A program made the position numbers and the translations under genes. Below are positions 1-64,000 of a DNA stretch of 64,000 nt, piece by piece. Numbering within the stretch: the stretch's first letter is position 1; each line of letters begins with the position of its first letter. The notes beneath the pieces are model-generated. The model had not been told where the DNA came from and made no database searches. It saw only the letters and a list, made by a program, of their open reading frames with translations. The DNA is taken from the NCBI RefSeq assembly GCF_018919065.1, contig NZ_JAHLQG010000054.1:1-64000 (forward strand), read 5' to 3'. The stretch comes from Blautia sp. MSJ-9. Lineage in GTDB: Bacteria > Bacillota > Clostridia > Lachnospirales > Lachnospiraceae.

Positions 1-222
1 CGGGCCGCTGGTGCATCGGTTAGACTGCCAAGTCTACGGCCGAGTAGCCAAGCCCGGAAGGGATAAACGCTGAAGGCATCTAAGCGTGAAGCCCCCCTTA
101 AGATGAGATATCCCATTCGAAAGAAGTAAACCCCCTTGAAGACGACGAGGTAGATAGGGCAGAGGTGGAAGTGCAGTAATGCATGGAGCTGACTGTTACT
201 AATCGGGTGAGGGCTTGACCAA
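1..222 (+). rRNA. 23S ribosomal RNA, 3' end (partial)
   Basis: The first ~220 nt match the conserved 3' end of bacterial 23S rRNA, including the 'gactgttactaatcggg' stretch just before the mature end. The 5' part lies outside the window. The exact 3' end (near 222) is judged from the pairing end of the molecule. No 5S gene follows; a terminator comes within ~65 nt. Confidence 0.95.
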
Positions 223-286
223 GAATCGCAGGAAGTAATGATCTCAGGGAAATGTCAGCATGTATGTAGTTTTGAAGATATAGTAG

Positions 287-316
287 AAACCAGCTAGTAG
301 TTAGCTGGTTTTTTTG
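287..316 (+). terminator. Rho-independent terminator after 23S rRNA
   Basis: A 10-bp perfect stem (287-296 with 302-311, loop 297-301) runs into a T-tract. It ends the rRNA transcript directly after the 23S, with no room for 5S rRNA or tRNA. Confidence 0.85.
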
Positions 317-529
317 TGCGCAAAAATAAAAGAAAGTCTGTTATATTGACTGCAAATATGCGAAGAAATCCTGCCGTTAGAAGAATGTAGAAAATTATAT
401 AATTGCATTACAGAAAATTATAGAAAGTGGGATTAAAAATATATTGTATTGCAGAAAAAAGCACTTTAAAATTAGTAGCAAAGTTTATAGAATCTAATTT
501 ATTTAAAAACATATATGGGAGGGTTTTTC
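317..529. other. AT-rich leader region before the GH120 gene
   Basis: About 210 nt without a gene. It is AT-rich and I see no convincing -35/-10 pair, riboswitch fold or palindrome. A GGGAGGG ribosome site at its end (516-522) serves the gene starting at 530. Confidence 0.4.
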
Positions 530-2527
530 ATGAAGATTTATGTAAATGGAAAAGCTGGTCATGACGGAAATGGTACAGAGCAGATGCCATTTCGTCATAT
601 CAATGATGCGGCAAAAATTGCACAGCCGGGGGATGAAGTTCTGGTAGCGCCTGGAGTTTACCGGGAATATGTAGATCCGATTCATGCCGGTACAGAAGAT
701 GCGAGAATTACTTACAGGAGCGTAGAGCCTCTCGGTGCAGTTATCACTGGTGCAGAACGTATTCAGACATGGGTTCCTTATAAAGAAGATGTATGGGTAT
801 GCCGTGTAGCGAACAGTCTTTTTGGCAGCTATAATCCATATACAACTATGGTTTATGGTGACTGGTATTTTGCCAAAGCTGACAAACATACAGGATGTGT
901 ATATTTGAATGACCGTGCTCTTTATGAGGCTGGAAGTGTGGAAGAATGCATCAAAGCCGAGGTTTATGAGTGCAGCTGGGTTCCGGAAGAGTCTACTTAT
1001 AAATGGTATACAGAACAGGATCAGGAGAAAGACGAGACAGTCATTTATGCGAATTTCCATGGAGCAGATCCAAATAAAGAAAATGTAGAGATCAATGTAC
1101 GCCGTGAGTGCTTTATGCCGTCCAAAACCGGTGTGGGATATATCACAGTCAGTGATTTCGTAGTTACAAAAGCAGCAACTACATGGGCTCCGCCTGCAGC
1201 TTATCAGGATGGTATGATCGGACCTCACTGGAGCAAAGGATGGATCATTGAGGACTGCGAAATTTCTAACAGCAAATGTGCAGGTATTTCTCTTGGAAAA
1301 TATTATGATGCAGAAAACGATCATTATTTTACAAATAAATATGTGAAGAGTCCAACTCAGATGGAAAGAGATGCAGTATGCCGCGGACAGTATCATGGCT
1401 GGCTTAAAGAAAAAGTAGGAAGCCACATTATCCGTCGAAACAATATTCATCACTGTGAGCAGGGTGGTATTATCGGCCGTATGGGCGGTGTATTCAGTAT
1501 TATTGAGGACAACCATATTCATCATATCAACAATATGATGGAACTGGGTGGTGCAGAGATTGCCGGAATTAAGATGCATGCTGCAATTGATGTTATTATG
1601 AGAAGAAATCATATTCATCATTGTACAATGGGAATCTGGTGCGACTGGGAAGCTCAGGGTACACGACTCACTCAGAACTTGCTTCATGATAATCAGCGAC
1701 CGGCATTTGCAAAACAGTTGAAAGGCGGTATGATGTGCCAGGATATCTTTGTTGAAGTAGGTCATGGACCGACTCTTATTGATAACAATATCCTTCTGTC
1801 AGACGCCAGCCTGCGTTTTGCTACTCAGGGTGTTGCTATGGTACATAACTTGATCTGCGGTGCTTTAACCTGTGTAGGTGATGGAACCGGATGGCGTTAT
1901 ACACCTTATCATATGCCTCATCGTACAGAGGTCAGAGGATTTATGACAATACTTCATGGAGATGACCGTTTCTATAACAATATTTTTGTTCAGAAATGGC
2001 CTTCAGAAGATTTTATCACAATGCATGATTCTGATGATGGATTTGATTCTGAGAACAGAAAAGTTGGAACCTGGATGTTCGATGAGTATCCAACTTATGA
2101 TGAATGGATCTCACAGTTTGATTTTACAAAACCTGCAGATATGAAGAAACTGGAGCCGGTTCACTTTGACCATTTACCGGTATGGAGTGAGGGAAATGTT
2201 TACCTTAATGGTGCAAAGGCATGGAAACATGAGAAAAATGGACTCGTTTCTTCTGAGAATGTGAAGGTAGAATTAACAGAGAAAGACGGAAAATATATTC
2301 TGGATACAAATATTTACGAGATTCTTGGAGATTTCTCCGGACGTATGATCAATACAGAAGTTTTAGGAAAAGCTTTTGAGCCGGAAGAATTCTTCGAAAA
2401 TCCGAATGGAACACCGATAACATTTGACGCTGATTACTTTGGTGGACACAGAGGTGCTAAGGTGATTCCTGGACCTTTTGCAGCGAAAGAAGATGCTGAG
2501 AAAAATGTCAATATTTGTGCTTTTTAA
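530..2527 (+). CDS. GH120-type beta-xylosidase (right-handed beta-helix)
   Basis: A 665-aa cytoplasmic protein with no signal peptide. It resembles the GH120 beta-xylosidase XylC along its whole length: an N-terminal 'GKGT..PF..I..A' start, a 'YREYVDP' strand, 'YANFHGADPN', 'EIAGIKMHAAID' and 'DWEAQGTR'. By that comparison the nucleophile should be Asp372 (in CDWEAQ) and the acid/base Glu409 (in DIFVEVGHG); in XylC I recall these as Asp382 and Glu405. The expected role is removing xylose from imported xylo-oligosaccharides. The two acids are 37 residues apart here against 23 in XylC, because of an extra ~14-residue segment. An ATG 15 nt upstream (515) is rejected because GGGAGGG lies between it and the ATG at 530. 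The gene stands alone and ends in a terminator at 2593-2621. Confidence 0.82.
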   Translation: MKIYVNGKAGHDGNGTEQMPFRHINDAAKIAQPGDEVLVAPGVYREYVDPIHAGTEDARITYRSVEPLGAVITGAERIQTWVPYKEDVWVCRVANSLFGSYNPYTTMVYGDWYFAKADKHTGCVYLNDRALYEAGSVEECIKAEVYECSWVPEESTYKWYTEQDQEKDETVIYANFHGADPNKENVEINVRRECFMPSKTGVGYITVSDFVVTKAATTWAPPAAYQDGMIGPHWSKGWIIEDCEISNSKCAGISLGKYYDAENDHYFTNKYVKSPTQMERDAVCRGQYHGWLKEKVGSHIIRRNNIHHCEQGGIIGRMGGVFSIIEDNHIHHINNMMELGGAEIAGIKMHAAIDVIMRRNHIHHCTMGIWCDWEAQGTRLTQNLLHDNQRPAFAKQLKGGMMCQDIFVEVGHGPTLIDNNILLSDASLRFATQGVAMVHNLICGALTCVGDGTGWRYTPYHMPHRTEVRGFMTILHGDDRFYNNIFVQKWPSEDFITMHDSDDGFDSENRKVGTWMFDEYPTYDEWISQFDFTKPADMKKLEPVHFDHLPVWSEGNVYLNGAKAWKHEKNGLVSSENVKVELTEKDGKYILDTNIYEILGDFSGRMINTEVLGKAFEPEEFFENPNGTPITFDADYFGGHRGAKVIPGPFAAKEDAEKNVNICAF

Positions 2528-2576
2528 CCGAATCAAGTAAGGAGCGAAGCGGATGATTTTATCCGTTTGACTTAAA
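2523..2576 (+). repeat. Dispersed repeat, copy 1
   Basis: Contains 'AACCGAATCAAGTAAG' followed ~20 nt later by 'ATCCGTTTGACTT'. Other copies lie at 6000-6103 and, on the minus strand, at 20632-20690. The ends are partly complementary, so the unit can fold. It overlaps the stop codon of the GH120 gene. Confidence 0.6.
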
Positions 2577-2592
2577 TTAAGGAAATAGAGAA

Positions 2593-2621
2593 GGCCAGCT
2601 GGATGTCAGCTGGTCTTTTTT
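2593..2621 (+). terminator. Terminator after GH120 gene
   Basis: GGCCAGCTG (2593-2601) pairs with CAGCTGGTC (2607-2615) across a 5-nt loop and is followed by six Ts. Confidence 0.85.
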
Positions 2622-2668
2622 GACGTTTTTTTGATTGTTTGTCTTTAAATGAAAAAATTTATATATTA

Positions 2669-2742
2669 CTACATTTGTAGAAAAAACAGCTTGACACTAA
2701 TCTTCTACAGATGTAGTATATGATTAACTTCTACAAAAGTAG
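2669..2742 (+). promoter_or_regulatory. Promoter with three BlaI/MecI-like operators
   Basis: Three CTACA-N2-TGTAG-type dyads lie at 2669-2680, 2705-2716 and 2731-2742 (the third is CTACAAAAGTAG). TTGACA (2691-2696) and a TAGTAT -10 (2714-2719) are 17 bp apart between and under these dyads, so a bound repressor would block RNA polymerase. A fourth matching dyad lies before the blaI-like gene. TACA..TGTA dyads are the known BlaI/MecI recognition form. Confidence 0.75.
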
Positions 2743-2792
2743 AAGAAACGGATAAAAATGGAGTTACAATTAATGACGAAAGGGGAATTCTT

Positions 2793-3677
2793 ATGAACAG
2801 AAAAAGATTTATTACGGTTGTTGCTTCGTTATCGGTGTTTTGCATGTCCATGACTGGAATGAATGCTGTATGGGCCAGGGATGGAGGGAGTGAGAAGTTT
2901 GATCCGCAGCCAGTGAGTTCTGACTGGGAGCAGAAGGATATGAAGGGAACATATGCTTATTTTGTGAGCGGTAAGGACTGGGTTGGTGTTTATAAGTATG
3001 ATGCAGATGATGATACCCCATTGTTTGCGAAAGCAAGTGATCAGTATGCGGCTTGTTACGAAACGGCTTATTCTGTTGGCAGTGATCTTTATGTGGTGAA
3101 GGGATTTGCGAAAGATGTAGATGATATCGGTAAGGTGCGTGAGATGGTGGAGAGTATTTCCTATCCGGGAAATCCGGCATTAGATACACAGGAGGGTTCT
3201 GACAATAGTGGAAGTGATCAGGATGATAAGCAGAATGAAGATCAAAATTCAGAGGCAGGAGAAACAGAGACTTCCAATGAGGTAAATGTGGATACAGATG
3301 AGGACAGTGGCAATAATATTTATCTTGAGACATTGACACTTGTGAGAGAGGATGGAAGTACTTTTACGATTACTCAGCAAACAAATGGGGATTATTGTTA
3401 CCGGGATGATGATGGTGTAGGATATACGGACAATGGTGATGAGAGTTATACAGATGAGTATGGAAATACTTATAGGGCTTTAAATGATGCAACACATTAC
3501 CTGGGAATAACATTGGAGCAGCATACACTGGAGTCTTCTGATGGAAATACGGTTACAGTTACACAGACGACAAATGGAGATTATTATTATCGGGATGATA
3601 ATGGAACTGGTTTTACTGACAATGGAGACGGAACCTGGACAGATGAAAATGGGAATGATTATATAGAGATAAATTAG
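2793..3677 (+). CDS. Secreted protein with acidic tyrosine-rich repeats, partner of the BlaI/M56 pair
   Basis: A 294-aa exported protein whose family I do not recognise. Residues 1-29 form a signal peptide (Lys/Arg start, hydrophobic core, cleavage near VWA). Residues 30-125 are a small domain rich in aromatic residues. Residues 130-175 are an acidic Ser/Asn/Asp/Glu linker. Residues ~178-294 hold two related repeats built around 'TTNGDYYYRDD', 'GFTDNGDGT' and 'DEYGN/DENGN'. The same repeats form the C-terminal tail of the M56 protein at 4143-5990, and the DNA of the last ~90 nt is also very similar between the two genes. With three BlaI-like operators in front, it is very likely a target of the repressor encoded next. 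It may be a ligand, inhibitor or decoy for the sensor (inference). Confidence 0.7.
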   Translation: MNRKRFITVVASLSVFCMSMTGMNAVWARDGGSEKFDPQPVSSDWEQKDMKGTYAYFVSGKDWVGVYKYDADDDTPLFAKASDQYAACYETAYSVGSDLYVVKGFAKDVDDIGKVREMVESISYPGNPALDTQEGSDNSGSDQDDKQNEDQNSEAGETETSNEVNVDTDEDSGNNIYLETLTLVREDGSTFTITQQTNGDYCYRDDDGVGYTDNGDESYTDEYGNTYRALNDATHYLGITLEQHTLESSDGNTVTVTQTTNGDYYYRDDNGTGFTDNGDGTWTDENGNDYIEIN

Positions 3678-3679
3678 CA

Positions 3680-3730
3680 TTGACGGATTATTGTGTGGTT
3701 GCTACAATAAAATTATTCCTACAATTGTAG
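3680..3730 (+). promoter_or_regulatory. Promoter and operator of the blaI-like gene
   Basis: TTGACG (3680-3685), a 17-bp spacer and TACAAT (3703-3708) form a strong sigma-A promoter. The perfect 12-bp palindrome CTACAATTGTAG (3719-3730) lies just after the expected start point, so the repressor probably controls its own operon. Confidence 0.75.
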
Positions 3731-3749
3731 AAGAAATGAGGTGATTTTA

Positions 3750-4139
3750 TTGAAAAAAGCATATCAGCGTTTGCCGGAGTCAGAGTTGGACATTATGCTG
3801 GCTTTATGGAACGGGACGCCGCCGATGACCCGGGCGGAGATTGAGAAGCTGGTGAATGTGAAGAAACAGCTGGCTCCGACTACGATCTTGTCACTGCTGA
3901 CCCGATTAGAGAATAAGAATTTCGTTTCTGTAGAGAAGCAGGGAAAGATGAATCTGTATACTCCTCTGGTATCTCAGGAAGATTATCAGGCAAATGAAAG
4001 TAAGAGTGTATTGGAGAAACTTTACGGGAATTCTCTTAAGAAGTTTGTGACTTCTCTTTATCAGGGAAAGAAGATAAGTTCAGAAGAAATACAGGATCTC
4101 AGTGATTTTCTGAAGGAGTTGGATGAGAAGGAGGAATAA
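3750..4139 (+). CDS. BlaI/MecI/CopY-family repressor
   Basis: A ~129-aa winged-helix repressor. Residues ~8-75 hold the DNA-binding domain (ESELDIMLALW, then TTILSLLTRLENKNFV and the wing EKQGKMNLYTPLV), followed by a helical dimerisation tail. The TTG at 3750 is chosen because GAGGTG (3739-3744) sits 5 nt in front of it; a GTG at 3741 overlaps that ribosome site. It is followed without a gap by the M56 protease gene, the classic repressor/sensor arrangement in which the protease triggers cleavage of the repressor. The likely operators are the TACA..TGTA dyads upstream. Confidence 0.88.
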   Translation: MKKAYQRLPESELDIMLALWNGTPPMTRAEIEKLVNVKKQLAPTTILSLLTRLENKNFVSVEKQGKMNLYTPLVSQEDYQANESKSVLEKLYGNSLKKFVTSLYQGKKISSEEIQDLSDFLKELDEKEE

Positions 4140-4142
4140 GTG

Positions 4143-5990
4143 ATGGCGGAATTTGCATTACATATTTTGAAGCTTAATATTATTTCCGCAGTTGTTATTT
4201 TTCTTGTGCTGGGTTTATCTGTTTTGTTAAAAAACAGATTTACAGCGAGATGGAAGTATGTGGTCTGGCTGGCTGTTGCAATGAGTCTGCTGGTTCCTGC
4301 GCGGTTTCCATCGAATTTTTCCCTTATAAATTTCAAAGTGCCGGGGATTGAGAGCAGTGGGAATGAAAAGATAACTGCAAAGAGAATAATTTCGGCAGAT
4401 GCAGATTCTGCGAATGTAAATTCTTCTAAGGTAAATTCAGAGGATAGCAGTACTGCAGATTCAAAAATGCAGGATACGGCTGTGACGGGCAAAGCATTCA
4501 CAGGTGCAGTATTGAAAGATGAAGTGCAGTCTGACTCAGCATCTGCATCATTGTCTGGAAGACATATCGTACCGCTGGCTGCAAAGATTTTTATGATCGT
4601 GTGGCTGGCAGGGGCGGTTATAAAGTTACTGGCAGAGATATGTGCATATTGCTTTTCCATGAGAAGCCTGAAACGGATGAGTCTTCCGGTGAATGATCTG
4701 ATGAAATGGAAAATGTATAGGGATGTGTGTGAACAGAAAGGGATTCGGAGAAGACCTGAACTGATGCAGAATGCAGGACTCAGTACGCCGCTTCTGGCGG
4801 GATTATTTAGAACAAAATTATATCTTCCGGCAGTTAGCTATTCTGCGGAAGAATTGAAGCTGGTTTATCATCATGAGCTGACGCATTATTTACATAGGGA
4901 TTTGTGGTATAAGATGCTTCTGAGAATCTGTGCATCTGTGTACTGGTTTAATCCGGCATTGCTGTTTATGCTGTGGGAGGCTGATAAAGATATCGAGAAT
5001 CTTTGCGATGCGGAAGTTGTCCGTGTCTGCAGCAGGGCAGAACGTAAACTGTATCGGAAACTTCTGTTGAGAACAGTTGCCATAGATAATCAGGTGCCTT
5101 ATGTAACGGCAAGCCTGAATGACAGCAGTATGGTTTTTAAAGACAGGATTCTGTATATGCTGAATATGAAGAAACTTCGGAAAAATGTTCTTCCGGGAGT
5201 GATCTTGGCGATGGTGCTAGTCGGAGGAAATCTGGCATTTGGCTTTTCAGGAGAAACAATTTCCGGGGCACAGAATACACAGCAGCAGGCACAAAAAGAC
5301 GGAGATTCATCAGGACAGGATTCCGGAGAAGATGCTAAGAAGCGAGAATTGGTTGATATGGTGGCATCACATGGAACTTCCGATGAGCAGCAGCTGGCAG
5401 GAAAGGGAGATAAACTGGAGAATTCAAACAGTGCTGGTTTGGCAGAGAATTCAGGACAGGGTGATGTTGCAGATCAGGAAGGAAATCAGGATCAGACAGG
5501 AGTGAATTCTTCTGATGAGACAGGGGAAAATTCTGACGGTCAGAATCCTGATCCGGATAATTCGGGAGGTGGTTATTCGGATACAGATAATAATGGAACC
5601 CCTGGAGATGATACTACAAATAAAACGGTTATTAATACATCATCATTGACATTACGAGGAAGTGGCGGCAGTACATTTGAAGTTGAAAGGGTGTTGTATT
5701 CTGATTATTCTGTTGAGTATAGAGGATATGATGGTGTTGGATATACTGATAACGGAAATGAAAGTTATACAGATGATTATGGAAATACATATTCTGCTTT
5801 AAATGATTCAACTCATTATCTGGGAACAACCTTGGAACAGCATACATTGACTTCTTCTGATGGAAATACAGTTACTGTTACACAGACAACAAATGGAGAC
5901 TACTATTACAGAGATGATAATGGTACTGGTTTCAGTGATAATGGTGATGGAACCTGGACAGATGAAAATGGGAATACTTATACGGAATGA
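4143..5990 (+). CDS. M56 (BlaR1-like) membrane sensor metalloprotease with repeat ectodomain
   Basis: About 615 aa. Three N-terminal membrane segments lie near residues 8-28, 35-55 and 140-165. The M56 domain carries the zinc motif HELTH (244-248) and a fourth membrane helix follows near residues 345-370. The outside part is not a penicillin-binding domain. It is a long acidic Gln/Asn/Gly/Asp linker (~375-490) followed by two tyrosine-rich repeats (~500-615) like those of the secreted protein at 2793-3677. In BlaR1/MecR1, ligand binding outside activates the cytoplasmic HExxH site and leads to loss of the repressor; here the ligand must be something else. The gene begins at the stop codon of the repressor (GTG 4140 or ATG 4143, with AAGGAGGA just upstream), so translation is coupled. 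Confidence 0.85.
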   Translation: MAEFALHILKLNIISAVVIFLVLGLSVLLKNRFTARWKYVVWLAVAMSLLVPARFPSNFSLINFKVPGIESSGNEKITAKRIISADADSANVNSSKVNSEDSSTADSKMQDTAVTGKAFTGAVLKDEVQSDSASASLSGRHIVPLAAKIFMIVWLAGAVIKLLAEICAYCFSMRSLKRMSLPVNDLMKWKMYRDVCEQKGIRRRPELMQNAGLSTPLLAGLFRTKLYLPAVSYSAEELKLVYHHELTHYLHRDLWYKMLLRICASVYWFNPALLFMLWEADKDIENLCDAEVVRVCSRAERKLYRKLLLRTVAIDNQVPYVTASLNDSSMVFKDRILYMLNMKKLRKNVLPGVILAMVLVGGNLAFGFSGETISGAQNTQQQAQKDGDSSGQDSGEDAKKRELVDMVASHGTSDEQQLAGKGDKLENSNSAGLAENSGQGDVADQEGNQDQTGVNSSDETGENSDGQNPDPDNSGGGYSDTDNNGTPGDDTTNKTVINTSSLTLRGSGGSTFEVERVLYSDYSVEYRGYDGVGYTDNGNESYTDDYGNTYSALNDSTHYLGTTLEQHTLTSSDGNTVTVTQTTNGDYYYRDDNGTGFSDNGDGTWTDENGNTYTE

Positions 5991-5999
5991 TACCATTAG

Positions 6000-6103
6000 T
6001 TTAACCGAATTAAGTAAGTCTCCCTGCTTCAATTGCGAATATCCGCTTGATTCAAAACAGGTAAGTTCTTTCTTTCAATTGCAAATATCAATTTAAGTCA
6101 GGC
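6000..6103 (+). repeat. Dispersed repeat, copy 2, with an internal tandem half-copy
   Basis: 6000-6057 holds 'TTTAACCGAATTAAGTAAG' and 'GCGAATATCCGCTTGATTC', and its two ends can pair. 6059-6103 looks like a diverged second copy of the inner part (GTAAGT..CTTTCAATTGCAAATATC). See 2523-2576 and 20632-20690. Confidence 0.6.
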
Positions 6104-6134
6104 TCAGAGAAAATCGGCTTGCAAAATTTAAAAT

Positions 6135-6181
6135 AAGCCCTTCACTGTTACTTAACCAGACAGTGAAAGGCTTGTTTTTTT
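6135..6181. terminator. Terminator between M56 gene and pepT
   Basis: An AAGCC..TTCACTGT arm pairs with ACAGTGAAAGGCTT and runs into seven Ts on the + strand. Because pepT converges on it from the right, it may act in both directions. Confidence 0.75.
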
Positions 6182-6202
6182 GCTGGACTTTTTCAGCTGA
6201 AA

Positions 6203-7420
6203 TTATTTATAGAATAACTCAATAATCTTTAATCCCACTTCAACAGCAATATCCATTCCTTCCACAGTGATATGTTCATAAGGACCATGGAAAGCGTGTC
6301 CGCCGGTTCCAAGGTTCGGGCATGGGACGCCCATGAAACTTAAGCGTGCACCGTCTGTACCGCCGCGGATCGGAGTGATAAGTGCAGGTGTTCCACATTC
6401 TTTGCAGGCTGCAGTTGCGCAGTTGATCAGTTCCATGCAGGTATCAATAACTTCTTTCATGTTTCGGTACTGTTCTGTAATGGTAAGCTTTACAGTGTCT
6501 TTGCCCCACTTTTCATTGAGGATTTTGGTGATGTGTTCCATGGTTTTGATCCTGCAGTCAAAAGATGCTGCATCGTGGTCACGGATAATATAGTCTAACA
6601 TAGCAGTGGAGACATTGCCGTTCATGGCATCAAGATGGAAAAATCCTTCATATTCTTCAGTATCTCTTGGGGTATCTGCGGATGGGAGCATGGAGTTAAA
6701 TTCCATGGCAACAAGTGCTGCGTTTACCATTGTATTCTTGGAAGAACCCGGGTGTACGTTTACACCGGTAAATTCTACTACTGCACGGCCTGCATTAAAG
6801 TTCTCATACTGGATTTCACCTTCTGTATCGCCGTCAAGAGTATAGGCATAGTCTGCATTGAATTTCTTTACATCAAAATAATCAGTGCCTCCTCCGATTT
6901 CTTCATCCGGAGTAAAAGCAACAGAGATTGGGCCGTGGGCAATTGTTCCGTTATTTAAGTGCTCGATCATTGTCATGATCTCTGCAACACCTGCCTTGTC
7001 ATCTGCACCAAGGATTGTGGTTCCATCGGATGTGATGAGGGTTCTGCCTTTTAATGAAGACAGGTGCGGGAACATTTTCGGAGAAAGTACTCTTCCACTG
7101 GTTCCAAGTGTAAGTTCTCCGCCGTCATAATTCGGAGTGACAACCGGAGTAACCGGATGATCGCAGAAGTCAGATACTGTGTCCATGTGAGCGATAAAAC
7201 CCAGTTTTTTACGGGATTCGTATCCCTCAGTTGCCGGAATATGTCCGTAGACATAGCAATGGTCATCTACGCTGGCATCTTCCACACCCAGGTCCTTTAA
7301 TTCCTGCACCAACTGTCTGGCGAGGTTAAACTGGTACTGTGTGGATGGAGAAGTTCCAGTTTCTTCACTGCTTGGTGTGAAAACTTTTACATAAGATAAT
7401 AAGCGTTCGTATGCTTTCAT
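6203..7420 (-). CDS. pepT: Peptidase T (tripeptide aminopeptidase)
   Basis: 405 aa, the usual PepT length. This M20 zinc peptidase removes the N-terminal residue from tripeptides in the cytoplasm. Visible metal-site motifs are AHMDTV, the bridging Asp in GADDKAG, the catalytic Glu pair in TPDEEIGGG, LDGD and the late HAFHGPYEH. The 'NVHPGSSKNTMVNA' dimerisation-domain motif is also present. The start is ATG 7420, preceded by AGGAGG (7427-7432); an upstream in-frame ATG has no ribosome site. It is monocistronic. Confidence 0.95.
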   Translation of the reverse strand: MKAYERLLSYVKVFTPSSEETGTSPSTQYQFNLARQLVQELKDLGVEDASVDDHCYVYGHIPATEGYESRKKLGFIAHMDTVSDFCDHPVTPVVTPNYDGGELTLGTSGRVLSPKMFPHLSSLKGRTLITSDGTTILGADDKAGVAEIMTMIEHLNNGTIAHGPISVAFTPDEEIGGGTDYFDVKKFNADYAYTLDGDTEGEIQYENFNAGRAVVEFTGVNVHPGSSKNTMVNAALVAMEFNSMLPSADTPRDTEEYEGFFHLDAMNGNVSTAMLDYIIRDHDAASFDCRIKTMEHITKILNEKWGKDTVKLTITEQYRNMKEVIDTCMELINCATAACKECGTPALITPIRGGTDGARLSFMGVPCPNLGTGGHAFHGPYEHITVEGMDIAVEVGLKIIELFYK

Positions 7421-7637
7421 GATAAACCTCCTGGTATCGGGCTGAGCCAGATTTTTTAACTCAGCATTGTATGTTAAGTATAACACGTTATAGGAATTAC
7501 GTAAAAATATTTCTTGTATTTTGGTTTTGCTCTGTATCTAATTTCTCTTTTTTATCTTTCTGGAAGATATGGAAAATGTATGCTAGAATAAAAATAGTAG
7601 TTCATATTAAAAATATTCAGGAAAGGTAACGGGGGAA

Positions 7638-8972
7638 ATGGAGAAAGAAGAAAAGCGTGCAGTTCAGGAGAATGGCACGGAGGAACGAAGCACGGAAGAG
7701 AAAAGTCCGCTGAAAGGGAAATTGCAATATTATAGCGGAGAGATTCAGCGGGATGTGACGAATCTTGTGAAGTGGCTGATGCTGGCGGTGCTTGTGGGAG
7801 GTATTGTGGGAGCAGCGAGTACGCTGTTTTCTTTTGCACTGAAAGGTGTGACGAATTACAGGAAAGAGAATGGATGGATGTTTTATCTGTTGCCTGTAAT
7901 GGGTCTGATCATTGTGTTTCTGTATGAGAAATTTGGCAAGGAAGATGGAGGTACGAATCAGGTGCTTTCTACGGTGAGATCGCAGGATGATGTACCGATT
8001 CTGTCTGCACCGCTGATCTTTATTTCTACGGCGCTGACACATCTGGCAGGCGGTTCTGCAGGACGTGAGGGTGCGGCGATTCAGCTTGGCGGAAGTATTG
8101 CGAATCAGCTTGGACGGTGGATCCATCTGGATGAGGAGGACCGCCATGTGATCGTTATGTGTGGTATGAGTGCGGCATTCTCTGCGCTGTTTGGAACTCC
8201 GATGGCAGCGGCTGTGTTTGCATTGGAAGTTGTGAGCGTTGGTGTTATGTATTATACGGCGCTGATGCCGTGTATGATCGCATCATTGATCGCATCTGGA
8301 TTTGCGGCTGGTATGGGAGTTACGCCGGAGGCTTTTCATGTGGTGGATATTCCGGAACTGACCATTGAAACGGGACTGAAGATGGGAGTTGTTGCTGTTG
8401 GATGTGCTGTGATCAGTATTGTGTTCTGCATGGTGCTGAATGGAGTGGCAGGAGCGTATGGAAGATATTTTAAGAATCCGTATGTTCGTGTGGTTGTGGG
8501 AGCATGTCTGGTGATTGGAATTACGCTGCTGTTGGGAACTACAGATTATATGGGGGCCGGTGCGGAACTGATTGAGAAAGCAGTAGAAACAGGACAGGCA
8601 AGACCACTGGATTTCTTTTGGAAACTGGTGCTGACAGCATTGACCATGCGCGCCGGATTCCGCGGCGGTGAGATTGTGCCATCGTTTTGTATTGGTGCGA
8701 CATTTGGATGTGTGATGGGAAACTGGCTTGGACTTTCCCCGTCTATCTGTGCAGCATGCGGAATGGCAGCTGTATTCTGTGGCGTGACAAATTGCCCGAT
8801 TACATCAATTCTCATTGCATTTGAGATGTTTGGATTTAAGGGAGTTTCCTTTTATCTGATCGCAGTTTCTATCAGTTATGCGGCTTCCGGATATTATGGA
8901 CTGTATAAGGACCAGACGATTGTTTATTCTAAGTATAAGGCTAGATATGTGAATAAGCATACGAGATTTTAA
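7638..8972 (+). CDS. ClC-family anion channel/antiporter
   Basis: 444 aa with a hydrophilic ~35-residue N-terminus and 10-12 membrane segments. Family signatures are GGSAGREGAAIQ, which contains the gating Glu, and RGGEIVPSFCIGATFG, the second anion-binding region. The Glu suggests a proton-coupled transporter rather than a pure channel, but this is an inference. Some small bacterial ClCs export fluoride; I see no fluoride riboswitch in the 217-nt upstream space, so the anion is open. It starts after GGGGGA and ends in a terminator at 8985. Confidence 0.88.
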   Translation: MEKEEKRAVQENGTEERSTEEKSPLKGKLQYYSGEIQRDVTNLVKWLMLAVLVGGIVGAASTLFSFALKGVTNYRKENGWMFYLLPVMGLIIVFLYEKFGKEDGGTNQVLSTVRSQDDVPILSAPLIFISTALTHLAGGSAGREGAAIQLGGSIANQLGRWIHLDEEDRHVIVMCGMSAAFSALFGTPMAAAVFALEVVSVGVMYYTALMPCMIASLIASGFAAGMGVTPEAFHVVDIPELTIETGLKMGVVAVGCAVISIVFCMVLNGVAGAYGRYFKNPYVRVVVGACLVIGITLLLGTTDYMGAGAELIEKAVETGQARPLDFFWKLVLTALTMRAGFRGGEIVPSFCIGATFGCVMGNWLGLSPSICAACGMAAVFCGVTNCPITSILIAFEMFGFKGVSFYLIAVSISYAASGYYGLYKDQTIVYSKYKARYVNKHTRF

Positions 8973-8984
8973 GCTGAACAGACG

Positions 8985-9026
8985 CAGGGTATTTATTGCA
9001 TTTGTCAATAAATGCCCTGTTTTTAT
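8985..9026 (+). terminator. Terminator after ClC gene
   Basis: CAGGG.ATTTATTG (8985-8998) pairs with CAATAAAT.CCCTG (9006-9019) and is followed by a T-run. Confidence 0.85.
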
Positions 9027-9129
9027 TGTGTTTTTGAATTTTTGATTATCACCCGAAAAGGGTATAATGGAAGTTACAGTAAACAGAATCTGTAAGAAAA
9101 ATGTCAGGATAAAGGGGAGGTGAGAAAAG

Positions 9130-9864
9130 TTGTATTATGTTGGAATTGATATTGGGTCAACTGCATCGAAGACAGTTGTGACTGGTGATAAGGAAATGAA
9201 GTTTGTGCTGCCTACGGGATGGAGCAGTAATGAGGGACATCGCGCACTGAAAGATTTCTATGAATTAATGAAACTTGATCCGGCACCGATGAAGGGTGAG
9301 AATCTCTATAATGTATTATATGGAACTACTTTCAAATTCGATCGTTCTAAAGTTCCAGCAGAGATTGATGCGTTGACAGCAAAGGTGAAAGAAGAATATG
9401 CAGCAGGCAAAAATGAGGGCAGGAAACATCGTATTCTGATCACTGGATGTCCAATGGGTGGCGCTACTATGAAAGTAGTGAAGGCGATTGAAGAAAACGG
9501 CGGTGTGGTAGTTGCTTTTGAAAACTGTTCCGGTGCGAAGAGTGTGGACAGACTGATCGATGAGAGTGATCCGGATATCTATGAGGCAATTGCAAGACGT
9601 TATCTGAGCATTGGATGTTCTGTTATGACTCCGAATCCGAATCGCTTTGAACTGCTGAATGAGCTGATAGATGAGTATCAGGTGGAAGCTGTTGTGGAGA
9701 TGACTTTGCAGGCCTGTCATACTTATAATGTGGAGGCAGGTAAAATTGGAAGATTTGTAAGAGAAGAGAAACATATTCCGTATCTGCACGTAGAAACAGA
9801 TTATTCTCAGTCTGATGTGGGACAGCTTAATACACGAATTGCTGCGTTGATTGAGATGTTGTAA
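9130..9864 (+). CDS. Chimeric HgdC/HgdB-like protein (2-hydroxyacyl-CoA dehydratase remnant)
   Basis: 244 aa. Residues 1-~33 (YVGIDIGSTASKTVV ... LPTGWSS) are the ATP-binding start of an HgdC/BadF-type activator ATPase. From ~36 on (NEGHRALKDFYELMKLDP ... ILITGCPM ... FENCSGAKSVDRLID ... LQACHTYNVE) it reads as the C-terminal two-thirds of an HgdB/HgdA-type dehydratase subunit. The activator's remaining ~220 residues, including its [4Fe-4S] cysteines and second phosphate loop, and the dehydratase N-terminus are missing. The simplest explanation is an in-frame deletion that fused two neighbouring genes. The frame is open and has a GGGGAGGTGA ribosome site (start TTG, 9130), so a protein may still be made. 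Normal activator function is not possible. Confidence 0.65.
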   Translation: MYYVGIDIGSTASKTVVTGDKEMKFVLPTGWSSNEGHRALKDFYELMKLDPAPMKGENLYNVLYGTTFKFDRSKVPAEIDALTAKVKEEYAAGKNEGRKHRILITGCPMGGATMKVVKAIEENGGVVVAFENCSGAKSVDRLIDESDPDIYEAIARRYLSIGCSVMTPNPNRFELLNELIDEYQVEAVVEMTLQACHTYNVEAGKIGRFVREEKHIPYLHVETDYSQSDVGQLNTRIAALIEML

Positions 9865-10080
9865 GTTGGTTATGAACAAATGATTAAAAAGCATGTGAAC
9901 AATCTTTGGATTTAGAAAGAGTTTGCATGCTTTTTTCATTGCAGGAAAAGGGAATAGATGTTAAAGTAAATAATACGGCACAGGGCTGGGGAATAATAAA
10001 AGTTATTCCGGAAATGTTTTATTATGGAATTATCAGGGATAAAAATGTATCGAAATATGTAAAGAGAGGAAGGATTTTAC

Positions 10081-11481
10081 TTGGGAAAAAATAACCAAAG
10101 TACGCAGGAGATAAACTCGCAGGCGCAGAATCCACTTGGCACAGCGCCAGTGGGCAGTCTGATCGCGAAATTTGCGATTCCTGCGATTATCAGTATGATG
10201 GTCAGTGCAATGTACAATATTGTGGACCAGATTTTTATTGGACAGGGCGTGGGTATGCTGGGAAATGCGGCTACAAATGTAGCATTTCCGGTTACGACGA
10301 TTGCTACTTCACTGGCGCTGTTGCTGGGAATTGGCGGAGCTTCGAATTATAATCTGGAAATGGGAGCCGGTCAGGAGAAGAAAGCGAGCGGAATCGCAGG
10401 AACAGCTTTATCATCATTGGTGATCAGCGGTGTGATCCTTGCTGTAATTGTTCTGGTGTTTCTGAAGCCACTTCTGACATTGTTTGGCGCAACAACGGAT
10501 GTAATGCCGTATGCGGTTGATTATACGGGAATCACGGCAGTAGGGCTTCCGTTTTATATTTTATCTGTGGGTGGAAATCATCTTGTCAGAGCAGACAGAA
10601 GTCCTACGTATTCTATGACCTGCATTATGGTCGGCGCGATCATTAATACGATTCTTGATCCACTGTTTATTTTCGGATGCGGATGGGGAATTAAAGGTGC
10701 TGCATGGGCGACTGTGATCGGGCAGGTTGTTTCCGGACTTCTGGTTGCTTTGTATTTTGCAAAATTCCGGAAAATGTATCTGTCAGGTGCAATGTTGAAG
10801 CCGAAAATGTCATATCTCAGCGCGATTATTTCATTGGGACTTGCATCCTGCATTAATCAGATCGCAATGGCTGTTGTGCAGATTGTGTTGAATAATATCC
10901 TGCGTTATTATGGCGGAAATTCTGTTTATGGAAGTGATATTCCGATTGCGTGTGTGGGTGTTATTTCCAAGGTTAATATGGTGTTTATGGCAATCTGCAT
11001 TGGTATCTCTCAGGGCAGTCAGCCAATCTTGGGGTTCAATTATGGGGCACAGAAATACGACAGAGTTCGACAGACATATCGATATTCGGTGACTGCATGT
11101 ACAGTAATTGCTACTGTATTCTTTGCATGCTTCCAGCTGTTCCCACACCAGATCGTGAGCATATTTGGAACAGGAAGTGATCTGTATTTCCAGTTTGCGG
11201 AACGTTATCTGAAGATCTTTATGTTTATGACATTTGCTAATGGAATTCAGCCGATGTCTTCCGGATTCTTTACTTCTATCGGAATGGCAAAGCTTGGTAT
11301 CGTCATGTCTCTGACACGACAGGTAATCTTCCTGCTTCCGTTGATCATTATCTTCCCGTTATTTATGGGAATTGACGGTGTCATGTATGCAGGGCCAATT
11401 GCAGATGCAGCGGCATTTGTGCTGGCAATTGTGTTTGCGAGAAGAGAGCTGGCGAAGATGCGCAAGATAAAAGTCGCATAA
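10081..11481 (+). CDS. MATE-family multidrug/organic cation efflux protein
   Basis: 466 aa with about 12 membrane segments. It shows the MATE pattern of two six-helix halves (PVGSLIAKFAIPAIISMMVSAMYNIVDQIFIG at the start, ISQGSQPILGFNYGA in the second half). It is a Na+- or H+-coupled exporter in the cytoplasmic membrane; the substrate is unknown. The start is TTG 10081 after AGAGGAAGG. The ~215 nt before it hold a weak hairpin (AAAAGCATG ... GCATGCTTTTTT, ~9887-9940) that probably ends the upstream gene. It stands alone and ends before the hairpin at 11511. Confidence 0.9.
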   Translation: MGKNNQSTQEINSQAQNPLGTAPVGSLIAKFAIPAIISMMVSAMYNIVDQIFIGQGVGMLGNAATNVAFPVTTIATSLALLLGIGGASNYNLEMGAGQEKKASGIAGTALSSLVISGVILAVIVLVFLKPLLTLFGATTDVMPYAVDYTGITAVGLPFYILSVGGNHLVRADRSPTYSMTCIMVGAIINTILDPLFIFGCGWGIKGAAWATVIGQVVSGLLVALYFAKFRKMYLSGAMLKPKMSYLSAIISLGLASCINQIAMAVVQIVLNNILRYYGGNSVYGSDIPIACVGVISKVNMVFMAICIGISQGSQPILGFNYGAQKYDRVRQTYRYSVTACTVIATVFFACFQLFPHQIVSIFGTGSDLYFQFAERYLKIFMFMTFANGIQPMSSGFFTSIGMAKLGIVMSLTRQVIFLLPLIIIFPLFMGIDGVMYAGPIADAAAFVLAIVFARRELAKMRKIKVA

Positions 11482-11510
11482 AAATAAAATATATGAGACG
11501 AGAGTATGTA

Positions 11511-11560
11511 AAATTCCTCCACTGGTCTACAGAAATGTAGTTGGTGGGGGAATTTGTTAT
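11511..11560 (+). terminator. Terminator after MATE gene
   Basis: AAATTCC.CCACT..TCTACA pairs with TGTAG.TGGTGG.GGAATTT across a GAAA loop, followed by a weak T-rich tail. The rest of the 11482-11830 space (~350 nt) is AT-rich, and I see no other structure in it. Confidence 0.7.
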
Positions 11561-11837
11561 ATTGTTTGCTCCGTGTCTTGTAGAGCTTTTCTGTTTCTGT
11601 TTACTGATGATATCTCACAAAACGTATTGCAAAGAATGAAATGAATAGCAATGCTTTCTTAATTATCCTGCTAAAAGTATTGGTGATATGATTGTCACGT
11701 TTTTTTATTTGTGGTAAAATTTTTACAGGCAAAAAAAGTGATGGAATTCATGAGATGGAATATGAGGAAAAAGAATTTTTGAGATTATAGCTTGAGAAAA
11801 AGATCAAGTTGTTGATATGTGATGTGGAGGGATGGAT

Positions 11838-12749
11838 GTGAAGAAAAAAGATTCTGATTTATATCAGAGTGGCAGTGTAAATTTTAATGATAAACAAAGT
11901 GGCCAGTTTATTTACAGTGACTTTTTTCAGTCGTTACCTTATCCAGAGGAGTATCCGGCGTTTATTCAGATTCATACGGAATATCCGATTCAGTCAGTTC
12001 CGCTGCACTGGCATTTGGGACCGGAAGTTTTATATAGCAGAAACCAGAAGCTGTCTGTGGTGGTAGAAGGAGAACGATTTACAGTTTCTCCGGGTGAATG
12101 TCTTCTGATTAGTAGTGGTTCACTGCATTCCATAGAACCGGAAATTAACGAGAAAGGACAGGATGTGCTGTCAATTGGTTTTAATGGAGCATATCTGGGG
12201 AAAATGTATCCGGCGATGAGACGCAGTCATATTTGCTATCTGGAGGGAACACCTGAAAGCAGGATAAAATTGAATGAGCTATGTGAAGAAATTCATCAGA
12301 TTGTGGAGCAGGATGCGATAGATTATCTGAAGTTGAACTATCTTTTATTTGGAATGTTAATCCTTATGTATACGGAGTTTGTCAGAAGGAGTTCTGATAA
12401 AGAGGAAGTAAAAGATAAAAGTCAGGAGAAGGTTAGAGATATTTTATTATACGTTAAGCAGCATTTCAGAGAAGAAATAACAACGCAGAGTGTTGCCTCA
12501 GAATTTGGATATAGCCGGGAACATTTCAGCCGTCTGTTTAAAAGATTTGCAGATATCAGTTTTAAACAGTATCTGAGTGAGTATCGTCTGTTTCAGGCAG
12601 CAAATGATTTGTATACGACAGATAAAAAAATGGCAGAAGTAGCCCTGGACAACGGTTTTCCAGATGAAAAGGGGTTCTATAGTTCATTTAAAAAGAAATA
12701 TGGGTTGACACCATTGGAATATAAAAAGCAAAAATATTCAAATGCTTAA
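11838..12749 (+). CDS. AraC-family transcriptional regulator (cupin sensor)
   Basis: ~303 aa. The N-terminal ~150 residues are a cupin-type ligand domain (VPLHWHLGPEVLY, a VSPGECLLISSGSLHS turn). Residues ~205-300 hold the two AraC helix-turn-helix units (TTQSVASEFGYSREHFSRLFKRF and MAEVALDNGFPDEKGFYSSFKKKYGLTP). GTG 11838 fits the TGGAGGG site (11825-11831); an ATG at 11832 is too close to it. It probably activates the MFS carrier and esterase genes that follow on the same strand. Confidence 0.88.
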   Translation: MKKKDSDLYQSGSVNFNDKQSGQFIYSDFFQSLPYPEEYPAFIQIHTEYPIQSVPLHWHLGPEVLYSRNQKLSVVVEGERFTVSPGECLLISSGSLHSIEPEINEKGQDVLSIGFNGAYLGKMYPAMRRSHICYLEGTPESRIKLNELCEEIHQIVEQDAIDYLKLNYLLFGMLILMYTEFVRRSSDKEEVKDKSQEKVRDILLYVKQHFREEITTQSVASEFGYSREHFSRLFKRFADISFKQYLSEYRLFQAANDLYTTDKKMAEVALDNGFPDEKGFYSSFKKKYGLTPLEYKKQKYSNA

Positions 12750-12801
12750 GTAACGAATGTTTGATCGTTTACTGGCGGTGGCAGTTAAGATAAGAAACTA
12801 T

Positions 12802-12858
12802 AAACAGGTAATATTGCATGACTATAGGGAAAATATAGCCATAATATTATCTGTTTTT
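12802..12858 (+). terminator. Terminator after AraC gene
   Basis: AAACAGGTAATATT (12802-12815) pairs with AATATTATCTGTTT (12843-12856), with an inner ACTATA/TATAGC stem, and ends in Ts. It separates the regulator from the MFS gene, so the MFS gene has its own promoter. Confidence 0.75.
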
Positions 12859-12982
12859 GTATTTTAGTGGAATATAAAGTAAGGTTTGTCACATTTTGGA
12901 AGAAAAAGAGCACAAATACACTGATATACCATTCTCTTAAAATATACACTATATACATATTCAAAAGGAGGAAGGTATTAAA

Positions 12983-14194
12983 ATGGAAGAAACAAAGAAA
13001 CTTTCAGCAGGAAAACTGAAATTGTTCCAGATTGCTGTGCTGTCTATTTCACTTCTGACAGCCAGTGTTTCGGTAGGGGGATGTCTTCTGGGAGATTTGG
13101 CAAAGGAATTTCCAAATGCACCAGTGTGGTATCTGCAGATGTTTGTAACGTTTCCAGTTATTGGTGGAATCATTGCAAATATTATTGGCGGTGCAATGGC
13201 ATCGAAAGTAGGAAAGAAAAATTTAAGTCTGATTGGAATTGCATTGTGCCTGATCGGTGGATTTTTTCCAATGTTTGCGCCTACACTGGGGTTGAAAATT
13301 GCAATCCGTGTGATCGCAAGCCTTGGGGTTGGACTGATCCAGCCACTGACAGCATCTATTGTTGTAGACTGTTTTGAGGAAAAAACAGCAAATACCCTGA
13401 TGGGATTGCAGTCTTCCTGTGTAGGACTTGGAGCAAGTATTTTTTCATATACGATGGCAGCGATTATGGTGTATGACTGGCATTTTGCATATTGTGCTTA
13501 TCTTTATGCAGCTGCGATTTTTGTACTTGTACTGTTTGGTATTCCGGCATTTGTGAATGATATTGGGCGTGAGGAAAAAGGGGATGCCAGTCTACAGAAA
13601 ACAAAGGTAAAAACAAAATTACCAAAAGCAGCATATGTTGGTTTTGTGCTTCAGTTACTTTACTGTCTTGGATATTGTGCAATTGATAATTGTCTTTCTT
13701 TGGCAGCAACAGAGACAGGAGTAATTTCTACTGTATCAGCAACTGCAATTGCAAGCTGGGGTGGAATCGCATCTCTGATCGGCGGTCTGTTCTTTGGAAT
13801 GGTAAAAAACAAAATTGGAATGAAAGTCGGACCTGTTTCTCTGGTATTAAATATTATTGGATTTGTAATCGTAGGATTTACAAGTACAACTGCATTATGG
13901 TACGTTGGTGTTACCATATTAAAAGTTGGATTCTGCTGGTGGATGCCATACATAAATTTCCTTGTAACAGAGGATACAGACGAAAGCAATTCTGCAATGG
14001 CTGCGTCACTTGGATTTGCAGGGAATTCACTTGGATCTTTTGCATTTGGATATGTTCTGGCAGGAATGGGTATGCTGACAGGAGGAATCAGTTCTCATCA
14101 GGCATTCATATATGGAGCCATCCTGATCGCTCTTACTTTTGTTGTGCTGGCTGGATTTAATTTTACAAATAAGAAAAAAGCAGTAAACTGTTGA
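12983..14194 (+). CDS. MFS transporter
   Basis: 403 aa, about 12 membrane segments in two halves. The first half shows a cytoplasmic loop 'GGAMASKVGKKN' of the MFS motif-A type. An AAAGGAGG site precedes ATG 12983. It lies between a cupin-AraC regulator and a soluble esterase, which suggests uptake of an esterified small molecule such as a plant aryl ester or an acylated sugar (inference). Confidence 0.88.
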   Translation: MEETKKLSAGKLKLFQIAVLSISLLTASVSVGGCLLGDLAKEFPNAPVWYLQMFVTFPVIGGIIANIIGGAMASKVGKKNLSLIGIALCLIGGFFPMFAPTLGLKIAIRVIASLGVGLIQPLTASIVVDCFEEKTANTLMGLQSSCVGLGASIFSYTMAAIMVYDWHFAYCAYLYAAAIFVLVLFGIPAFVNDIGREEKGDASLQKTKVKTKLPKAAYVGFVLQLLYCLGYCAIDNCLSLAATETGVISTVSATAIASWGGIASLIGGLFFGMVKNKIGMKVGPVSLVLNIIGFVIVGFTSTTALWYVGVTILKVGFCWWMPYINFLVTEDTDESNSAMAASLGFAGNSLGSFAFGYVLAGMGMLTGGISSHQAFIYGAILIALTFVVLAGFNFTNKKKAVNC

Positions 14195-14206
14195 TATGTA
14201 AAGTAT

Positions 14207-14396
14207 GGTTACTGTTCACTCCGTGTCCAGCAACACGCTTCGCGATGCACAGAATTTATGCTAATCGCATAAATTCGCGCGGTATGTCTCGGGTTTTCTG
14301 TTGCCATGCATCCGTAGGGAGCTGCCAGTGGCAGGTCCTGTAGGTGACCTTCGCTCACAAAAAACACCTCGCGGGATATTGCCAGTGAACAGTAAC
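14207..14396. mobile_element. MITE-like element with 13-bp inverted ends and 7-bp target duplication
   Basis: The 190-bp block has perfect inverted ends, GTTACTGTTCACT (14208-14220) and AGTGAACAGTAAC (14384-14396). It is flanked by the direct repeat AAAGTAT (14200-14206 and 14397-14403). Inside are a perfect 10-bp hairpin (14252-14261/14267-14276) and a CTGCCAgTGGCAG dyad, and no gene. This is the structure of a non-autonomous miniature transposon inserted between the MFS and esterase genes. Its base composition (CG-rich clusters) differs from the surroundings. Confidence 0.75.
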
Positions 14397-14461
14397 AAAG
14401 TATAATTAGATATATGGACAGATCCGAGATTGTCTGTATGTCTATATGAAAAGAGGTTAAA

Positions 14462-15469
14462 ATGATGTTTGAGTATAAAAAAATTATGAATGAAAGAGAA
14501 CTGCAGGCACCAATTCCGACACCGGATCCGGCGAAGTTTCCTCATTCTGATGAAGTGCCGGAAGGCTGCAAGGTGATTGATGGATTAAAGGATGACTGGG
14601 GATATTATGTAGATATTCATACAGATGTTGTATATGCGGAACGTTCCAGAGGATTTGCATATACAGGGCAAGAAAAGATGTCTCTGAAAATGATCATCCT
14701 GGAGCCAAGAGTGCATTTTGGCGCTTCTGAGGAAGAACAGAAAGTAGAAAGAAAATGGCCATGTGTTGCCTATATTCAGGGATCTGCTTTCCACGAGCAG
14801 TGGATGTGGAACAATATTTCAAGACATATCCGTCTTGCGGAAAAAGGATATGTAGTGGCGATCATCCAGTATCGTCCGTCAGAAGTAGCTCCTTTTCCAG
14901 CGCAGATGCAGGATGCAAAGACAGCAATCCGTTTCCTGAAAAAGAATGCTGAGGAATATCATATAGATGTAGAGCATATGGCTGTTGCCGGGGATTCTTC
15001 TGGTGGACATACTGCATTAATGGCAGGTTTTACCGGAGATTCTACACCGGATACAGATTTATATAATGAGTATTCTGCAAAAGTTAACTGCATTGTTGAC
15101 TGTTATGGACCGACAGTGTTTTCACTGATGAATTATTATGAGAGTTCTCAGAACCATTATCATCCGGACAGTCCGGAAGGATATGAGATCGGACATAAAA
15201 ATGTGCTGGAAAATCTGGAACTGGCAGCAGAAACAATTCCTATGAATTATCTGTCAGAAGATAAAACAACGCCACCAACATTGATTATTCACGGAAGCAG
15301 AGATATGCTGGTACCGTTTAATCAGAGCTGTCAGCTTTATAATTATATGAAAAAGATGGGAAAAGATGTGACATTTTATAAATTAAATGACGCAAATCAT
15401 GGCTGCCTGGGATTTGATAATGACACAGTTCTGGGAATTGTGCTGGAGTTTTTGAAAGAAAATATTTAA
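14462..15469 (+). CDS. Alpha/beta-hydrolase (carboxylesterase, BD-FAE/HSL-like)
   Basis: 335 aa with no signal peptide. Features are an oxyanion region (YIQGSAFHEQW), the nucleophile elbow GDSSGG, the acidic residue in HGSRDMLVP and the catalytic His in DANHGC. This fits cytoplasmic hydrolysis of ester bonds, including acyl groups on sugars. The ATG at 14462 is preceded by AAGAGG. The gene follows the MFS carrier but a MITE now separates them, so co-transcription may be disturbed. Confidence 0.83.
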   Translation: MMFEYKKIMNERELQAPIPTPDPAKFPHSDEVPEGCKVIDGLKDDWGYYVDIHTDVVYAERSRGFAYTGQEKMSLKMIILEPRVHFGASEEEQKVERKWPCVAYIQGSAFHEQWMWNNISRHIRLAEKGYVVAIIQYRPSEVAPFPAQMQDAKTAIRFLKKNAEEYHIDVEHMAVAGDSSGGHTALMAGFTGDSTPDTDLYNEYSAKVNCIVDCYGPTVFSLMNYYESSQNHYHPDSPEGYEIGHKNVLENLELAAETIPMNYLSEDKTTPPTLIIHGSRDMLVPFNQSCQLYNYMKKMGKDVTFYKLNDANHGCLGFDNDTVLGIVLEFLKENI

Positions 15470-15478
15470 TTTGATAAG

Positions 15479-15494
15479 GTGAATACGTTTTCAC
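15479..15494. promoter_or_regulatory. cre/LacI-type palindrome
   Basis: The 16-bp near-perfect dyad GTGAATACGTTTTCAC has an ACGT centre. It matches the catabolite-control (cre) form with one mismatch. It lies after the esterase stop codon and upstream of a degraded LacI gene. Confidence 0.4.
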
Positions 15495-15509
15495 AAAACA
15501 GGGAAAAAA

Positions 15510-15556
15510 GCAAAGAAGAGTTCGCATTTACAGTGTATGTGGGCTCTTTTTTGCAT
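15510..15556 (+). terminator. Terminator after esterase gene
   Basis: GCAAAGAAGAG pairs with CTCTTTTTTGC across a 20-nt inner arm/loop that itself pairs partly (CGCAT/ATGTG). Confidence 0.7.
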
Positions 15557-15582
15557 TGTTTTTAACTATAAGGGGATATGCT

Positions 15583-15594
15583 GCAAACGTTTTC
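15583..15594. promoter_or_regulatory. LacI-type operator before the lacI remnant
   Basis: GCAAACGTTTTC shares the AAACGTTT core with the operators of the 35-55 kb cluster. It lies ~95 nt upstream of the LacI pseudogene, where an autoregulatory site is expected. Confidence 0.5.
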
Positions 15595-15687
15595 AGATAT
15601 CTTTCTTTTATTTATATAAAAACTGTGTGTATAATAGTTTATTAACGAGAGACGATCAAAATTTACAGAAAAGCAGGGGGAAGAAAG

Positions 15688-16004
15688 ATGTCGATTAAGG
15701 AAATTGCAAAACAGGAACACCATCTGGATCTGGATCCGGATTTTGTCATTGAGACAAATCAGACGGAGGCGCAGGGTTATGAGGCGATGGAAAAGCTGCT
15801 TGCTCTGCCGGATTATCCTACGGGAATTTACTGTACCAATGACATAAAGCAGTAGCCAGAATGGAACTGGAGTGTAAGCTGGTGGTGCGAAGCAGTTGTA
15901 TGCCTGCGCAGGAGAGTGTGCAGGAAAAGTCTTTTGCGAAGAGAGCAGAGGAAGAACGGAAAGCACATCCGCATTTCAGACATCTGGATCAGCTTCTGAA
16001 ATAA
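15688..16004 (+). pseudogene. LacI-family regulator, internally deleted remnant
   Basis: Three pieces of one LacI-type protein remain. Codons from ATG 15688 (after GGGGGAAG) encode MSIKEIAK, the start of the DNA-binding helix. They jump directly into effector-domain sequence (EAQGYEAMEKLLALPDYPTGIYCTND) and stop at 15853-15855. In another frame, from ~15849, the characteristic C-terminus AVARMELECKLVVRSSC continues to a stop at 16004. At least two deletions and one frame change have destroyed the gene. No DNA-binding protein can result. Confidence 0.75.
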
Positions 16005-16166
16005 ACAAAAAATCATCTGTACCGAATCATCTGTCCGTGTTATGATTAACAGGTAAATGACAGACTGCATATATTATAAAAACTCCATAGAATAATGGAA
16101 CTGATCCAGAAAAAACATATGGATCATATATGCAGAATGTCAGGACAGAAAGGCAGGTTAAATCTG

Positions 16167-17045
16167 ATGAAACAGGAAAATTACATAAAGGGTATGATAA
16201 TGATCATCCTGTCGGCGTTTTTCTTTGCTTGTATGAATGTAAGTGTACGTCTGGCAGGTGATTTGCCGTCTGTGGAGAAGAGTTTCTTCCGGAATCTGGT
16301 GGCGGCTGTGTTTGCGGCGGTGATTCTGATCAAGAATCGTACAGCGCCGAGAGTAGATAAGAAATATTGGGGACCGTTGGTATTGAGATGCGTGTGTGGT
16401 ACACTGGGAATTCTGTGCAACTTTTATGCAATCGACCATTTGTTGGTGGCAGATGCTTCAATTCTGAATAAGTTATCACCGTTTTTTGCAATTGTATTCT
16501 CTTTTCTGCTGTTAAAGGAGAAGATCAAACCAGCTCAGGCTGCATGTGTGGCGTTAGCGTTTATCGGATGTTTATTTGTAGTGAAACCGGGATTTCATAA
16601 TGCGGCACTTGTTCCGGCGCTGATCGGGGTCTGCGGTGGACTGGGAGCAGGAATTGCATATACGATGGTACGTGTGCTTGGAACTCATGGAGTGAAAGGC
16701 CCGGTGATTGTGTTCTACTTTTCATTCTTCTCCTGTCTGTCGGTTGTACCGTGGCTGGTATTTCACTTTACACCTATGAGCATGAAACAGCTTGTAACAT
16801 TGCTGATGGCAGGACTATTTGCAGCAGGCGGACAGTTTACGATCACGGCGGCTTATACTTATGCACCGGCAGGAAAGATTTCCATCTTTGATTATTCGCA
16901 GATTATTTTTGCTACGATGCTAGGATTTATCCTGTTTGGAGAGATTCCGGATAAATACAGCTTTACAGGATATGTGCTGATTATTCTGGCATCCTTGGGA
17001 ACATTTCTTTATAATATGAGGATAGCTAAGGATTGTAAACTATAA
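16167..17045 (+). CDS. EamA/DMT-family transporter
   Basis: About 292 aa with ten membrane segments arranged as two EamA repeats (each with F/YxxxxxL..A.....L.PLF.I-like cores, e.g. 'ASILNKLSPFFAIVFSFLLLKEKI'). This family exports or imports metabolites such as amino acids; the substrate is not predictable. ATG 16167 follows AGGCAGG and starts directly with the first helix; an upstream in-frame ATG (16095) would add 24 hydrophilic residues. It is followed 83 nt later by a DUF1284 gene. Confidence 0.82.
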   Translation: MKQENYIKGMIMIILSAFFFACMNVSVRLAGDLPSVEKSFFRNLVAAVFAAVILIKNRTAPRVDKKYWGPLVLRCVCGTLGILCNFYAIDHLLVADASILNKLSPFFAIVFSFLLLKEKIKPAQAACVALAFIGCLFVVKPGFHNAALVPALIGVCGGLGAGIAYTMVRVLGTHGVKGPVIVFYFSFFSCLSVVPWLVFHFTPMSMKQLVTLLMAGLFAAGGQFTITAAYTYAPAGKISIFDYSQIIFATMLGFILFGEIPDKYSFTGYVLIILASLGTFLYNMRIAKDCKL

Positions 17046-17128
17046 AACAAAAAAGGTTGTCAATAAAAACGCTTTGTGTTAAAGTATCCAATATGTCATA
17101 AAAAATTTAAGGAGAAGAGTGCACAAAG

Positions 17129-17533
17129 ATGTCTTTTATAAAAAATATTCCACTACGCCCTCACCATGGAATGTGCCTTGCATATTTCAAGGGTGAGGGA
17201 TACAGTGATGGATTTTCAGCACATATGCAGGAAATGCTGGATATTTTCCAGAAGGGAGCGAAGATACAGCTTCATGCAGATACAGATGAGATCTGTTCTG
17301 CCTGTCCCAATAATGAAAAAGGATGTTGTTCATCTTTTTCGCTGGTAGAGAAATATGATAAGGTAGTGTTGGAGCTTTGCAGTCTGAAAAATGGACAGAT
17401 TATGGATTTTCAGACATTTACTGACATTGTACAAAAGAAAATCCTGGCATCAGGAAAGAGGAAAGAAATCTGTGGGAATTGTCAATGGAACTCCATCTGT
17501 GAAAGTCAGAAGAGCAGATGGGAGAAATGCTAA
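17129..17533 (+). CDS. DUF1284-family cysteine-rich protein
   Basis: 134 aa. It shows the DUF1284 start LRPHHGMC, the middle CSACPNN...CC and the end C.NCQWNSIC. The seven or more conserved Cys suggest a bound metal or Fe-S cluster; the biochemical role of the family is unknown to me. An AAGGAGAAG site precedes ATG 17129. It lies between the EamA carrier and threonine aldolase, all on the + strand with gaps of 80-105 nt. Confidence 0.82.
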   Translation: MSFIKNIPLRPHHGMCLAYFKGEGYSDGFSAHMQEMLDIFQKGAKIQLHADTDEICSACPNNEKGCCSSFSLVEKYDKVVLELCSLKNGQIMDFQTFTDIVQKKILASGKRKEICGNCQWNSICESQKSRWEKC

Positions 17534-17638
17534 GAAAAATAGAATAACAGAATGAATAGCGTTCCGGTACAGAACAGAAGCTATGAATAAAAAAGTCAAA
17601 TGCGCAGATATTGCAGTAGAAAGGACATAACAATAAAA

Positions 17639-18694
17639 ATGGAAAATACAGAATCACGTTTATATTTTGCCAGTGACTACATGGAGGGTGCACATCCTGC
17701 GATCATGAAAAAGCTGATGGAGACGAACCTGGAGAAAACAGTGGGCTATGGTCAGGATCCATATACAGAAGATGCGAAAGAAAAGATCAGAAAAGCCTGC
17801 AATGCGCCGGAGGCAGAAGTATTCCTGCTGGTTGGCGGAACACAGACCAATGCCACAGTAATCGATGCACTTTTGAAATCCTATCAGGGAGTTGTGGCTG
17901 CGGATACAGGGCATATTGCAACTCATGAATCGGGCGCCATTGAATTTGGTGGACATAAGGTTCTGACAGTACCGCAGAAAGATGGAAAAATCTCTGCACA
18001 GCAGGTTGAGAAGCTGGTGAAGGATTTCTATGATGATGCCAATTATGAGCATATGGTAATGCCCGGGATGGTATATATTTCCCAGCCAACAGAATATGGT
18101 ACCCTGTATTCCAGAGAGGAATTAGCAGCTCTCAGCAAAGTCTGCCGGGAAAATCATCTTCCCCTTTATGTGGATGGTGCCCGCCTTGCCTATGCACTGG
18201 CAAGCCAGGAGAATGATGTGACACTGACTGATCTGGCAGAACTTAGCGATGTATTTTATATTGGAGGAACCAAATGCGGAGCATTGTTTGGAGAAGCAGT
18301 GGTTATACCGCAGAAAGGACGGATTCCTCATTTCTTTACGATCATCAAGCAGCATGGAGCTCTGCTTGCCAAGGGACGGATCGCAGGGATCCAGTTTGGT
18401 GAGCTGTTTACGGACGGGCTGTACCAGCGTATCGGCAAACCTGCAATGGAAGCTGCAGAGCAGATTAAGGCTGCACTGAAGAAGTATGGATATCAGCTTT
18501 CTCTGGATACTCCCACCAATCAGATCTTCTGTATTGTGTCTAATGATGTAATGAAAAAAATAGCCCAGGATGTGGAGTTCGGATTCTGGGAGAAGTATGA
18601 TGAGACACACTCTGTGATCCGCTTTGCCACAAGCTGGGCTACTACTATGGAAGATACACAGAAATTGATTCAGCTTCTGGAAAAAAATAAATAA
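17639..18694 (+). CDS. Low-specificity L-threonine aldolase
   Basis: 351 aa, fold-type I PLP enzyme. Motifs: SDYMEGAHP start, GGTQTNATVID (PLP phosphate contact), HESGAIEFGGHK, YVDGARLAYAL (Asp pairing with the PLP ring) and the PLP lysine in GGTKCGALFG. It cleaves L-threonine/allo-threonine to glycine and acetaldehyde in the cytoplasm. ATG 17639 is chosen over an upstream ATG because homologues start near this MENTES..F.SDY region and AGAAAGGA lies upstream. It converges on the histidine kinase gene with only 25 nt between and no clear terminator. Confidence 0.9.
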   Translation: MENTESRLYFASDYMEGAHPAIMKKLMETNLEKTVGYGQDPYTEDAKEKIRKACNAPEAEVFLLVGGTQTNATVIDALLKSYQGVVAADTGHIATHESGAIEFGGHKVLTVPQKDGKISAQQVEKLVKDFYDDANYEHMVMPGMVYISQPTEYGTLYSREELAALSKVCRENHLPLYVDGARLAYALASQENDVTLTDLAELSDVFYIGGTKCGALFGEAVVIPQKGRIPHFFTIIKQHGALLAKGRIAGIQFGELFTDGLYQRIGKPAMEAAEQIKAALKKYGYQLSLDTPTNQIFCIVSNDVMKKIAQDVEFGFWEKYDETHSVIRFATSWATTMEDTQKLIQLLEKNK

Positions 18695-18719
18695 GAGAAA
18701 AAATCAGTGGTCAGTTGAT

Positions 18720-19880
18720 TTAGAGGATTGTTACAGGCAGTATCAGGGCAATGGTGCTGCCTTTTTCGCTGCTCTGGGTTACTTTTACCTGGCCGTTGTG
18801 CTGTCTGGCAATCTCGCTTACAAGAGCAAGCCCCAGACCTGCACCGCCCATGGCGCGGCTGCGGGATTTGTCCACACGGTAGAAGGGATCAAAGATTTTT
18901 TCCTGATTTTCAGGGGAGATACCGATGCCTGTGTCAGTTACCTCCAGGACTGCAGATTCTGCAGAATGAATGTTTACAGTAACGGAACCGGAAGGCCGGT
19001 TATATTTGATCGCATTTTCAACCAGATTATAGACTGCCCGGTACAGAAGGATATAGCTGCCTGTAACAGTACAGTCACCTTCTGTCTGAATAAGCCGGAT
19101 CTGATGCTTGTCTGCAACCGGATCCAGATCGCAGAAAACTTCTTCTGTGAGTGCTGCAAGGGAAATAGTGTCAGAACGCTCTACAGTCTGAAGGCCTGTC
19201 ATGTCCAGCAGGATTTCCGCAAGATGGGAAAGCCGTCCGGTCTGTTCCTGAAGCATGGTGAAAAGCCTGTCGTATTCCCGGGGGGCATGTTCCGGCTTCT
19301 TATAAAAAACTTCCAGATTTGTCTGCATTACAGCTAGAGGAGTACGAAGCTCATGTGCTGCACTTGCCACAAACTGTTTCTGTGCAGAGAATGCATTGTC
19401 CAGACGGGCAAGCATGTCATTAAAGGATCTGGTCAGACGTGAGATTTCATCCTCTGAGAGTGGGACTTCCAGCGGTTCAGACAGATTCTGTGCCTGTACC
19501 TGACTGATTCTGTCGCTGAATTTGCGCAGAGGGGTCAGGGCTCTTCTGGTGACAAACCAGGTACAGATACTGCTGAGAAGAATAATGATACCTGTGGCGA
19601 TCATGCTCTGGAACAGAAAGTTGTTTTTGGTATTCTGGATCTGGTTTTCCAGATCAGGGATGAGGATTTTTGGATCTACATTGATGGAGATCGGGCTTGA
19701 ATTGTCGGGGGTGACCAGAACTACATAGTCGGAGATCCCTTCCAGACCGGTCACAGCAGAACGGCTGATGAAGAAATACATCAGTGCACAGGCTGTGATA
19801 ACCAGCCCGGAGATCAGCAATGTGAGCCGCCACTGGAGAGAGAGCCTGCGGGGGGAAAGTTTTTCTGAATAAAATTTCAT
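18720..19880 (-). CDS. Sensor histidine kinase (OmpR-type partner)
   Basis: 386 aa. Two membrane helices (about 18-39 and 92-112) bracket a short ~50-residue external sensor. Then come a HAMP domain (~105-160), the HisKA box with His176 (AAHELRTP) and the ATPase domain with NAIKYN, DTGIGI and GGAGLGLAL. It starts at ATG 19880 with GGAGGAC inside the 3' end of the regulator gene; the stop of that gene is 4 nt before. It is divergent from the redox operon at 21029, which may be its target (inference). Confidence 0.93.
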   Translation of the reverse strand: MKFYSEKLSPRRLSLQWRLTLLISGLVITACALMYFFISRSAVTGLEGISDYVVLVTPDNSSPISINVDPKILIPDLENQIQNTKNNFLFQSMIATGIIILLSSICTWFVTRRALTPLRKFSDRISQVQAQNLSEPLEVPLSEDEISRLTRSFNDMLARLDNAFSAQKQFVASAAHELRTPLAVMQTNLEVFYKKPEHAPREYDRLFTMLQEQTGRLSHLAEILLDMTGLQTVERSDTISLAALTEEVFCDLDPVADKHQIRLIQTEGDCTVTGSYILLYRAVYNLVENAIKYNRPSGSVTVNIHSAESAVLEVTDTGIGISPENQEKIFDPFYRVDKSRSRAMGGAGLGLALVSEIARQHNGQVKVTQSSEKGSTIALILPVTIL

Positions 19881-19884
19881 AGAT

Positions 19885-20553
19885 TTAGTCCTCCATAATA
19901 TATCCTTGTCCGATCTTATTCTGTATAGGATCATATCCAAGAGCAGTTCTCAGTTTTTTTCTTAAGGAAGAAATGTGCACCCGGATGGAGTTACTGAAGC
20001 TGTTCACGCTGCCGTCCCAGAGATGCTCGATCATTTCCTCAGGGCTGATGATCCGGTTGCGGTGAAGCAGAAAGTATTCCAGAAGTGCGCTTTCTTTTCT
20101 GGTGAGAGCCAGGGGTGTGCCATCTACACTGGCTTCTCTTGTGCGCGTGTCAAAGGTAATGCGGCTGCATCTCAGGCAGACATCCTCCTGGATAAATTTA
20201 CGGCGGGTGAGGCTGCGGATTCGGGCTTCCAGCTCCTCAAAATGAAATGGCTTGGTAAGGTAATCGTTGGCTCCCAGATCCAGACCTTCCACCTTATCCT
20301 GAATCTGTACTCTTGCGGAGAGTATGAGAACAGGAGTATTGGTATTGAAGGTACGGAACTGACGCAGGATTTCCAGACCGTCAATTCCCGGCAGGTTCAG
20401 ATCCAGAAGGATCAGGTCGTAATTCTCTGTCATACATAATTCCAGTCCCTCTTCCCCGTCAAAGCAGGTATCTGTTTCGTATCCGTCCATGCGGAGCCCC
20501 TCTGCCATGGAACGGCAGAGCTGTTCTTCGTCTTCTATAATTAAAATGTGCAT
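19885..20553 (-). CDS. OmpR/PhoB-family response regulator
   Basis: 222 aa. The receiver domain (1-~118) has the acidic pair ED (7-8), phospho-acceptor Asp51 in LLDLNLPG and Lys in TKPF. The C-terminal winged helix (~125-222) carries LTRKESALLEYFLLHRNRIIS and a typical wing. It is first in the operon with the kinase. The gene is preceded by AAAGGAGA, and the dispersed repeat copy 3 lies ~80-140 nt upstream. Confidence 0.94.
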   Translation of the reverse strand: MHILIIEDEEQLCRSMAEGLRMDGYETDTCFDGEEGLELCMTENYDLILLDLNLPGIDGLEILRQFRTFNTNTPVLILSARVQIQDKVEGLDLGANDYLTKPFHFEELEARIRSLTRRKFIQEDVCLRCSRITFDTRTREASVDGTPLALTRKESALLEYFLLHRNRIISPEEMIEHLWDGSVNSFSNSIRVHISSLRKKLRTALGYDPIQNKIGQGYIMED

Positions 20554-20631
20554 GATAGTCTCCTTTTTGAATTTTCGGTTTCATAGTTTTATAATATCAA
20601 AGTCAAAAGGCCAGAAGATATTTTGCGTTTG

Positions 20632-20690
20632 TACGAGTCAAGCGGATATTCGCACCCCCCGCAGGAGACTTACTTGATTCGGTTAAATTT
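20632..20690 (-). repeat. Dispersed repeat, copy 3 (minus strand)
   Basis: Read on the minus strand it gives 'TTTAACCGAATCAAGTAAG', a C/G-rich centre and 'GCGAATATCCGCTTGACTC', matching copies at 2523 and 6000. GAATCAAG and CTTGACTC can pair. It lies in the 5' region of the two-component operon. Confidence 0.6.
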
Positions 20691-21028
20691 CTGACTCTGA
20701 TATGTTATCAATTTTATCATAGCACACGAAGTATAAAATTCGTGTAAAAAAAAGAAAATGTTTCATATTATAGCAATCCTCTAAAATATCCGATTATAAA
20801 GTTCTTTTAACAAGTTTCAGATTTGTCTGTGACTGGCCATGAAATAAAATTTGAAAAAAGTTATTTTCTTAACACAGATTTTATTTCTCAGATGCTATAA
20901 TGTGTGCATATCAATAAAACGATGCCTGTTATGTGGGGACAAAATCCAAATCTGCAGACAGACACAGGAAATTAATTAAATGTAATATAAAAATCATAGC
21001 AGTAAAAAATGAAGGGAGCTTACTTATA
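20691..21028 (+). promoter_or_regulatory. Divergent intergenic region with promoter of the redox operon
   Basis: The ~340 nt after the repeat are AT-rich. TATAAT at 20896-20901 with an extended GATGC context is the best -10 for the operon at 21029. The -35 position 17 bp upstream (CACAGA) is poor, which would fit activation by the divergent response regulator. I see no other structure. Confidence 0.45.
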
Positions 21029-22225
21029 ATGAAGAACAGAAGAATGAAATTAATGGCGATTTTTGCAGCAGGTGTATTAAGTGTGACATCTATGGGAGGT
21101 ATTGTAACTGTACATGCAGGGGAGACTCTTGCAGTGCCTGCAGATGAAGCAGGTGTAGTCCAGATGGACGGAGAGGATGCTCAGGCAGCAGAAGATGGCA
21201 GTGTGGCAGCTTCCGAAGGTCTGATCGCAGGATCCTTCAAACCGTCAGAGATTGCTCAGCCTGCACAGGATACTTATGAATATCCATTCCTTGGAATGAA
21301 ATTAGGGATTTCCAAAGAACTGAAAGAGCAGATGGAGAAGAAGAACATTTCCATGTTTACAGATGAGAGATGGAATGACAATGCAGATGCAGTCACATAT
21401 GCTACAGCCAGCTGGTGTACCCTGACAGACGAGCAGAAGGATGCAGAGGTGGACAAGATGGGCACCGGATATGACGACTGGCTGAAAAGTCTCAGCAGAG
21501 TAGGTGTGATCGGAATGTATGATGAGGAATCCCAGAAAGATCTGGATACGATTACCGGTTGCACAGAGCATAAAGAACTGGGCACCAGCAGTGACGGCAA
21601 ATATAAATATTATCTCAGCACAAACAAAGATGCGGATGCAGATCTGTTAAAGGACGTGGAGGGGATTGAAGTAACACTTACAGAAATGACCCCGTTCCAG
21701 ATGCTTTCTGCATTTGATCAGCCGCAGGATACTGCTGACAGTACAGATGCAGCTGAAGGAACAAATGTAGGCAAATTTGAAACAACAGGAGTTGATGGAA
21801 AAACTTACACACAGGATATTTTCAGCAAATATGATCTGACTATGGTAAATATTTTCACCACCTGGTGTTCTCCATGTGTCAATGAGATTCCTGATCTGGA
21901 GAAGCTTTATCAGGAGATGAAAGATAAAGGAGTAGGAGTAGTAGGCGTGACACTGGATACAGTAGGCAGTGATGGAAAACAGGACGAGGAAGCAGTGAAA
22001 AAGGCTCAGGTACTTCAGGAGAAAACAAAGGCATCCTATCCATTCCTGATCCCGGATTCCGGAATGATGAACGGACGTCTCAATGGAATTTCCGCTTTCC
22101 CGGAAACCTTCTTTGTTGACAAAAACGGAAATATTGTAGGTGAGACCTACTCCGGAAGCCACAGTCTGGACGAGTGGAAAGAGATCGTGGAAAAAGAGCT
22201 GGAGAGTGTCACAGAGGGAAAATAA
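21029..22225 (+). CDS. Secreted TlpA/thioredoxin-like protein
   Basis: 398 aa. Residues 1-30 are a signal peptide (KNRRMK, hydrophobic core, VHA). Residues ~70-240 form a domain I do not recognise. The C-terminal ~150 residues are a TlpA/AhpC-type thioredoxin fold with the redox pair WCSPC (Cys280, Cys283), NIFTTW and a cis-Pro region (GISAFPETFFVD). It should act outside the membrane on thiols or disulfides. ATG 21029 follows GAAGGGAG and starts the signal peptide. The stop codon touches the start of the next gene, so the three-gene unit is translated together. Confidence 0.85.
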   Translation: MKNRRMKLMAIFAAGVLSVTSMGGIVTVHAGETLAVPADEAGVVQMDGEDAQAAEDGSVAASEGLIAGSFKPSEIAQPAQDTYEYPFLGMKLGISKELKEQMEKKNISMFTDERWNDNADAVTYATASWCTLTDEQKDAEVDKMGTGYDDWLKSLSRVGVIGMYDEESQKDLDTITGCTEHKELGTSSDGKYKYYLSTNKDADADLLKDVEGIEVTLTEMTPFQMLSAFDQPQDTADSTDAAEGTNVGKFETTGVDGKTYTQDIFSKYDLTMVNIFTTWCSPCVNEIPDLEKLYQEMKDKGVGVVGVTLDTVGSDGKQDEEAVKKAQVLQEKTKASYPFLIPDSGMMNGRLNGISAFPETFFVDKNGNIVGETYSGSHSLDEWKEIVEKELESVTEGK

Positions 22226-22390
22226 ATGGATAAATTAAAAACCAGCAAAATATGGAACAGTAAATGGCCGGCGCTGATTCTTATGCTTGTGGGAGCTTGC
22301 TTTATGGGATATGGGATTTTCCGCGGAGAGCTGGCAGTGGTGTTTACAAAAGCCATTAATATCTGTATGGAATGTGTAGGAATAGGATAA
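22226..22390 (+). CDS. CD1871A-family small CXXC membrane protein
   Basis: 54 aa. One membrane helix (~14-32, ALILMLVGACFMGYGIF) and a C-terminal CMEC motif (INICMECVGIG). I recognise the pattern of the CD1871A-family CXXC proteins of Clostridia. It starts on the base after the stop of the TlpA-like gene and ends on the base before the ATG of the polyferredoxin gene. It probably passes electrons or thiol equivalents between these two partners (inference). Confidence 0.82.
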   Translation: MDKLKTSKIWNSKWPALILMLVGACFMGYGIFRGELAVVFTKAINICMECVGIG

Positions 22391-23305
22391 ATGAGTAATC
22401 AAAAGAACAGCGATAACAAAAGTAATAAGAAACAAAACACAAAAAATATGAAGATCAATGAGTGGCCCCGCCACGGAATCCAGGCACTGTGGGCGCTCAT
22501 TACAAACAGTCATGTTACCGGCTTTGTCACAGGCAAAATTTACACAGGCAAATTGAAAAATGCCTGTGTTCCGGGCCTGAACTGTTATTCCTGTCCCGGT
22601 GCTGTTGGCGCCTGTCCTATTGGTTCCCTTCAGGCGGTGATAGGGAGCTGGAATTTCAAAATGGCTTATTATGTGGTGGGATTTCTTATCTTCATCGGGG
22701 CTATGGTGGGAAGGCTGATCTGCGGTTTTCTCTGTCCCTTCGGATTGATTCAGGATCTGCTGAATAAGATTCCATTTCCTAAGAAAATCCGCACATTCAA
22801 AGGCGACAAACTGCTTCGTAAGCTGAAATATGTGATTTTTGCAGTATTTGTGATTCTGCTTCCATTGTTTCTGGTGGATATTATGGGACAGGGTGCACCG
22901 TACTTCTGTAAGCTTATCTGCCCGGCAGGAACACTGGAGGGCGGACTGCCACTGGTACTCCTGAATAAATCCATGCGCAGTGCACTGGGCTGGCTGTATA
23001 TATGGAAGAATGTGATTTTGCTCATAACGATCATTCTCTCCATTTTGATCTACCGTCCGTTCTGCAAATATATCTGTCCCCTGGGAGCACTTTATTCCAT
23101 CTTTAATCCTGTCTCTCTGTATAAGTACAGAGTGGATAAAGATAAGTGTATAAAATGCGGAAAATGTGCAAAAGCATGCCAGATGATCGTAGACCCTGTG
23201 GAAAACTCCAACAGCCCGGAATGTATCCGTTGCGGCAGATGCAAGAAAGCCTGTCCGACAGGTGCAATCCAGTGTGGAATCAGAAGAACACCTGACAGAC
23301 TATAA
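22391..23305 (+). CDS. NapH/YccM-like membrane polyferredoxin
   Basis: 304 aa. After a basic N-terminus it carries about five membrane segments with cysteine motifs between them (CVPGLNCYSCPGAVGACP, CGFLCPFG, CKLICPAG, CKYICPLGA). The C-terminus (~245-295) has two 4Fe-4S ferredoxin motifs (CIKCGKCAKAC, CIRCGRCKKACP). It should carry electrons through or along the membrane. With the secreted TlpA-like protein and the CXXC peptide it forms an extracytoplasmic reducing unit, as in other Clostridia. The gene's last bases form half of the terminator at 23288. Confidence 0.9.
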   Translation: MSNQKNSDNKSNKKQNTKNMKINEWPRHGIQALWALITNSHVTGFVTGKIYTGKLKNACVPGLNCYSCPGAVGACPIGSLQAVIGSWNFKMAYYVVGFLIFIGAMVGRLICGFLCPFGLIQDLLNKIPFPKKIRTFKGDKLLRKLKYVIFAVFVILLPLFLVDIMGQGAPYFCKLICPAGTLEGGLPLVLLNKSMRSALGWLYIWKNVILLITIILSILIYRPFCKYICPLGALYSIFNPVSLYKYRVDKDKCIKCGKCAKACQMIVDPVENSNSPECIRCGRCKKACPTGAIQCGIRRTPDRL

Positions 23306-23330
23306 AAAGTAGTCTGCCAGGTGTTTTTGT
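23288..23330 (+). terminator. Terminator of redox operon
   Basis: AACACCTG.CAGACTA pairs with TAGTCTG.CAGGTGTT and is followed by Ts; the left arm overlaps the end of the coding region. Confidence 0.85.
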
Positions 23331-23427
23331 ATATTTTTGTTGGAAAATGTACAAAAATATCGAAAAATATATAAAAAACTGGTAAAATCATATTGTGAAA
23401 ATACAGAACAGAAAATGAGGTGACTGT

Positions 23428-24366
23428 ATGGCAAAGAAGAGAAGAAAACCGAAGATGGAATTCCGTTATTATCAGATGCCTGCCGGAAGTCCGATCCTGG
23501 CTCTTCTGGGACAGAAGTGGGTTCAGAATTATGGAAATGATGTGGATTATCTTCATTTTCACAATTATCTGGAGATTGGTTTCTGTTATGAAGGGGATGG
23601 ATTTATGGCGTTTGGTGAGGCTGAAATGCGGTTTTCGGGAAGAGAATTTACGGTGATTCCGCCCAATTATGCTCATACGACTAACAGTGATCTGGGTACG
23701 GTTAGTAAATGGGAGTATCTTTTCATAGATGTGGAAGGTTTTATGAAAAAATTTCTGAACAATCCGGTAAAGGCTGAAAAAATGATCCAGAGAATATATT
23801 CTAAGGCTTTATTTCTGAAAGAGAATGAGTCTCCTTCCATAGCTGCAAAAATTCTTAAGATCATGAATATCATGCGTGAAGGAGAAGAATTTTATATTGA
23901 AGAATCCAGTGGAGTTCTTGCGGCATTACTTGTAGAAATTGCCAGACTGAACCGGGCATCACCGGAAGACAGGGTGGAAGAGGAAACAGGAAAACTTACA
24001 AATATGATCACCCGCGTACTGGATTTTGTTTCTTATCATTATATGGAAGACATTCGGATTGAGGATCTGGCGAAGATCTGTCACATCAGTGAAACTCATT
24101 TCAGAAGAGTATTTACATCGCATATGAAGGTAAGTCCTCTGGAGTATATTAATTCTGTGCGGATTCATACTGCCTGTGAATTTCTGCAGAAAACAGATAT
24201 ACCGGTGGCGGATATTGCGCACAAATGTGGTTTCACGACCAATTCAACGTTTAACCGGAACTTCAGACAGATAATGGGAGTGACGCCGGTTGAATGGAGA
24301 AAGCGGCCGGAGAATTATGAACAGCAGCTTTTGGATTTCGATATTCATTCAGAGGAAGGATGGTAA
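23428..24366 (+). CDS. AraC-family regulator of the sugar ABC operon
   Basis: 312 aa. The N-terminal cupin (DYLHFHNYLEIGFCYEGDG, FTVIPPNYAHTT) is followed by a linker and two helix-turn-helix units at ~210-305 (IRIEDLAKICHISETHFRRVFTSHM; VADIAHKCGFTTNSTFNRNFRQIMGVTP). GAGGTGA lies 4 nt before ATG 23428. It is followed by a small membrane protein gene and then a sugar ABC transporter whose promoter has a good -10 but no good -35, the usual sign of AraC-type activation. Confidence 0.92.
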   Translation: MAKKRRKPKMEFRYYQMPAGSPILALLGQKWVQNYGNDVDYLHFHNYLEIGFCYEGDGFMAFGEAEMRFSGREFTVIPPNYAHTTNSDLGTVSKWEYLFIDVEGFMKKFLNNPVKAEKMIQRIYSKALFLKENESPSIAAKILKIMNIMREGEEFYIEESSGVLAALLVEIARLNRASPEDRVEEETGKLTNMITRVLDFVSYHYMEDIRIEDLAKICHISETHFRRVFTSHMKVSPLEYINSVRIHTACEFLQKTDIPVADIAHKCGFTTNSTFNRNFRQIMGVTPVEWRKRPENYEQQLLDFDIHSEEGW

Positions 24367-24372
24367 AAAGTT

Positions 24373-24882
24373 ATGAACTATAAGATTGTGGAGCAGGTAT
24401 CAAGAAAGAAAAAGAGCATGTCCGGAGTCCTGCGTGTGGTAATGATTGTTTTTGCAGTGCTTTTTGTGGTTATGGGAATCACGATTTCCCAGGCATTTAT
24501 GCTTCCGGGATTTCTGCTTGCAGGGCTGTATTTTGTTTTTGATATATTCAGTCAGAAGGATTATGAATACACGATGGAAAACGGTCAGTTTGAAATAGAT
24601 GTGATCTATGGCAAGAAGTATCGCAAAACAGCTCATATACTGGAACTGAGTAATCTGGAGACAGTGGCACCGCACTGGCATGAAAGTGTTGCAAGGTACA
24701 AAAAGAATGGTGGAACGGAGAAGCTGAAAAAATACGATTATACCTCTTATGATGAAGATACTCCTTATTATACAATGATCATCCGGGAAGACGGGCACAA
24801 AATAAAACTGCTTCTTGATCTTAATGAGGAACTGCTTCATGCGATGAAAACACAATATCCTGAAAAAGTCTATTTTGCATAA
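24373..24882 (+). CDS. Small membrane protein of unknown function
   Basis: 169 aa. Two membrane helices (about 20-38 and 43-58) are followed by a ~105-residue soluble domain rich in charged and aromatic residues (YEYTMENGQFEIDVIYGKKYRK ... LETVAPHWHE). It resembles short PH-like membrane proteins common in Lachnospiraceae; I cannot name the family with confidence. It begins 6 nt after the AraC gene and so is co-transcribed with it. Confidence 0.7.
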   Translation: MNYKIVEQVSRKKKSMSGVLRVVMIVFAVLFVVMGITISQAFMLPGFLLAGLYFVFDIFSQKDYEYTMENGQFEIDVIYGKKYRKTAHILELSNLETVAPHWHESVARYKKNGGTEKLKKYDYTSYDEDTPYYTMIIREDGHKIKLLLDLNEELLHAMKTQYPEKVYFA

Positions 24883-25198
24883 AATGAATTAAAAACTGTA
24901 AAATATGTACAAAAATTGAACGGAAAATTTATGAAATAAGAACAAAGGCCATTTTTAAAGACAAAAATATATATTTTTTTGTCCATGAAAGTGGCTTTTG
25001 TTATTAAAATAACATAGTAAATGAGAAAGTGAACAAAAAATATATTTTTAAATATTTTTAATAGTGCAAAATACATAAAATGGTCGAAATTGCACATTAT
25101 GTGTGCGGTTATGCAAACTATACCTGAAAATCGGATGCTATAATCAGCTTACAAGCGATTCGGAAGAAAGAATAAGCTTAATAAAGGAGGACATAAAT
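24883..25198 (+). promoter_or_regulatory. Intergenic region: terminator and sugar-operon promoter
   Basis: Very AT-rich. A hairpin at ~24947-25000 (AAAGGCCA ... TGGCTTTT with T-runs) probably ends the upstream pair. TATAAT at 25139-25144 is the likely -10 of the ABC operon; no TTGACA-like -35 precedes it. AAAGGAGG (25183-25190) serves the next gene. Confidence 0.55.
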
Positions 25199-26488
25199 AT
25201 GAGAAAAAAATTACTCGCAGTATTAATGACCGGTGCTATGGTAGCATCCTTTGCAGGATCAGCTACAGTTGTTTCAGCGAAATCTGATGATGACAACAAG
25301 TTAACCGTATGGGCATGGGATCAGAACTTCAATATCAAATCCATGCAGATCGCAGCAGATCAGTATGCAAAAGATCATGAGGGATTTTCTGTAGATATTA
25401 TAGAGACATCTTCTGATGACTGCCAGACTAAACTGACAACAGCAGCAAATGCAGGCGATTACAGCACACTTCCTGATATCGTTCTTATGCAGGACAACAG
25501 CTATCAGAAATATCTGAAGAGCTATCCGGATGCGTTCACAGATCTGAAAGATATCAACATTAACTGGGATGATTTTGGTAAACTGAAACAGTCCTATTCC
25601 ATGGTAGATGATACACACTATGGTGTTCCGTTTGATAACGGTGCTGTTATTGCATGCTATCGTACAGATATCCTTGATGAAGCAGGATATACAATTGATG
25701 ATCTGACAGATATCACATGGTCCAAATTCATGGAAATCGGTAAAGATGTTCATGAAAAAACAGGCAAATATCTTCTTACAAGTGAAGCTACAGGCGGCGA
25801 TACTCTGATGATGATGATGCAGTCCTGCGGAGCTAACTTCGTAAACGAAGATGGCGAAGCTTACATCGTAGGCAATGAAGTGGCAGAGAAATGTATCAAT
25901 CTTTATGTAGATCTGGTTAAGAATGACGTTGTTAAACTTGTAAATAACTGGGATGAATATATCGCTACTATTACAGGCGGTGAGGCAGCAGGTATCGTAA
26001 ATGGTAACTGGATCACAGCTACTCTGATGTCTACAGAAGACCAGAAGGGTCTGTGGCAGATTACAACAATGCCTAAAGTAGATGATGTTGATACAGCCAC
26101 AAACTATGCAAACAATGGTGGATCTTCCTGGTATATTACATCCAACTGCCAGAATGTAGAACTCGCAGAAGATTTCCTTGCAAGCACATTTGGTTCCAGT
26201 ACAGAGTTCTATGATGCAATCCTTCCGGAAGCAGGTGCAATCTCCTGTTATCTGCCGGCAGGTGAATCTGAGGTTTATAACGAGCCAAATGAATTTTTCG
26301 GTGGACAGCCAATCTTCTCAACAATTGTAGAATACTCTTCTCATATTCCGGAGTTCACAAAAACACCGTATCACTATGAAGCAAGAGAATGTGTCAACAC
26401 AGCAGTTGTAAATATTGTAAACGGTACATCTGTAGAAGATGCTCTTCAGGAAGCTCAGGATACTCTGGCATTCAAGATGACTGAATAA
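25199..26488 (+). CDS. Sugar ABC transporter substrate-binding protein (family 1)
   Basis: 429 aa. A signal peptide (1-27, ends VVSA) leads into a family-1 carbohydrate-binding protein (LTVWAWDQNFNIKSMQIAADQYAK; PDIVLMQDNSYQKYLK; AAGIVNGNWI; NNGGSSWYIT). No lipobox Cys is seen near the cleavage site, although such proteins are normally lipid-anchored in Firmicutes. ATG 25199 follows AAAGGAGG. It is first in an operon with two permeases; the ATPase is not encoded here, so a shared MsmK-type ATPase is expected. The sugar cannot be told. Confidence 0.9.
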   Translation: MRKKLLAVLMTGAMVASFAGSATVVSAKSDDDNKLTVWAWDQNFNIKSMQIAADQYAKDHEGFSVDIIETSSDDCQTKLTTAANAGDYSTLPDIVLMQDNSYQKYLKSYPDAFTDLKDININWDDFGKLKQSYSMVDDTHYGVPFDNGAVIACYRTDILDEAGYTIDDLTDITWSKFMEIGKDVHEKTGKYLLTSEATGGDTLMMMMQSCGANFVNEDGEAYIVGNEVAEKCINLYVDLVKNDVVKLVNNWDEYIATITGGEAAGIVNGNWITATLMSTEDQKGLWQITTMPKVDDVDTATNYANNGGSSWYITSNCQNVELAEDFLASTFGSSTEFYDAILPEAGAISCYLPAGESEVYNEPNEFFGGQPIFSTIVEYSSHIPEFTKTPYHYEARECVNTAVVNIVNGTSVEDALQEAQDTLAFKMTE

Positions 26489-26587
26489 ATTCTGATCGCA
26501 GGATCAGATGATGTCAGGATTGCGGGAACAGTGAAACTGTGAAGCAATCTGTAGACAGTAATTAAGTGAATGAAAACAGGTAAGTGC

Positions 26588-26609
26588 GGGGGACTGCCAG
26601 CAGTCCCCC
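26588..26609 (+). promoter_or_regulatory. Intercistronic hairpin between binding-protein and permease genes
   Basis: GGGGGACTG (26588-26596) and CAGTCCCCC (26601-26609) form a perfect 9-bp stem with a CCAG loop and no T-run. Such a structure can stabilise the upstream message so that more binding protein than permease is made. The rest of 26489-26685 shows nothing else. Confidence 0.6.
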
Positions 26610-26685
26610 ATTTTACTGCAAAGAGTTGGTAATTGTCCGGCAAAATGCTGAACAGTTACAGAGTTTTTTGAAAGGAGGAGTTCAC

Positions 26686-27585
26686 GTGAATTCCAAGAAA
26701 AAAGGTATGTCTCTGCTTGGCAAGCAGAGAGCTGCAGGATGGATGTTTCTGGCCCCTGCAACTATCATGATCGCGATCATGAGCTTTTATCCAATGATAC
26801 GTGCATTTATCATTTCCCTGCAGACCGGAGCCGGAGCAAATATGAGATTTGCAGATCCGATCTTCAGCAACTATAAACGTATTCTGGCAGACAAGGTATT
26901 TCAGCAGTCTATTGCAAATACATTCCTGTATCTGATCATTCAGGTGCCAATCATGCTGATACTGGCAATTCTTCTGGCACAGCTTCTGAATAACAAAGAT
27001 TTGAAATTTAAGGGATTTTTCCGTACCTGTGTATTTCTTCCATGTGCGACATCCCTGGTATCTTATTCGTTGATCTTCCGTTCCATGTTTGCTACAGATG
27101 GTCTGATCAATAGTATTCTGATCAAACTTGGAATCTTATCTACCGGCTATAATTTCCTGGGAAATTCCGCCAGTGCCAAGATTGTAATTATCCTTGCGCT
27201 GATCTGGAGATGGACAGGATATAACATGGTGTTCTATCTGGCAGGACTTCAGAATATCGAATATTCTGTATATGAAGCAGCCAAGATTGACGGTGCCAAT
27301 GGCTGGAAGACTTTCTGGAAGATTACAGTTCCGCTTCTGAAACCGACAATTATCATGACATTCATCATGTCAATTAATGGTACACTGCAGCTGTTCGATG
27401 AGTCTGTCAACCTGACAAAGGGTGGACCGGCAAACTCAACAATCACAATGTCCCACTATATTTACAATACATGTTTTATTAACGTACCAAACTTTGGATA
27501 TGCAGCAGCAATGTCATTTATCATATTCATTATGGTAGCTGTACTTGCATTTATTAATTTGAAAGTAGGTGATACACGTGACTAA
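26686..27585 (+). CDS. Sugar ABC transporter permease (MalF-type)
   Basis: 299 aa with six membrane helices. The cytoplasmic EAA loop (YEAAKIDGANGWKTFWKITVPLLKP) is near residue 200. GTG 26686 is used, with AAAGGAGGAG 6-15 nt before; in-frame codons further upstream would include the hairpin. The stop overlaps the next permease start by 8 nt. Confidence 0.92.
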   Translation: MNSKKKGMSLLGKQRAAGWMFLAPATIMIAIMSFYPMIRAFIISLQTGAGANMRFADPIFSNYKRILADKVFQQSIANTFLYLIIQVPIMLILAILLAQLLNNKDLKFKGFFRTCVFLPCATSLVSYSLIFRSMFATDGLINSILIKLGILSTGYNFLGNSASAKIVIILALIWRWTGYNMVFYLAGLQNIEYSVYEAAKIDGANGWKTFWKITVPLLKPTIIMTFIMSINGTLQLFDESVNLTKGGPANSTITMSHYIYNTCFINVPNFGYAAAMSFIIFIMVAVLAFINLKVGDTRD

Positions 27586-28405
27586 GAAAAACAAATCAGC
27601 CATTCAGAGAAGATTGATCCCAACTTATATTTTTCTGATCATCGTGTCATTTATTTCAGTATTTCCATTATACTGGATGATCTCAGCCGCAACTAATACA
27701 TCCACAGATGTGTCACGTGGACGAATCATTCCGGGAAGTCATTTTATGGAAAACTTCCGTAATCTTACAGCCCAGCAGCCACTGTGGAGAGCACTTGGAA
27801 ACTCTTTCTTTTATGCAATCCTTACTACAGTGATCTGTCTTCTGGTCTGCTCTATTGCAGGTTACGGATTTGAAGTTTACCATGATAAGTGGAAAGACAG
27901 AGTATTTTCAATCCTGCTTCTGGCTATGATGGTTCCGCAGGTTGCAACTATGGTTCCGTTGTTCAAAATGTTTTCCAAGGCAGGACTTCTGAATACAGCA
28001 GTAGGTTTTATCCTTCCGATTATTTCCACGCCGTTTATGATCATGATGTTCCGCCAGAATGCCAGATCATTCCCGGTTGATATTATTGAAGCTGCACGTA
28101 TTGACGGACTCAGCGAAGTAAGGATTTTCTTCCAGATGTTCATTCCTACAATGAAATCTACATATGCGGCAGCTGCTGTTATTACCTTTATGAATGCATG
28201 GAACTCTTATCTGTGGCCAAAGGTAATCATGACAGACAACAAAGCGATGACCATGCCAATGCTGATCGCCAACCTGATCACAGGTTATGTGACAGATTAT
28301 GGTATGCTGATGTGCGGCGTATTGTTCTGTTCTATTCCTACAATGATCGTATTCTTTGTATTACAGAAACAGTTTGCAGAAGGTATTACCGGAGCAGTCA
28401 AATAA
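27578..28405 (+). CDS. Sugar ABC transporter permease (MalG-type)
   Basis: 275 aa, six helices. The EAA loop is IEAARIDGLSEVRIFFQMFIPTMKS near residue 175, and the C-terminus is FAEGITGAVK as usual in MalG-type subunits. GTG 27578 with AGGTGA just upstream overlaps the previous gene. The operon ends with the terminator at 28421. Confidence 0.92.
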   Translation: MTKKNKSAIQRRLIPTYIFLIIVSFISVFPLYWMISAATNTSTDVSRGRIIPGSHFMENFRNLTAQQPLWRALGNSFFYAILTTVICLLVCSIAGYGFEVYHDKWKDRVFSILLLAMMVPQVATMVPLFKMFSKAGLLNTAVGFILPIISTPFMIMMFRQNARSFPVDIIEAARIDGLSEVRIFFQMFIPTMKSTYAAAAVITFMNAWNSYLWPKVIMTDNKAMTMPMLIANLITGYVTDYGMLMCGVLFCSIPTMIVFFVLQKQFAEGITGAVK

Positions 28406-28420
28406 AAAACTGAAAAAGAG

Positions 28421-28464
28421 AACACCCGGCAGATTACGAAAAGTAATTTTGCCGGGTGTTTTTT
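28421..28464 (+). terminator. Terminator of sugar ABC operon
   Basis: AACACCCGGCA (28421-28431) pairs with TGCCGGGTGTT (28450-28460) with an inner ATTAC/GTAAT stem and GAAA loop, followed by Ts. Confidence 0.9.
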
Positions 28465-28554
28465 GTCTGTCTATAAATACATTTAAATTTCAGTAGGCAT
28501 ACAGGAAAAAATAGGGTAAAATAAGGCATATGCTGAAAGAATGGGAGAAAAGTT

Positions 28555-29103
28555 ATGGGCATTGAATTAAATATTCTGGACTGGTTCCAGACTTTGCACA
28601 CGCCGTTTCTGGACAAATTGATGGTGTTTATTACAAGTTTGGGAAATGCGGGGATTATATGGATCGTGATGACGATAGTATTTCTTCTGATTCCTAAAAT
28701 GAGAAAAACAGGTGCAGTTATGGCGGCCGCTTTGATAATAGATTTATTGCTTTGCAATGTAATATTAAAAAATCTGGTGGCGAGGACAAGACCTTATGAT
28801 GTAAATACAGGAGTGCAGCTTCTGGTATCCAGACTTCATGATTATTCTTTTCCGTCAGGACATACAGCAGCGGCATTTGCTTCGGTAACTGCTTTATATA
28901 TGGCAGGAGAAAAGAAGCTGTGGAAACCGGTTCTGGTTCTTGCCTGCCTGATTGGGATATCAAGATTGTACCTGTATGTGCATTATCCCACAGATGTTCT
29001 TGGCGGAGTCCTTGCAGGTGCTGTATCAGGATATCTGGGATATCGGTTTGTCCATACCAGAAGAAAAGTGCTGACAGGAGGAAAAAGCGAAAGACAGGTA
29101 TAA
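28555..29103 (+). CDS. PAP2-family membrane phosphatase
   Basis: 182 aa, five to six helices. The three phosphatase motifs are present: KNLVARTRP (~80), PSGH (~102) and SRLYLYVHYPTD (~145-156). It is a lipid phosphatase of the undecaprenyl-diphosphate/phosphatidate type with its active site at the outer membrane face. It is monocistronic; ATG 28555 follows a GGGAGAAAAG site. It converges on bioY. Confidence 0.92.
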   Translation: MGIELNILDWFQTLHTPFLDKLMVFITSLGNAGIIWIVMTIVFLLIPKMRKTGAVMAAALIIDLLLCNVILKNLVARTRPYDVNTGVQLLVSRLHDYSFPSGHTAAAFASVTALYMAGEKKLWKPVLVLACLIGISRLYLYVHYPTDVLGGVLAGAVSGYLGYRFVHTRRKVLTGGKSERQV

Positions 29104-29160
29104 TAAAAGGGTGCAGGTTATCTATGACCTGTACCCTTTTGTGCGTGTATTGGAGAAATA

Positions 29161-29706
29161 TTACCGTATTCTTTTCTTTATCATTGGTCCGACGATCATG
29201 GCGATGATCATTTTTACCAGATCTGCCGGGATGAACGGGATTACGCAGACAGCCAGAGCTGCTTTGAAGGTGTAATCTGCAACCAGACAGAACCATATGG
29301 TTCCGAAAAGGTAGCATACGATGGTTCCGACAATCATACCTATAAGCTGGATCCATGGTTTGCGGCAGTTGTCGATTACCAGTCCGGCAATGACTGCCAT
29401 TACGATAAATCCGATGATGTATCCGCCTGTAGGACCTGCCAGTTTGGCCGGACCGCCTGTGAAGCCGGAGAATACCGGAAGGCCAACAAGTCCGAGCAGA
29501 AGATAAATCAGATAACTGATGGTTCCTTTTTTCCATCCGAGAAGATACAGGGACAGGTAGATTGCCAGGTTGGTGAATGAGATTGGAACCGGGCCGATTG
29601 GAATAGACAGTGGGGCAAGAATACAGGTGACTGCTGCCATCAGTGCGGTCATGGTTATTTCGTAGGTTTTGCTGCGAGGTGCAGTAATGCTTTGTGTCTG
29701 GTTCAT
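29161..29706 (-). CDS. bioY: Biotin ECF transporter S component BioY
   Basis: 181 aa, six helices. It shows BioY motifs PVPISFTNLAIYL, GLPVFSGFTGGPAKLAGPTGGYIIGF and IPFIPADLVK. It binds and imports biotin, alone or with the shared ECF ATPase unit, which is not in this window. ATG 29706 is preceded by AAAGGAGAG. It is 29 nt downstream of bioB and in the same BirA-controlled operon. Confidence 0.95.
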   Translation of the reverse strand: MNQTQSITAPRSKTYEITMTALMAAVTCILAPLSIPIGPVPISFTNLAIYLSLYLLGWKKGTISYLIYLLLGLVGLPVFSGFTGGPAKLAGPTGGYIIGFIVMAVIAGLVIDNCRKPWIQLIGMIVGTIVCYLFGTIWFCLVADYTFKAALAVCVIPFIPADLVKMIIAMIVGPMIKKRIR

Positions 29707-29735
29707 GTTAAAAACTCTCCTTTTAAGTTTGTCGA

Positions 29736-30707
29736 TCATGCGGATTCAATTTCGTAAGTAAATCCTGCATCTGTGATAGTTTTTAAAGTATCTTCGATTC
29801 CCTGACCGCCTTCTGTCAGATAGCCGGATGCAAAGATGGAATCAACAACGCTGAGTAATTTTTTTTCTTCACCTTTGAAGTAAACTTCTCTTCCGGCAGC
29901 GCAGCGGATATCAGATTTTGGTACGAGAAGCCTTGCAAGGCAGAGGACTTTCATGCAATACTCTGTTGTCAGAACGGAGATATCGGCATTTCCAAGCGGA
30001 GTTCCCTTAATCGGCAGCAGGAAGTTGATTGGCAGTGCCTCAGGCTGGATTTCGCGCAGTTCGAGAAGCATATCAACCACATCTTCTTTACTTTCACCCA
30101 TACCAATGATCCCGCCACTGCAGATTTCAAATCCCAGTCCCTGAAGCATATGGATATTCTGTACACGCTGTTCAAAAGTGTGTGTACTGCAAATATTGTG
30201 ATAATAGGAACGGCTGCTGTTCAGGTTATGGTTTATTCGGTCCAGACCGGCTTCTTTCAGCATTCTGGCCTGTTTTTCTGTCAGGAATCCGATAGAGCAG
30301 CAGAGATGTGTTCCATGTTCTTTCATCTTGTGGATTCTGCGTGCAAGTTCTTCAATTTCTTTGTCTGTAAATTTCATACCGCTCAGACCAATGCAGTGTC
30401 TGGATAAATGATAATCGTTTACAAAATCATTGTCCTGATACAGCTTATCTTCATCTACCCATTTGTATTTATCAATATCTGCTGTAGAGCGGCAGGACTG
30501 TGCGCAGTAAGCGCAGTCCTGTGAACAGTTTCCGCTTCGTGCATTTGTGAGGATATGGATACTTACACGATTTCCTTTATATTTATAACGTAAACTTTTG
30601 GCGCGTTCGATCAGTTCGTCAAGCTTCTCATCCGGAGTATTTAAAATAGCAATTGCCTGTTCTCTGGAAATAGAATGACCCTCGTTTTCGTAAAAATCAG
30701 GATTCAT
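29736..30707 (-). CDS. bioB: Biotin synthase
   Basis: 323 aa radical-SAM enzyme inserting sulfur into dethiobiotin. The SAM cluster motif CSQDCAYC is at ~60-67. SGGIIGMGE and the C-terminal 'RCAAGREVYF' region, which contains the Arg ligand of the second cluster, are present. No bioA, bioD or bioF lie nearby, so the cell may salvage dethiobiotin or hold those genes elsewhere. ATG 30707 follows GGAAGG. It is controlled by the BirA box at 30772. Confidence 0.95.
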   Translation of the reverse strand: MNPDFYENEGHSISREQAIAILNTPDEKLDELIERAKSLRYKYKGNRVSIHILTNARSGNCSQDCAYCAQSCRSTADIDKYKWVDEDKLYQDNDFVNDYHLSRHCIGLSGMKFTDKEIEELARRIHKMKEHGTHLCCSIGFLTEKQARMLKEAGLDRINHNLNSSRSYYHNICSTHTFEQRVQNIHMLQGLGFEICSGGIIGMGESKEDVVDMLLELREIQPEALPINFLLPIKGTPLGNADISVLTTEYCMKVLCLARLLVPKSDIRCAAGREVYFKGEEKKLLSVVDSIFASGYLTEGGQGIEDTLKTITDAGFTYEIESA

Positions 30708-30771
30708 AGTGATACCTTCCTTCCCTGAAAAAATTTGTACGGATATCACTGTAACATATAAAAGCGAGAAA

Positions 30772-30801
30772 TGTCAACTATATATAAAAATAAAGTTTAC
30801 A
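30772..30801 (-). promoter_or_regulatory. BirA (biotin repressor) operator and bioB promoter
   Basis: TGTCAAC (30772-30778), 16 nt, GTTTACA (30795-30801) matches the known BirA operator (two 7-nt arms about 14-16 nt apart). On the minus strand the arm at 30772 also contains a TTGACA -35; TACAGT 18 bp on is a fair -10. Binding of BirA-biotin would block the bioB-bioY promoter. Confidence 0.75.
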
Positions 30802-31009
30802 ATCCTGGTTGGTTAGTTACTGTTCACACACAATGTCATTAACTTGAGTTATGAATCAGAGAATAGTATTAGAGAGTGGTTGCATTATTTTATGGAATTG
30901 CTATAGTTACCGTAGTAATAAATTTGTGGTAGGCATAATGAAAAAAGTACGGTAAAATAGATAGAGTGCAGAAAGTATTTTGCCAAAATAAAACAAAAGG
31001 GGGAAGGCC
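30802..31009. other. Intergenic space before the GGDEF/kinase gene
   Basis: About 210 nt, AT-rich. GTTACTGTTCAC at 30816-30827 repeats the inverted end of the MITE at 14207, but no second end is seen. 'GGTAAAATAG' at ~30951 is a possible extended -10 for the following gene. Nothing else is visible. Confidence 0.35.
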
Positions 31010-34000
31010 ATGTCCGAAATAAAGAATAAGAAAAAGAAATCAAGTATTATTCAGATCAGTATCGGTGTTCTGGCAGTTATTCTGGCTATCCTTATTATCA
31101 TAATGATGGGAATTGTCTCAGATATTCAGGGAACGGCCCGTATTGTAAATTATACCGGTTTAGTCAGGGGAGAGACACAGAGACTTATAAAACTGGAGCT
31201 TTCCACGCAGCAGGAAAATGAGATGATCCATGAGATAAGAACTTTTATTGACGGTTTGCGAAATGGAAATGATGAATTAAATCTTGTGCGTCTCGATGAT
31301 GTTGATTTTCAGAATAAAATGCAGGAACTGGATGATAAATTCTCTGACCTGTATAAGAAAATTCATCTTGTGAGATTTAAAGGGGCCAGAAACACAGATA
31401 TTATTCCGGAAAGCGAGAAGTTTTTTGTGATCTGTGATGAAGCAACAGGTCTGGCTGAAAAATATTCGCAGAAAAAAGCCACGTCCTTATCATTGCTTGA
31501 AAAATATATCACAGCAGATATAGTTGTGCTGATGCTGCTGATTGGATATGAGTTCATAAAAGCAATACAATATGCTGCAATGAACCGTCTGCTGCAGCGA
31601 AAAGTATATCTGGATGATGCGACAGGACTTCCGAACAAAAATAAATGTGAAGAATTACTGAGTGAGGAAGAACCGGATGCAGATACCGGTGTCTGCAGTT
31701 TTGATCTTAATAATCTCCGGCGTATTAATGACAGCAGAGGTCATGAAGCCGGTGATGCCTATATCCGTAGATTTGCTATCTGCCTGCGGGATTCCATGCC
31801 GGCTGAGCAGTTTGTGGGAAGAGCAGGTGGAGATGAATTTCTTGCAGTTACCCATGGACTGGACAGGGAACAGATGACACAGTGTCTTGAAAAGGTGCGC
31901 AGGGATATGACAGAGGAATCCAGAGTGTATCCGGATACTCCTTTAAGCTATGCGGTGGGATTTGCACTGGCCGGCGATTTTCCCGGAAGTACAATGAGAG
32001 AGTTGTTTAATTGCGCAGACAAAAACATGTATATCAATAAGAATCATGTAAAAAGGGAAGAGGCTGCAGCAGAAAAGCACCAGGGATATCAGCTGTTAAA
32101 GCTGCTTAATCAGCATGGCAGTAATTTCTCAGACTGTCTGTATTGTGATGCCAGGATGGATACCTATCGGGCGATTCGTTCCAGTGAAAATTTTTTCCTG
32201 GCCTCTGATGGTGCATATTCCGGTGCTGTGGAACAGATCATAGAGGAACAGATTGAAAAGTCCTGTCAGGCAGATATCCGTGAAGGACTGCAGATTTCGG
32301 AGCTTCAAAAGAAGATGCATACGAAGGAAGATGTGCTGGAATATGAGTATAATATCGGAAAACAGGGGGCATATAACCGCCTGACACTGATTCCGGTGGA
32401 CTGGGATGAGGACAAAAAGCTGCATCATTTTCTTCTGGCATTTGAAACCATCCGAAAGACTTCTGAAGGCCAGACAGGGGCAAAAGAGCAGCTGCAGCTT
32501 TATTATGAACAGCTGAAACAGTCTATCCTGGAAAATGACAGCTATGTGGATGCACTTCTGGAATTGTCAGATGTGATCTATACAGTAAATCTGACAAAGG
32601 ATGTTTTGGAAAGAAGAATCGTACTGAATGGAAAAGAACAGAAGAGCCGGGAGCTTTTTATGGACTACCCGCTTCCATGTTCTTATCAGGATTACTGTTG
32701 GGAATATGAGAAAAAAATCACCCAGGAAACAATTGCCGGTTACTGTATGACCGATAATTGTGAAAAGCTGCGTAAGAGGTTTGAAAACGGAGAAACAAAT
32801 ATGTCCGTGGAGTATTGTGCCCGCGAAGATGATGGAAGTATCCGATGGGTACAGAAAACAGTTCTTATGACCAGAGTGGTGATGTTTGATACAGAAATCC
32901 TTGCTGAGGTACCCATGATCTATGCAATCATTCTGTTGCAGGATACCACACAGAGGCATGAACGGGATGAGCAGGAACAGGCGCGCCTTCAGGCAGCCTT
33001 CAATGAGATGCGTGCCGAGAGCAGGGCAAAAACGAATTTCCTCAGCCGTATGAGCCATGATATCAGGACACCTCTGAATGGTATGATTGGTCTGTTAAAG
33101 ATTGACGAGACTCATTTTGAGGATAAGGCACTGCTACGGGAAAATCATAAAAAGATGAAGATAGCAGCGGATTATTTGCTCTCCCTTATCAATGATGTTC
33201 TGCAGATGAGTAAAATAGAGGAAGGTCATATTGTTCTGACACATGAATATATCTGTCTCAAAGACCTGATCTATGAGATTGAGAGCATTATCACGCACAA
33301 GGCAGCAGATGGGGATATTCAGTGGATTTATGAGAAAAATAAGGAGGATATTCCTTATCCGTATGTCTATGGAAGCTCACTGCATCTTCGTCAGATTTTT
33401 CTGAATATCTATGGAAACTGTATTAAGTATAACCGACCGGGAGGAAAGATCACTACGGTAATGGAGGCAGCAGATGTACATGATGGAATCTGTACATACA
33501 GATGGACGATTTCTGATACAGGTATAGGGATGAGTCCGGAGTTCCTGAGCCATATTTTTGATCCGTTTTCACAGGAAAAAACAGATGCCCGGAGTGTTTA
33601 TCAGGGAACCGGTCTGGGAATGGCGATTGCCAGGGGATTGATTGAGCAGATGAATGGAAGTATTGAAGTGACAAGTCAGGTGGGAGTTGGGTCTGTGTTT
33701 GTCATTACTATTCCTTTTGAGATTGCGCGGGAACAGAAAAAGGATAAGGAAATTGCTGAGAAATATGATATTCGTGGATTGCATCTGCTGGCAGCCGAGG
33801 ATAATGAGCTTAATGCAGAAATCGTAGAAATGCTGCTGACAGATGACGGTGCCAAGGTTACAGTTGTAAAAAACGGCAGACAGGCAGTGGAGCACTTCGA
33901 AAGTAATCCTCCGGGAACCTTTGATGCCATATTGATGGATGTTATGATGCCTGTTATGGATGGCATTGCAGCAACAAAAGCCATACGTGCCATGGACCGG

Positions 34001-34156
34001 CCAGATGCAAAAACAATTCCGATCATTGCAATGACTGCAAATGCATTTGAGGAAGACGCAAAAAGATGTCTCGCAGCCGGCATGACCGCACATCTGGCAA
34101 AACCTTTCCAGATAGAGGATGTGGAAAAAGCCATTGTGGAGTGCTGTGGAAGGTGA
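31010..34156 (+). CDS. GGDEF domain / hybrid histidine kinase / receiver protein
   Basis: 1048 aa. Two membrane helices (~15-38 and ~170-190) enclose a ~130-residue external domain. An intact GGDEF domain follows (~200-345; DLNNLRRINDSRGHEAGD and GGDEF at 273-277), so c-di-GMP could be made. Residues ~350-650 form one or two PAS-like sensor domains. HisKA with His683 (SHDIRTPLNG) and an ATPase domain (DTGIGM, GTGLGMAI) come next, and the protein ends in a receiver with acceptor Asp977 (LMDVMMPVMDG) and KPF near 1035. One protein thus joins a cyclic-dinucleotide enzyme to phosphorelay signalling. It stands alone; no cognate regulator is adjacent. Confidence 0.92.
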   Translation: MSEIKNKKKKSSIIQISIGVLAVILAILIIIMMGIVSDIQGTARIVNYTGLVRGETQRLIKLELSTQQENEMIHEIRTFIDGLRNGNDELNLVRLDDVDFQNKMQELDDKFSDLYKKIHLVRFKGARNTDIIPESEKFFVICDEATGLAEKYSQKKATSLSLLEKYITADIVVLMLLIGYEFIKAIQYAAMNRLLQRKVYLDDATGLPNKNKCEELLSEEEPDADTGVCSFDLNNLRRINDSRGHEAGDAYIRRFAICLRDSMPAEQFVGRAGGDEFLAVTHGLDREQMTQCLEKVRRDMTEESRVYPDTPLSYAVGFALAGDFPGSTMRELFNCADKNMYINKNHVKREEAAAEKHQGYQLLKLLNQHGSNFSDCLYCDARMDTYRAIRSSENFFLASDGAYSGAVEQIIEEQIEKSCQADIREGLQISELQKKMHTKEDVLEYEYNIGKQGAYNRLTLIPVDWDEDKKLHHFLLAFETIRKTSEGQTGAKEQLQLYYEQLKQSILENDSYVDALLELSDVIYTVNLTKDVLERRIVLNGKEQKSRELFMDYPLPCSYQDYCWEYEKKITQETIAGYCMTDNCEKLRKRFENGETNMSVEYCAREDDGSIRWVQKTVLMTRVVMFDTEILAEVPMIYAIILLQDTTQRHERDEQEQARLQAAFNEMRAESRAKTNFLSRMSHDIRTPLNGMIGLLKIDETHFEDKALLRENHKKMKIAADYLLSLINDVLQMSKIEEGHIVLTHEYICLKDLIYEIESIITHKAADGDIQWIYEKNKEDIPYPYVYGSSLHLRQIFLNIYGNCIKYNRPGGKITTVMEAADVHDGICTYRWTISDTGIGMSPEFLSHIFDPFSQEKTDARSVYQGTGLGMAIARGLIEQMNGSIEVTSQVGVGSVFVITIPFEIAREQKKDKEIAEKYDIRGLHLLAAEDNELNAEIVEMLLTDDGAKVTVVKNGRQAVEHFESNPPGTFDAILMDVMMPVMDGIAATKAIRAMDRPDAKTIPIIAMTANAFEEDAKRCLAAGMTAHLAKPFQIEDVEKAIVECCGR

Positions 34157-34199
34157 TGCCATCTGTAAGGTCTGTTGCAATCAGTAAATTATCATAAGC

Positions 34200-34335
34200 A
34201 GAGTTAAAAGTCCGGATGACGAAAATATGAGTAGAGAAAGGCGTAAGTCACAGAACTGAGAGTCCATCACATGAAGGCTGATAAGACTGATTGCTGAAAG
34301 AGTTTTCTCTGAGATTGGGCTACTGACATAGAATA
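34200..34335 (+). ncRNA. Possible structured RNA or long 3' UTR
   Basis: The 289-nt space between the GGDEF/kinase gene and the LacI gene holds the 20-mer AACTGAGAGTCCATCACATG (34254-34273). It is identical to bases 56981-57000 in the hsp20 leader, and weaker similarity extends ~15 nt upstream. A strong terminator follows at 34339. This could be a small RNA or a shared regulatory element; no known family is recognised. Confidence 0.3.
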
Positions 34336-34338
34336 AGA

Positions 34339-34380
34339 GAAGGTGCAAATCATAGAAATGTGGTTTGCACCTTCTTTTTT
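34339..34380 (+). terminator. Strong terminator
   Basis: GAAGGTGCAAA (34339-34349) pairs with TTTGCACCTTC (34364-34374) and runs into a T-run. Confidence 0.88.
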
Positions 34381-34445
34381 GCGTTCACCCACTGCAGAAT
34401 TAATTGGATTAAGATGCATTATTTACGAGGATTGCTATAAGCAAA

Positions 34446-35489
34446 TTATTTTTGAGGATTGTCATGGATTTTACGTAAGGCAGCAGTACTCTTACGTTCC
34501 ATGATATCATAAGGAAATAATATTTTTAAATGCTTTGTATGCCCGCCTTCAATACGGTCAATCAGCACTTTGGCTGCCATCTGTCCCATTTCATCAAGAG
34601 GAATATGTGTGGTTGTTAATGGAGGGGTCAGATACTGAGCGGTATCAATATCATCTATGCTGGCAACTGATACGTCCTCCGGGATGTGAAGTCCATGTTC
34701 TTTGATTGCTTTCATTGCGCCGATTGCTGTTATGTCATCCGCACAGAAGAAAGCAGTTGCATCACAGCCATTGTTCAGAAGATGATGAACACCTTTATAT
34801 CCTTCTTCCGTGGAATGAACAATATTGGCTATATATTTCTGATTGACGGAAATGCCGGCATCGGCTAAAGCAGAACAATAACCGGCATATCGGTTTTCGT
34901 TTTGAGTTTCGCCTATGTAAGCGATTTTGGTATGTCCCTGTTCAATAAGACGGGTTACGACATCATAACTGATCTGTGTTCCATCACATATAATTTGATC
35001 ATATTTTGCGTCAAGATTATTCAGCCCTGAATAAACAACATACTGAAAATGTTTTTTCAGAAATTTCAGAAGTTCTTTATCACAACGACCTAAAACGGCA
35101 ATGCCGTCAATATTATTACTTGCAATTAATCTTAGAGTAAAAGGGTCGTCGATATCAAAAGCAGAAAAGGTATATTTTAAAATATAATTGTGACGAAACG
35201 CCTCCTGTTCAATACTTTTTGCCAATGTAGAGAAAAAATAATCTGAGGCTCCATCCGGAACTCGTGCAAAAAGACAGGCAATGGAATGAAGCTGTTCTGT
35301 GGAAGACAGGTCAGATGAATCGGAAGTATTTTTCTTGGAATGCCTTGGGACATAATTAGTACGTTTGGCTATTTCCCATATTCGGTCTTGGACTTCCTTG
35401 CTGACAGGACTTTTAGTATTCTGGTTGATCACGCGTGAGACTGTTGAAATCGATACGCCTGCCTCTGCCGCAATTTCTCTCAGTGTCAT
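34446..35489 (-). CDS. LacI-family repressor 1
   Basis: 347 aa. The helix-turn-helix (1-24, MTLREIAAEAGVSISTVSRVIN) is followed by a hinge and a periplasmic-binding-protein-like effector domain (~65-340) with C-terminal TALPLRK-type strand missing but ITAIGAMKAIKEHGLHIPEDVSV present. It is a close paralogue of LacI 3 (44365-45423): the two share motifs throughout (EQEAF, GLN, YDQ.CDG..ISY, LGHTKI/QGHTKI). ATG 35489 has AAAGGAG upstream. It is divergent from the CHR pair; the perfect operator at 35636 lies between them. Confidence 0.92.
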   Translation of the reverse strand: MTLREIAAEAGVSISTVSRVINQNTKSPVSKEVQDRIWEIAKRTNYVPRHSKKNTSDSSDLSSTEQLHSIACLFARVPDGASDYFFSTLAKSIEQEAFRHNYILKYTFSAFDIDDPFTLRLIASNNIDGIAVLGRCDKELLKFLKKHFQYVVYSGLNNLDAKYDQIICDGTQISYDVVTRLIEQGHTKIAYIGETQNENRYAGYCSALADAGISVNQKYIANIVHSTEEGYKGVHHLLNNGCDATAFFCADDITAIGAMKAIKEHGLHIPEDVSVASIDDIDTAQYLTPPLTTTHIPLDEMGQMAAKVLIDRIEGGHTKHLKILFPYDIMERKSTAALRKIHDNPQK

Positions 35490-35635
35490 AGGAGATCTCC
35501 TTTCCTGGTTACTAAATCTTTTAGGACGGCATAAAGATGCCGTATTGTTGTGGTAATTTGTAATTACAATGATAAGTATAGCGGATTTCAGAAGAAAAAA
35601 ATAGCTATAATATGGAAAATGTGAGAAAATATAAG

Positions 35636-35647
35636 GCAAACGTTTGC
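35636..35647. promoter_or_regulatory. Perfect LacI-type operator GCAAACGTTTGC
   Basis: A 12-bp perfect palindrome with the CG centre typical of LacI/GalR sites. It lies midway between the divergent LacI 1 gene and the CHR genes. Related sites: 36920, 45585, 46562, 55289. Confidence 0.7.
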
Positions 35648-35760
35648 TGATAAAAAGAATGATTTTTTTACAGTACATGATAAGATAAAATCAGAAACTA
35701 TAAGAATTTCGGAAAATGTTCGGATTCTTATAAGAATGTATTGAAATTGGGGGAATCATA

Positions 35761-36336
35761 ATGGAAGAAAAACCAAAAAGTAAAGGATATGTACTACGAA
35801 AATTATTTTTTGCATGTCTGTATCTCAGCACATTTACTTTCGGCGGCGGTTATGTAATTGTTACTTTGCTGAAAGAAAAATTTGTGGATCATTATCACTG
35901 GATCGAAGAAGATGAAATGCTGGATCTGGTTGCGATCGCCCAGTCTTCGCCTGGAGCAATCGCAGTAAACGGAGCGATTATTGTGGGGTATAAGCTTGCC
36001 GGCATACCGGGAATGCTGGTATCTGTCATTGGAGCGATCATTCCTCCTATGGTGATCTTATCTGTCATTTCTGTATTTTATGATGCGTTTTGTTCCAATT
36101 ATTATATAGCGGCATTATTAAAAGGAATGACTGCGGGAGTTGGAGCAGTTATTATGTCTGTAGTGTATGATATGGGGAAAAATGTTGTAAAGTCAAAGGA
36201 CTGGGTTAATGTGGTGATAATGATTATCAGCTTCTGTCTCAGCTATTTCCTGAATATTAACATTATCTATATAATACTTTCGGTAGCTGTATTTGGAATG
36301 GTACGGACAATAGTAAAAGGAGGCAGAGATAAATGA
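35761..36336 (+). CDS. CHR-family (chromate-transporter-like) subunit 1
   Basis: 191 aa, about six helices. The short-chain CHR motif is FTFGGGYVIVTLLKEKFV, followed by AQSSPGAIAVNGAIIVGYK. Short CHR proteins occur as overlapping pairs that together equal one long ChrA and move oxyanions (chromate or sulfate in characterised cases) across the membrane. It starts at ATG 35761 after TTGGGGGAA and overlaps the next gene by 4 nt. Confidence 0.9.
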   Translation: MEEKPKSKGYVLRKLFFACLYLSTFTFGGGYVIVTLLKEKFVDHYHWIEEDEMLDLVAIAQSSPGAIAVNGAIIVGYKLAGIPGMLVSVIGAIIPPMVILSVISVFYDAFCSNYYIAALLKGMTAGVGAVIMSVVYDMGKNVVKSKDWVNVVIMIISFCLSYFLNINIIYIILSVAVFGMVRTIVKGGRDK

Positions 36337-36902
36337 TCTATATTCAGCTTTTTTTAAGTTTCCTTCAGGTCGGTGCATTGAGCTTTGGCGGAGGATATGC
36401 TGCAATGCCGCTGATACAGGAACAGGTGGTGAATCTGCACAGCTGGCTTTCCATGAGTGAATTTACGAATCTGATAACGATCGCTGAAATGACACCGGGA
36501 CCGATTGCGGTAAACTCTGCCACCTTTGTAGGGATGCAGATAGCGGGAATCTTAGGTGCAGTAATTGCTACATTGGGATGTATTCTTCCATCCTGTATTA
36601 TTGTAACCTTGTTGGCATATGTTTATATGAAGTATCGGAATATGTCCTTACTTCAGGGAACACTGGCATCTCTCAGACCGGCAGTTGTATCGATGATCGC
36701 CAAAGCAGGGGTAACGATTTTAATTTCTGCATTTTTTATTGATGGTACTGTAAATCTTATACGCCAGAATGTATGTGTGGAAATGATTATATTTTTTGTG
36801 ATCGCGTTGGTACTGCTTCGTAAATTTAAAATAAATCCTATACTTGCAATGGTTTTGTGTGGTGTGGCAAATGTGGTTTTGAGCGCTGTAAAAAAAGCGT
36901 AA
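36333..36902 (+). CDS. CHR-family (chromate-transporter-like) subunit 2
   Basis: 189 aa, partner half of the preceding protein: LSFGGGYAAMPLIQEQVV and AEMTPGPIAVNSATFVG. The ATGA overlap shows coupled translation. Next to an amino-sugar-type gene cluster with shared operators, an organic or sulfur-containing anion is a more natural cargo than chromate (inference). Confidence 0.9.
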   Translation: MIYIQLFLSFLQVGALSFGGGYAAMPLIQEQVVNLHSWLSMSEFTNLITIAEMTPGPIAVNSATFVGMQIAGILGAVIATLGCILPSCIIVTLLAYVYMKYRNMSLLQGTLASLRPAVVSMIAKAGVTILISAFFIDGTVNLIRQNVCVEMIIFFVIALVLLRKFKINPILAMVLCGVANVVLSAVKKA

Positions 36903-36919
36903 ATCACTATATGATAAAG

Positions 36920-36931
36920 CAAACGTTTGTG
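36920..36931. promoter_or_regulatory. LacI-type operator GCAAACGTTTGT
   Basis: Contains a perfect 10-bp palindrome CAAACGTTTG (36921-36930), just after the CHR pair and upstream of the phosphofructokinase gene. Confidence 0.6.
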
Positions 36932-36981
36932 TAATGACGGACTGCAAATAGTCAAATTAATCAGGTATATAACAACAGAAA

Positions 36982-37023
36982 ATAAAGAGGTCAAAAAGAT
37001 CAGAGTCTTTTTGACCTCTTTAT
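36982..37023. terminator. 18-bp perfect hairpin ending the CHR operon
   Basis: ATAAAGAGGTCAAAAAGA (36982-36999) pairs perfectly with 37006-37023 across a 6-nt loop. The T-run is weak, but it is the only terminator candidate before the pfk gene. The rest of 36903-37296 is AT-rich. Confidence 0.75.
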
Positions 37024-37153
37024 CTTTTATAAACCGGTAAAATGGGTACAGATCTTTGAAAAAAAGTGAAAACGGACGGAAAAATAAAGAATAATATAAA
37101 ATAATAATAAAAAATAGACAAAAAATAACATGACAAATTATACAAAATATCCA

Positions 37154-37165
37154 GATAACGTTTTC
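37154..37165. promoter_or_regulatory. Imperfect LacI-type operator before pfk
   Basis: GATAACGTTTTC, an AACGTT-centred half-conserved dyad ~130 nt before the phosphofructokinase start, in the region where its promoter should lie. Confidence 0.4.
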
Positions 37166-37296
37166 TTTAATTGTGCTTTTGTTTTTGAAAAAATATGTTA
37201 AGATAAGAATACAAAGTAAAAATAAATAAAACATATTCAGGAAAAACAAAAAGTTTATTGTAAAATGCACAATGAACAAAGAAAGGAAAATGGAAT

Positions 37297-38463
37297 ATGT
37301 CACAAAATGTATTAGTGGTACATGGAGGTGGGCCTACAGCAGTCATCAATGCATCCCTTTACGGTGTGATCGAAGAAGCAAAACGAAATCCGGAGGTTGG
37401 AAAAGTTTACGGAGCGATTGGTGGAACCGGAGCAATTTTTTCAGAAACTTTCATAGATTTGACTTCGTTTGATGATGAAAAATTGAAACTTCTTTTGCAT
37501 ACACCTGCTTCGGCAATTGGATCTTCCAGATATCCTCTATATGAAAAAGATTATGAAAAAATGGTGGATATCTTTAAAAAACATGATATTAAATATGTTC
37601 TTCTGAATGGCGGAAACGGAACTATGGATGCATGCGGACATATTTATGAGGTCTGTAAGGATCAGGATATCAAAGTTGTTGGAATTCCAAAAACGATTGA
37701 CAATGATATCGCAATGACAGATCACTCACCAGGATATGGAAGTGCGGCAAGATTTATTGCAGCTTCTACCCAGGAAGTTGGTGAAGATGTAAAATCCCTT
37801 CCCATTCATGTATGTATTATGGAAGCCATGGGAAGAAATGCAGGATGGATCACAGCAGCTTCCGCACTTGCAAGAAGGAAACAGGGAGATGCTCCTCACC
37901 TGATCTATCTGCCGGAACGAAACTTTAATGAAGATGAGTTTCTTGAGGATGTATCCAGACTTCAGAAAAAGCAGGGTGGAGTAGTAGTTCTGGTAAGTGA
38001 GGGACTTCATGATGCAAATGGAGAATCTATTGTTCCTCCGATCTTTAAATCAGAAAGAGCTGTTTATTATGGAGATGTAAGTTCACATCTTGCGAATCTG
38101 GTAGTTAAGAAACTTGGCGTAAAAGCAAGAAGCGAAAAACCCGGACTTTGCGGAAGAGCTTCTGTAGCACTTCAGTCACCGGTGGACAGAGAAGAAGCAA
38201 GACAGGCCGGCACAGTTGCACTGAGGAGTGCTGTTGAAGGAAACAGCGGAGTGATGGTAGGTTTTGAACGGGTCCCGGGAACGGTGTATCAGATGAAAAC
38301 AAAGCTTGTTCCTATCAAAGAAGTTATGCTTTATGAACGGAAGATGCCTGACAATTTTATAAATGAAAGAGGTAACGATGTAACACAGGAATTTGTTGAC
38401 TGGTGTCGCCCGCTGATCGGAGATCCACTTCCGGAATTCCTGAACTTCAAGGATTATCTTTAA
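37297..38463 (+). CDS. 6-phosphofructokinase-family sugar kinase
   Basis: 388 aa PfkA-type kinase. Motifs: HGGGPTAVINA (phosphoryl donor site), GGNGTMD (105-111), PKTIDND (131-137; Lys132 and the catalytic Asp) and MGRNAGW. The donor-site residues equal to E. coli 104 and 124 are Gly and Lys. Gly/Gly is typical of ATP enzymes, Asp/Lys of pyrophosphate enzymes; this mixed pair is seen in some ATP-using groups. Substrate may be fructose-6-P or tagatose-6-P, as expected beside an AgaS/GatY-like set. AAAGGAAA precedes ATG 37297; a transporter operon follows 54 nt later. Confidence 0.88.
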   Translation: MSQNVLVVHGGGPTAVINASLYGVIEEAKRNPEVGKVYGAIGGTGAIFSETFIDLTSFDDEKLKLLLHTPASAIGSSRYPLYEKDYEKMVDIFKKHDIKYVLLNGGNGTMDACGHIYEVCKDQDIKVVGIPKTIDNDIAMTDHSPGYGSAARFIAASTQEVGEDVKSLPIHVCIMEAMGRNAGWITAASALARRKQGDAPHLIYLPERNFNEDEFLEDVSRLQKKQGGVVVLVSEGLHDANGESIVPPIFKSERAVYYGDVSSHLANLVVKKLGVKARSEKPGLCGRASVALQSPVDREEARQAGTVALRSAVEGNSGVMVGFERVPGTVYQMKTKLVPIKEVMLYERKMPDNFINERGNDVTQEFVDWCRPLIGDPLPEFLNFKDYL

Positions 38464-38517
38464 AACGAAAAATATACAAAACAAAAATGAAAATGTTCCA
38501 TTGAAAGGAGAGTAACT

Positions 38518-39300
38518 ATGGAAAAAAAGAAAAAAGGAGTAATGCAGTCTATCCCGGGATGGGCATGGGTACTGATTTCCCTTGCAGCAGCAATCCTGTT
38601 ATGGTATGCATTATCCATTAATCCAAAAACAGCACGAAGCTTCCCGTTTATTCCGGCTATTCTTGAGGCAGCCAAACGAATGATTGATAATGGGGCACTG
38701 GGACAGGATTTTTGTAGTTCAATGATTTCAATCCTGGCCGGATTTGCACTCGGCTTTATAACCGCAGTACCGGTTGCATTTCTTATGGCATGGTACCTGC
38801 CGGTCAGAGGAGTTCTGGAACCATGGATTCAGTTTATTCGTAACATCCCACCTCTGGCATATGTACCGTTGGTAGTTATTACAGCTGGTGTTGGTAGAAA
38901 ACCACAGATCATCGTTATCTGGATCGCAACATTCCTGATCATGACAGTTACAATCTATCAGGGTGTAAGAAACATTGATAATACTTTAGTAAAAGCAGCC
39001 AGAGTTCTTGGCGCAAAAGACAGAGATATATTTGTAAAAGTTATTTTCCCGGCAACAACCCCGTTTATTTTAACAGCTGTTCGACTTGGTATTTCCGTTG
39101 CACTGACAACATTGATCGCAGCAGAAACAACAGGAGCTACTGCCGGACTTGGAATGAGAATCCGTTCTCTGGCAAACAGTTTTGAAACAGCAGGCATGCT
39201 GATGTATATCATCATCATTGGTATCATCGGACTGGTAATGGAAAAAATCATTAAATTCTTAGAAGGAAGGTTAACAGGATGGCAGGAGAAGAGAGAGTGA
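38518..39300 (+). CDS. NitT/TauT-family ABC transporter permease
   Basis: 260 aa, six helices, SsuC/TauC type: WYLPVRGVLEPWIQFIRNIPPLAYVPL and the EAA-like loop NTLVKAARVLGAKDRDIFVKVIFPATTPFI. This family takes up sulfonates, nitrate and pyrimidine-like anions. ATG 38518 follows AAAGGAGAG. It is overlapped by the ATPase gene. Confidence 0.9.
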   Translation: MEKKKKGVMQSIPGWAWVLISLAAAILLWYALSINPKTARSFPFIPAILEAAKRMIDNGALGQDFCSSMISILAGFALGFITAVPVAFLMAWYLPVRGVLEPWIQFIRNIPPLAYVPLVVITAGVGRKPQIIVIWIATFLIMTVTIYQGVRNIDNTLVKAARVLGAKDRDIFVKVIFPATTPFILTAVRLGISVALTTLIAAETTGATAGLGMRIRSLANSFETAGMLMYIIIIGIIGLVMEKIIKFLEGRLTGWQEKRE

Positions 39301-40070
39301 CAAAACTTAAGATTGATAACGTTAAAAAGATTTATCAGACCCGTAAGGGCGAGATGACTGCATTAAACGGAGTTAATCTTGATATTAAAGAAAATGAATT
39401 TATCTGTGTGGTAGGACCTTCCGGATGCGGTAAATCTACATTGCTGAATATTATCGCAGGACTGGATACTCCAACCAGTGGAGCTGTATACATTGACGGC
39501 AAAAAGATCGAGGGAACAGGTACAGAGAGAGGCGTTGTATTCCAGCAGTATGCATTGTTCCCATGGCTGACAGTTCTGAAAAATGTTATGTTTGGCTTGA
39601 AACTGCAGGGCAAGAGCGATGCTGAAGCAAAAGAAATTGCAATGAAATATATCAAGATGGTACAGCTTGAAGATTTCGTAAATCATTATCCAAAGGAACT
39701 CTCCGGTGGTATGAAACAGCGTGTTGCAATTGCAAGAGCCTATGCTGTAAAACCTGAAGTTCTTCTTATGGATGAGCCATTCGGAGCTCTGGATGCCCAG
39801 ACAAGAACCCAGCTGCAGACAGAACTTCTGAAAACATGGGAAAGTGAAAGAAAAACATGTTTCTTTATCACGCATGATGTAGATGAGGCAATCATTCTGG
39901 CTCAGAGAGTTATCGTTATGAGTGCCAGACCTGGACGTATTAAAGATATTGTAGATATCGATATTCCATATCCACGTGATCAGGAGACAAAGATGAGCCC
40001 GAGATTTATGGAATTGAAAAATCATATCTGGAGTCAGGTATATCAGGAATATCTGGAAGTAAGAAAATAA
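39279..40070 (+). CDS. NitT/TauT-family ABC transporter ATPase
   Basis: 263 aa. Walker A GPSGCGKST, Q-loop QQYALFPW, signature LSGGMKQR, Walker B VLLMDEPFGALD and switch HDVDEA. SsuB/TauB-like. The ATG at 39279 overlaps the permease gene by 22 nt; a GTG at 39297 is an alternative start. Confidence 0.93.
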   Translation: MAGEERVTKLKIDNVKKIYQTRKGEMTALNGVNLDIKENEFICVVGPSGCGKSTLLNIIAGLDTPTSGAVYIDGKKIEGTGTERGVVFQQYALFPWLTVLKNVMFGLKLQGKSDAEAKEIAMKYIKMVQLEDFVNHYPKELSGGMKQRVAIARAYAVKPEVLLMDEPFGALDAQTRTQLQTELLKTWESERKTCFFITHDVDEAIILAQRVIVMSARPGRIKDIVDIDIPYPRDQETKMSPRFMELKNHIWSQVYQEYLEVRK

Positions 40071-40163
40071 TGAATTTTGGCCGTTGCCGGTATGGGACGG
40101 TTTAGAATAAAGAGAAACTATTAAATACTACCCTAAAAAGCGGAAAAGAAAGGAAGTAGGACA

Positions 40164-41177
40164 ATGAGAAAAACATGGAAAAAGTTAGCAGCAATGGCAG
40201 TAACAGCATCTATGGTCATTTGTGGCGGAGCAATGGGCGTAAGTGCAGCGACAGAGGAAGAACCGGAAAAAGTAACTGTAAATGTAGCTTATATGCCTGA
40301 TTATGCAAGCTTAAATGGTCTTATCTCTGCAATTGAACTTGGATATTTTGATGATGAGAACATTGATGTACAGCTTACAGAGTTCTCCGATGGACCGACA
40401 ATCATTCAGGCTATGGAATCAGGATCTATTGATGTAGGATATATCGGACAGGGAGCTCATAAACTCTGCATCAACGGTAAGGCTGATATCTTTGCACTGG
40501 CACATGTATCCAATGGTGATGCTGTAATCGGAAGCAAAGAAAAAGGAACAGATACAATTGAAGGATTAAAAGGAAAAACAATTGCTTATTCCTCTGGAAC
40601 ATCCAGTGAAGATATCCTGAATAAAACCCTTGCAAAAGGAGGTATGACGATGGATGATATCACAGCAATGGATATGGATGCAACAAACATTGTAACAGCA
40701 ATGCTTTCTGGCAGTGTTGATGCGTGTGCAACATGGGTACCGAACTCTTTGAAAGTTCTTGAGGAACTTGGAGATGATGGTGTACAGCTGACAGATAACA
40801 AAACATTTATTGATCAAACTGTATCTCTTGCAAGCTGGATTGCAATGCCGAAATATGCTGAAGAAAATCATGACGTACTTGTAAGATTTGCAAGAGCTCT
40901 TTACAAAGGATTTGACTATCGTGCAGACCACAGCCATGATGATGAAGTGTGCGGCTGGATTGCTGACAAGATTAAACTTGAAAAAAATTCCCTTCTTGAT
41001 CAGGTAGAAGTAGCAGACTGGACAACAAGTGAATTCATCAGGGATCATATGGATGATGTCAAAGGCTATTATGAACTACAGCAGAAATCATTTGTTGAGA
41101 GCGGTGACTGTGAAGAAACACCAGTTGATAATTATGTTCTTTTCGATGTAATGGAAGAAGCTTGCGCAGAAGAATAA
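40164..41177 (+). CDS. NitT/TauT-family substrate-binding protein
   Basis: 337 aa. Signal peptide 1-28 (ends GVSA), then an SsuA/TauA-type domain: VNVAYMPDYASLNGLISAIELGYFDDENIDVQL, DGPTIIQAMESGSIDVGYIG, LKGKTIAYSSGTSSEDIL and ACATWVPNSLKVLEEL. No lipobox Cys is visible at the cleavage site. The ligand is probably a small anion, but members also bind amines and vitamins. Last gene of the pfk-ABC unit; terminator at 41190. Confidence 0.9.
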   Translation: MRKTWKKLAAMAVTASMVICGGAMGVSAATEEEPEKVTVNVAYMPDYASLNGLISAIELGYFDDENIDVQLTEFSDGPTIIQAMESGSIDVGYIGQGAHKLCINGKADIFALAHVSNGDAVIGSKEKGTDTIEGLKGKTIAYSSGTSSEDILNKTLAKGGMTMDDITAMDMDATNIVTAMLSGSVDACATWVPNSLKVLEELGDDGVQLTDNKTFIDQTVSLASWIAMPKYAEENHDVLVRFARALYKGFDYRADHSHDDEVCGWIADKIKLEKNSLLDQVEVADWTTSEFIRDHMDDVKGYYELQQKSFVESGDCEETPVDNYVLFDVMEEACAEE

Positions 41178-41189
41178 TAAAGATTACAG

Positions 41190-41219
41190 GATTACACAGA
41201 CAGCAATGTCTGTGTAATC
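41190..41219 (+). terminator. Terminator after ABC operon
   Basis: GATTACACAGACA (41190-41202) pairs perfectly with 41207-41219 across GCAA. The T-tail is short, so some read-through into the LacI 2 gene is possible. Confidence 0.75.
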
Positions 41220-41228
41220 TTTGAGAAA

Positions 41229-41246
41229 ATATACACTCGTGTGTAT
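41229..41246. promoter_or_regulatory. 18-bp palindrome in front of LacI 2
   Basis: ATATACACTCGTGTATAT is an 8+8 bp perfect dyad with a TC centre, 40 nt before the chosen start of LacI 2. It differs from the AAACGTTT sites and is the best candidate for the operator of LacI 2 itself. Confidence 0.55.
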
Positions 41247-41285
41247 ATCGGAAATAAAGAAAATGCTCCGGAAAGGAACAAGACG

Positions 41286-42305
41286 GTGGAAAGCAGACAA
41301 AGGAAAGTAACGAGAAAAGATGTCGCAGAAGAGGCAGGGGTATCTGAAACTATTGTTTCGTATGTACTTAATAAAAATCGTTATGTAAAAGAAGAAAAAA
41401 GACAGCGTGTCCTTGAAGCTGTGGAAAAGTTACAGTATCAGCCTAATAATATTGCCAGGGCTCTTCACGGAAAGGGCAGTCTGCAAATTCTTTTTATTGC
41501 AGAAGAACTGAGCAGTGGCTACTTTTCTGAAATGGTAAGCCAGATGAGCCGGGATGCCTACAGACAGGGGTATATGATTTCTCTTTGTGAAAGTCAGAAG
41601 GAAGATGAATTTGTAAGCCATATTCTCAGCAGACAGTTCGATGGTCTGTTTGTCAGTGCATCCGGTGTAACAGACAGTCAACTGAAACTTCTGGTAAAGT
41701 CAGGGATTCCTATGGTACTGTTTTTAAACCGGGAGATTAACTGCGAACTTCAGGATACGGTTCTGGTGGACACGGGACTTTATGAAGGCAGCAGGGAGTG
41801 TGTCCGACATTTGTCAAAAAATGGATGCAGAAATTTTATTTATCTTGATAAACTGGGAAAACCTTGTGACAGGGATATTCATTTGAAGGGATTTTTGGAT
41901 CAGGTAAAAGACCTGGGAATTGTTTTTGCACCGGAACAGAAGATTTCCGGATGTGAGAATATAAAAGAACTTGAAGAAAAGCTGCGGTCTTTGCTGGAAA
42001 AAAATTCTTCTATTGATGCAGTAGTGGCGCGATATGATGAGCTGGCAGCTGTAGCGCTTTCTGTAGCGCGAAAGATGGGAAAAAAAGTGCCGGATGATCT
42101 GTTGGTGATAGGATTTGATAATGATTTTATAAGTAATTATGTAAGTCCGACTCTTACAACTGTAGAGATTCAAAAAGAAGAAGTGGGAAGAGCTGCAATG
42201 GAAGCACTTCTTGCATTGATTCGAAATGAAAAATTGGATAAAGAAATAAGTTTTGCAGCGAGACTTATTATACGGGAAAGCACAGAGAAAAACAAAAATA
42301 AATAA
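41286..42305 (+). CDS. LacI-family repressor 2
   Basis: 339 aa. The HTH (RKVTRKDVAEEAGVSETIVSYVLN) begins at residue ~5; the effector domain follows (VIGFDNDFISNYVSPTLTTVEI). It is not closely similar to LacI 1 and 3. GTG 41286 is chosen because AAAGGAAC lies upstream and it starts right before the HTH; an in-frame GTG at 41241 lies inside the palindrome. It is first in a unit with aldolase 1 and the SIS isomerase. Confidence 0.85.
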   Translation: MESRQRKVTRKDVAEEAGVSETIVSYVLNKNRYVKEEKRQRVLEAVEKLQYQPNNIARALHGKGSLQILFIAEELSSGYFSEMVSQMSRDAYRQGYMISLCESQKEDEFVSHILSRQFDGLFVSASGVTDSQLKLLVKSGIPMVLFLNREINCELQDTVLVDTGLYEGSRECVRHLSKNGCRNFIYLDKLGKPCDRDIHLKGFLDQVKDLGIVFAPEQKISGCENIKELEEKLRSLLEKNSSIDAVVARYDELAAVALSVARKMGKKVPDDLLVIGFDNDFISNYVSPTLTTVEIQKEEVGRAAMEALLALIRNEKLDKEISFAARLIIRESTEKNKNK

Positions 42306-42340
42306 AACCTGCTGTAAAGGCAGGAGAAAGAAGTGAAGGT

Positions 42341-43192
42341 ATGTTAGTTACAAGCAAGGAAATGCTGGAAAAGGCACGCAGAGAACATTATGCAGTACCG
42401 GCAATGAATACACAGGGTGGAAACTATGATATTATCTGGGCAATCTGCAGAGCAGCGGAAGAAATGCATTCACCTGCGATCCTGGCTCATTATGTAGCTA
42501 CAGGAGCATATTCCGGAGATGACTGGTTTGTAGAAGTATGTAAATGGTGTGCAAATAAAGTAAGTGTACCGATTGCGATCCATCTGGATCATGGTGACAG
42601 CTTTGATATCTGCATGAAATCATTAAAGAATGGATTTACTTCTCTGATGATCGATGGCTCTACAAAACCGATTGAAGAAAATGCCAGACTCACAAATGAA
42701 GTGATCAAGGTGGCAAAATGTTTCGATATTCCTGTGGAAGCAGAGATCGGAGAACTTTTAAGATTAGATGAAGCCGGTGCTCAGATGGAGAATAAAAATG
42801 TAGCAAATCCGGAGCAGGTTCGTCAGTTCCTGAATCTGTGTCAGCCGGATTCTCTGGCTATTGGAATCGGAAATGCTCATGGATATTATAAGGGTGAACC
42901 GGATATCAAACTGGAAGTTCTGGAAGAAGTAAGGAAATTTACAGATATTCCATTTGTTCTTCATGGATGTACAGGTATGAGAGAAGATATCATCAAAGAA
43001 GCTATTAAACTTGGTGTTGCGAAAATTAACTTTGGTACAGAAATCCGTTATAAATATGTAGAACATTATGAAGAAGCATTGAAGACAAATCATCAGGGAC
43101 ATTCATGGAAACTGTCACAGCTTGCAAATGATGCTCTGACAGAAGACATCAAAAAGATCATCCGTCTTGCAGGTTCAGAAGGAAAGGCCTGA
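42341..43192 (+). CDS. Class II aldolase 1 (GatY/KbaY-like)
   Basis: 283 aa, the length of tagatose-bisphosphate aldolases. Zinc-binding and catalytic motifs: HLDHGDSFD (catalytic Asp and Zn His), VEAEIGEL, IGNAHGYYKG (Zn His), HGCTGM (Zn His) and KINFGTEIR (phosphate binding). It cleaves a ketose-1,6-bisphosphate to DHAP and an aldehyde. Its position between LacI 2 and the SIS isomerase suggests tagatose-1,6-bisphosphate or a related sugar. Confidence 0.88.
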   Translation: MLVTSKEMLEKARREHYAVPAMNTQGGNYDIIWAICRAAEEMHSPAILAHYVATGAYSGDDWFVEVCKWCANKVSVPIAIHLDHGDSFDICMKSLKNGFTSLMIDGSTKPIEENARLTNEVIKVAKCFDIPVEAEIGELLRLDEAGAQMENKNVANPEQVRQFLNLCQPDSLAIGIGNAHGYYKGEPDIKLEVLEEVRKFTDIPFVLHGCTGMREDIIKEAIKLGVAKINFGTEIRYKYVEHYEEALKTNHQGHSWKLSQLANDALTEDIKKIIRLAGSEGKA

Positions 43193-43252
43193 GAAGATAA
43201 AAGCAATTAAAATAAAATCACAAGGGAAAATTAAATTCAGGAGGAAATATAA

Positions 43253-44314
43253 ATGAAAAAAAACAGTGAACTGACTTATAAAGAAATGTATCAGCAGCCG
43301 GCTTCTTTTCAGGCTGTCAATGATACTCTGGAGGATATTTTCAAAACTCTGGACAAGGTATTCTTCGATGAGAAAAAATATGATGAGCTGATCTTTACAG
43401 GATGTGGAACTTCTCTTTACCTGGCACAGGCTTCAGCAGCAGCTTTTTCCACTTATACAGGAATTCCGGCAAAGGGAGTTCCATGCTCTGAGCTGTATTA
43501 TTTCCCGGAAACTTATGTAAAAGAAGGAAGAAATGTGCTGATCCTTCCGATCACCAGAAAAAGCTATACTACAGAAGTAAGAATGGCTATTGATAAAGTT
43601 CGTACTTATCCTCAGGTTACTACACTGGCTATTACCTGTGATAAAGACAGTGAAAAATATAATGACTATTACATTCTTTCACCGGATACAGCTGAAGACA
43701 GTGTTATCATGACCCGTTCTTTCACAAGTATGTTATATATGGCAGTTATCATGGCTATGTATATAGGTGGTAAGAAAGATGAAATTGCTGCAATGAAAGA
43801 TTATGCTCCATATTCTGAAAAGGTTCTGAAAGAAATGGATGAACTGTCTGCAAAAATCATGAATGAGCATAAAAACCTGAATCTCTACATTATTCTTGGA
43901 CAGGGTATTTATTATGGTGTTGCCAATGAATGTATGAATAAGATGAAAGAAATGGGACTCAGCAATTCTGAAGGATATTATGATCTGGAATACCGTCATG
44001 GACCAATGAGTCTTGTAGATGAAAATACACTGATCGTGTGCTTAAGCAATAAAGCCTGCAGAGATGGTGACAAAGCACTTATGGAGCAGATGAAGAGTTA
44101 CGGTGCAACAGTTGCAGTTCTTGGCGGAGAACTGGGAGATACCTTTGATCAGATCGCTGATTATGTATATTCCATGGATAAAGGCTGGAATGATATGCAG
44201 TACAGTGCGATCATCGGATTTATCGGACAGCTTCTGGGATATTATATTGCAGACAGCAAGAATCTGGATGCAGATTCACCGAGACACCTGACACAGGCTA
44301 TTGTATTGAAATAA
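43253..44314 (+). CDS. SIS-domain sugar isomerase/deaminase (AgaS/GlmS-like)
   Basis: 353 aa with two SIS domains. FTGCGTSLYLAQASAAAF and LPITRKSYTTEV in the first, LGQGIYYGVANECMNKMKEM and YDLEYRHGPMSLV (catalytic Glu/His) in the second; the C-terminus DSPRHLTQAIVLK is typical of the AgaS/FrlB group. It may turn an amino- or amine-linked hexose-6-phosphate into a ketose phosphate. AGGAGG precedes ATG 43253. It follows aldolase 1, and the pair ends at the terminator. Confidence 0.85.
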   Translation: MKKNSELTYKEMYQQPASFQAVNDTLEDIFKTLDKVFFDEKKYDELIFTGCGTSLYLAQASAAAFSTYTGIPAKGVPCSELYYFPETYVKEGRNVLILPITRKSYTTEVRMAIDKVRTYPQVTTLAITCDKDSEKYNDYYILSPDTAEDSVIMTRSFTSMLYMAVIMAMYIGGKKDEIAAMKDYAPYSEKVLKEMDELSAKIMNEHKNLNLYIILGQGIYYGVANECMNKMKEMGLSNSEGYYDLEYRHGPMSLVDENTLIVCLSNKACRDGDKALMEQMKSYGATVAVLGGELGDTFDQIADYVYSMDKGWNDMQYSAIIGFIGQLLGYYIADSKNLDADSPRHLTQAIVLK

Positions 44315-44318
44315 TTAA

Positions 44319-44364
44319 AGAAAAGACTCCCGGCAGGAAGAAGTGATACCGGGAGTCTTTTCTA
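44319..44364. terminator. Bidirectional terminator
   Basis: AAAAGACTCCCGG pairs with CCGGGAGTCTTTT (arms ~44320-44333 and 44349-44363). It serves the SIS gene on + and LacI 3 on -. Confidence 0.88.
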
Positions 44365-45423
44365 TTACTGAGGAGGAAGACTTGCAAAAGTCTTACGTCT
44401 TCTGTTAAGTTTTCCGCAACTGTCTCTTTTGGCAATGTAAAATGGAAGAGAGATACGCATGGGAAGGCGATGTCCGCCGTTAATACGGTCGATCAGGGTT
44501 TTTGCAGTTATTCTTCCAAGTTCCTCCAGAGGAATATGTACTGTGGTCAGCATGGGAGAAAGATACTGAGCTGTCTCTATATCATCTACGCTGATAACAG
44601 AAATATCTTCCGGTATTCGAAAATTTTTTTCTTTTAATGCGTGAATGACTCCGATAGCAGTGGTATCGTTGGCACAGAAAATTGCAGAGATATCTGCCTT
44701 ATTGTGCATCAGGATATTAGCACCTTTGTAACCGCCATCTGCAGAAAGATGTACATTACTGGTATTTTTCTGCAAAAACGGAAGACCAAGTTTAGCAAGT
44801 GCATCTTTATAACCGCTGAAACGTACTTCATTATTCTGTTCACCTACATAACCGATTTTCGTATGTCCGAGTTCCACAAGATAGGAAAGGGCACTATAGG
44901 AAATATCACTTCCGTCACAAACTACCTGGTCATATTGGGTTCCCATTGGATTCAGACCTGTATAAATCACATTTTTATAATTTTGAGTAAAGAAGCGCAA
45001 CAGCTGTTTCTCATATCGTCCCAGAATTACGATTCCGTCTACAGGAAATTGAGCAAGTTGTCGTGCCATATCGGGATTTGCAATATCCATGGCTGTAAAT
45101 GACTGACGGATAAAATAGTTGCTTTTGAAGGCCTCCTGTTCAATCGCTTTTGCAATCTGTGAGAAGAATGGATCGGAAACAGCGGAATTACTTCTTGCAT
45201 AAATACAGGCAATGGATTTGGGCGTTGTATTCTGAATTTGAGCTTTTTGTCCTAATTTGAGGCTTCGGGCTGTCGCATTGGGAGTATAACCGCTTTTGCG
45301 TACGATTTCCCATATACGTTCCTGAACTTCCGGACTTGCCGCTTTTGTATTTTTCTGGTTTATTACTCTGGAAACCGTAGAAACAGAGACATTTGCCTGC
45401 CTGGCAATTTCTTTTAATGTCAT
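44365..45423 (-). CDS. LacI-family repressor 3
   Basis: 352 aa. HTH MTLKEIARQANVSVSTVSRVINQ at 1-23; effector domain to ~340. It is a paralogue of LacI 1 at 34446-35489 over its whole length, which suggests a local duplication and similar operators. ATG 45423 follows GGGGAG. A perfect hairpin with a T-run on the minus strand stands in its leader (45503-45543). Confidence 0.92.
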   Translation of the reverse strand: MTLKEIARQANVSVSTVSRVINQKNTKAASPEVQERIWEIVRKSGYTPNATARSLKLGQKAQIQNTTPKSIACIYARSNSAVSDPFFSQIAKAIEQEAFKSNYFIRQSFTAMDIANPDMARQLAQFPVDGIVILGRYEKQLLRFFTQNYKNVIYTGLNPMGTQYDQVVCDGSDISYSALSYLVELGHTKIGYVGEQNNEVRFSGYKDALAKLGLPFLQKNTSNVHLSADGGYKGANILMHNKADISAIFCANDTTAIGVIHALKEKNFRIPEDISVISVDDIETAQYLSPMLTTVHIPLEELGRITAKTLIDRINGGHRLPMRISLPFYIAKRDSCGKLNRRRKTFASLPPQ

Positions 45424-45497
45424 AATAACTCCCCGCAATCTTTTATACGACTATTTTCTAAAACTATGTGCAAAACAGAAAATCAGAGTCTTCTGTT

Positions 45498-45543
45498 TTA
45501 AAAAAGTCGTTCAGAACCCCGTCGGGGGGTTCTGAACGACTTT
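45498..45543 (-). terminator. Orphan terminator/attenuator in the lacI 3 leader
   Basis: Perfect 18-bp arms (45503-45520 and 45526-45543) with a 5-nt loop. On the minus strand it runs into TTTTTT, a textbook terminator. There is no minus-strand gene upstream of it, so it either attenuates lacI 3 or ends a small RNA started near 45600-45700. Confidence 0.75.
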
Positions 45544-45584
45544 AATTATACAGTAAATTTATAAAAAAAAACAATAAAAAGAAA

Positions 45585-45596
45585 GAAAACGTTTGC
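45585..45596. promoter_or_regulatory. LacI-type operator GAAAACGTTTGC
   Basis: Identical 12-mer to the site at 46562-46573. It lies between divergent lacI 3 and larC. Confidence 0.65.
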
Positions 45597-45698
45597 GTAC
45601 TTTGAATGCAAAATCAACTCAAAGTTATTGATAAAAAAGTAAAAACTTATATAATTTTTGATAGAGTACATAAAACTAAAGTGGAGGTGCTTAAATTT

Positions 45699-46562
45699 AT
45701 GGGGAAAACATTGTATTTAGAGTGCTATTCAGGGATTAGTGGTGATATGACTGTCGGTGCACTTCTTGATCTGGGGGCGGATAAGGCAGTTTTGGACAGG
45801 GTACTGCAAAGTCTTCCTGTATCAGGGTTTCAGATAAAAACCGGCAAAGTGGTAAAATCCGGAATTGCAGCCTGTGATTTTGACGTTATGTTAGATAAAG
45901 ATCATGAAAATCATGATCATGATATGAAGTATCTGCATGGTCATAATGAGAATACTGCGGGAGAGTCTGAGATTCATATACATGAACATATTGCTGCAGA
46001 CCATGTATGTGCACATGAGACAGAATCTGCGCATTGTCATCATCACCATGAACATAGAGGGGTGAAAGAAATTGCACATATTATAGAACATAGTGCAATG
46101 ACTGACAATGCAAAAAAGATTGCTTTGAGAATATTTGAGATTCTTGCAAAAGCAGAGAGCAAGGCACATGATGTGCCTGTGGAGCAGGTACATTTTCATG
46201 AAGTCGGGGCAGTTGATTCCATTGTAGATATTGTATCTGTGGCAGTCTGTCTGGATAATCTGGATATTACGGATGTAGTTGTACCTGTACTTTATGAAGG
46301 CTGCGGAACTGTCCGCTGTCAGCATGGAATTTTACCAATTCCTGTTCCTGCAGTTGCGAATGTGATAAGCGAAAATCATTTGTGTATAAAGGTGACAGCT
46401 GTTGAGGGGGAACTTGTAACACCTACAGGTGCTGCTATTGTGGCAGCAATAAGAACGAAAGATAAGCTTCCGGAGGAATTTGAAATAAAGAAAATAGGGA
46501 TTGGAGCCGGAAAACGTCAGTATGAATGTCCCGGAATCCTCAGAGCAATGATTATTTCTTAG
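45699..46562 (+). CDS. LarC1-like nickel insertion protein (no LarC2 part)
   Basis: 287 aa. It begins with the LarC signature LYLECYSGISGDMTVGALLDLG. A His-rich segment (~65-120, with many HxH and HHHHEH) is a probable nickel-holding loop. HFHEVGAVDSIVDIV and EGELVTPTGAAIV follow. The protein stops at 'ILRAMIIS', where full LarC proteins go on into LarC2, the half needed for cofactor metallation. No LarC2 sequence follows before nagB in any frame. GTGGAGG (45681-45687) defines ATG 45699. It probably serves the LarA homologue at 51546; LarB and LarE are not in the window. Confidence 0.85.
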   Translation: MGKTLYLECYSGISGDMTVGALLDLGADKAVLDRVLQSLPVSGFQIKTGKVVKSGIAACDFDVMLDKDHENHDHDMKYLHGHNENTAGESEIHIHEHIAADHVCAHETESAHCHHHHEHRGVKEIAHIIEHSAMTDNAKKIALRIFEILAKAESKAHDVPVEQVHFHEVGAVDSIVDIVSVAVCLDNLDITDVVVPVLYEGCGTVRCQHGILPIPVPAVANVISENHLCIKVTAVEGELVTPTGAAIVAAIRTKDKLPEEFEIKKIGIGAGKRQYECPGILRAMIIS

Positions 46563-46573
46563 AAAACGTTTGC
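46562..46573. promoter_or_regulatory. LacI-type operator GAAAACGTTTGC before nagB
   Basis: Exact repeat of the 12-mer at 45585. It overlaps the last base of the larC stop codon and lies ~30 nt upstream of the nagB -35 box. Confidence 0.65.
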
Positions 46574-46604
46574 GCAGATTCCAGGCAAATTTGCATGGAA
46601 TTCG

Positions 46605-46633
46605 TTGATTAAAAAAATTTTATCTACTATAAT
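46605..46633 (+). promoter_or_regulatory. Promoter of the nagB-nagA-aldolase-tauE-tpi-larA operon
   Basis: TTGATT (46605-46610), 17 bp, TATAAT (46628-46633). From here six genes run to the terminator at 53077 with short or overlapping gaps. Confidence 0.75.
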
Positions 46634-46688
46634 AAATACAACAATAAAGGTAACGAGCTGGATAATAAATGAAAGGAAGTAAAGCAAT

Positions 46689-47510
46689 ATGGGACATAGT
46701 TATTATAGCTATACAAAGGAAGAGTTAGTGGGTAATGGACCGAAGCTTCCAGTAATTGTTATGGAAGACAATGCAGAAGTATTTCATTCTATGGCAGTTG
46801 AAATGGTGGATGAGATCAGAAAACATAACGAAAATGGAGAAAAAACAGTATTTATCTGTCCTGTAGGTCCTGTAGGACAGTATCCATATTTTGTAGATAT
46901 GGTTAATGAGCAGAATATCAGCCTGAAAAATGTATGGTTTATTAACATGGATGAATATCTGGATGATGAGAAACAATGGATTTCAAAAGATCATCCGTTA
47001 AGCTTCAGAGGCTTCATGCAACGTACAGTTTATGATAAAGTTCGCCCGGAATTGGTAATGCCGGAAGATCAGAGAGTATTTCCGGATCCGAATCATCCGG
47101 AATATATTTCTGAACTGATTGAAAAACTGGGGGGCGTTGATATCTGTTTCGGTGGAATTGGAATTAATGGTCATGTAGCATTTAATGAAGCAGATCCATC
47201 CCTTACAAATGAAGAATTTCTTGCTCAGAAAACACGTGTTCTTGAAATTACCAAAGAGACAAGAACAGCAAACGCAATCGGTGATTTCAACGGAGCACTG
47301 GAAGATATGCCTCATTATTGTGTTACCATCGGAATCAATGAGATCTCTCATGCAGGAAAGATCCGCCTTGGCTGTTTCAGAAACTGGCATCGTGCAGTAG
47401 TACGAAGAGCTGCATATGGGGAAGCAACTTCTGATTTCCCGGTATCTCTTCTTACTTCACATCCGGATATTAACCTGAAGATAACAGAATTTGTTGCAGC
47501 ACTTGACTGA
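46689..47510 (+). CDS. nagB: Glucosamine-6-phosphate deaminase-family protein
   Basis: 273 aa NagB/RpiA-fold enzyme. NMDEYL (proton-acceptor Asp), GGIGINGHVAFNEA (substrate-ring contacts; Asn where E. coli has Asp, as in many Gram-positive forms). It turns GlcN-6-P into fructose-6-P and ammonia, or acts on a close analogue. The N-terminus (HSYYSYTKEELVGN) differs from standard NagB, so the substrate may vary. GAAAGGAAG precedes ATG 46689. First gene of a six-gene operon. Confidence 0.85.
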   Translation: MGHSYYSYTKEELVGNGPKLPVIVMEDNAEVFHSMAVEMVDEIRKHNENGEKTVFICPVGPVGQYPYFVDMVNEQNISLKNVWFINMDEYLDDEKQWISKDHPLSFRGFMQRTVYDKVRPELVMPEDQRVFPDPNHPEYISELIEKLGGVDICFGGIGINGHVAFNEADPSLTNEEFLAQKTRVLEITKETRTANAIGDFNGALEDMPHYCVTIGINEISHAGKIRLGCFRNWHRAVVRRAAYGEATSDFPVSLLTSHPDINLKITEFVAALD

Positions 47511-47546
47511 GATAGTCGATAACAGACAATAGAAAGAAGGAAGAAC

Positions 47547-48695
47547 ATGAGCATTCGGATCATAAATGGAAAAGTATATAAGAATGGAACTTTTTCAGAG
47601 GAAGATCTTGTTCTGAAAGAGGGAAAGATCAGTTCTGCTGAAGATGAAAACGCAGATGAAGTCTATGATGCAAAAGGGAAATATGTAGTACCCGGTTTTA
47701 TAGATGTACATACTCATGGCGGTGCAGGGGTAGATGTAAATGCGGCTGATCAGCAGGGATTTGAAAAAATTGGACATTTTTTTGCAACTCAGGGAACTAC
47801 GTCATGGCTTTCATCCATATTGACAGATACGAAAGAACAGACGTTGAAAACAATAAATGAAGCTGTGAAGCATCAGGAGGCACAAAAGAACGGACATGAA
47901 AACTGTGCAGATCTTCTGGGGATTCATCTTGAGGGACCATTCCTTGCGCCGGAATATAAAGGAGCAATGCCGGAGCATTTGCTGATTTCTCCGGATCTGG
48001 AGCTTCTGAAAGAATATCAGAAGGCAGCAGACGGTAATATTCGCTATATTACTGTTTCGCCGGAAGTAAAAGGAGTGCCGGAAGCAATTAAGGGAATGAC
48101 GGATCTTGGTATGAAGGTTGCTATCGGTCATTCAGGCGCAGATTATGAGACTTCATGGAAATGTATTAATGAGGGGGCTGTAGCAGCGACACATACATTT
48201 AATGCGATGAAACTTCTTCATCAGCATTTTCCAGCTATCATGGGGGCTGTTCTGGAATCTGACATCTATTGTGAAGCTATCTGTGACGGACGGCATCTGC
48301 ATCCGGGAACCGTTCGTTTTCTTCTGAAAATGAAAGGTCTGGACAAAGTAATCGCCATAACTGATTCTATCATGGCTGCCGGACTTCCGGATGGAGAATA
48401 TATGCTGGGCGTTAATCCGGTTATCGTAAAAGACGGAGACGCAAAACTGAAATACGGAGATTCCAGAGCGGGAAGTACGCTTACAACAGGATGTGCACTT
48501 AAGAATCTGATCAAATTTACAGGAAGATCTCTTGAAGAGATACTGCCGCTTCTTACATGCAATCCGGCTAAGATGCTGGATGTATATGACAGGATTGGAA
48601 GTCTTGATACCGGAAAAGATGCGGATGTGGTTATTCTGGATGAAGAATATTCTGTCATTGATACATTTGTAAAAGGTAGAAAAATAGAACAATAA
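47547..48695 (+). CDS. nagA: N-acetylglucosamine-6-phosphate deacetylase-family protein
   Basis: 382 aa amidohydrolase. DVHTHGG, the metal-binding Glu in HLEGPFLAPEYKGA, IGHSGADY, THTFNAM, DGRHLHP and the catalytic Asp in AITDSI are present. It removes the acetyl group from an N-acetyl-hexosamine-6-phosphate in the cytoplasm. It lies 36 nt after nagB and 13 nt before aldolase 2. Confidence 0.93.
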   Translation: MSIRIINGKVYKNGTFSEEDLVLKEGKISSAEDENADEVYDAKGKYVVPGFIDVHTHGGAGVDVNAADQQGFEKIGHFFATQGTTSWLSSILTDTKEQTLKTINEAVKHQEAQKNGHENCADLLGIHLEGPFLAPEYKGAMPEHLLISPDLELLKEYQKAADGNIRYITVSPEVKGVPEAIKGMTDLGMKVAIGHSGADYETSWKCINEGAVAATHTFNAMKLLHQHFPAIMGAVLESDIYCEAICDGRHLHPGTVRFLLKMKGLDKVIAITDSIMAAGLPDGEYMLGVNPVIVKDGDAKLKYGDSRAGSTLTTGCALKNLIKFTGRSLEEILPLLTCNPAKMLDVYDRIGSLDTGKDADVVILDEEYSVIDTFVKGRKIEQ

Positions 48696-48708
48696 GGGAG
48701 AGAAGATT

Positions 48709-49863
48709 ATGCCATTAATACCATTAAGACCATTACTAGAAACTGTAGATAAATATCACTTTGCACAGGGGGCGTTTAATGTAAATGCAGTAGCACAGGC
48801 AAAAGCAGCAATTGAAGTTCATGAAATGTTCCGTTCTGCAGCAATCCTTCAGGGAGCAGATCTTGCAAATGGATTTATGGGTGGAAGAACAGATTTTCAG
48901 AATGCTACTCTGGAAGATAAAAAAATCGGTGCAAAGAATATCGCAGATGCTGTAAAGAAATATGCAGAAAATTCTCCGATTCCTGTTGTTCTTCACCTGG
49001 ATCATGGTAAGAATTTTGATTCCTGTAAAGCAGCAATTGCAGGCGGTTATACATCTGTTATGATTGATGGCTCCAGCCTTCCGTTTGATGAAAACGTGGA
49101 ACTGACTCGTGAAGTTGTCAAATATGCGCATGAAAGAGGTGTTTCTGTAGAGGGTGAACTGGGAGTTTTAGCCGGCGTGGAGGATCATGTATTTTCTGCT
49201 ACATCTACTTATACCAATCCTTTAAAGGCTATTGAATTCTTTAAGAAAACAGGTGTTGATGCATTGGCTATTTCTTATGGAACCATGCATGGCGCTTCTA
49301 AAGGAAAAAATGTTAAATTAAGAAAAGAAATTGCCATTGCCATCAAAGAGTGCATGCTGCATGAGGGTATTTTTGGTGTACTGGTATCTCATGGATCTTC
49401 AACAGTGCCAAGATATATTGTAGATGAGATCAATGCTCTGGGTGGAAATATCCAGAATGCCTATGGAATTTCTATTGATGAACTGAAAGCGGCAATTCCA
49501 TGTGGTATTGGAAAGATCAATGTAGATACAGATATCCGTCTGGCTGTTACAAGAAATATGAAAGAATTTTTTGCAGCTCATCCTGAAAAAAGAGAAAGCC
49601 AGTCGATTGGTGAGGTATATCGCCTTCTGGAGGCAAAGAAAGAACAGTTTGATCCACGTGCATTCCTGACTCCTATTATGGATACAGTTATGTATGGCGT
49701 TATTCCGGATGAAGATGTTGCTGCTCTTATGGCTGTTGTTGAAAAGGGCGTAAAAGAAGCAATCGGTACTCTGATCGTAGAATTTGGTTCTTATGGAAAA
49801 GCACCGCTGGTGGAGATGACTGGTCTGGATGAAATGGCAGAGCGCTATCGTAAAGGGCTTTGA
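48709..49863 (+). CDS. Class II aldolase 2 (long form)
   Basis: 384 aa, ~100 longer than aldolase 1. HLDHGKNFDSC, VEGELGVLAGVED, ISYGTMHGASKG, LVSHGSSTVP and GKINVDTDIRLAVTRNMKEFF show a class II enzyme with Zn His residues and phosphate-binding Asp. The C-terminal ~80 residues (DPRAFLTPIMDTVMYGVI ... YGKAPLVEMTGLDEMAERYRKGL) are an extension I do not recognise. The last codons overlap the start of the TauE gene. Confidence 0.85.
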   Translation: MPLIPLRPLLETVDKYHFAQGAFNVNAVAQAKAAIEVHEMFRSAAILQGADLANGFMGGRTDFQNATLEDKKIGAKNIADAVKKYAENSPIPVVLHLDHGKNFDSCKAAIAGGYTSVMIDGSSLPFDENVELTREVVKYAHERGVSVEGELGVLAGVEDHVFSATSTYTNPLKAIEFFKKTGVDALAISYGTMHGASKGKNVKLRKEIAIAIKECMLHEGIFGVLVSHGSSTVPRYIVDEINALGGNIQNAYGISIDELKAAIPCGIGKINVDTDIRLAVTRNMKEFFAAHPEKRESQSIGEVYRLLEAKKEQFDPRAFLTPIMDTVMYGVIPDEDVAALMAVVEKGVKEAIGTLIVEFGSYGKAPLVEMTGLDEMAERYRKGL

Positions 49864-50576
49864 TCTATATATTAACAGCACTGGTAGCTTTGGCAGGAAG
49901 TTGTGTGCAGAGCAGCAGTGGATTTGGCTATGCAATTATCTGTATGGCCATCTGGCCAATGTTTATGCCTTTTTACACAGCTTCCATACTGGAAGCGATT
50001 GCAGCTTTTTTTATGGTAATTTACATTGCAGTAAAGTTGTGGAAATTTATTGACTGGAAACTTCTTTTGCCACCTGTGATCATGGCTACGGTAACCAGCC
50101 TTCTGGGGGTGAATACGCTGATGGCTCTGGATGAAGCTGTTTTGTCAAAGATCATGGGAACAGTTCTTCTTGTTCTGGCAGTTTATTTTATTTTCTTCAG
50201 CAGTAAAGTTCATTTAAAGGCAGGTTTGGTTTCCGGATTGGCAGCCGGTGCAGTCAGTGGTTTTTGCGGAGGACTTTTTAATATTGGAGGTCCACCGATG
50301 GTAGCGTATTTTTTGTCCGTGACAGATGATAAAGAAAAATATAATGCTACACTTCAAATGTTTTTTACAATTAATACGGTCAGTGTTTTCCTGATCCATG
50401 TGTTTCAGGGTCATGTATCAGGAGCTATGCTGCCTTTGGTTGGAGCGGCACTGGCAGGAACGGCAGTTGGAACAGCAGTTGGAATGTTTTTGTTTCGCCG
50501 GCTTACTATGACAGGGATCAAAAAAGTGGTATATATTTTTATGATGTGTGCCGGAAGCTATCTCCTTTTATCCTGA
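49860..50576 (+). CDS. TauE/SafE-family anion exporter
   Basis: 238 aa, about eight helices in two repeats: SSSGFGYAIICMAIWP and GFCGGLFNIGGPPMVAYFL. The family exports sulfite, sulfoacetate and similar small anions. It begins at TTG 49860, inside the CTTTGA stop of aldolase 2, so it is translationally coupled to it. In this operon it probably removes an end product such as a 3-carbon acid or sulfonate (inference). Confidence 0.85.
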   Translation: MIYILTALVALAGSCVQSSSGFGYAIICMAIWPMFMPFYTASILEAIAAFFMVIYIAVKLWKFIDWKLLLPPVIMATVTSLLGVNTLMALDEAVLSKIMGTVLLVLAVYFIFFSSKVHLKAGLVSGLAAGAVSGFCGGLFNIGGPPMVAYFLSVTDDKEKYNATLQMFFTINTVSVFLIHVFQGHVSGAMLPLVGAALAGTAVGTAVGMFLFRRLTMTGIKKVVYIFMMCAGSYLLLS

Positions 50577-50662
50577 ATCTGTTTGCAGAGACTATAGGCA
50601 GACTGCACATTGTATGATGATTATTTGTCTGTTAATTTTGTTAAAAGAAAGGTAAGAATTTT

Positions 50663-51511
50663 ATGAAACACATTTATCTGAATTTAAAAAGATTTGATGT
50701 TCCGGTGGAATTCGGAGGTGTAAACCGTCTGGCTCCGGTTGCTGACTGGGCATCCTGTATTGTAAAGAATACACAGGAAGAATTAAAGACATATGATCCT
50801 TCTGAAGTGGAATTTGGTATGTATTTTCCGGAAGTACATCTTCTGAATGCAGCAGCAGCAAAAACAGAAGGAAGTCCTGTTCAGATAGGCTGCCAGAGTG
50901 TATTCAGAGCAGATACTGCAGTTGGCGGAAATTTTGGCGCATTTACTGCAAACAGACCGGCTTCGGCTATGGCAGCGGCCGGATGTGAGACTACGATCAT
51001 CGGACACTGTGAAGAGAGAAATGATAAAGCAGGAATCCTCGCAGAGGCAGGTGTCACAGATACAGATGCTGTAAACCGCCTTCTGAATCAGGAAATTAAA
51101 TGTGCGATTGCAAGAGGAATGAAAGTTCTTTACTGTATCGGTGAGAAAAGTGAGGAACAGGAGCAGTGGCAGGAAGTTCTTGGAAAACAGCTTGAGATCG
51201 GACTTAAGGATGTAGACACTTCAAAGGTTGTGATCGCATATGAACCGATCTGGTCTATCGGACCGGGAAAAACACCGGCCGGAAAAGAATATATTACTAA
51301 GATCGCGAAATTTGTAAAAGAAAAGACAAATGGTATGGACATCGTATATGGTGGTGGTCTGAAGCAGGACAATGCAGAAATGCTTGCGTCCATTGATGAG
51401 ATAGATGGTGGATTGATCGCATTGACAAGATTTCAGGGTGAAATTGGATATTATCCGGAGGAATATCTTGAGATTATTCGTCTTTATATGGGTAAGGTAA
51501 ATAACAGATAA
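50663..51511 (+). CDS. Divergent triose-phosphate isomerase homologue
   Basis: 282 aa against ~250 in standard TPI. The catalytic residues are in place: NLK (Lys9), His115 and Glu194 (AYEPIWSIGPGKTP). The otherwise invariant 'GHSERR' reads GHCEERND, and there is extra sequence near the N-terminus (GGVNRLAPVADWA). It probably isomerises DHAP/GAP or a related tetrose or triose phosphate released by aldolase 2. A housekeeping TPI is expected elsewhere. Confidence 0.85.
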   Translation: MKHIYLNLKRFDVPVEFGGVNRLAPVADWASCIVKNTQEELKTYDPSEVEFGMYFPEVHLLNAAAAKTEGSPVQIGCQSVFRADTAVGGNFGAFTANRPASAMAAAGCETTIIGHCEERNDKAGILAEAGVTDTDAVNRLLNQEIKCAIARGMKVLYCIGEKSEEQEQWQEVLGKQLEIGLKDVDTSKVVIAYEPIWSIGPGKTPAGKEYITKIAKFVKEKTNGMDIVYGGGLKQDNAEMLASIDEIDGGLIALTRFQGEIGYYPEEYLEIIRLYMGKVNNR

Positions 51512-51545
51512 TAAATTAAGTACGTATAATGAAGGGAGATTTACT

Positions 51546-53033
51546 ATGAAATTTGATTTTGAGTATGGACAGGGAACCATGTCTGCTGAATTGCCGGATA
51601 ATACTGATATTTTTATCCCGGGAGAAACTGTAAAGGATCCTGATCATATTCCGGAAGATCAGCTTGAGGCTGCTTATCTGGAAAGTCTGGCTCATCCGAT
51701 CGGTATGCCTACTTTAACAGAACTGGCAGGACCCGGAAAAACAGTTACTATTGTTGTTCCGGATCGTGTAAAAGGTGGCGAGCAGGCTACCAGCCACAGA
51801 AAGTTAAGCATTAAATATATTTTGAAAGAATTATATGCTGCCGGTGTTGAAAAGAAAGATATTCTTTTCATTATTTCTAACGGACTTCATCCAAGAAGCA
51901 CAGAAGCGGATGCAAAGGCTATCTTTGGAGAAGAATTATTTAATGAATTCTGGCATACAGGACAGATCATCAGTCATGACAGTGAAGATCAGGAACATAT
52001 GGTAGATCTTGGAACCACTCACAGAGGCGATCCGGTGTACATGAATAAATATGTCTTTGAGTGTGATATTCCGATTCTTATCGGTCATGTACAGGGAAAT
52101 CCTTATGGTGGATATTCAGGCGGATACAAACACAGTGCAACTGGTATTACAAACTGGAAATGTATTGCAAGCCATCATGTACCGTCTGTTATGCACAGAG
52201 ATGATTTTACACCGGTTAATGGTGGAAGCCTGATGCGTAATAAATTTGATGAGATCAGTATGCATATGGAAGAAAAAATGGGACATCCTTTCTTCTGCTG
52301 TGATGCTGTACTGGATACACAGTCCAGACAGATCGCAATTTACTCAGGCTATGCAAAGGAAATGATGCCGATCAGCTGGAAGCTTGCTGACAAGAGAACC
52401 TATGTACACTGGGCAGAGAAGAAATATGATGTACTTGTATTTGGTATGCCGCAGAAATTCCACTATGGTGATGGAATGGGAACCAATCCTATCATGATGA
52501 TGCAGGCTTTAAGTGCACAGGTACTTCGATTCAAGAGAGTTATGAGTGATAACTGTGTAATTATCTGCGCATCTACATGCAATGGTTATTTCCATGATGA
52601 GCGTTGGCCATATTTAAGAGAATTATATGATCTGTTCCAGCATGATCATATGAATACGCTGCCGGATATGAACCGCCTTGGTGAGTATTTTGCTACGAAT
52701 GAAGAATATATCCGTAAATATCGTTATACGAATGCATTCCATCCATTCCATGGCTTCTCTATGATGTCCTGCGGACATATTGCAGAAATGAATACCAGTG
52801 CAATCTATATCGTAGGCGCTGAGGAACCGGGCTATGCAAGAGGAATGGGCTTAAAAACAAGAGCTACATTTGAAGAAGCACTGGAAGATGCCAAGAAGAA
52901 ATATGTTGGTCAGGAACCAAATATTCTGGCACTGCCAATGACATTCAAAAAAGCAGCTGTACATCTTTGCATGAAAGATCCTGCACAGGATTGTATGGAT
53001 GAATATGGACATCGTCATCCATGTTGCTGTTGA
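51546..53033 (+). CDS. LarA-family nickel-pincer racemase/epimerase homologue
   Basis: 495 aa. The cofactor lysine lies in YSGGYK (Lys195, equal to LarA Lys184), His211 equals the nickel ligand His200, and His115 (NGLHPRST) equals the catalytic His108. The second catalytic His (174 in LarA) is Asn185 here, with His181 close by. These enzymes invert the carbon of a 2-hydroxy acid (lactate, malate, gluconate and others). The C-terminus ends HRHPCCC, an unusual Cys cluster. Last gene of the nagB operon; GAAGGGAG precedes ATG 51546. Confidence 0.85.
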   Translation: MKFDFEYGQGTMSAELPDNTDIFIPGETVKDPDHIPEDQLEAAYLESLAHPIGMPTLTELAGPGKTVTIVVPDRVKGGEQATSHRKLSIKYILKELYAAGVEKKDILFIISNGLHPRSTEADAKAIFGEELFNEFWHTGQIISHDSEDQEHMVDLGTTHRGDPVYMNKYVFECDIPILIGHVQGNPYGGYSGGYKHSATGITNWKCIASHHVPSVMHRDDFTPVNGGSLMRNKFDEISMHMEEKMGHPFFCCDAVLDTQSRQIAIYSGYAKEMMPISWKLADKRTYVHWAEKKYDVLVFGMPQKFHYGDGMGTNPIMMMQALSAQVLRFKRVMSDNCVIICASTCNGYFHDERWPYLRELYDLFQHDHMNTLPDMNRLGEYFATNEEYIRKYRYTNAFHPFHGFSMMSCGHIAEMNTSAIYIVGAEEPGYARGMGLKTRATFEEALEDAKKKYVGQEPNILALPMTFKKAAVHLCMKDPAQDCMDEYGHRHPCCC

Positions 53034-53076
53034 TGTAGCATCATTAATTAGTAGGGTATAGTATTTATAATATAAG

Positions 53077-53122
53077 CATCCCTGTCCAGAGCTGTTTTGT
53101 GTTTCTGACAGGGATGTTTTGT
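53077..53122 (+). terminator. Terminator of the nagB-larA operon
   Basis: CATCCCTGTC (53077-53086) pairs with GACAGGGATG (53107-53116), followed by TTTTGTT. Confidence 0.82.
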
Positions 53123-53164
53123 TATATCACTGGCATTTTTATACTGAAAGAGAGAATTTGGGAT

Positions 53165-53704
53165 ATGAAAGAAAATACAGCTTTAAGAAAAAGAATTTTA
53201 GCAGCATTGTTTCTTGCGATCGGACTGATCCTTCCATTTATCACAATGCAGATACCGGCAGTAGGGAAAATGCTTTGCCCGATGCACATACCGGTGTTAT
53301 TATGTGGATATATCTGCGGATGGCCATATGGTTTACTTATTGGGATTATTACACCTCTTTTAAGAGGAGTGGTGTTCGGAATGCCGGCAATTTTTCCGAA
53401 TGCCTTCTGTATGGCGTTTGAACTTGCCACTTATGGGCTGGTGGCAGGAATTTTATCAGAAAAAATGAAAAAAGATATAAAATCCCTGTATATTTCACTC
53501 ATAGCAGCAATGCTGTGTGGACGGATCGTATGGGGACTGGTTTCGGCAGCAGTATATGCATTTACAGGAGGGATCTTTACCTGGGAACTGTTTCTGATGG
53601 GAGGATTTATAAATGCGTTGCCGGGAATTCTGATTCAGCTTGTTCTGATCCCGTCCCTGGTAGAACGTTTGTATAATATGGAAGGAACAGTAGAATGGAA
53701 TTAA
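53165..53704 (+). CDS. ECF transporter S component
   Basis: 179 aa, about six helices. 'MHIPVLLCGYICGWPYGLLIGIITPLLRGVVFGMP' is the ECF S-component core (helix 1-3). It binds a vitamin or vitamin precursor; the ligand cannot be told. ATG 53165 starts right at the conserved N-terminal 'LRKRILAALFLAIGLILPF'. It lies after the larA terminator and overlaps the P-loop kinase gene by 10 nt, so the two form a unit. Confidence 0.82.
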   Translation: MKENTALRKRILAALFLAIGLILPFITMQIPAVGKMLCPMHIPVLLCGYICGWPYGLLIGIITPLLRGVVFGMPAIFPNAFCMAFELATYGLVAGILSEKMKKDIKSLYISLIAAMLCGRIVWGLVSAAVYAFTGGIFTWELFLMGGFINALPGILIQLVLIPSLVERLYNMEGTVEWN

Positions 53705-54309
53705 AGGCATGCTGCAAAGAAAGATTTGAACCGGTAGTTCAGGCAATCAGAAAATTGCAGAAAGAGAAGGAAGGACTGGATGAGCCTCTGATCGTTGCAA
53801 TTGATGGCAGGTGTGGAAGTGGGAAAACTACATTGGGAGAATATCTGGAGCAGGTATTCGACTGTAATCTGTTCAGAATGGATGACTTTTTTCTGCGCAT
53901 GGAACAGCGTACGCCACAGCGTCTGAAAGAAACAGGAGGAAATGTGGATTATGAGCGGTTTGAGGAAACGGTATTAAGACCAATCTTTCAGAAGCAGACT
54001 GTTTTTTATCAGCCGTTCAGCTGCCAGAAATGGAATCTGCTGGAGGGATATCCTGTTCCTTATAAAAAACTCAATATTATAGAGGGTTCTTACAGTATGC
54101 ATCCATATTTTAAGAACCCTTATCAACTTCGTGTATTTTTAAATATTTCTCCCAAAGATCAGATGGAAAATATAAAAAAGCGCAATGGCCCGGAAAAGGC
54201 AAAACAATTTCAGAATATGTGGATCCCAAAGGAGGAAGCCTATTTTAAAAAATTCCATGTGATGGATGGTGCAATACAGGTCATGTGGAATCTGAAAACT
54301 GAAGAATAA
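53695..54309 (+). CDS. Uridine-kinase-like P-loop kinase
   Basis: 204 aa. Walker A IDGRCGSGKTT (~36-46), MDDFF (~64) as in uridine/pantothenate kinases, and the lid KRNGPEKAKQF. It phosphorylates a nucleoside or vitamin-like substrate. Overlap with an ECF S component suggests trapping of the imported vitamin by phosphorylation (inference). Confidence 0.78.
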   Translation: MELKACCKERFEPVVQAIRKLQKEKEGLDEPLIVAIDGRCGSGKTTLGEYLEQVFDCNLFRMDDFFLRMEQRTPQRLKETGGNVDYERFEETVLRPIFQKQTVFYQPFSCQKWNLLEGYPVPYKKLNIIEGSYSMHPYFKNPYQLRVFLNISPKDQMENIKKRNGPEKAKQFQNMWIPKEEAYFKKFHVMDGAIQVMWNLKTEE

Positions 54310-54313
54310 AAGA

Positions 54314-55198
54314 TTATTCTATCAGAGAAATCTCAAGATGATATGCTTTTTCTTTTCCGGATTCCAGTGTGAGGATCCCATGCTTATGCGCAAAAATATC
54401 ATCATCCTGATGAAAAATGCCGGAACCGTTCCATGGCTCCAGACAGAGAAACGGAGCCTTTCCTCCGGCCGGTGTCCAAATTGCAAGGGATTCAAAATCA
54501 GGATAATATACGGAAACACCTTTTCCTGTAATTGCATTTACGAAAGAAACATAGTGTGAATTCGTGTGTTCAAAGAAAACAGCATCCTGATCAAACATGG
54601 AAATTGTGAGAGGAAGTGTGTTGCCTTCTGCTTTCTGGGATACTTTGTGATTAAAATTAAATTCCAGATTCTTTATATCATATTCATAAGAAATAAAATT
54701 CTCTTCTTTTTCAAATCTTAAAATACAATTTTCAATATTTTCTCCATTATTGACCGGACACATGAAACCGGGATGTGCACCAATATGATAATACATAATG
54801 TCGGAATCTTTGTTTATTACTCTATAGTCCATAGACAGAGTACTGCCATTCAGATGATATGACAGGTAAAGTTCAAAATCATAAGGATAATGTTTTAATG
54901 TTTCTTCATTTGCTTTAAGTAAAAAAGTGACGGAATTTTCAGTCTGTTCTGTTACTTCAAATTCAGATTCTTTACAAAAACCATGTTTGGGCATCTGGTA
55001 TATATGATCCTTGATAACAGTTTCTCCGTTGCGGACATTTCCCACAGTCGGAAAAAGAAGCGGAGAAGATCGAAGCCAGTAAGCGGGATCAGAATTCCAT
55101 ACGTATTCATTCCCGGATGGATTGGAATAGGAATTTAATTCGGCACCAAGTGTGTTTAAAAGTACATGATAATTGTCAGATTGTAATTTAATCTGCAT
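54314..55198 (-). CDS. Aldose 1-epimerase-family protein (LacX-like)
   Basis: 294 aa galactose-mutarotase fold. YVWNSDPAYWLRSSPLLFPTVG, PKHGFCKE (catalytic-site His), GAHPGFMCP (His) and LCLEPWNG (Glu) are the LacX-type motifs. It interconverts sugar anomers. ATG 55198 follows GGGAGGG. An AAACGTTT operator stands 91 nt upstream, so it seems to belong to the same regulon as the 35-53 kb genes. Confidence 0.85.
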   Translation of the reverse strand: MQIKLQSDNYHVLLNTLGAELNSYSNPSGNEYVWNSDPAYWLRSSPLLFPTVGNVRNGETVIKDHIYQMPKHGFCKESEFEVTEQTENSVTFLLKANEETLKHYPYDFELYLSYHLNGSTLSMDYRVINKDSDIMYYHIGAHPGFMCPVNNGENIENCILRFEKEENFISYEYDIKNLEFNFNHKVSQKAEGNTLPLTISMFDQDAVFFEHTNSHYVSFVNAITGKGVSVYYPDFESLAIWTPAGGKAPFLCLEPWNGSGIFHQDDDIFAHKHGILTLESGKEKAYHLEISLIE

Positions 55199-55288
55199 AG
55201 TAAAACCCTCCCTGATAAATACATAATAGTAATATGCTGCATAAAACAAGCGTATCATAAAAACACTGTAATGGAATAGAAATTTGGA

Positions 55289-55298
55289 CAAACGTTTG
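55289..55298. promoter_or_regulatory. LacI-type operator CAAACGTTTG
   Basis: Perfect 10-bp palindrome, the same as at 36921-36930, between the LacX-like gene (minus) and the ATPase gene (plus). Confidence 0.6.
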
Positions 55299-55365
55299 GG
55301 GATGAAAGATAGAGGGTGGAGTTGATTTATGTTTAAATGCAAAACTTTTGTTCCTACAAAAACAC

Positions 55366-55411
55366 AAAAATCAATAGTTTTGGGATTATAATCCAAAAAC
55401 TATTGATTTTT
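55366..55411. repeat. 46-bp near-perfect palindrome
   Basis: 23-nt arms with a single mismatch and no loop (starts AAAAATCAATAGTTTTGGG). It lies 47 nt before the AAA/DUF4143 ATPase gene. T-rich ends on both strands would allow termination, yet there is no convergent gene here. It may be a regulatory site or the footprint of a past insertion. Confidence 0.75.
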
Positions 55412-55457
55412 ATATTGCTTTTGGAATATAATTAGTAAAAAAGAAGGGAGCATTATT

Positions 55458-56663
55458 ATGATTATAGAAAGAAAAGAATATTTAGAAAAACTGATAGCCT
55501 GGAAAGATAAGCAGTTGATTAAAATTGTTACAGGTGTACGACGTTGTGGAAAATCTATGCTTCTGGAAATTTATCGCAATTATTTAAAAGAGCATGGGAT
55601 TGAGGAAGAACAGATTATTTCTATTAATTTTGAAGATCTTGATTATGAAGAACTGACAGATTACAGGAAATTATATAAATATTTAAAGGAACGTCTGATT
55701 GATGGAAAAATGACATATATTTTCCTTGATGAAATTCAGAATGTAACAGATTTTCCGAAAGTGCTGGACAGTCTTTATATTAAAAAAAACATAGATATTT
55801 ATGTGACTGGTTCCAATGCATATATGTTGTCCAGTGAGATTGCAACTATGATTTCAGGAAGATATATTCAGATTGAAATGTTGCCGTTGTCTTTTAAGGA
55901 ATATATGGAGAGCACTGGCAGTATGAATGACAGAGGAATCAAATATGCTGAGTATTTGCAGAATAGTTCATTTCCGTTTACACTGGAATTAAAAAATCAG
56001 CCAGATGAGATCAGAGATTATCTGGAAGGAATCTATAATACGATTGTTGTAAAGGATATTATAAACAGGAAAAAAATCACAGATACTATGATGCTTAAGA
56101 GTGTCTTAAGATTTGTGTTTGATAATATAGGAAATCCATTGTCATCAAAAAAAATTGCAGATACGATGACTTCAGAAGGGCGAAAAATTGATACAAAAAC
56201 GGTGGAAAAATATCTAGAGGCTTTTAGCGAGAGTTATATTATATATCAGGCAAAACGTTATAATATAAAGGGAAAACAATATTTAAAAACTCTTGAAAAA
56301 TATTATATAGTTGATATTGGAATGAGGTATATGCTTTTAGGGTCGAGGCAGGCAGATGCAGGACATGTTCTGGAAAATATAGTCTATCTGGAATTGTTAC
56401 GTCGAGGATATGATGTGTATGTTGGAAAAATCAATTCATATGAAGTGGATTTTGTGGCACAGAATAAAAAGGGAACAGTATATTTCCAGGTGGCACTGAC
56501 TGTACGAGATGAAAATACACTTTTGAGAGAATTAAGACCATTACAGGCGATACGAGATCATTATCCAAAGATTATCTTAACAATGGATGAAGAACCAGAA
56601 GAACAATATGAGGGAATTCGACGTATTAATGCCAGAGACTGGTTATTGGGGATTGTAGACTGA
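55458..56663 (+). CDS. AAA ATPase with DUF4143 domain
   Basis: 401 aa. Walker A GVRRCGKSMLLE (~27-38), Walker B YIFLDEIQNV (~91-100), sensor TGSNAYMLSSE, then the DUF4143 C-terminus (ENIVYLELLRRGYDVYVGK ... YEVDFVAQNKKG) that resembles a restriction-endonuclease fold. The function of this widespread family is unclear. Codons are richer in ATA/AAA than those of the neighbours, and it is alone between a palindrome and the heat-shock genes, consistent with horizontal gain (inference). Confidence 0.88.
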   Translation: MIIERKEYLEKLIAWKDKQLIKIVTGVRRCGKSMLLEIYRNYLKEHGIEEEQIISINFEDLDYEELTDYRKLYKYLKERLIDGKMTYIFLDEIQNVTDFPKVLDSLYIKKNIDIYVTGSNAYMLSSEIATMISGRYIQIEMLPLSFKEYMESTGSMNDRGIKYAEYLQNSSFPFTLELKNQPDEIRDYLEGIYNTIVVKDIINRKKITDTMMLKSVLRFVFDNIGNPLSSKKIADTMTSEGRKIDTKTVEKYLEAFSESYIIYQAKRYNIKGKQYLKTLEKYYIVDIGMRYMLLGSRQADAGHVLENIVYLELLRRGYDVYVGKINSYEVDFVAQNKKGTVYFQVALTVRDENTLLRELRPLQAIRDHYPKIILTMDEEPEEQYEGIRRINARDWLLGIVD

Positions 56664-56837
56664 ACAATGCAAATTCATGGTAATAATATATAAAAACAGA
56701 AGATAATCATATTGCAGAGAAGTTTCATGTGGAGAATAAGATGTCTAAAATGAACCTGCCAGAAACTGTGACTGCTGTGGTATAAACTTTTGTCATTTTG
56801 CATGGCTCGTAGAGTTCACAAATTCTTCACAAAAAAA
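56664..56837. other. Spacer before the heat-shock promoter
   Basis: About 175 nt after the ATPase gene, AT-rich, without a clear terminator or gene. Confidence 0.4.
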
Positions 56838-56880
56838 TTAGCACTCACCTCTTGACAGTGCTAATAATAAGTGTTATATT
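56838..56880 (+). promoter_or_regulatory. CIRCE operator and sigma-A promoter of the hsp20 operon
   Basis: TTAGCACTC (56838-56846), nine bases, CAGTGCTAA (56856-56864): CIRCE with one changed base in the second arm. TTGACA (56852-56857) lies inside it, 17 bp from TATATT (56875-56880). HrcA bound here would cover the -35, giving heat-inducible expression. Confidence 0.9.
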
Positions 56881-56980
56881 ACAGCTAGAACAAAGGAAGG
56901 GGAACAAAAAGAGAACAAAGAAATAAGTTCTATGAGATTCCTGATAACCTAAGTTCCAAAGAAACAAGGTAAAGATACAT

Positions 56981-57015
56981 AACTGAGAGTCCATCACATG
57001 TAGATGGACGGTATA
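56981..57015 (+). promoter_or_regulatory. Structured element in the hsp20 leader
   Basis: AACTGAGAGTCCATCACATG (56981-57000) is identical to 34254-34273. Here it continues into GATGGAC, giving a GTCCATC/GATGGAC hairpin just before the ribosome site of hsp20-1. Confidence 0.5.
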
Positions 57016-57033
57016 GAAAAGGAGAGATGACTT

Positions 57034-57501
57034 ATGTTGATGCCTAGTATTTTTGGAGAAAATTTATTTGATGACTTTTTTGGAGATTTTCCATTTTATT
57101 ATGATGACAGAGCAATGAAAGATACAGAGAAGAAACTTTACGGACGCAGAGCCAGCCATATAATGAAAACCGATATCAAGGAAACTGATAAAGGCTATGA
57201 ACTGGTCGTAGATCTTCCGGGATTTACCAAAGATGAAGTAAAGGCTGACCTGGAGAATGGTTATCTGACTATCAGTGCAGAGAAAGGTCTGGATAAAGAT
57301 GAGCAGGAAAAAGAGACAGGACGTTATATCCGTAAGGAACGTTATGCAGGTGCCTGCAGCCGTAGCTTCTATGTAGGTAAAGAAGTTGAGAAAGAAGACA
57401 TTAAAGCAGAATTCAAACATGGTATCCTCACATTATTTGTACCAAAGAAAGAAGCAAAACCAGCAGTAGAACAGAAGAAAACAATTGCCATTGAAGGCTG
57501 A
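57034..57501 (+). CDS. Hsp20/alpha-crystallin small heat-shock protein 1
   Basis: 155 aa. Short N-terminus (MLMPSIFGENLFDDFFGDFPF), crystallin domain ~45-140 (KTDIKE..KGYELVVDLPGF ... ENGYLTISAEK ... FKHGILTLFVPK) and C-terminal IAIEG tail of the IxI type. It holds unfolding proteins. AAAGGAGAG precedes ATG 57034. It is under CIRCE and is nearly identical to the next gene. Confidence 0.95.
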   Translation: MLMPSIFGENLFDDFFGDFPFYYDDRAMKDTEKKLYGRRASHIMKTDIKETDKGYELVVDLPGFTKDEVKADLENGYLTISAEKGLDKDEQEKETGRYIRKERYAGACSRSFYVGKEVEKEDIKAEFKHGILTLFVPKKEAKPAVEQKKTIAIEG

Positions 57502-57519
57502 TGAATAAAAATATTCTGA

Positions 57520-57538
57520 CTGACCCGTTAAGGGTCAG
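57520..57538 (+). promoter_or_regulatory. Intercistronic hairpin between hsp20 genes
   Basis: CTGACCC and GGGTCAG pair across GTTAA; no T-run follows. It is likely an mRNA processing or stability element, and the second gene probably shares the first promoter. Confidence 0.5.
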
Positions 57539-57688
57539 CCAGAGATTAAAAACAGATATAAAAATAAAAGCTTGCGCTAAAAGATTGAAGATAAAAGGTT
57601 GAAAAAACCTGTAAAGATAGATTTGGAAAGTAAATCTGGCGAACAGATTTGACATATATAAAATATATTAGAAAAGGAGATATGACTT

Positions 57689-58156
57689 ATGTTAATGCCT
57701 AGTATTTTTGGAGAAAATTTATTTGATGACTTTTTTGGAGATTTCCCATTTTATTATGATGACAGAGCAATGAAAGACGCAGAGAAGAAACTCTACGGAC
57801 ATAAAGCAAACCACATTATGAAAACTGATATCAAGGAAATGAGCAACGGATATGAACTGGTTGTAGATCTTCCTGGATTTACAAAAGATGAAATCCATGC
57901 AGCACTGGAGAATGGTTATCTGACCATCAGTGCGGAGAAAGGTCTGGATAAAGACGAGAAGGAAAAAGAAACCGGTCGTTATATCCGCAGAGAACGTTAT
58001 GCAGGTGTCTGCAGCCGTAGCTTCTATGTAGGTAAAGAAGTACATCAGGACGACATCAAAGCAGAATTCAAACATGGTATCCTGACATTATTCGTTCCGA
58101 AGAAGGAAGCAAAACCAGCAGTGGAACAGAAGCACAGCATCTCCATTGAAGGATAA
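57689..58156 (+). CDS. Hsp20/alpha-crystallin small heat-shock protein 2
   Basis: 155 aa, a tandem duplicate of the preceding protein: the first ~40 residues are identical except for one change, and most differences lie in the crystallin domain surface (KEMSNGYE, DEIHAAL, VHQDDIKAE). AAAGGAGA precedes ATG 57689. Confidence 0.95.
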   Translation: MLMPSIFGENLFDDFFGDFPFYYDDRAMKDAEKKLYGHKANHIMKTDIKEMSNGYELVVDLPGFTKDEIHAALENGYLTISAEKGLDKDEKEKETGRYIRRERYAGVCSRSFYVGKEVHQDDIKAEFKHGILTLFVPKKEAKPAVEQKHSISIEG

Positions 58157-58170
58157 TAGATTAAATTACA

Positions 58171-58208
58171 GCAACGGGAGGTCAATCTTTTGGCTTCCCG
58201 TTGTTTTT
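58171..58208 (+). terminator. Terminator after hsp20-2
   Basis: CAACGGGA pairs with TCCCGTTG across ~15 nt, followed by five Ts. The DnaJ-like gene follows immediately, so read-through or a separate start is needed for it. Confidence 0.75.
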
Positions 58209-58225
58209 AAAAGAAGGTGATGATA

Positions 58226-59335
58226 TTGAAAAGAGACTATTATGAAGTTCTGGGCGTGAGCAGAAACGCAGATGCAGCAGCAATCAAAAAAGCATACAGA
58301 AAACTGGCCAAGAAATATCATCCGGACAGTAATGAGGGAAATGCTACAGCCGCAGAACGGTTTAAGGAAGTAAATGAAGCCTATGATGTTCTGAGTGATG
58401 AAAAGAAACGTAAATTGTATGATCAGTTTGGTCATGCTGCTTTTGAAGAAGGCGCCGGCAATTACGGCGGAGCTCAGGGAAATCCGTTTGGCGGCGGTTT
58501 CCAGGGATCATATAGTGACGGAAACGGATATCATGAATTCCATTTTGAGAATGGCGAAGACATGGATGATATTCTGAAGAACATCTTTGGCGGTGGATTT
58601 AAGAAGAGTAAATCATCCGGTGGATTTGGAGGAAGCGGATTCGGTACTGGTGGTTTCCATGGAAGTGGCTTTGGCGGTTTTGGTAGCGGAAGCAATGGTT
58701 TCGGCAGTGGATTTGGCAGTGGCGGAAGTGATTTCCACAGTCAAGGATTTGGAGGCTCTTATAGCAGTAAGGGTGAGGATCTTCATGCAGATGTTACTGT
58801 AAGTTTTGATGAAGCAGCTTTCGGCGGAAAGAAGGTTATCCGTCTGCAGAGCAGCAACGGTGGTGTCCAGAATTATGAAGTCAATATTCCTGCAGGTATT
58901 GAATCTGGTAAATCTATCAGGCTTAAGGGAAAAGGACACCCTGGAATCGGCGGCGGAGAAGCCGGTGATCTGCTTCTGAAAGTTAATGTCCAGGATAAAC
59001 CGGGATACAGACGTGAGGGCAGAGATGTTTATACAACAGTAAATATTCCATTTACGACAGCAGTATTTGGCGGTGAAGCGAAAGTTCATACGATTTATGG
59101 AGATGTTCTTTGTAATATCAAACCTGGAACACAGTCCGGAACTAAGATCCGTCTGAGAGGTAAGGGTATTGTTGCAATGAACAATCCATCTGTACATGGC
59201 GATGAATATGCAACAGTACAGATTGAGGTTCCGACAAACCTGACACCAGATGCAAGACGGAAACTGAAAGAATTCGAACAGGAATGTAATGGAAGCCGCA
59301 GGAGCCGTGGATTTGGCAGCGGGAGTGCGGCGTGA
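58226..59335 (+). CDS. DnaJ-like co-chaperone without zinc finger (CbpA type)
   Basis: About 369 aa. J-domain (1-70) with the HPD tripeptide (KYHPDS), a very long Gly/Phe/Ser linker (~75-190) and two C-terminal substrate-binding domains (~195-355; [24 protein letters not shown]). The four-cysteine-repeat domain of classical DnaJ is absent. It stimulates DnaK ATPase. TTG 58226 is favoured because AAGGTGA lies 5 nt upstream; GTG 58217 or ATG 58220 would place the start in that site. Confidence 0.92.
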
Positions 59336-59389
59336 AGAATAATAAGGAATGCTTTTGAGCATATAGTGAAAAAGTTTTATATAGAGACG

Positions 59390-59432
59390 AAAAGGATACA
59401 TGCATAATAAAATGAGATGCATGTATCCTTTT
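59390..59432. terminator. Bidirectional terminator between dnaJ-like gene and nudC
   Basis: AAAAGGATACATGCAT (59390-59405) pairs perfectly with ATGCATGTATCCTTTT (59417-59432). Confidence 0.9.
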
Positions 59433-59451
59433 GTTGTATTGGGGAAAATAT

Positions 59452-60300
59452 TTATCTGGGTTCCTTACCATCTCGGAAGAGCATCATCATTTCCTTCGTT
59501 AAACTAATATTATTACCCTGATCCGGAATTTTGTCACGTTCTATCCACTGAGCCATGGAAAGTTCTTCGTGGTCTACGGTGAGTGTGTCGTCACCGTCTA
59601 CATCGCAGAAGAATCCAAACAGCAGAGAGCCGCTGAAGGACCATGGCTGACTCTTGTAATAGCGAAGATTCTTAACTTTTAATCCGACTTCTTCCATTAC
59701 TTCCCGGTGTACAGTTTCTTCAATTGTTTCTCCAATTTCTGCGAAACCTGCGATCAGAGCGTAACGTTTGAATCTGCGTCCTTCATATTTGGAAAGAATA
59801 ATCTTATCTCCGTTTGTGATTCCCACGATAACAGCAGGGCACAGAACCGGGTATTCGTGATTGCCGCAGGATGGGCATTCCATCATACGTTCTTTCTGGC
59901 TGTGGACCATTGGCTTTCCACAGCAGCCGCAGTACTGGCGTTTGCTGTACCATTGAAATAATTGATGCCCGGTGATTCCTGCGAATGCAAGATATTGTGG
60001 ATGAGCAGTACGAAGGACACGTACATCCTGAAAATCATAATTCGGAAGCAGTGAAGTGTCCAGATTTGGAATCAGGTAGAACCTCTGGTCATCAATGGAG
60101 AAGAGATAGATATAATTGCTGTAAAGGTCATCAATTTTTCCCTCTAATTCCTGAAAACTTGGAAAGGTAATTGCTTCTTCACGTTCTTGTTTCGGAAGAA
60201 GGATGGTACCTTTTTCATAGGCAAGAATAAAGCTGCCCTTATCTGGTGCAGATGGTTTATATTCGTTATGGTAAGTATGTGGTGCGATATCCTGAATCAT
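59452..60300 (-). CDS. nudC: NADH pyrophosphatase NudC
   Basis: 282 aa. Zinc ribbon CGCCGKP ... CPSCG (~122-144), Nudix box GFAEIGETIEETVHREVMEEVG (~187-208; catalytic Glu residues present) and the NudC-specific SQPWSFSGS just after it. It hydrolyses NAD(H) and removes NAD caps from RNA in characterised members. ATG 60300 follows AAAAGGAT. Monocistronic. Confidence 0.94.
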   Translation of the reverse strand: MIQDIAPHTYHNEYKPSAPDKGSFILAYEKGTILLPKQEREEAITFPSFQELEGKIDDLYSNYIYLFSIDDQRFYLIPNLDTSLLPNYDFQDVRVLRTAHPQYLAFAGITGHQLFQWYSKRQYCGCCGKPMVHSQKERMMECPSCGNHEYPVLCPAVIVGITNGDKIILSKYEGRRFKRYALIAGFAEIGETIEETVHREVMEEVGLKVKNLRYYKSQPWSFSGSLLFGFFCDVDGDDTLTVDHEELSMAQWIERDKIPDQGNNISLTKEMMMLFRDGKEPR

Positions 60301-60325
60301 AATTAATTATCCTTTTCTGAAAAAT

Positions 60326-60370
60326 ATGAGCAGACAATGAGAATGCCTTAGCAATTCATTATCTGCTCAT
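60326..60370 (-). terminator. Terminator of the cupin gene (minus strand)
   Basis: ATGAGCAGA.AATGA pairs with TCATT.TCTGCTCAT; on the minus strand ATTTTTC follows. Confidence 0.7.
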
Positions 60371-60452
60371 AGTATATTCCTGAGATTTTATAAAAGCAAG
60401 GAACAAAAATATTCTGCGGAATATTATCAACAAAAACGTTATAGGAGTTTAA

Positions 60453-60794
60453 TTATTTCTCAACAGGGAAAACAACTGTAAGTAACATCTTGAAATCTTC
60501 CTGTGCATATACAGCGTGCGGGATAGTAGCAGGCATGACCAAGGTTTCACCAGCATTTACCAGGTGCTCTTTTCCACCTACAGTGAATTTACCTGTTCCT
60601 TCCAGAACGTAAACCATAGCATCACCTTTGGAATCATGGGTGCTGATCTCTTCGCCTTTGGAGAATGCGAATAAGGTAAGGCTTACGTATGGATTCTGAG
60701 CCAGAGTTTTGCTCACGATCTGACCGTCCTGTGCAGATACCTGGGATGCGAGATTGAATACTTCTTCGTGTTTAATATTCTTAATAAATTCCAT
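60453..60794 (-). CDS. Cupin-domain protein
   Basis: 113 aa single cupin. Metal motif 1 reads STHDSKGDAMVYVLEG and motif 2 reads AGETLVMPATIPHAV. The first motif has only one His, so metal binding may be weak. Its role is unknown; such small cupins bind sugars or oxidised small molecules. AGGAGG precedes ATG 60794. Confidence 0.85.
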   Translation of the reverse strand: MEFIKNIKHEEVFNLASQVSAQDGQIVSKTLAQNPYVSLTLFAFSKGEEISTHDSKGDAMVYVLEGTGKFTVGGKEHLVNAGETLVMPATIPHAVYAQEDFKMLLTVVFPVEK

Positions 60795-61111
60795 GGTTAA
60801 ATTCCTCCTGTGATTACTTAACCTTCTGCTATAAAGTATATCACAGCATGCCAGAAAAATGCGTTGTTATAACAACATATTTTAGAAAATATCTGGATTT
60901 TTACTTCTGTGTCCGGCACAGAGAGATTCCTGCTTTGGGTATTGTGAGGTGTATGCTGAGAACCAAGGGGACAGTAATTACAAAAATAATAAGTTACCAA
61001 AAAAATAAAAAAGCATATTGTACTCTGGAAAGATGAATGGTATAATCAGTTTTAAAGATTGGTAATACCAAAAGAAAAATGAGTAATACTTCAAGGAGGG
61101 CTTTTACAGTT

Positions 61112-62242
61112 ATGGGTTACGTGAAATGGAGTTATGACACATTAAATACTTTTTGCCATGATGTATTTCGTAAGTTTGGTTTCAATGAGGAACAGACCAA
61201 TATTATCAAAGATGTTTTACTTACTGCAGATCTGTATGGGATTGAGAGTCACGGTATGCAGAGAATGGTGAGATATGATAAAGGAATTGAGAAAGGTACG
61301 ATCCATCCGGATGCGGAACCGGAGATTGTATTTGAGACACCTGTATCGGCAGTAATTGACGGACATGATGGAATGGGACAGCTGATCAGTTATTTTGCAA
61401 TGGAGAAAGCCATAGAAAAGGCGAAGAAAACAGGCGTTGGATTTGTTTCAGTAAGAAATTCCAATCATTTTGGTATTGCTGGATATTATGCAGAAATGGC
61501 TTCTAAACAGGGGCTGCTTGGTATGGCATGTACCAATTCAGAAGCCATTATGGTGCCTACTTTTGGACGAAAAGCAATGCTGGGTTCTAATCCGATCGCA
61601 GTAGCAATGCCGGCTGAACCGTATCCTTTCCTTTTTGACTGTTCCACAACAGTGGTGACCAGAGGAAAACTGGAAATGTACAATAAATCGGGCAAACCGC
61701 TTCCAGAGGGATGGGCACTTGGTGCAGATGGACATGAGAGTACAGATGCACCGGATGTGCTTGCGAATATTGTAGGAAAGAAAGGCGGCGGTATCATGCC
61801 ACTTGGCGGAAATAAAGAAGTAAGTGGAAGCCACAAAGGATATGGATACGGAATGTTATGTGAGATTTTCAGCTCTATTCTTTCTATGGGTGTTACTTCT
61901 GATAAATGTTGTACATTTAAAAATAAGACAGGTATCTGCCATGGATTTGCAGCAATTGATCCTTCAATCTTTGGAAATGCGGAAGATATTAAGGCGCATT
62001 TTTCTGAATATCTGAAAACACTTCGTGAGAGTCCAAAAGCAGAAGGTGCAGAGCAGATTTATACTCATGGTGAGAAGGAAATTCTGGCAGAGAAAGAACG
62101 CAGGGAGAATGGTATACCGGTAAATGATAATACTATGGTTGAGCTTGCAAATCTCTGCGATTATCTGAAGATAGATTTTGGTTCTTATTTCAAAGATTAT
62201 GAGCTGCCGAAAGACAGTAAGTTTTTCGGTGGAAATTATTGA
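61112..62242 (+). CDS. Ldh2/malate-lactate dehydrogenase-family oxidoreductase
   Basis: 376 aa. YGIESHGMQRM (catalytic His), GFVSVRNSNHFGIAGYYA, CTNSEA, GSNPIAVAMP and KGYGYGMLCEIFSSILSMG are the type-2 malate/L-lactate/sulfolactate/ureidoglycolate dehydrogenase motifs. It reduces a 2-oxo acid with NAD(P)H or the reverse. ATG 61112 has AAGGAGGG 11 nt upstream; an in-frame ATG at 61079 lies before that site. Given a LarA homologue 8 kb away, a shared 2-hydroxy acid is possible but unproven. Confidence 0.9.
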   Translation: MGYVKWSYDTLNTFCHDVFRKFGFNEEQTNIIKDVLLTADLYGIESHGMQRMVRYDKGIEKGTIHPDAEPEIVFETPVSAVIDGHDGMGQLISYFAMEKAIEKAKKTGVGFVSVRNSNHFGIAGYYAEMASKQGLLGMACTNSEAIMVPTFGRKAMLGSNPIAVAMPAEPYPFLFDCSTTVVTRGKLEMYNKSGKPLPEGWALGADGHESTDAPDVLANIVGKKGGGIMPLGGNKEVSGSHKGYGYGMLCEIFSSILSMGVTSDKCCTFKNKTGICHGFAAIDPSIFGNAEDIKAHFSEYLKTLRESPKAEGAEQIYTHGEKEILAEKERRENGIPVNDNTMVELANLCDYLKIDFGSYFKDYELPKDSKFFGGNY

Positions 62243-62336
62243 TGAAACCATCATGCTGATAACCATTAACTATAGAATATAAAATTTATAAAATAACTTT
62301 TTTTGAGACGCCCGCTTATCAGTATGTGGAGATAAA

Positions 62337-62417
62337 AAAGAGACTGCATGATTCAGAGGTTGTCTGTAAGAGTAATGAGTTACAGACAGAATCTGATGTG
62401 CAGTCTCTTTATTTTTT
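62337..62417. terminator. Long bidirectional hairpin terminator
   Basis: AAAGAGACTGCA (62337-62348) pairs with 62399-62410, with an inner TTGTCTGTAA/TTACAGACAG stem (62360-62369/62380-62389). T-runs follow on both strands. It ends the dehydrogenase gene and, on the other strand, the psiE unit. Confidence 0.85.
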
Positions 62418-62475
62418 GACCACAGGAGAGTATTCTGCAGTGTTCACGAAAAAGTCCTTCGGGAAGAAAAGGATA

Positions 62476-62919
62476 TTAATGTTCGCTCTCTTCTTTGTGC
62501 TTTCGCGAGTTCATATCATCATTATCGGTCATGAGATATTTGCGGATGGCAAAGAGAACTGCAATACTCAGCACGCCGATCAGGGTTTCGACTGATCCAA
62601 GATGTTCGACTACCATTTGTCTGGCTGTTGCGAACATTAAGACTTCTACAACTGTCTGTGCGGAATGCTGGCAGAGCATTTTTACAAACTCGACACCGAC
62701 TACCAGAGATAATGCCTGAGAGAGGAAACTGGTGAAGAATTCTGTATCCATAGAGGAAACAGAAGTGCCTGCAATTTCCATGATCAGACGGACACCTGCC
62801 AATGCAATTACTACCAGGATGACGATAGAGAGTGCGATTTCTACGTAGCGTGAAATATTGTAAATAATACCGTTAAAATGTTTACGGATGTTGTGGTTTA
62901 CCTGTCTTTTGGGGCTCAT
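62476..62919 (-). CDS. PsiE-family membrane protein
   Basis: 147 aa, four helices. PsiE (phosphate-starvation-inducible E) pattern: VEIALSIVILVVIALAGVRL, VGVEFVKMLC and AIRKYLM. Role unknown. It lies 17 nt after the SH3 protein gene on the same strand and shares its transcript. AAAGGACT precedes ATG 62919. Confidence 0.85.
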   Translation of the reverse strand: MSPKRQVNHNIRKHFNGIIYNISRYVEIALSIVILVVIALAGVRLIMEIAGTSVSSMDTEFFTSFLSQALSLVVGVEFVKMLCQHSAQTVVEVLMFATARQMVVEHLGSVETLIGVLSIAVLFAIRKYLMTDNDDMNSRKHKEESEH

Positions 62920-62936
62920 AGATGGTGAGTCCTTTC

Positions 62937-63917
62937 TTAATATAAGTAATCTTTGTTTACATAGCCGTATCTGCCAAGTTTTGTTGAATAAACATACCAG
63001 TACTGTGCATCAGTTGAATCAATAACCTGAACAGTTTCACCGGAATACAATTCACCAATTTCATTGGAAGTATCATAAGCTTTTGCGGAACGCAGAGCCA
63101 GATATCCGGTAGCAACACTGACTGTTTTGGTAGGATATGTGTTGGAATATGTGGCAGTTCCTCCTGACAGATAATCTTTGTTTACATAACCATATTTATT
63201 CAGTTTTGGAGAATAAACATACCAGTACTGAGGGTCGCTACTGTCAGAAACAGTTACAGTGTCGCCAGTGTATAATTCTCCGATTTCATTGGAAGAATCA
63301 TAAGCCTTTGCAGAACGCAGAGCCAGATAGCCTTTGCTTACGATGACAGTTCTTGTATCGCCGGAAGTGCTTTGAGTACTGGTTCCGCTGCCATTGTAAT
63401 ATAAATAGTCTTTATTTACGTAGCCGGACTTTCCAAGCTTTGGAGAATAAACATACCAGTATTGTGAGTCACTGCTGTCAGAAACAGTTACAGTGTCGCC
63501 GGTATATAACTCACCAATCTCGTTGGAAGAATCGTAAGCTTTTGCGGAACGCAGAGCCAGATAACCCTTGCTTACGCGGACAGTGTAGGATCCTGATGCA
63601 GGTGCTGCTGACTGACCGGAAAGGTAAATCAGATAATTATTATTTACATATCCGGACTTGCCAAGTTTTGGAGAATAAACGTACCAGTAATCGCTGGTAG
63701 TATAATCTGTGACTTCAACTGTATCACCGGAATAAAGTTCACCAATTTCATTAGAGGAATCATATGCCATAGCATTACGCAGGGCCAGATAACCTTTGCT
63801 TACGCTTACCTGATAGGTGTCAGAAGCCATGACATCCTGAGAACTGCCTGGTACGGATACAGCAGCAACTGCAGCTGCGAGCATCATTGGAATTACAATA
63901 CTTTTTCTTTTCTTCAT
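62937..63917 (-). CDS. Secreted protein with four SH3-like repeats
   Basis: 326 aa. Signal peptide 1-32 (MKKRKS, hydrophobic core, VMA). Four bacterial SH3 repeats of ~57 residues follow (about 34-90, 110-168, 190-245 and 268-326), each with GYLALR.A.AYD.SNEIGELY.G and WYVYS.KL...GYVN..YL, separated by Ser/Thr/Gly linkers. Such domains bind peptidoglycan. There is no catalytic domain, so it may be a wall-binding or structural protein. GGGAGG precedes ATG 63917. Confidence 0.92.
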   Translation of the reverse strand: MKKRKSIVIPMMLAAAVAAVSVPGSSQDVMASDTYQVSVSKGYLALRNAMAYDSSNEIGELYSGDTVEVTDYTTSDYWYVYSPKLGKSGYVNNNYLIYLSGQSAAPASGSYTVRVSKGYLALRSAKAYDSSNEIGELYTGDTVTVSDSSDSQYWYVYSPKLGKSGYVNKDYLYYNGSGTSTQSTSGDTRTVIVSKGYLALRSAKAYDSSNEIGELYTGDTVTVSDSSDPQYWYVYSPKLNKYGYVNKDYLSGGTATYSNTYPTKTVSVATGYLALRSAKAYDTSNEIGELYSGETVQVIDSTDAQYWYVYSTKLGRYGYVNKDYLY

Positions 63918-64000
63918 AAGTAAAACCTCCCTCTGTTATGAATAGATCTTTTTTGATATCTATAGATTGTTATTTCTTTTATATGATGTCAGGGTCAAAA
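63918..64000. other. Upstream end of window
   Basis: Short AT-rich leader of the SH3 protein gene; nothing else is visible before the window ends. Confidence 0.4.

Follow-up and report, generated by a model that had tools for sequence, protein, structure and literature searches.

A conserved gene set around a His-to-Asn LarA homologue in Blautia: a putative LacI-controlled regulon with sugar enzymes that have lost 6-phosphate contacts

In a window of 64,000 nt from Blautia sp. MSJ-9 (contig NZ_JAHLQG010000054.1, positions 1 to 64,000), we found a homologue of the nickel enzyme LarA within a conserved set of sugar-catabolic genes with operator-like sites, in which several enzymes have lost the residues that contact a 6-phosphate and have kept the catalytic ones. 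Our leading reading, held tentatively, is that the locus forms a catabolic regulon under LacI control, directed at a hexosamine (in relatives, a hexose) whose C6 bears an anion other than phosphate. A sulfur oxyanion is the likeliest, and the candidate groups would be a 6-O-sulfate, as in GlcNAc-6-sulfate, or a 6-C-sulfonate.

The genes named in the preliminary description of this region are all present as open ORFs. The first regulator gene, lacI1 (34446..35489, minus strand; LacI HTH and Peripla_BP_3), lies in an ORF that extends to 35678, the likely start being the ATG at 35487-35489. On the plus strand there follow the two halves of a CHR-type anion transporter, chrA (35761..36336; PF02417, 157 bits) and chrB (36333..36902; PF02417, 169 bits), a phosphofructokinase (PFK) homologue of the PPi-dependent type (37297..38463; PRK14072, 429 bits, cutoff 273) and a NitT/TauT-type ABC importer made of permease, ATPase and substrate-binding protein (38518..41177), whose TauC/SaoP, SaoA/NtrCD/TauB and SsuA-family matches are all under the curated cutoffs. 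Also on the plus strand are lacI2 (41241..42305; LacI-family profile matches), class II aldolase 1 of the FBP/tagatose-BP type (fba1, 42341..43192; PF01116, 265 bits) and a SIS-domain isomerase/deaminase with an altered phosphate loop (43253..44314), by profile a distant GlmD/AgaS relative (149.9 bits against a cutoff of 580). The third regulator gene, lacI3 (44365..45438, minus strand; profile matches), has 49% identity to lacI1.

The remaining genes up to the kinase are again on the plus strand. The first, larC1 (45606..46562; TIGR00299, 198.9 bits, cutoff 90), encodes the N-terminal part only of a nickel-pincer cofactor synthesis protein, full-length LarC and LarE being encoded elsewhere in the same genome. 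Then come a NagB-like deaminase/isomerase lacking the 6-phosphate site (46689..47510) and a NagA-like deacetylase with altered 6-phosphate contacts (47547..48695); the former is well under all NagB cutoffs (103.7 vs 236.9 bits) with no Pfam match at E 0.001, and the latter is above the NagA cutoff (293.7 vs 225.65). They are followed by class II aldolase 2, a long form (fba2, 48709..49863; PF01116), a TauE/SafE (TSUP) exporter (49860..50576; PF01925, 102 bits), a divergent triosephosphate isomerase (TIM) homologue with altered phosphate loops 7 and 8 (tim, 50663..51511; PF00121, 124 bits) and the LarA homologue, of a His-to-Asn subfamily (51546..53033). After larA there are two genes previously left unnamed (53099-54309), for an ECF transporter S component (53099..53704; PF12822, 60.5 bits) and a P-loop kinase nearest to uridine-kinase-type models (53695..54309; subthreshold kinase matches). 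The last gene is lacX (54314..55198, minus strand; PF01263, 101 bits), encoding a LacX/aldose-1-epimerase-type protein with its likely start at the ATG at 55196-55198. As had been stated, no hexose kinase or PTS is found among the annotated genes, and no Rfam element reached the gathering score in 34000-56000.

The palindrome GCAAACGTTTGC occurs as a perfect operator-like copy between lacI1 and chrA (35636..35647), the only perfect copy in the genome. Sites with one mismatch lie upstream of PFK (36919..36930), larC1 (45585..45596) and nagB (46562..46573), and one with two mismatches lies upstream of lacX (55288..55299). At one mismatch or fewer there are 7 matches in the 3.67 Mb genome, 4 of them inside the window locus. 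The limits given earlier to the region, 35636 and 55298, are the positions of two of these copies. With this putative operator, a regulon shared across the operator-bearing genes, precisely chrAB, PFK-ABC, larC1, nagBA-fba2-tauE-tim-larA and lacX, is likely. The three LacI units had been taken as a single regulon, which does not extend to the lacI2-aldolase 1-SIS unit on this evidence, as no operator copy was found at 41178-44314. It is hence possible, though not the likelier case, that two regulons stand side by side, the operator-bearing module and, for a different sugar, a separate lacI2-aldolase 1-SIS unit. Against this, fba1-SIS adjoins lacI3-nagBA in three Blautia-type loci (L002, L003, L005), and in L075 the order is fba1-tauE-SIS-SftI-PFK-lacX-larA. 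Such a division would be compatible with any of the substrates considered below.

We examined the genes within ten genes of LarA in a sample of 80 LarA loci, which are not 80 genomes (L055 and L060 belong to a single genome, on different contigs); the locus listings include L100-L103, L118, L119, L069 and L074, as well as L058 in part and L075 after its initial stretch. A tim gene was near LarA in 69/80 loci, adjacent and on the same strand in 67, together with PFK in 57/80, fba2 in 56/80, nagB or its alternative, a phosphoglucose isomerase (PGI)-like gene, in 52/80, a TauT-type ATPase in 32/80 and TSUP or CHR in 31/80 (TSUP by itself in 28/80). The CHR pair stands beside larA, tim and PFK on the same strand in at least two loci (L128 and L129), and the ECF-S and P-loop kinase genes are near LarA in 2/80 and 4/80, respectively. 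Among 391 genomes of the class, LarA was found in 12, the TIM-like protein in 12 and both in 11; 19 of the 23 class genomes with a NagB-like match had no LarA match. Since LarA is accompanied by many of the same genes across the 80 loci, the clustering is not due to chance, and the claim of one conserved module is borne out. What is conserved is the gene set and not its exact order: the proposed order nagB-nagA-aldolase-tauE-tpi-larA holds in close Blautia-type loci only (L002 and, with no tim called, L003 and L005), and in the other loci the set is present in a different arrangement.

The residue counts take from each locus a single complete ORF whose identity to the window or family reference exceeds a floor of 40% (NagB, NagA and PGI) or 50% (TIM and aldolase 2), the window's own protein being included in every set except that of PGI. 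In the NagB-like proteins (the window and 31 loci) G43 and T44 are deleted and R172 and K208 are replaced by G and H, respectively, in 32/32, with D72, H143 and E148 retained in 32/32. In the NagA-like proteins (the window and 36 loci) H143 is replaced by M and R227 by H in 37/37, with E131, H195, H216 and D273 retained in all 37. We take the lost residues of both to be 6-phosphate-binding and the retained ones catalytic. The TIM-like proteins have YGGG for YGGS in 68/68 and ALTRF for GGASL in 67/68, and retain the loop 6 motif IGPGK in 66/68. In the PGI-like proteins the 6-phosphate contacts are gone in 33-34 of 34, a Glu replacing the phosphate-binding Thr in 33/34, and the catalytic residues are retained. 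The phosphate loop of the SIS protein reads TRKSYT where GlmS has SQSGET, and aldolase 2 has QGA, which hardly varies in the family consensus, at the place of QCS (Ser50) in Giardia FBPA. Because NagA-, NagB-, TIM- and PGI-like proteins lack the phosphate contacts and keep the catalytic residues, the substrate is probably a hexosamine or hexose with a C6 group other than phosphate. The acid-substituted amino sugar suggested earlier thus gains support, the residues pointing to a substituent in place of the 6-phosphate. New basic residues, namely FRxWH[RK] in NagB (32/32), an Arg in TIM loop 8 (67/68) and Arg-Lys in the SIS protein, suggest that the group is an anion.

The loss of the site is not unique to the LarA-linked NagB proteins: 16/16 NagB-like proteins from 16 further loci lack Gly43-Thr44, and 14/16 lack R172 and K208, both of which are kept in L157 and L158. 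Therefore, the loss by itself does not name the substituent.

It is very improbable that diverged paralogues simply carry out ordinary GlcNAc-6-phosphate/GalNAc-6-phosphate catabolism while larA, tauE and the ABC transporter genes are unrelated passengers. A NagA still above its cutoff would agree with this, but the NagB and NagA sets lost their contacts without exception, LarA and the TIM-like protein occur together as described above, and an ordinary TIM (YGGS, GGASL; G000:C3) and a second NagB homologue are encoded elsewhere in the genome. The missing contacts in several enzymes would also agree with free sugars (GlcNAc, glucose) on a kinase-saving route, in which fructose 1-phosphate would give DHAP and glyceraldehyde, the latter turned into dihydroxyacetone by the TIM-like enzyme. 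The lack of annotated hexose kinase or PTS genes in the cluster, the site-less NagB-like enzymes in other gene clusters and GH3 enzymes in the PGI arm (14/80 loci) fit this route, as does the Glu in the PGI loop, which would be odd beside an anionic C6 group and counts against one. We nevertheless hold free sugars to be unlikely, as they leave LarA, TauE, CHR and TauT without a role and run against the anion suggested by the new basic residues.

Between the anions, we favour sulfate or sulfonate over a uronate, as over a free sugar, on account of the TauE/CHR exporters, the TauT importers, distant SftI-family isomerases and a YihU-like Gly-Arg loop. The transporter names are at the level of families, and TSUP or CHR are in the minority of loci counted above. 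SftI-family isomerases are encoded in L075, where the match has 211.6 bits and the second-best family, AraA, has 28.7, and in L127, where it has 165.8 bits and no further family matches at E 1e-10; both are far under the cutoff of 700. A further match to the SftI query, in L002 (22% identity), was rejected as a general arabinose-isomerase relative adjoining an FGGY kinase; the neighbour tally of the 80 loci still counts it. Sulfatase genes adjoin LarA in L056 and L058 (by BLAST, and for L056 also by Pfam). In the four aligned LarA-linked beta-hydroxyacid dehydrogenases, Gly-Arg replaces the GarR loop SGG, as in the E. coli SLA reductase YihU. We know of no natural 6-sulfonated hexosamine, and among the literature matches listed, with subscription journals outside the scope, there was no paper on LarA with sulfosugars or on sulfonated amino-sugar catabolism.

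A C6 carboxylate, which we regard as doubtful, would mean that a hexosaminuronate or hexuronate is converted through PFK into a ketouronate 1-phosphate, cleaved to DHAP and tartronate semialdehyde, and passed by the TIM-like enzyme to hydroxypyruvate, with LarA acting, as is usual for it, on an alpha-hydroxy acid. LarA stands beside UlaG/AraD/IolO in L053 and IolO/XylB-like sugar-acid enzymes in L033, neighbours that would also fit a carboxylate, and the best-scoring models for the four dehydrogenases are those of tartronate semialdehyde reductase (160-197 bits, against 139-172 for the sulfolactaldehyde reductase model, all below cutoff). However, all four have the YihU-like Gly-Arg, tartronate semialdehyde would fall short of the TIM phosphate pocket and yet loop 6 is kept, and sulfatases, TauE, CHR and TauT would be unexpected.

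The window LarA carries Lar_N (PF09861, 137 bits), is identical over 494 aligned residues to LarA_Bw of Blautia wexlerae (PDB 9q3j, apo), matches LarA_Sp (9q2u/9q3k) with 835 bits and is above none of the NCBIfam LarAH cutoffs. The holo form of LarA_Sp has been solved, and no lactate racemisation is reported for it (PMC12611868). In place of the second of the two catalytic histidines of racemisation, this group has an Asn (PMC12611868); matched to that position, it is N185, invariant in 15 aligned sequences. This Asn speaks against the earlier proposal that LarA epimerises a free acid of 3-4 carbons, as does the fact that no aldehyde dehydrogenase to make such an acid is among the annotated cluster genes. 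We propose that LarA and the TIM-like enzyme together convert the C3 fragment.

For the C6-anionic hexosamine that we prefer, we infer the order of steps, the C6 group, the LarA substrate and the direction of transport as follows. The sugar would enter through the TauT-type ABC importer, be deacetylated by the NagA-like and deaminated and isomerised by the NagB-like enzyme to a 6-substituted ketose (in relatives, by PGI-like aldose-ketose isomerisation), and be phosphorylated at C1 by the PPi-type PFK. Aldol cleavage would then give DHAP and a three-carbon aldehyde retaining the C6 group, which the TIM-like enzyme and LarA would convert, the anion leaving through TauE and CHR proteins. A more specific version, to which we give little credence, has the TIM-like enzyme, with its remodelled phosphate grip, yield methylglyoxal by eliminating sulfate or sulfite from the C3 aldehyde; LarA, with its single histidine, would then form lactate by a nickel-pincer hydride shuttle, working as an internal redox isomerase, and the anion would go out through TauE or CHR. 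If true, this version would allow mucin GlcNAc-6-sulfate to be used without a sulfatase and would give the NPN cofactor a new type of reaction.

The pathway is testable and offers a short substrate list for LarA_Bw, a nickel enzyme whose structure is solved. According to the review PMC11186840, B. bifidum releases GlcNAc-6-sulfate from mucin glycans and does not assimilate it; the locus may belong to a consumer of the released sugar. If the proposal is true, it would explain a second, phosphate-blind set of amino-sugar enzymes in some gut Bacillota and, should the anion be sulfite or sulfate, supply the gut with a further source of sulfur oxyanions.

As for known systems, GlcNAc-6-P catabolism (NagA-NagB) and the Aga pathway (AgaS-GatY) share the enzyme families and the logical sequence of steps, whereas the window locus has lost the 6-phosphate-binding residues, has added PFK, aldolase and TIM paralogues and LarA, and shows no PTS or hexose kinase in its cluster. 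Sulfo-EMP (Yih) resembles it in isomerisation, 1-phosphorylation, aldol cleavage to DHAP and a C3 anion, a mutarotase-type gene, an exporter and, in relatives, the YihU-like loop of the four LarA-linked dehydrogenases. The families of the window locus are instead PGI/NagB, PfkA-type, class II aldolase, TIM and LarA, with an amino-sugar entry; according to PMC9594981, YihT belongs to PF01791 and the SF kinase is PfkB-like, families other than those found here. Known types of SQ isomerase, SF kinase/transaldolase/transketolase and SLA enzymes had no family match among the window proteins scanned, and split transketolases in L041 and L124 were not assigned to SqwGH. The published Faecalicatena sulfo-TK/sulfo-TAL cluster (PMC11659671) was set aside, its enzyme families being different and "racemase" and "TauE" being absent from its main text. 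Closest is the LarA_Bw/LarA_Sp subfamily, whose structure and part of whose gene neighbourhood were published in 2025 by Gatreddi et al. (PMC12611868), so that the locus is not undescribed, as had been thought. These authors noted the same kinds of neighbours (PGI, PFK, TIM, aldolase, NagB), made no firm assignment of the substrate and modelled, tentatively, an aldose carrying a phosphate. New here are the conservation of the gene set over 80 loci, the operator-like sites and the loss of 6-phosphate contacts in the neighbours, with the module and its exporters described.

All the genes named in the preliminary description were found as open ORFs, and its observation was confirmed. Family searches identified three LacI regulators in the cluster (LacI 1, 34446..35489 (-); LacI 2, 41241..42305 (+); LacI 3, 44365..45438 (-)), the transport genes (two CHR halves, TauE/SafE, an ECF-S component and the permease, ATPase and binding protein of a TauT-type ABC system) and, as sugar enzymes, class II aldolase 1 (42341..43192 (+)), a SIS-domain isomerase/deaminase (SIS, 43253..44314 (+)), a NagB-like protein, NagA and a divergent triosephosphate-isomerase homologue (TIM-like, 50663..51511 (+)). 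The second class II aldolase (aldolase 2, 48709..49863 (+)) is longer than the first, the PFK is of the PPi type (PRK14072), and the other members are LarC1, LarA (51546..53033 (+)), a P-loop kinase and a LacX of aldose-1-epimerase type. The NagB-like protein scored far under all NagB cutoffs and had no Pfam match at E 0.001; no aldehyde dehydrogenase was present among the annotated genes of the cluster. The window also contains a tandem duplication of two 155-aa ORFs, 655 bases apart (57034-57501 and 57689-58156, 406 of 468 bases identical).

LacI 1 and LacI 3 share 49% identity. An operator-like palindrome, GCAAACGTTTGC, has one perfect copy in 3.67 Mb, at 35636, and six further copies with one mismatch. 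Four of these seven sites are in the locus (35636, 36919, 45585 and 46562), one is at 15583 of the window and two are elsewhere; a two-mismatch copy is located at 55288, upstream of lacX. The binomial probability of finding four of seven sites within 0.54% of the genome is 2.9e-8, an optimistic value because the motif was chosen from the same intergenic regions. Across the whole genome the motif does not outnumber its reversed control (7 vs 8 sites), and the six matches with at most two mismatches in the window were equalled in 1 of 100 shuffles. The motif scan found no copy in the unit lacI2-aldolase 1-SIS. The copy at 15583-15594 lies between esterase-like and DMT-transporter-like ORFs (named by reading).

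For the LarA survey we considered one genome per species; 342 stretches encoded a relative and the best 80 loci were kept, hence distant members are under-represented. The neighbour counts are lower bounds, as genes were lost by the simple ORF caller in GC-rich or short loci. Within ten genes of LarA, among these best 80 of 342 loci, a TIM-like gene was found in at least 69 (67 adjacent and on the same strand), PFK in at least 57, aldolase 2 in at least 56, nagA in at least 36, a PGI-like isomerase in at least 34, nagB in at least 32, and either nagB or PGI-like in at least 52 (both in 14). The TauT ATPase was present in at least 32, TSUP (the TauE/SafE exporter family) in at least 28, TSUP or CHR in at least 31, a sensor kinase in at least 18, GH3 in at least 14, LarC1 in at least 5, and SIS, LacX and the kinase in at least 4 each. 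From these counts we infer one core (PFK, aldolase, TIM-like and LarA) with two feeding arms, the first being nagB-nagA, often with TauT ABC genes and a two-component system, and the second a PGI-like isomerase frequently accompanied by GH3, a ROK regulator or an MFS_2 symporter (assigned by Pfam in L019). The preliminary description had interpreted the cluster as a single pathway for an anionic or acid-substituted amino sugar; this is supported in part, conservation being stronger for the gene set than for the gene order. Two loci (L102, L103), in which LarA homologues at 28% identity stand beside other genes, were left out of the count.

In even draws LarA was found in 10 of 398 phylum genomes and 12 of 391 class genomes, and is thus accessory. 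The TIM-like protein was also found in 12 of the 391 class genomes, 11 of them common to both (cutoffs E 1e-40 and 1e-35). The genome with LarA only (G695) has near larA a beta-hydroxyacid dehydrogenase (beta-HAD) gene instead (L121), and in the genome with TIM only (G723) this gene is at a contig end. In L030, L051 and L076 the module's TauT ABC genes and nagB-nagA have a DUF4838 protein as their neighbour (Pfam for L076, BLAST relatives for the others). The pair of ECF S component and P-loop kinase stands beside the module in the window (53099-54309), L031:168-1335 and L080:7816-8940, possibly with a cofactor precursor as substrate.

Residue states were read by aligning the proteins with E. 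coli K-12 reference sequences, and the roles of the aligned residues (phosphate contacts, catalysis) are those we take to be established in the literature. In the NagB-like proteins Gly43-Thr44 is deleted, R172 is Gly and K208 is His, while the catalytic D72, H143 and E148 are retained (all 32/32). The NagA-like proteins have Met for H143 and His for R227 (37/37), with metal and catalytic residues retained. In TIM-like proteins loop 7 changes from YGGS to YGGG (68/68) and loop 8 from GGASL to ALTRF (67/68), His95 and Glu167 being present in 68/68 and an N-x-K motif close to the start in 64/68. PGI-like proteins carry AKNFET for SKTFTT (33/34) and retain E355, H386 and K514 (34/34). The SQSGET of GlmS is TRKSYT in five aligned SIS family members, and aldolase 2 has QGA, near-invariant in the consensus of 55, at the QCS of the Giardia aldolase, with the equivalent of Giardia Arg259 retained. 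An ordinary TIM (YGGS, GGASL) and a second NagB homologue (NGHIGFNEP) are encoded elsewhere in the genome. As the 6-phosphate contacts are lost and the catalytic residues kept, the simplest reading of the alignments is that the chain would act on a sugar with a C6 group other than phosphate.

NagB-like matches extend more widely than LarA (23 of 391 class genomes). In the 16 NagB-like proteins from 16 further loci Gly43-Thr44 was absent in all, and R172 and K208 in 14, both being retained in L157 and L158. Their clusters contain NagA-like, Gfo/Idh, SftI/AraA-like or GlcD/Etf-like genes (partly named by reading). The motif FRxWH[RK] marks the LarA-linked type (32/32) and, among the 16, occurs only in the protein of G723, which also carries the TIM-like gene. 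Loci L144-L156 (e.g. L145:6292-14785, L150:8132-11581) encode a wider group of NagB-like proteins that lack the 6-phosphate contacts; most are paired with NagA-like proteins and with AraA/SftI-like, Gfo/Idh, GlcD/FeS, FBA, PfkB or FGGY genes, and there is no LarA match of this type in their genomes; they probably represent further undescribed amino-sugar pathways.

Over the 494 residues that could be aligned, the window LarA does not differ from PDB 9q3j, the entry for LarA_Bw of Blautia wexlerae; its score against 9q2u, the entry for LarA_Sp of Streptococcus plurextorum, is 835 bits. According to the consulted part of the source (PMC12611868), this subfamily is octameric, has Asn for the second catalytic His and carries an unassigned 316.5 Da ligand in covalent linkage; LarA_Sp does not racemise lactate, and gene neighbours point to carbohydrate metabolism, with substrate and pathway not settled in that portion. 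LarA_Sp can be loaded with the nickel-pincer cofactor in L. lactis. The genomic context, called undescribed in the preliminary description, is hence already partly published there. LarA homologues without such residues may carry out a different hydride-mediated reaction (PMC7583248). The genome (84% complete) encodes one Lar_N protein, with a full LarC and a LarE located elsewhere. LarA adjoins the TIM-like gene or, in four loci with no TIM called beside it, is near a C3-aldehyde-type dehydrogenase, which suggests a three-carbon substrate. We propose, as a conjecture, that LarA would finish the conversion of the C3 fragment; in the novel version it would convert methylglyoxal to lactate.

A sulfur-containing C6 group is favoured by the TSUP and CHR exporters and TauT importers of LarA loci, by the orders LarA-tim-PFK-chrB-chrA (L128, L129), nagA-PFK-tim-LarA-larE-larB-larC-lacI-CHR pair (L125; larE and larB named by reading) and TauT, LarA, beta-HAD, TauE (L123; TIM not called), by the sulfatase genes that neighbour LarA in two loci (L056 and L058; PF00884 for L056; CxPxR by reading), and by matches, far under cutoff, to the SftI sulfoquinovose-isomerase family in L075 and L127. 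It is also favoured by the beta-HADs of L098, L099, L121 and L123, which, unlike GarR, have a Gly-Arg loop as in YihU, where the Arg presumably binds sulfonate; however, they match tartronate semialdehyde reductase models best. The DHPS dehydrogenase DhpA is a homologue of YihU (PMC9594981). A carboxylate would agree with a Solobacterium locus (L053:7348-12311) in which homologues of UlaG, AraD and IolO immediately precede LarA and TIM-like, an ascorbate-like setting, and with L033, where IolO occurs together with an FGGY kinase. The Glu in the PGI-like loop would fit a sugar with no C6 group. For a sulfur group, GlcNAc-6-sulfate is a natural candidate substrate, since B. bifidum frees it from mucin glycans without assimilating it (review PMC11186840); sulfoglycosidases cutting 6-sulfo-GlcNAc are described in Bifidobacterium, Prevotella and Bacteroides (PMC11659886). 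Set against known systems, we consider the locus a new variant of the amino-sugar/sulfosugar EMP-type pathways, on a partly described locus.
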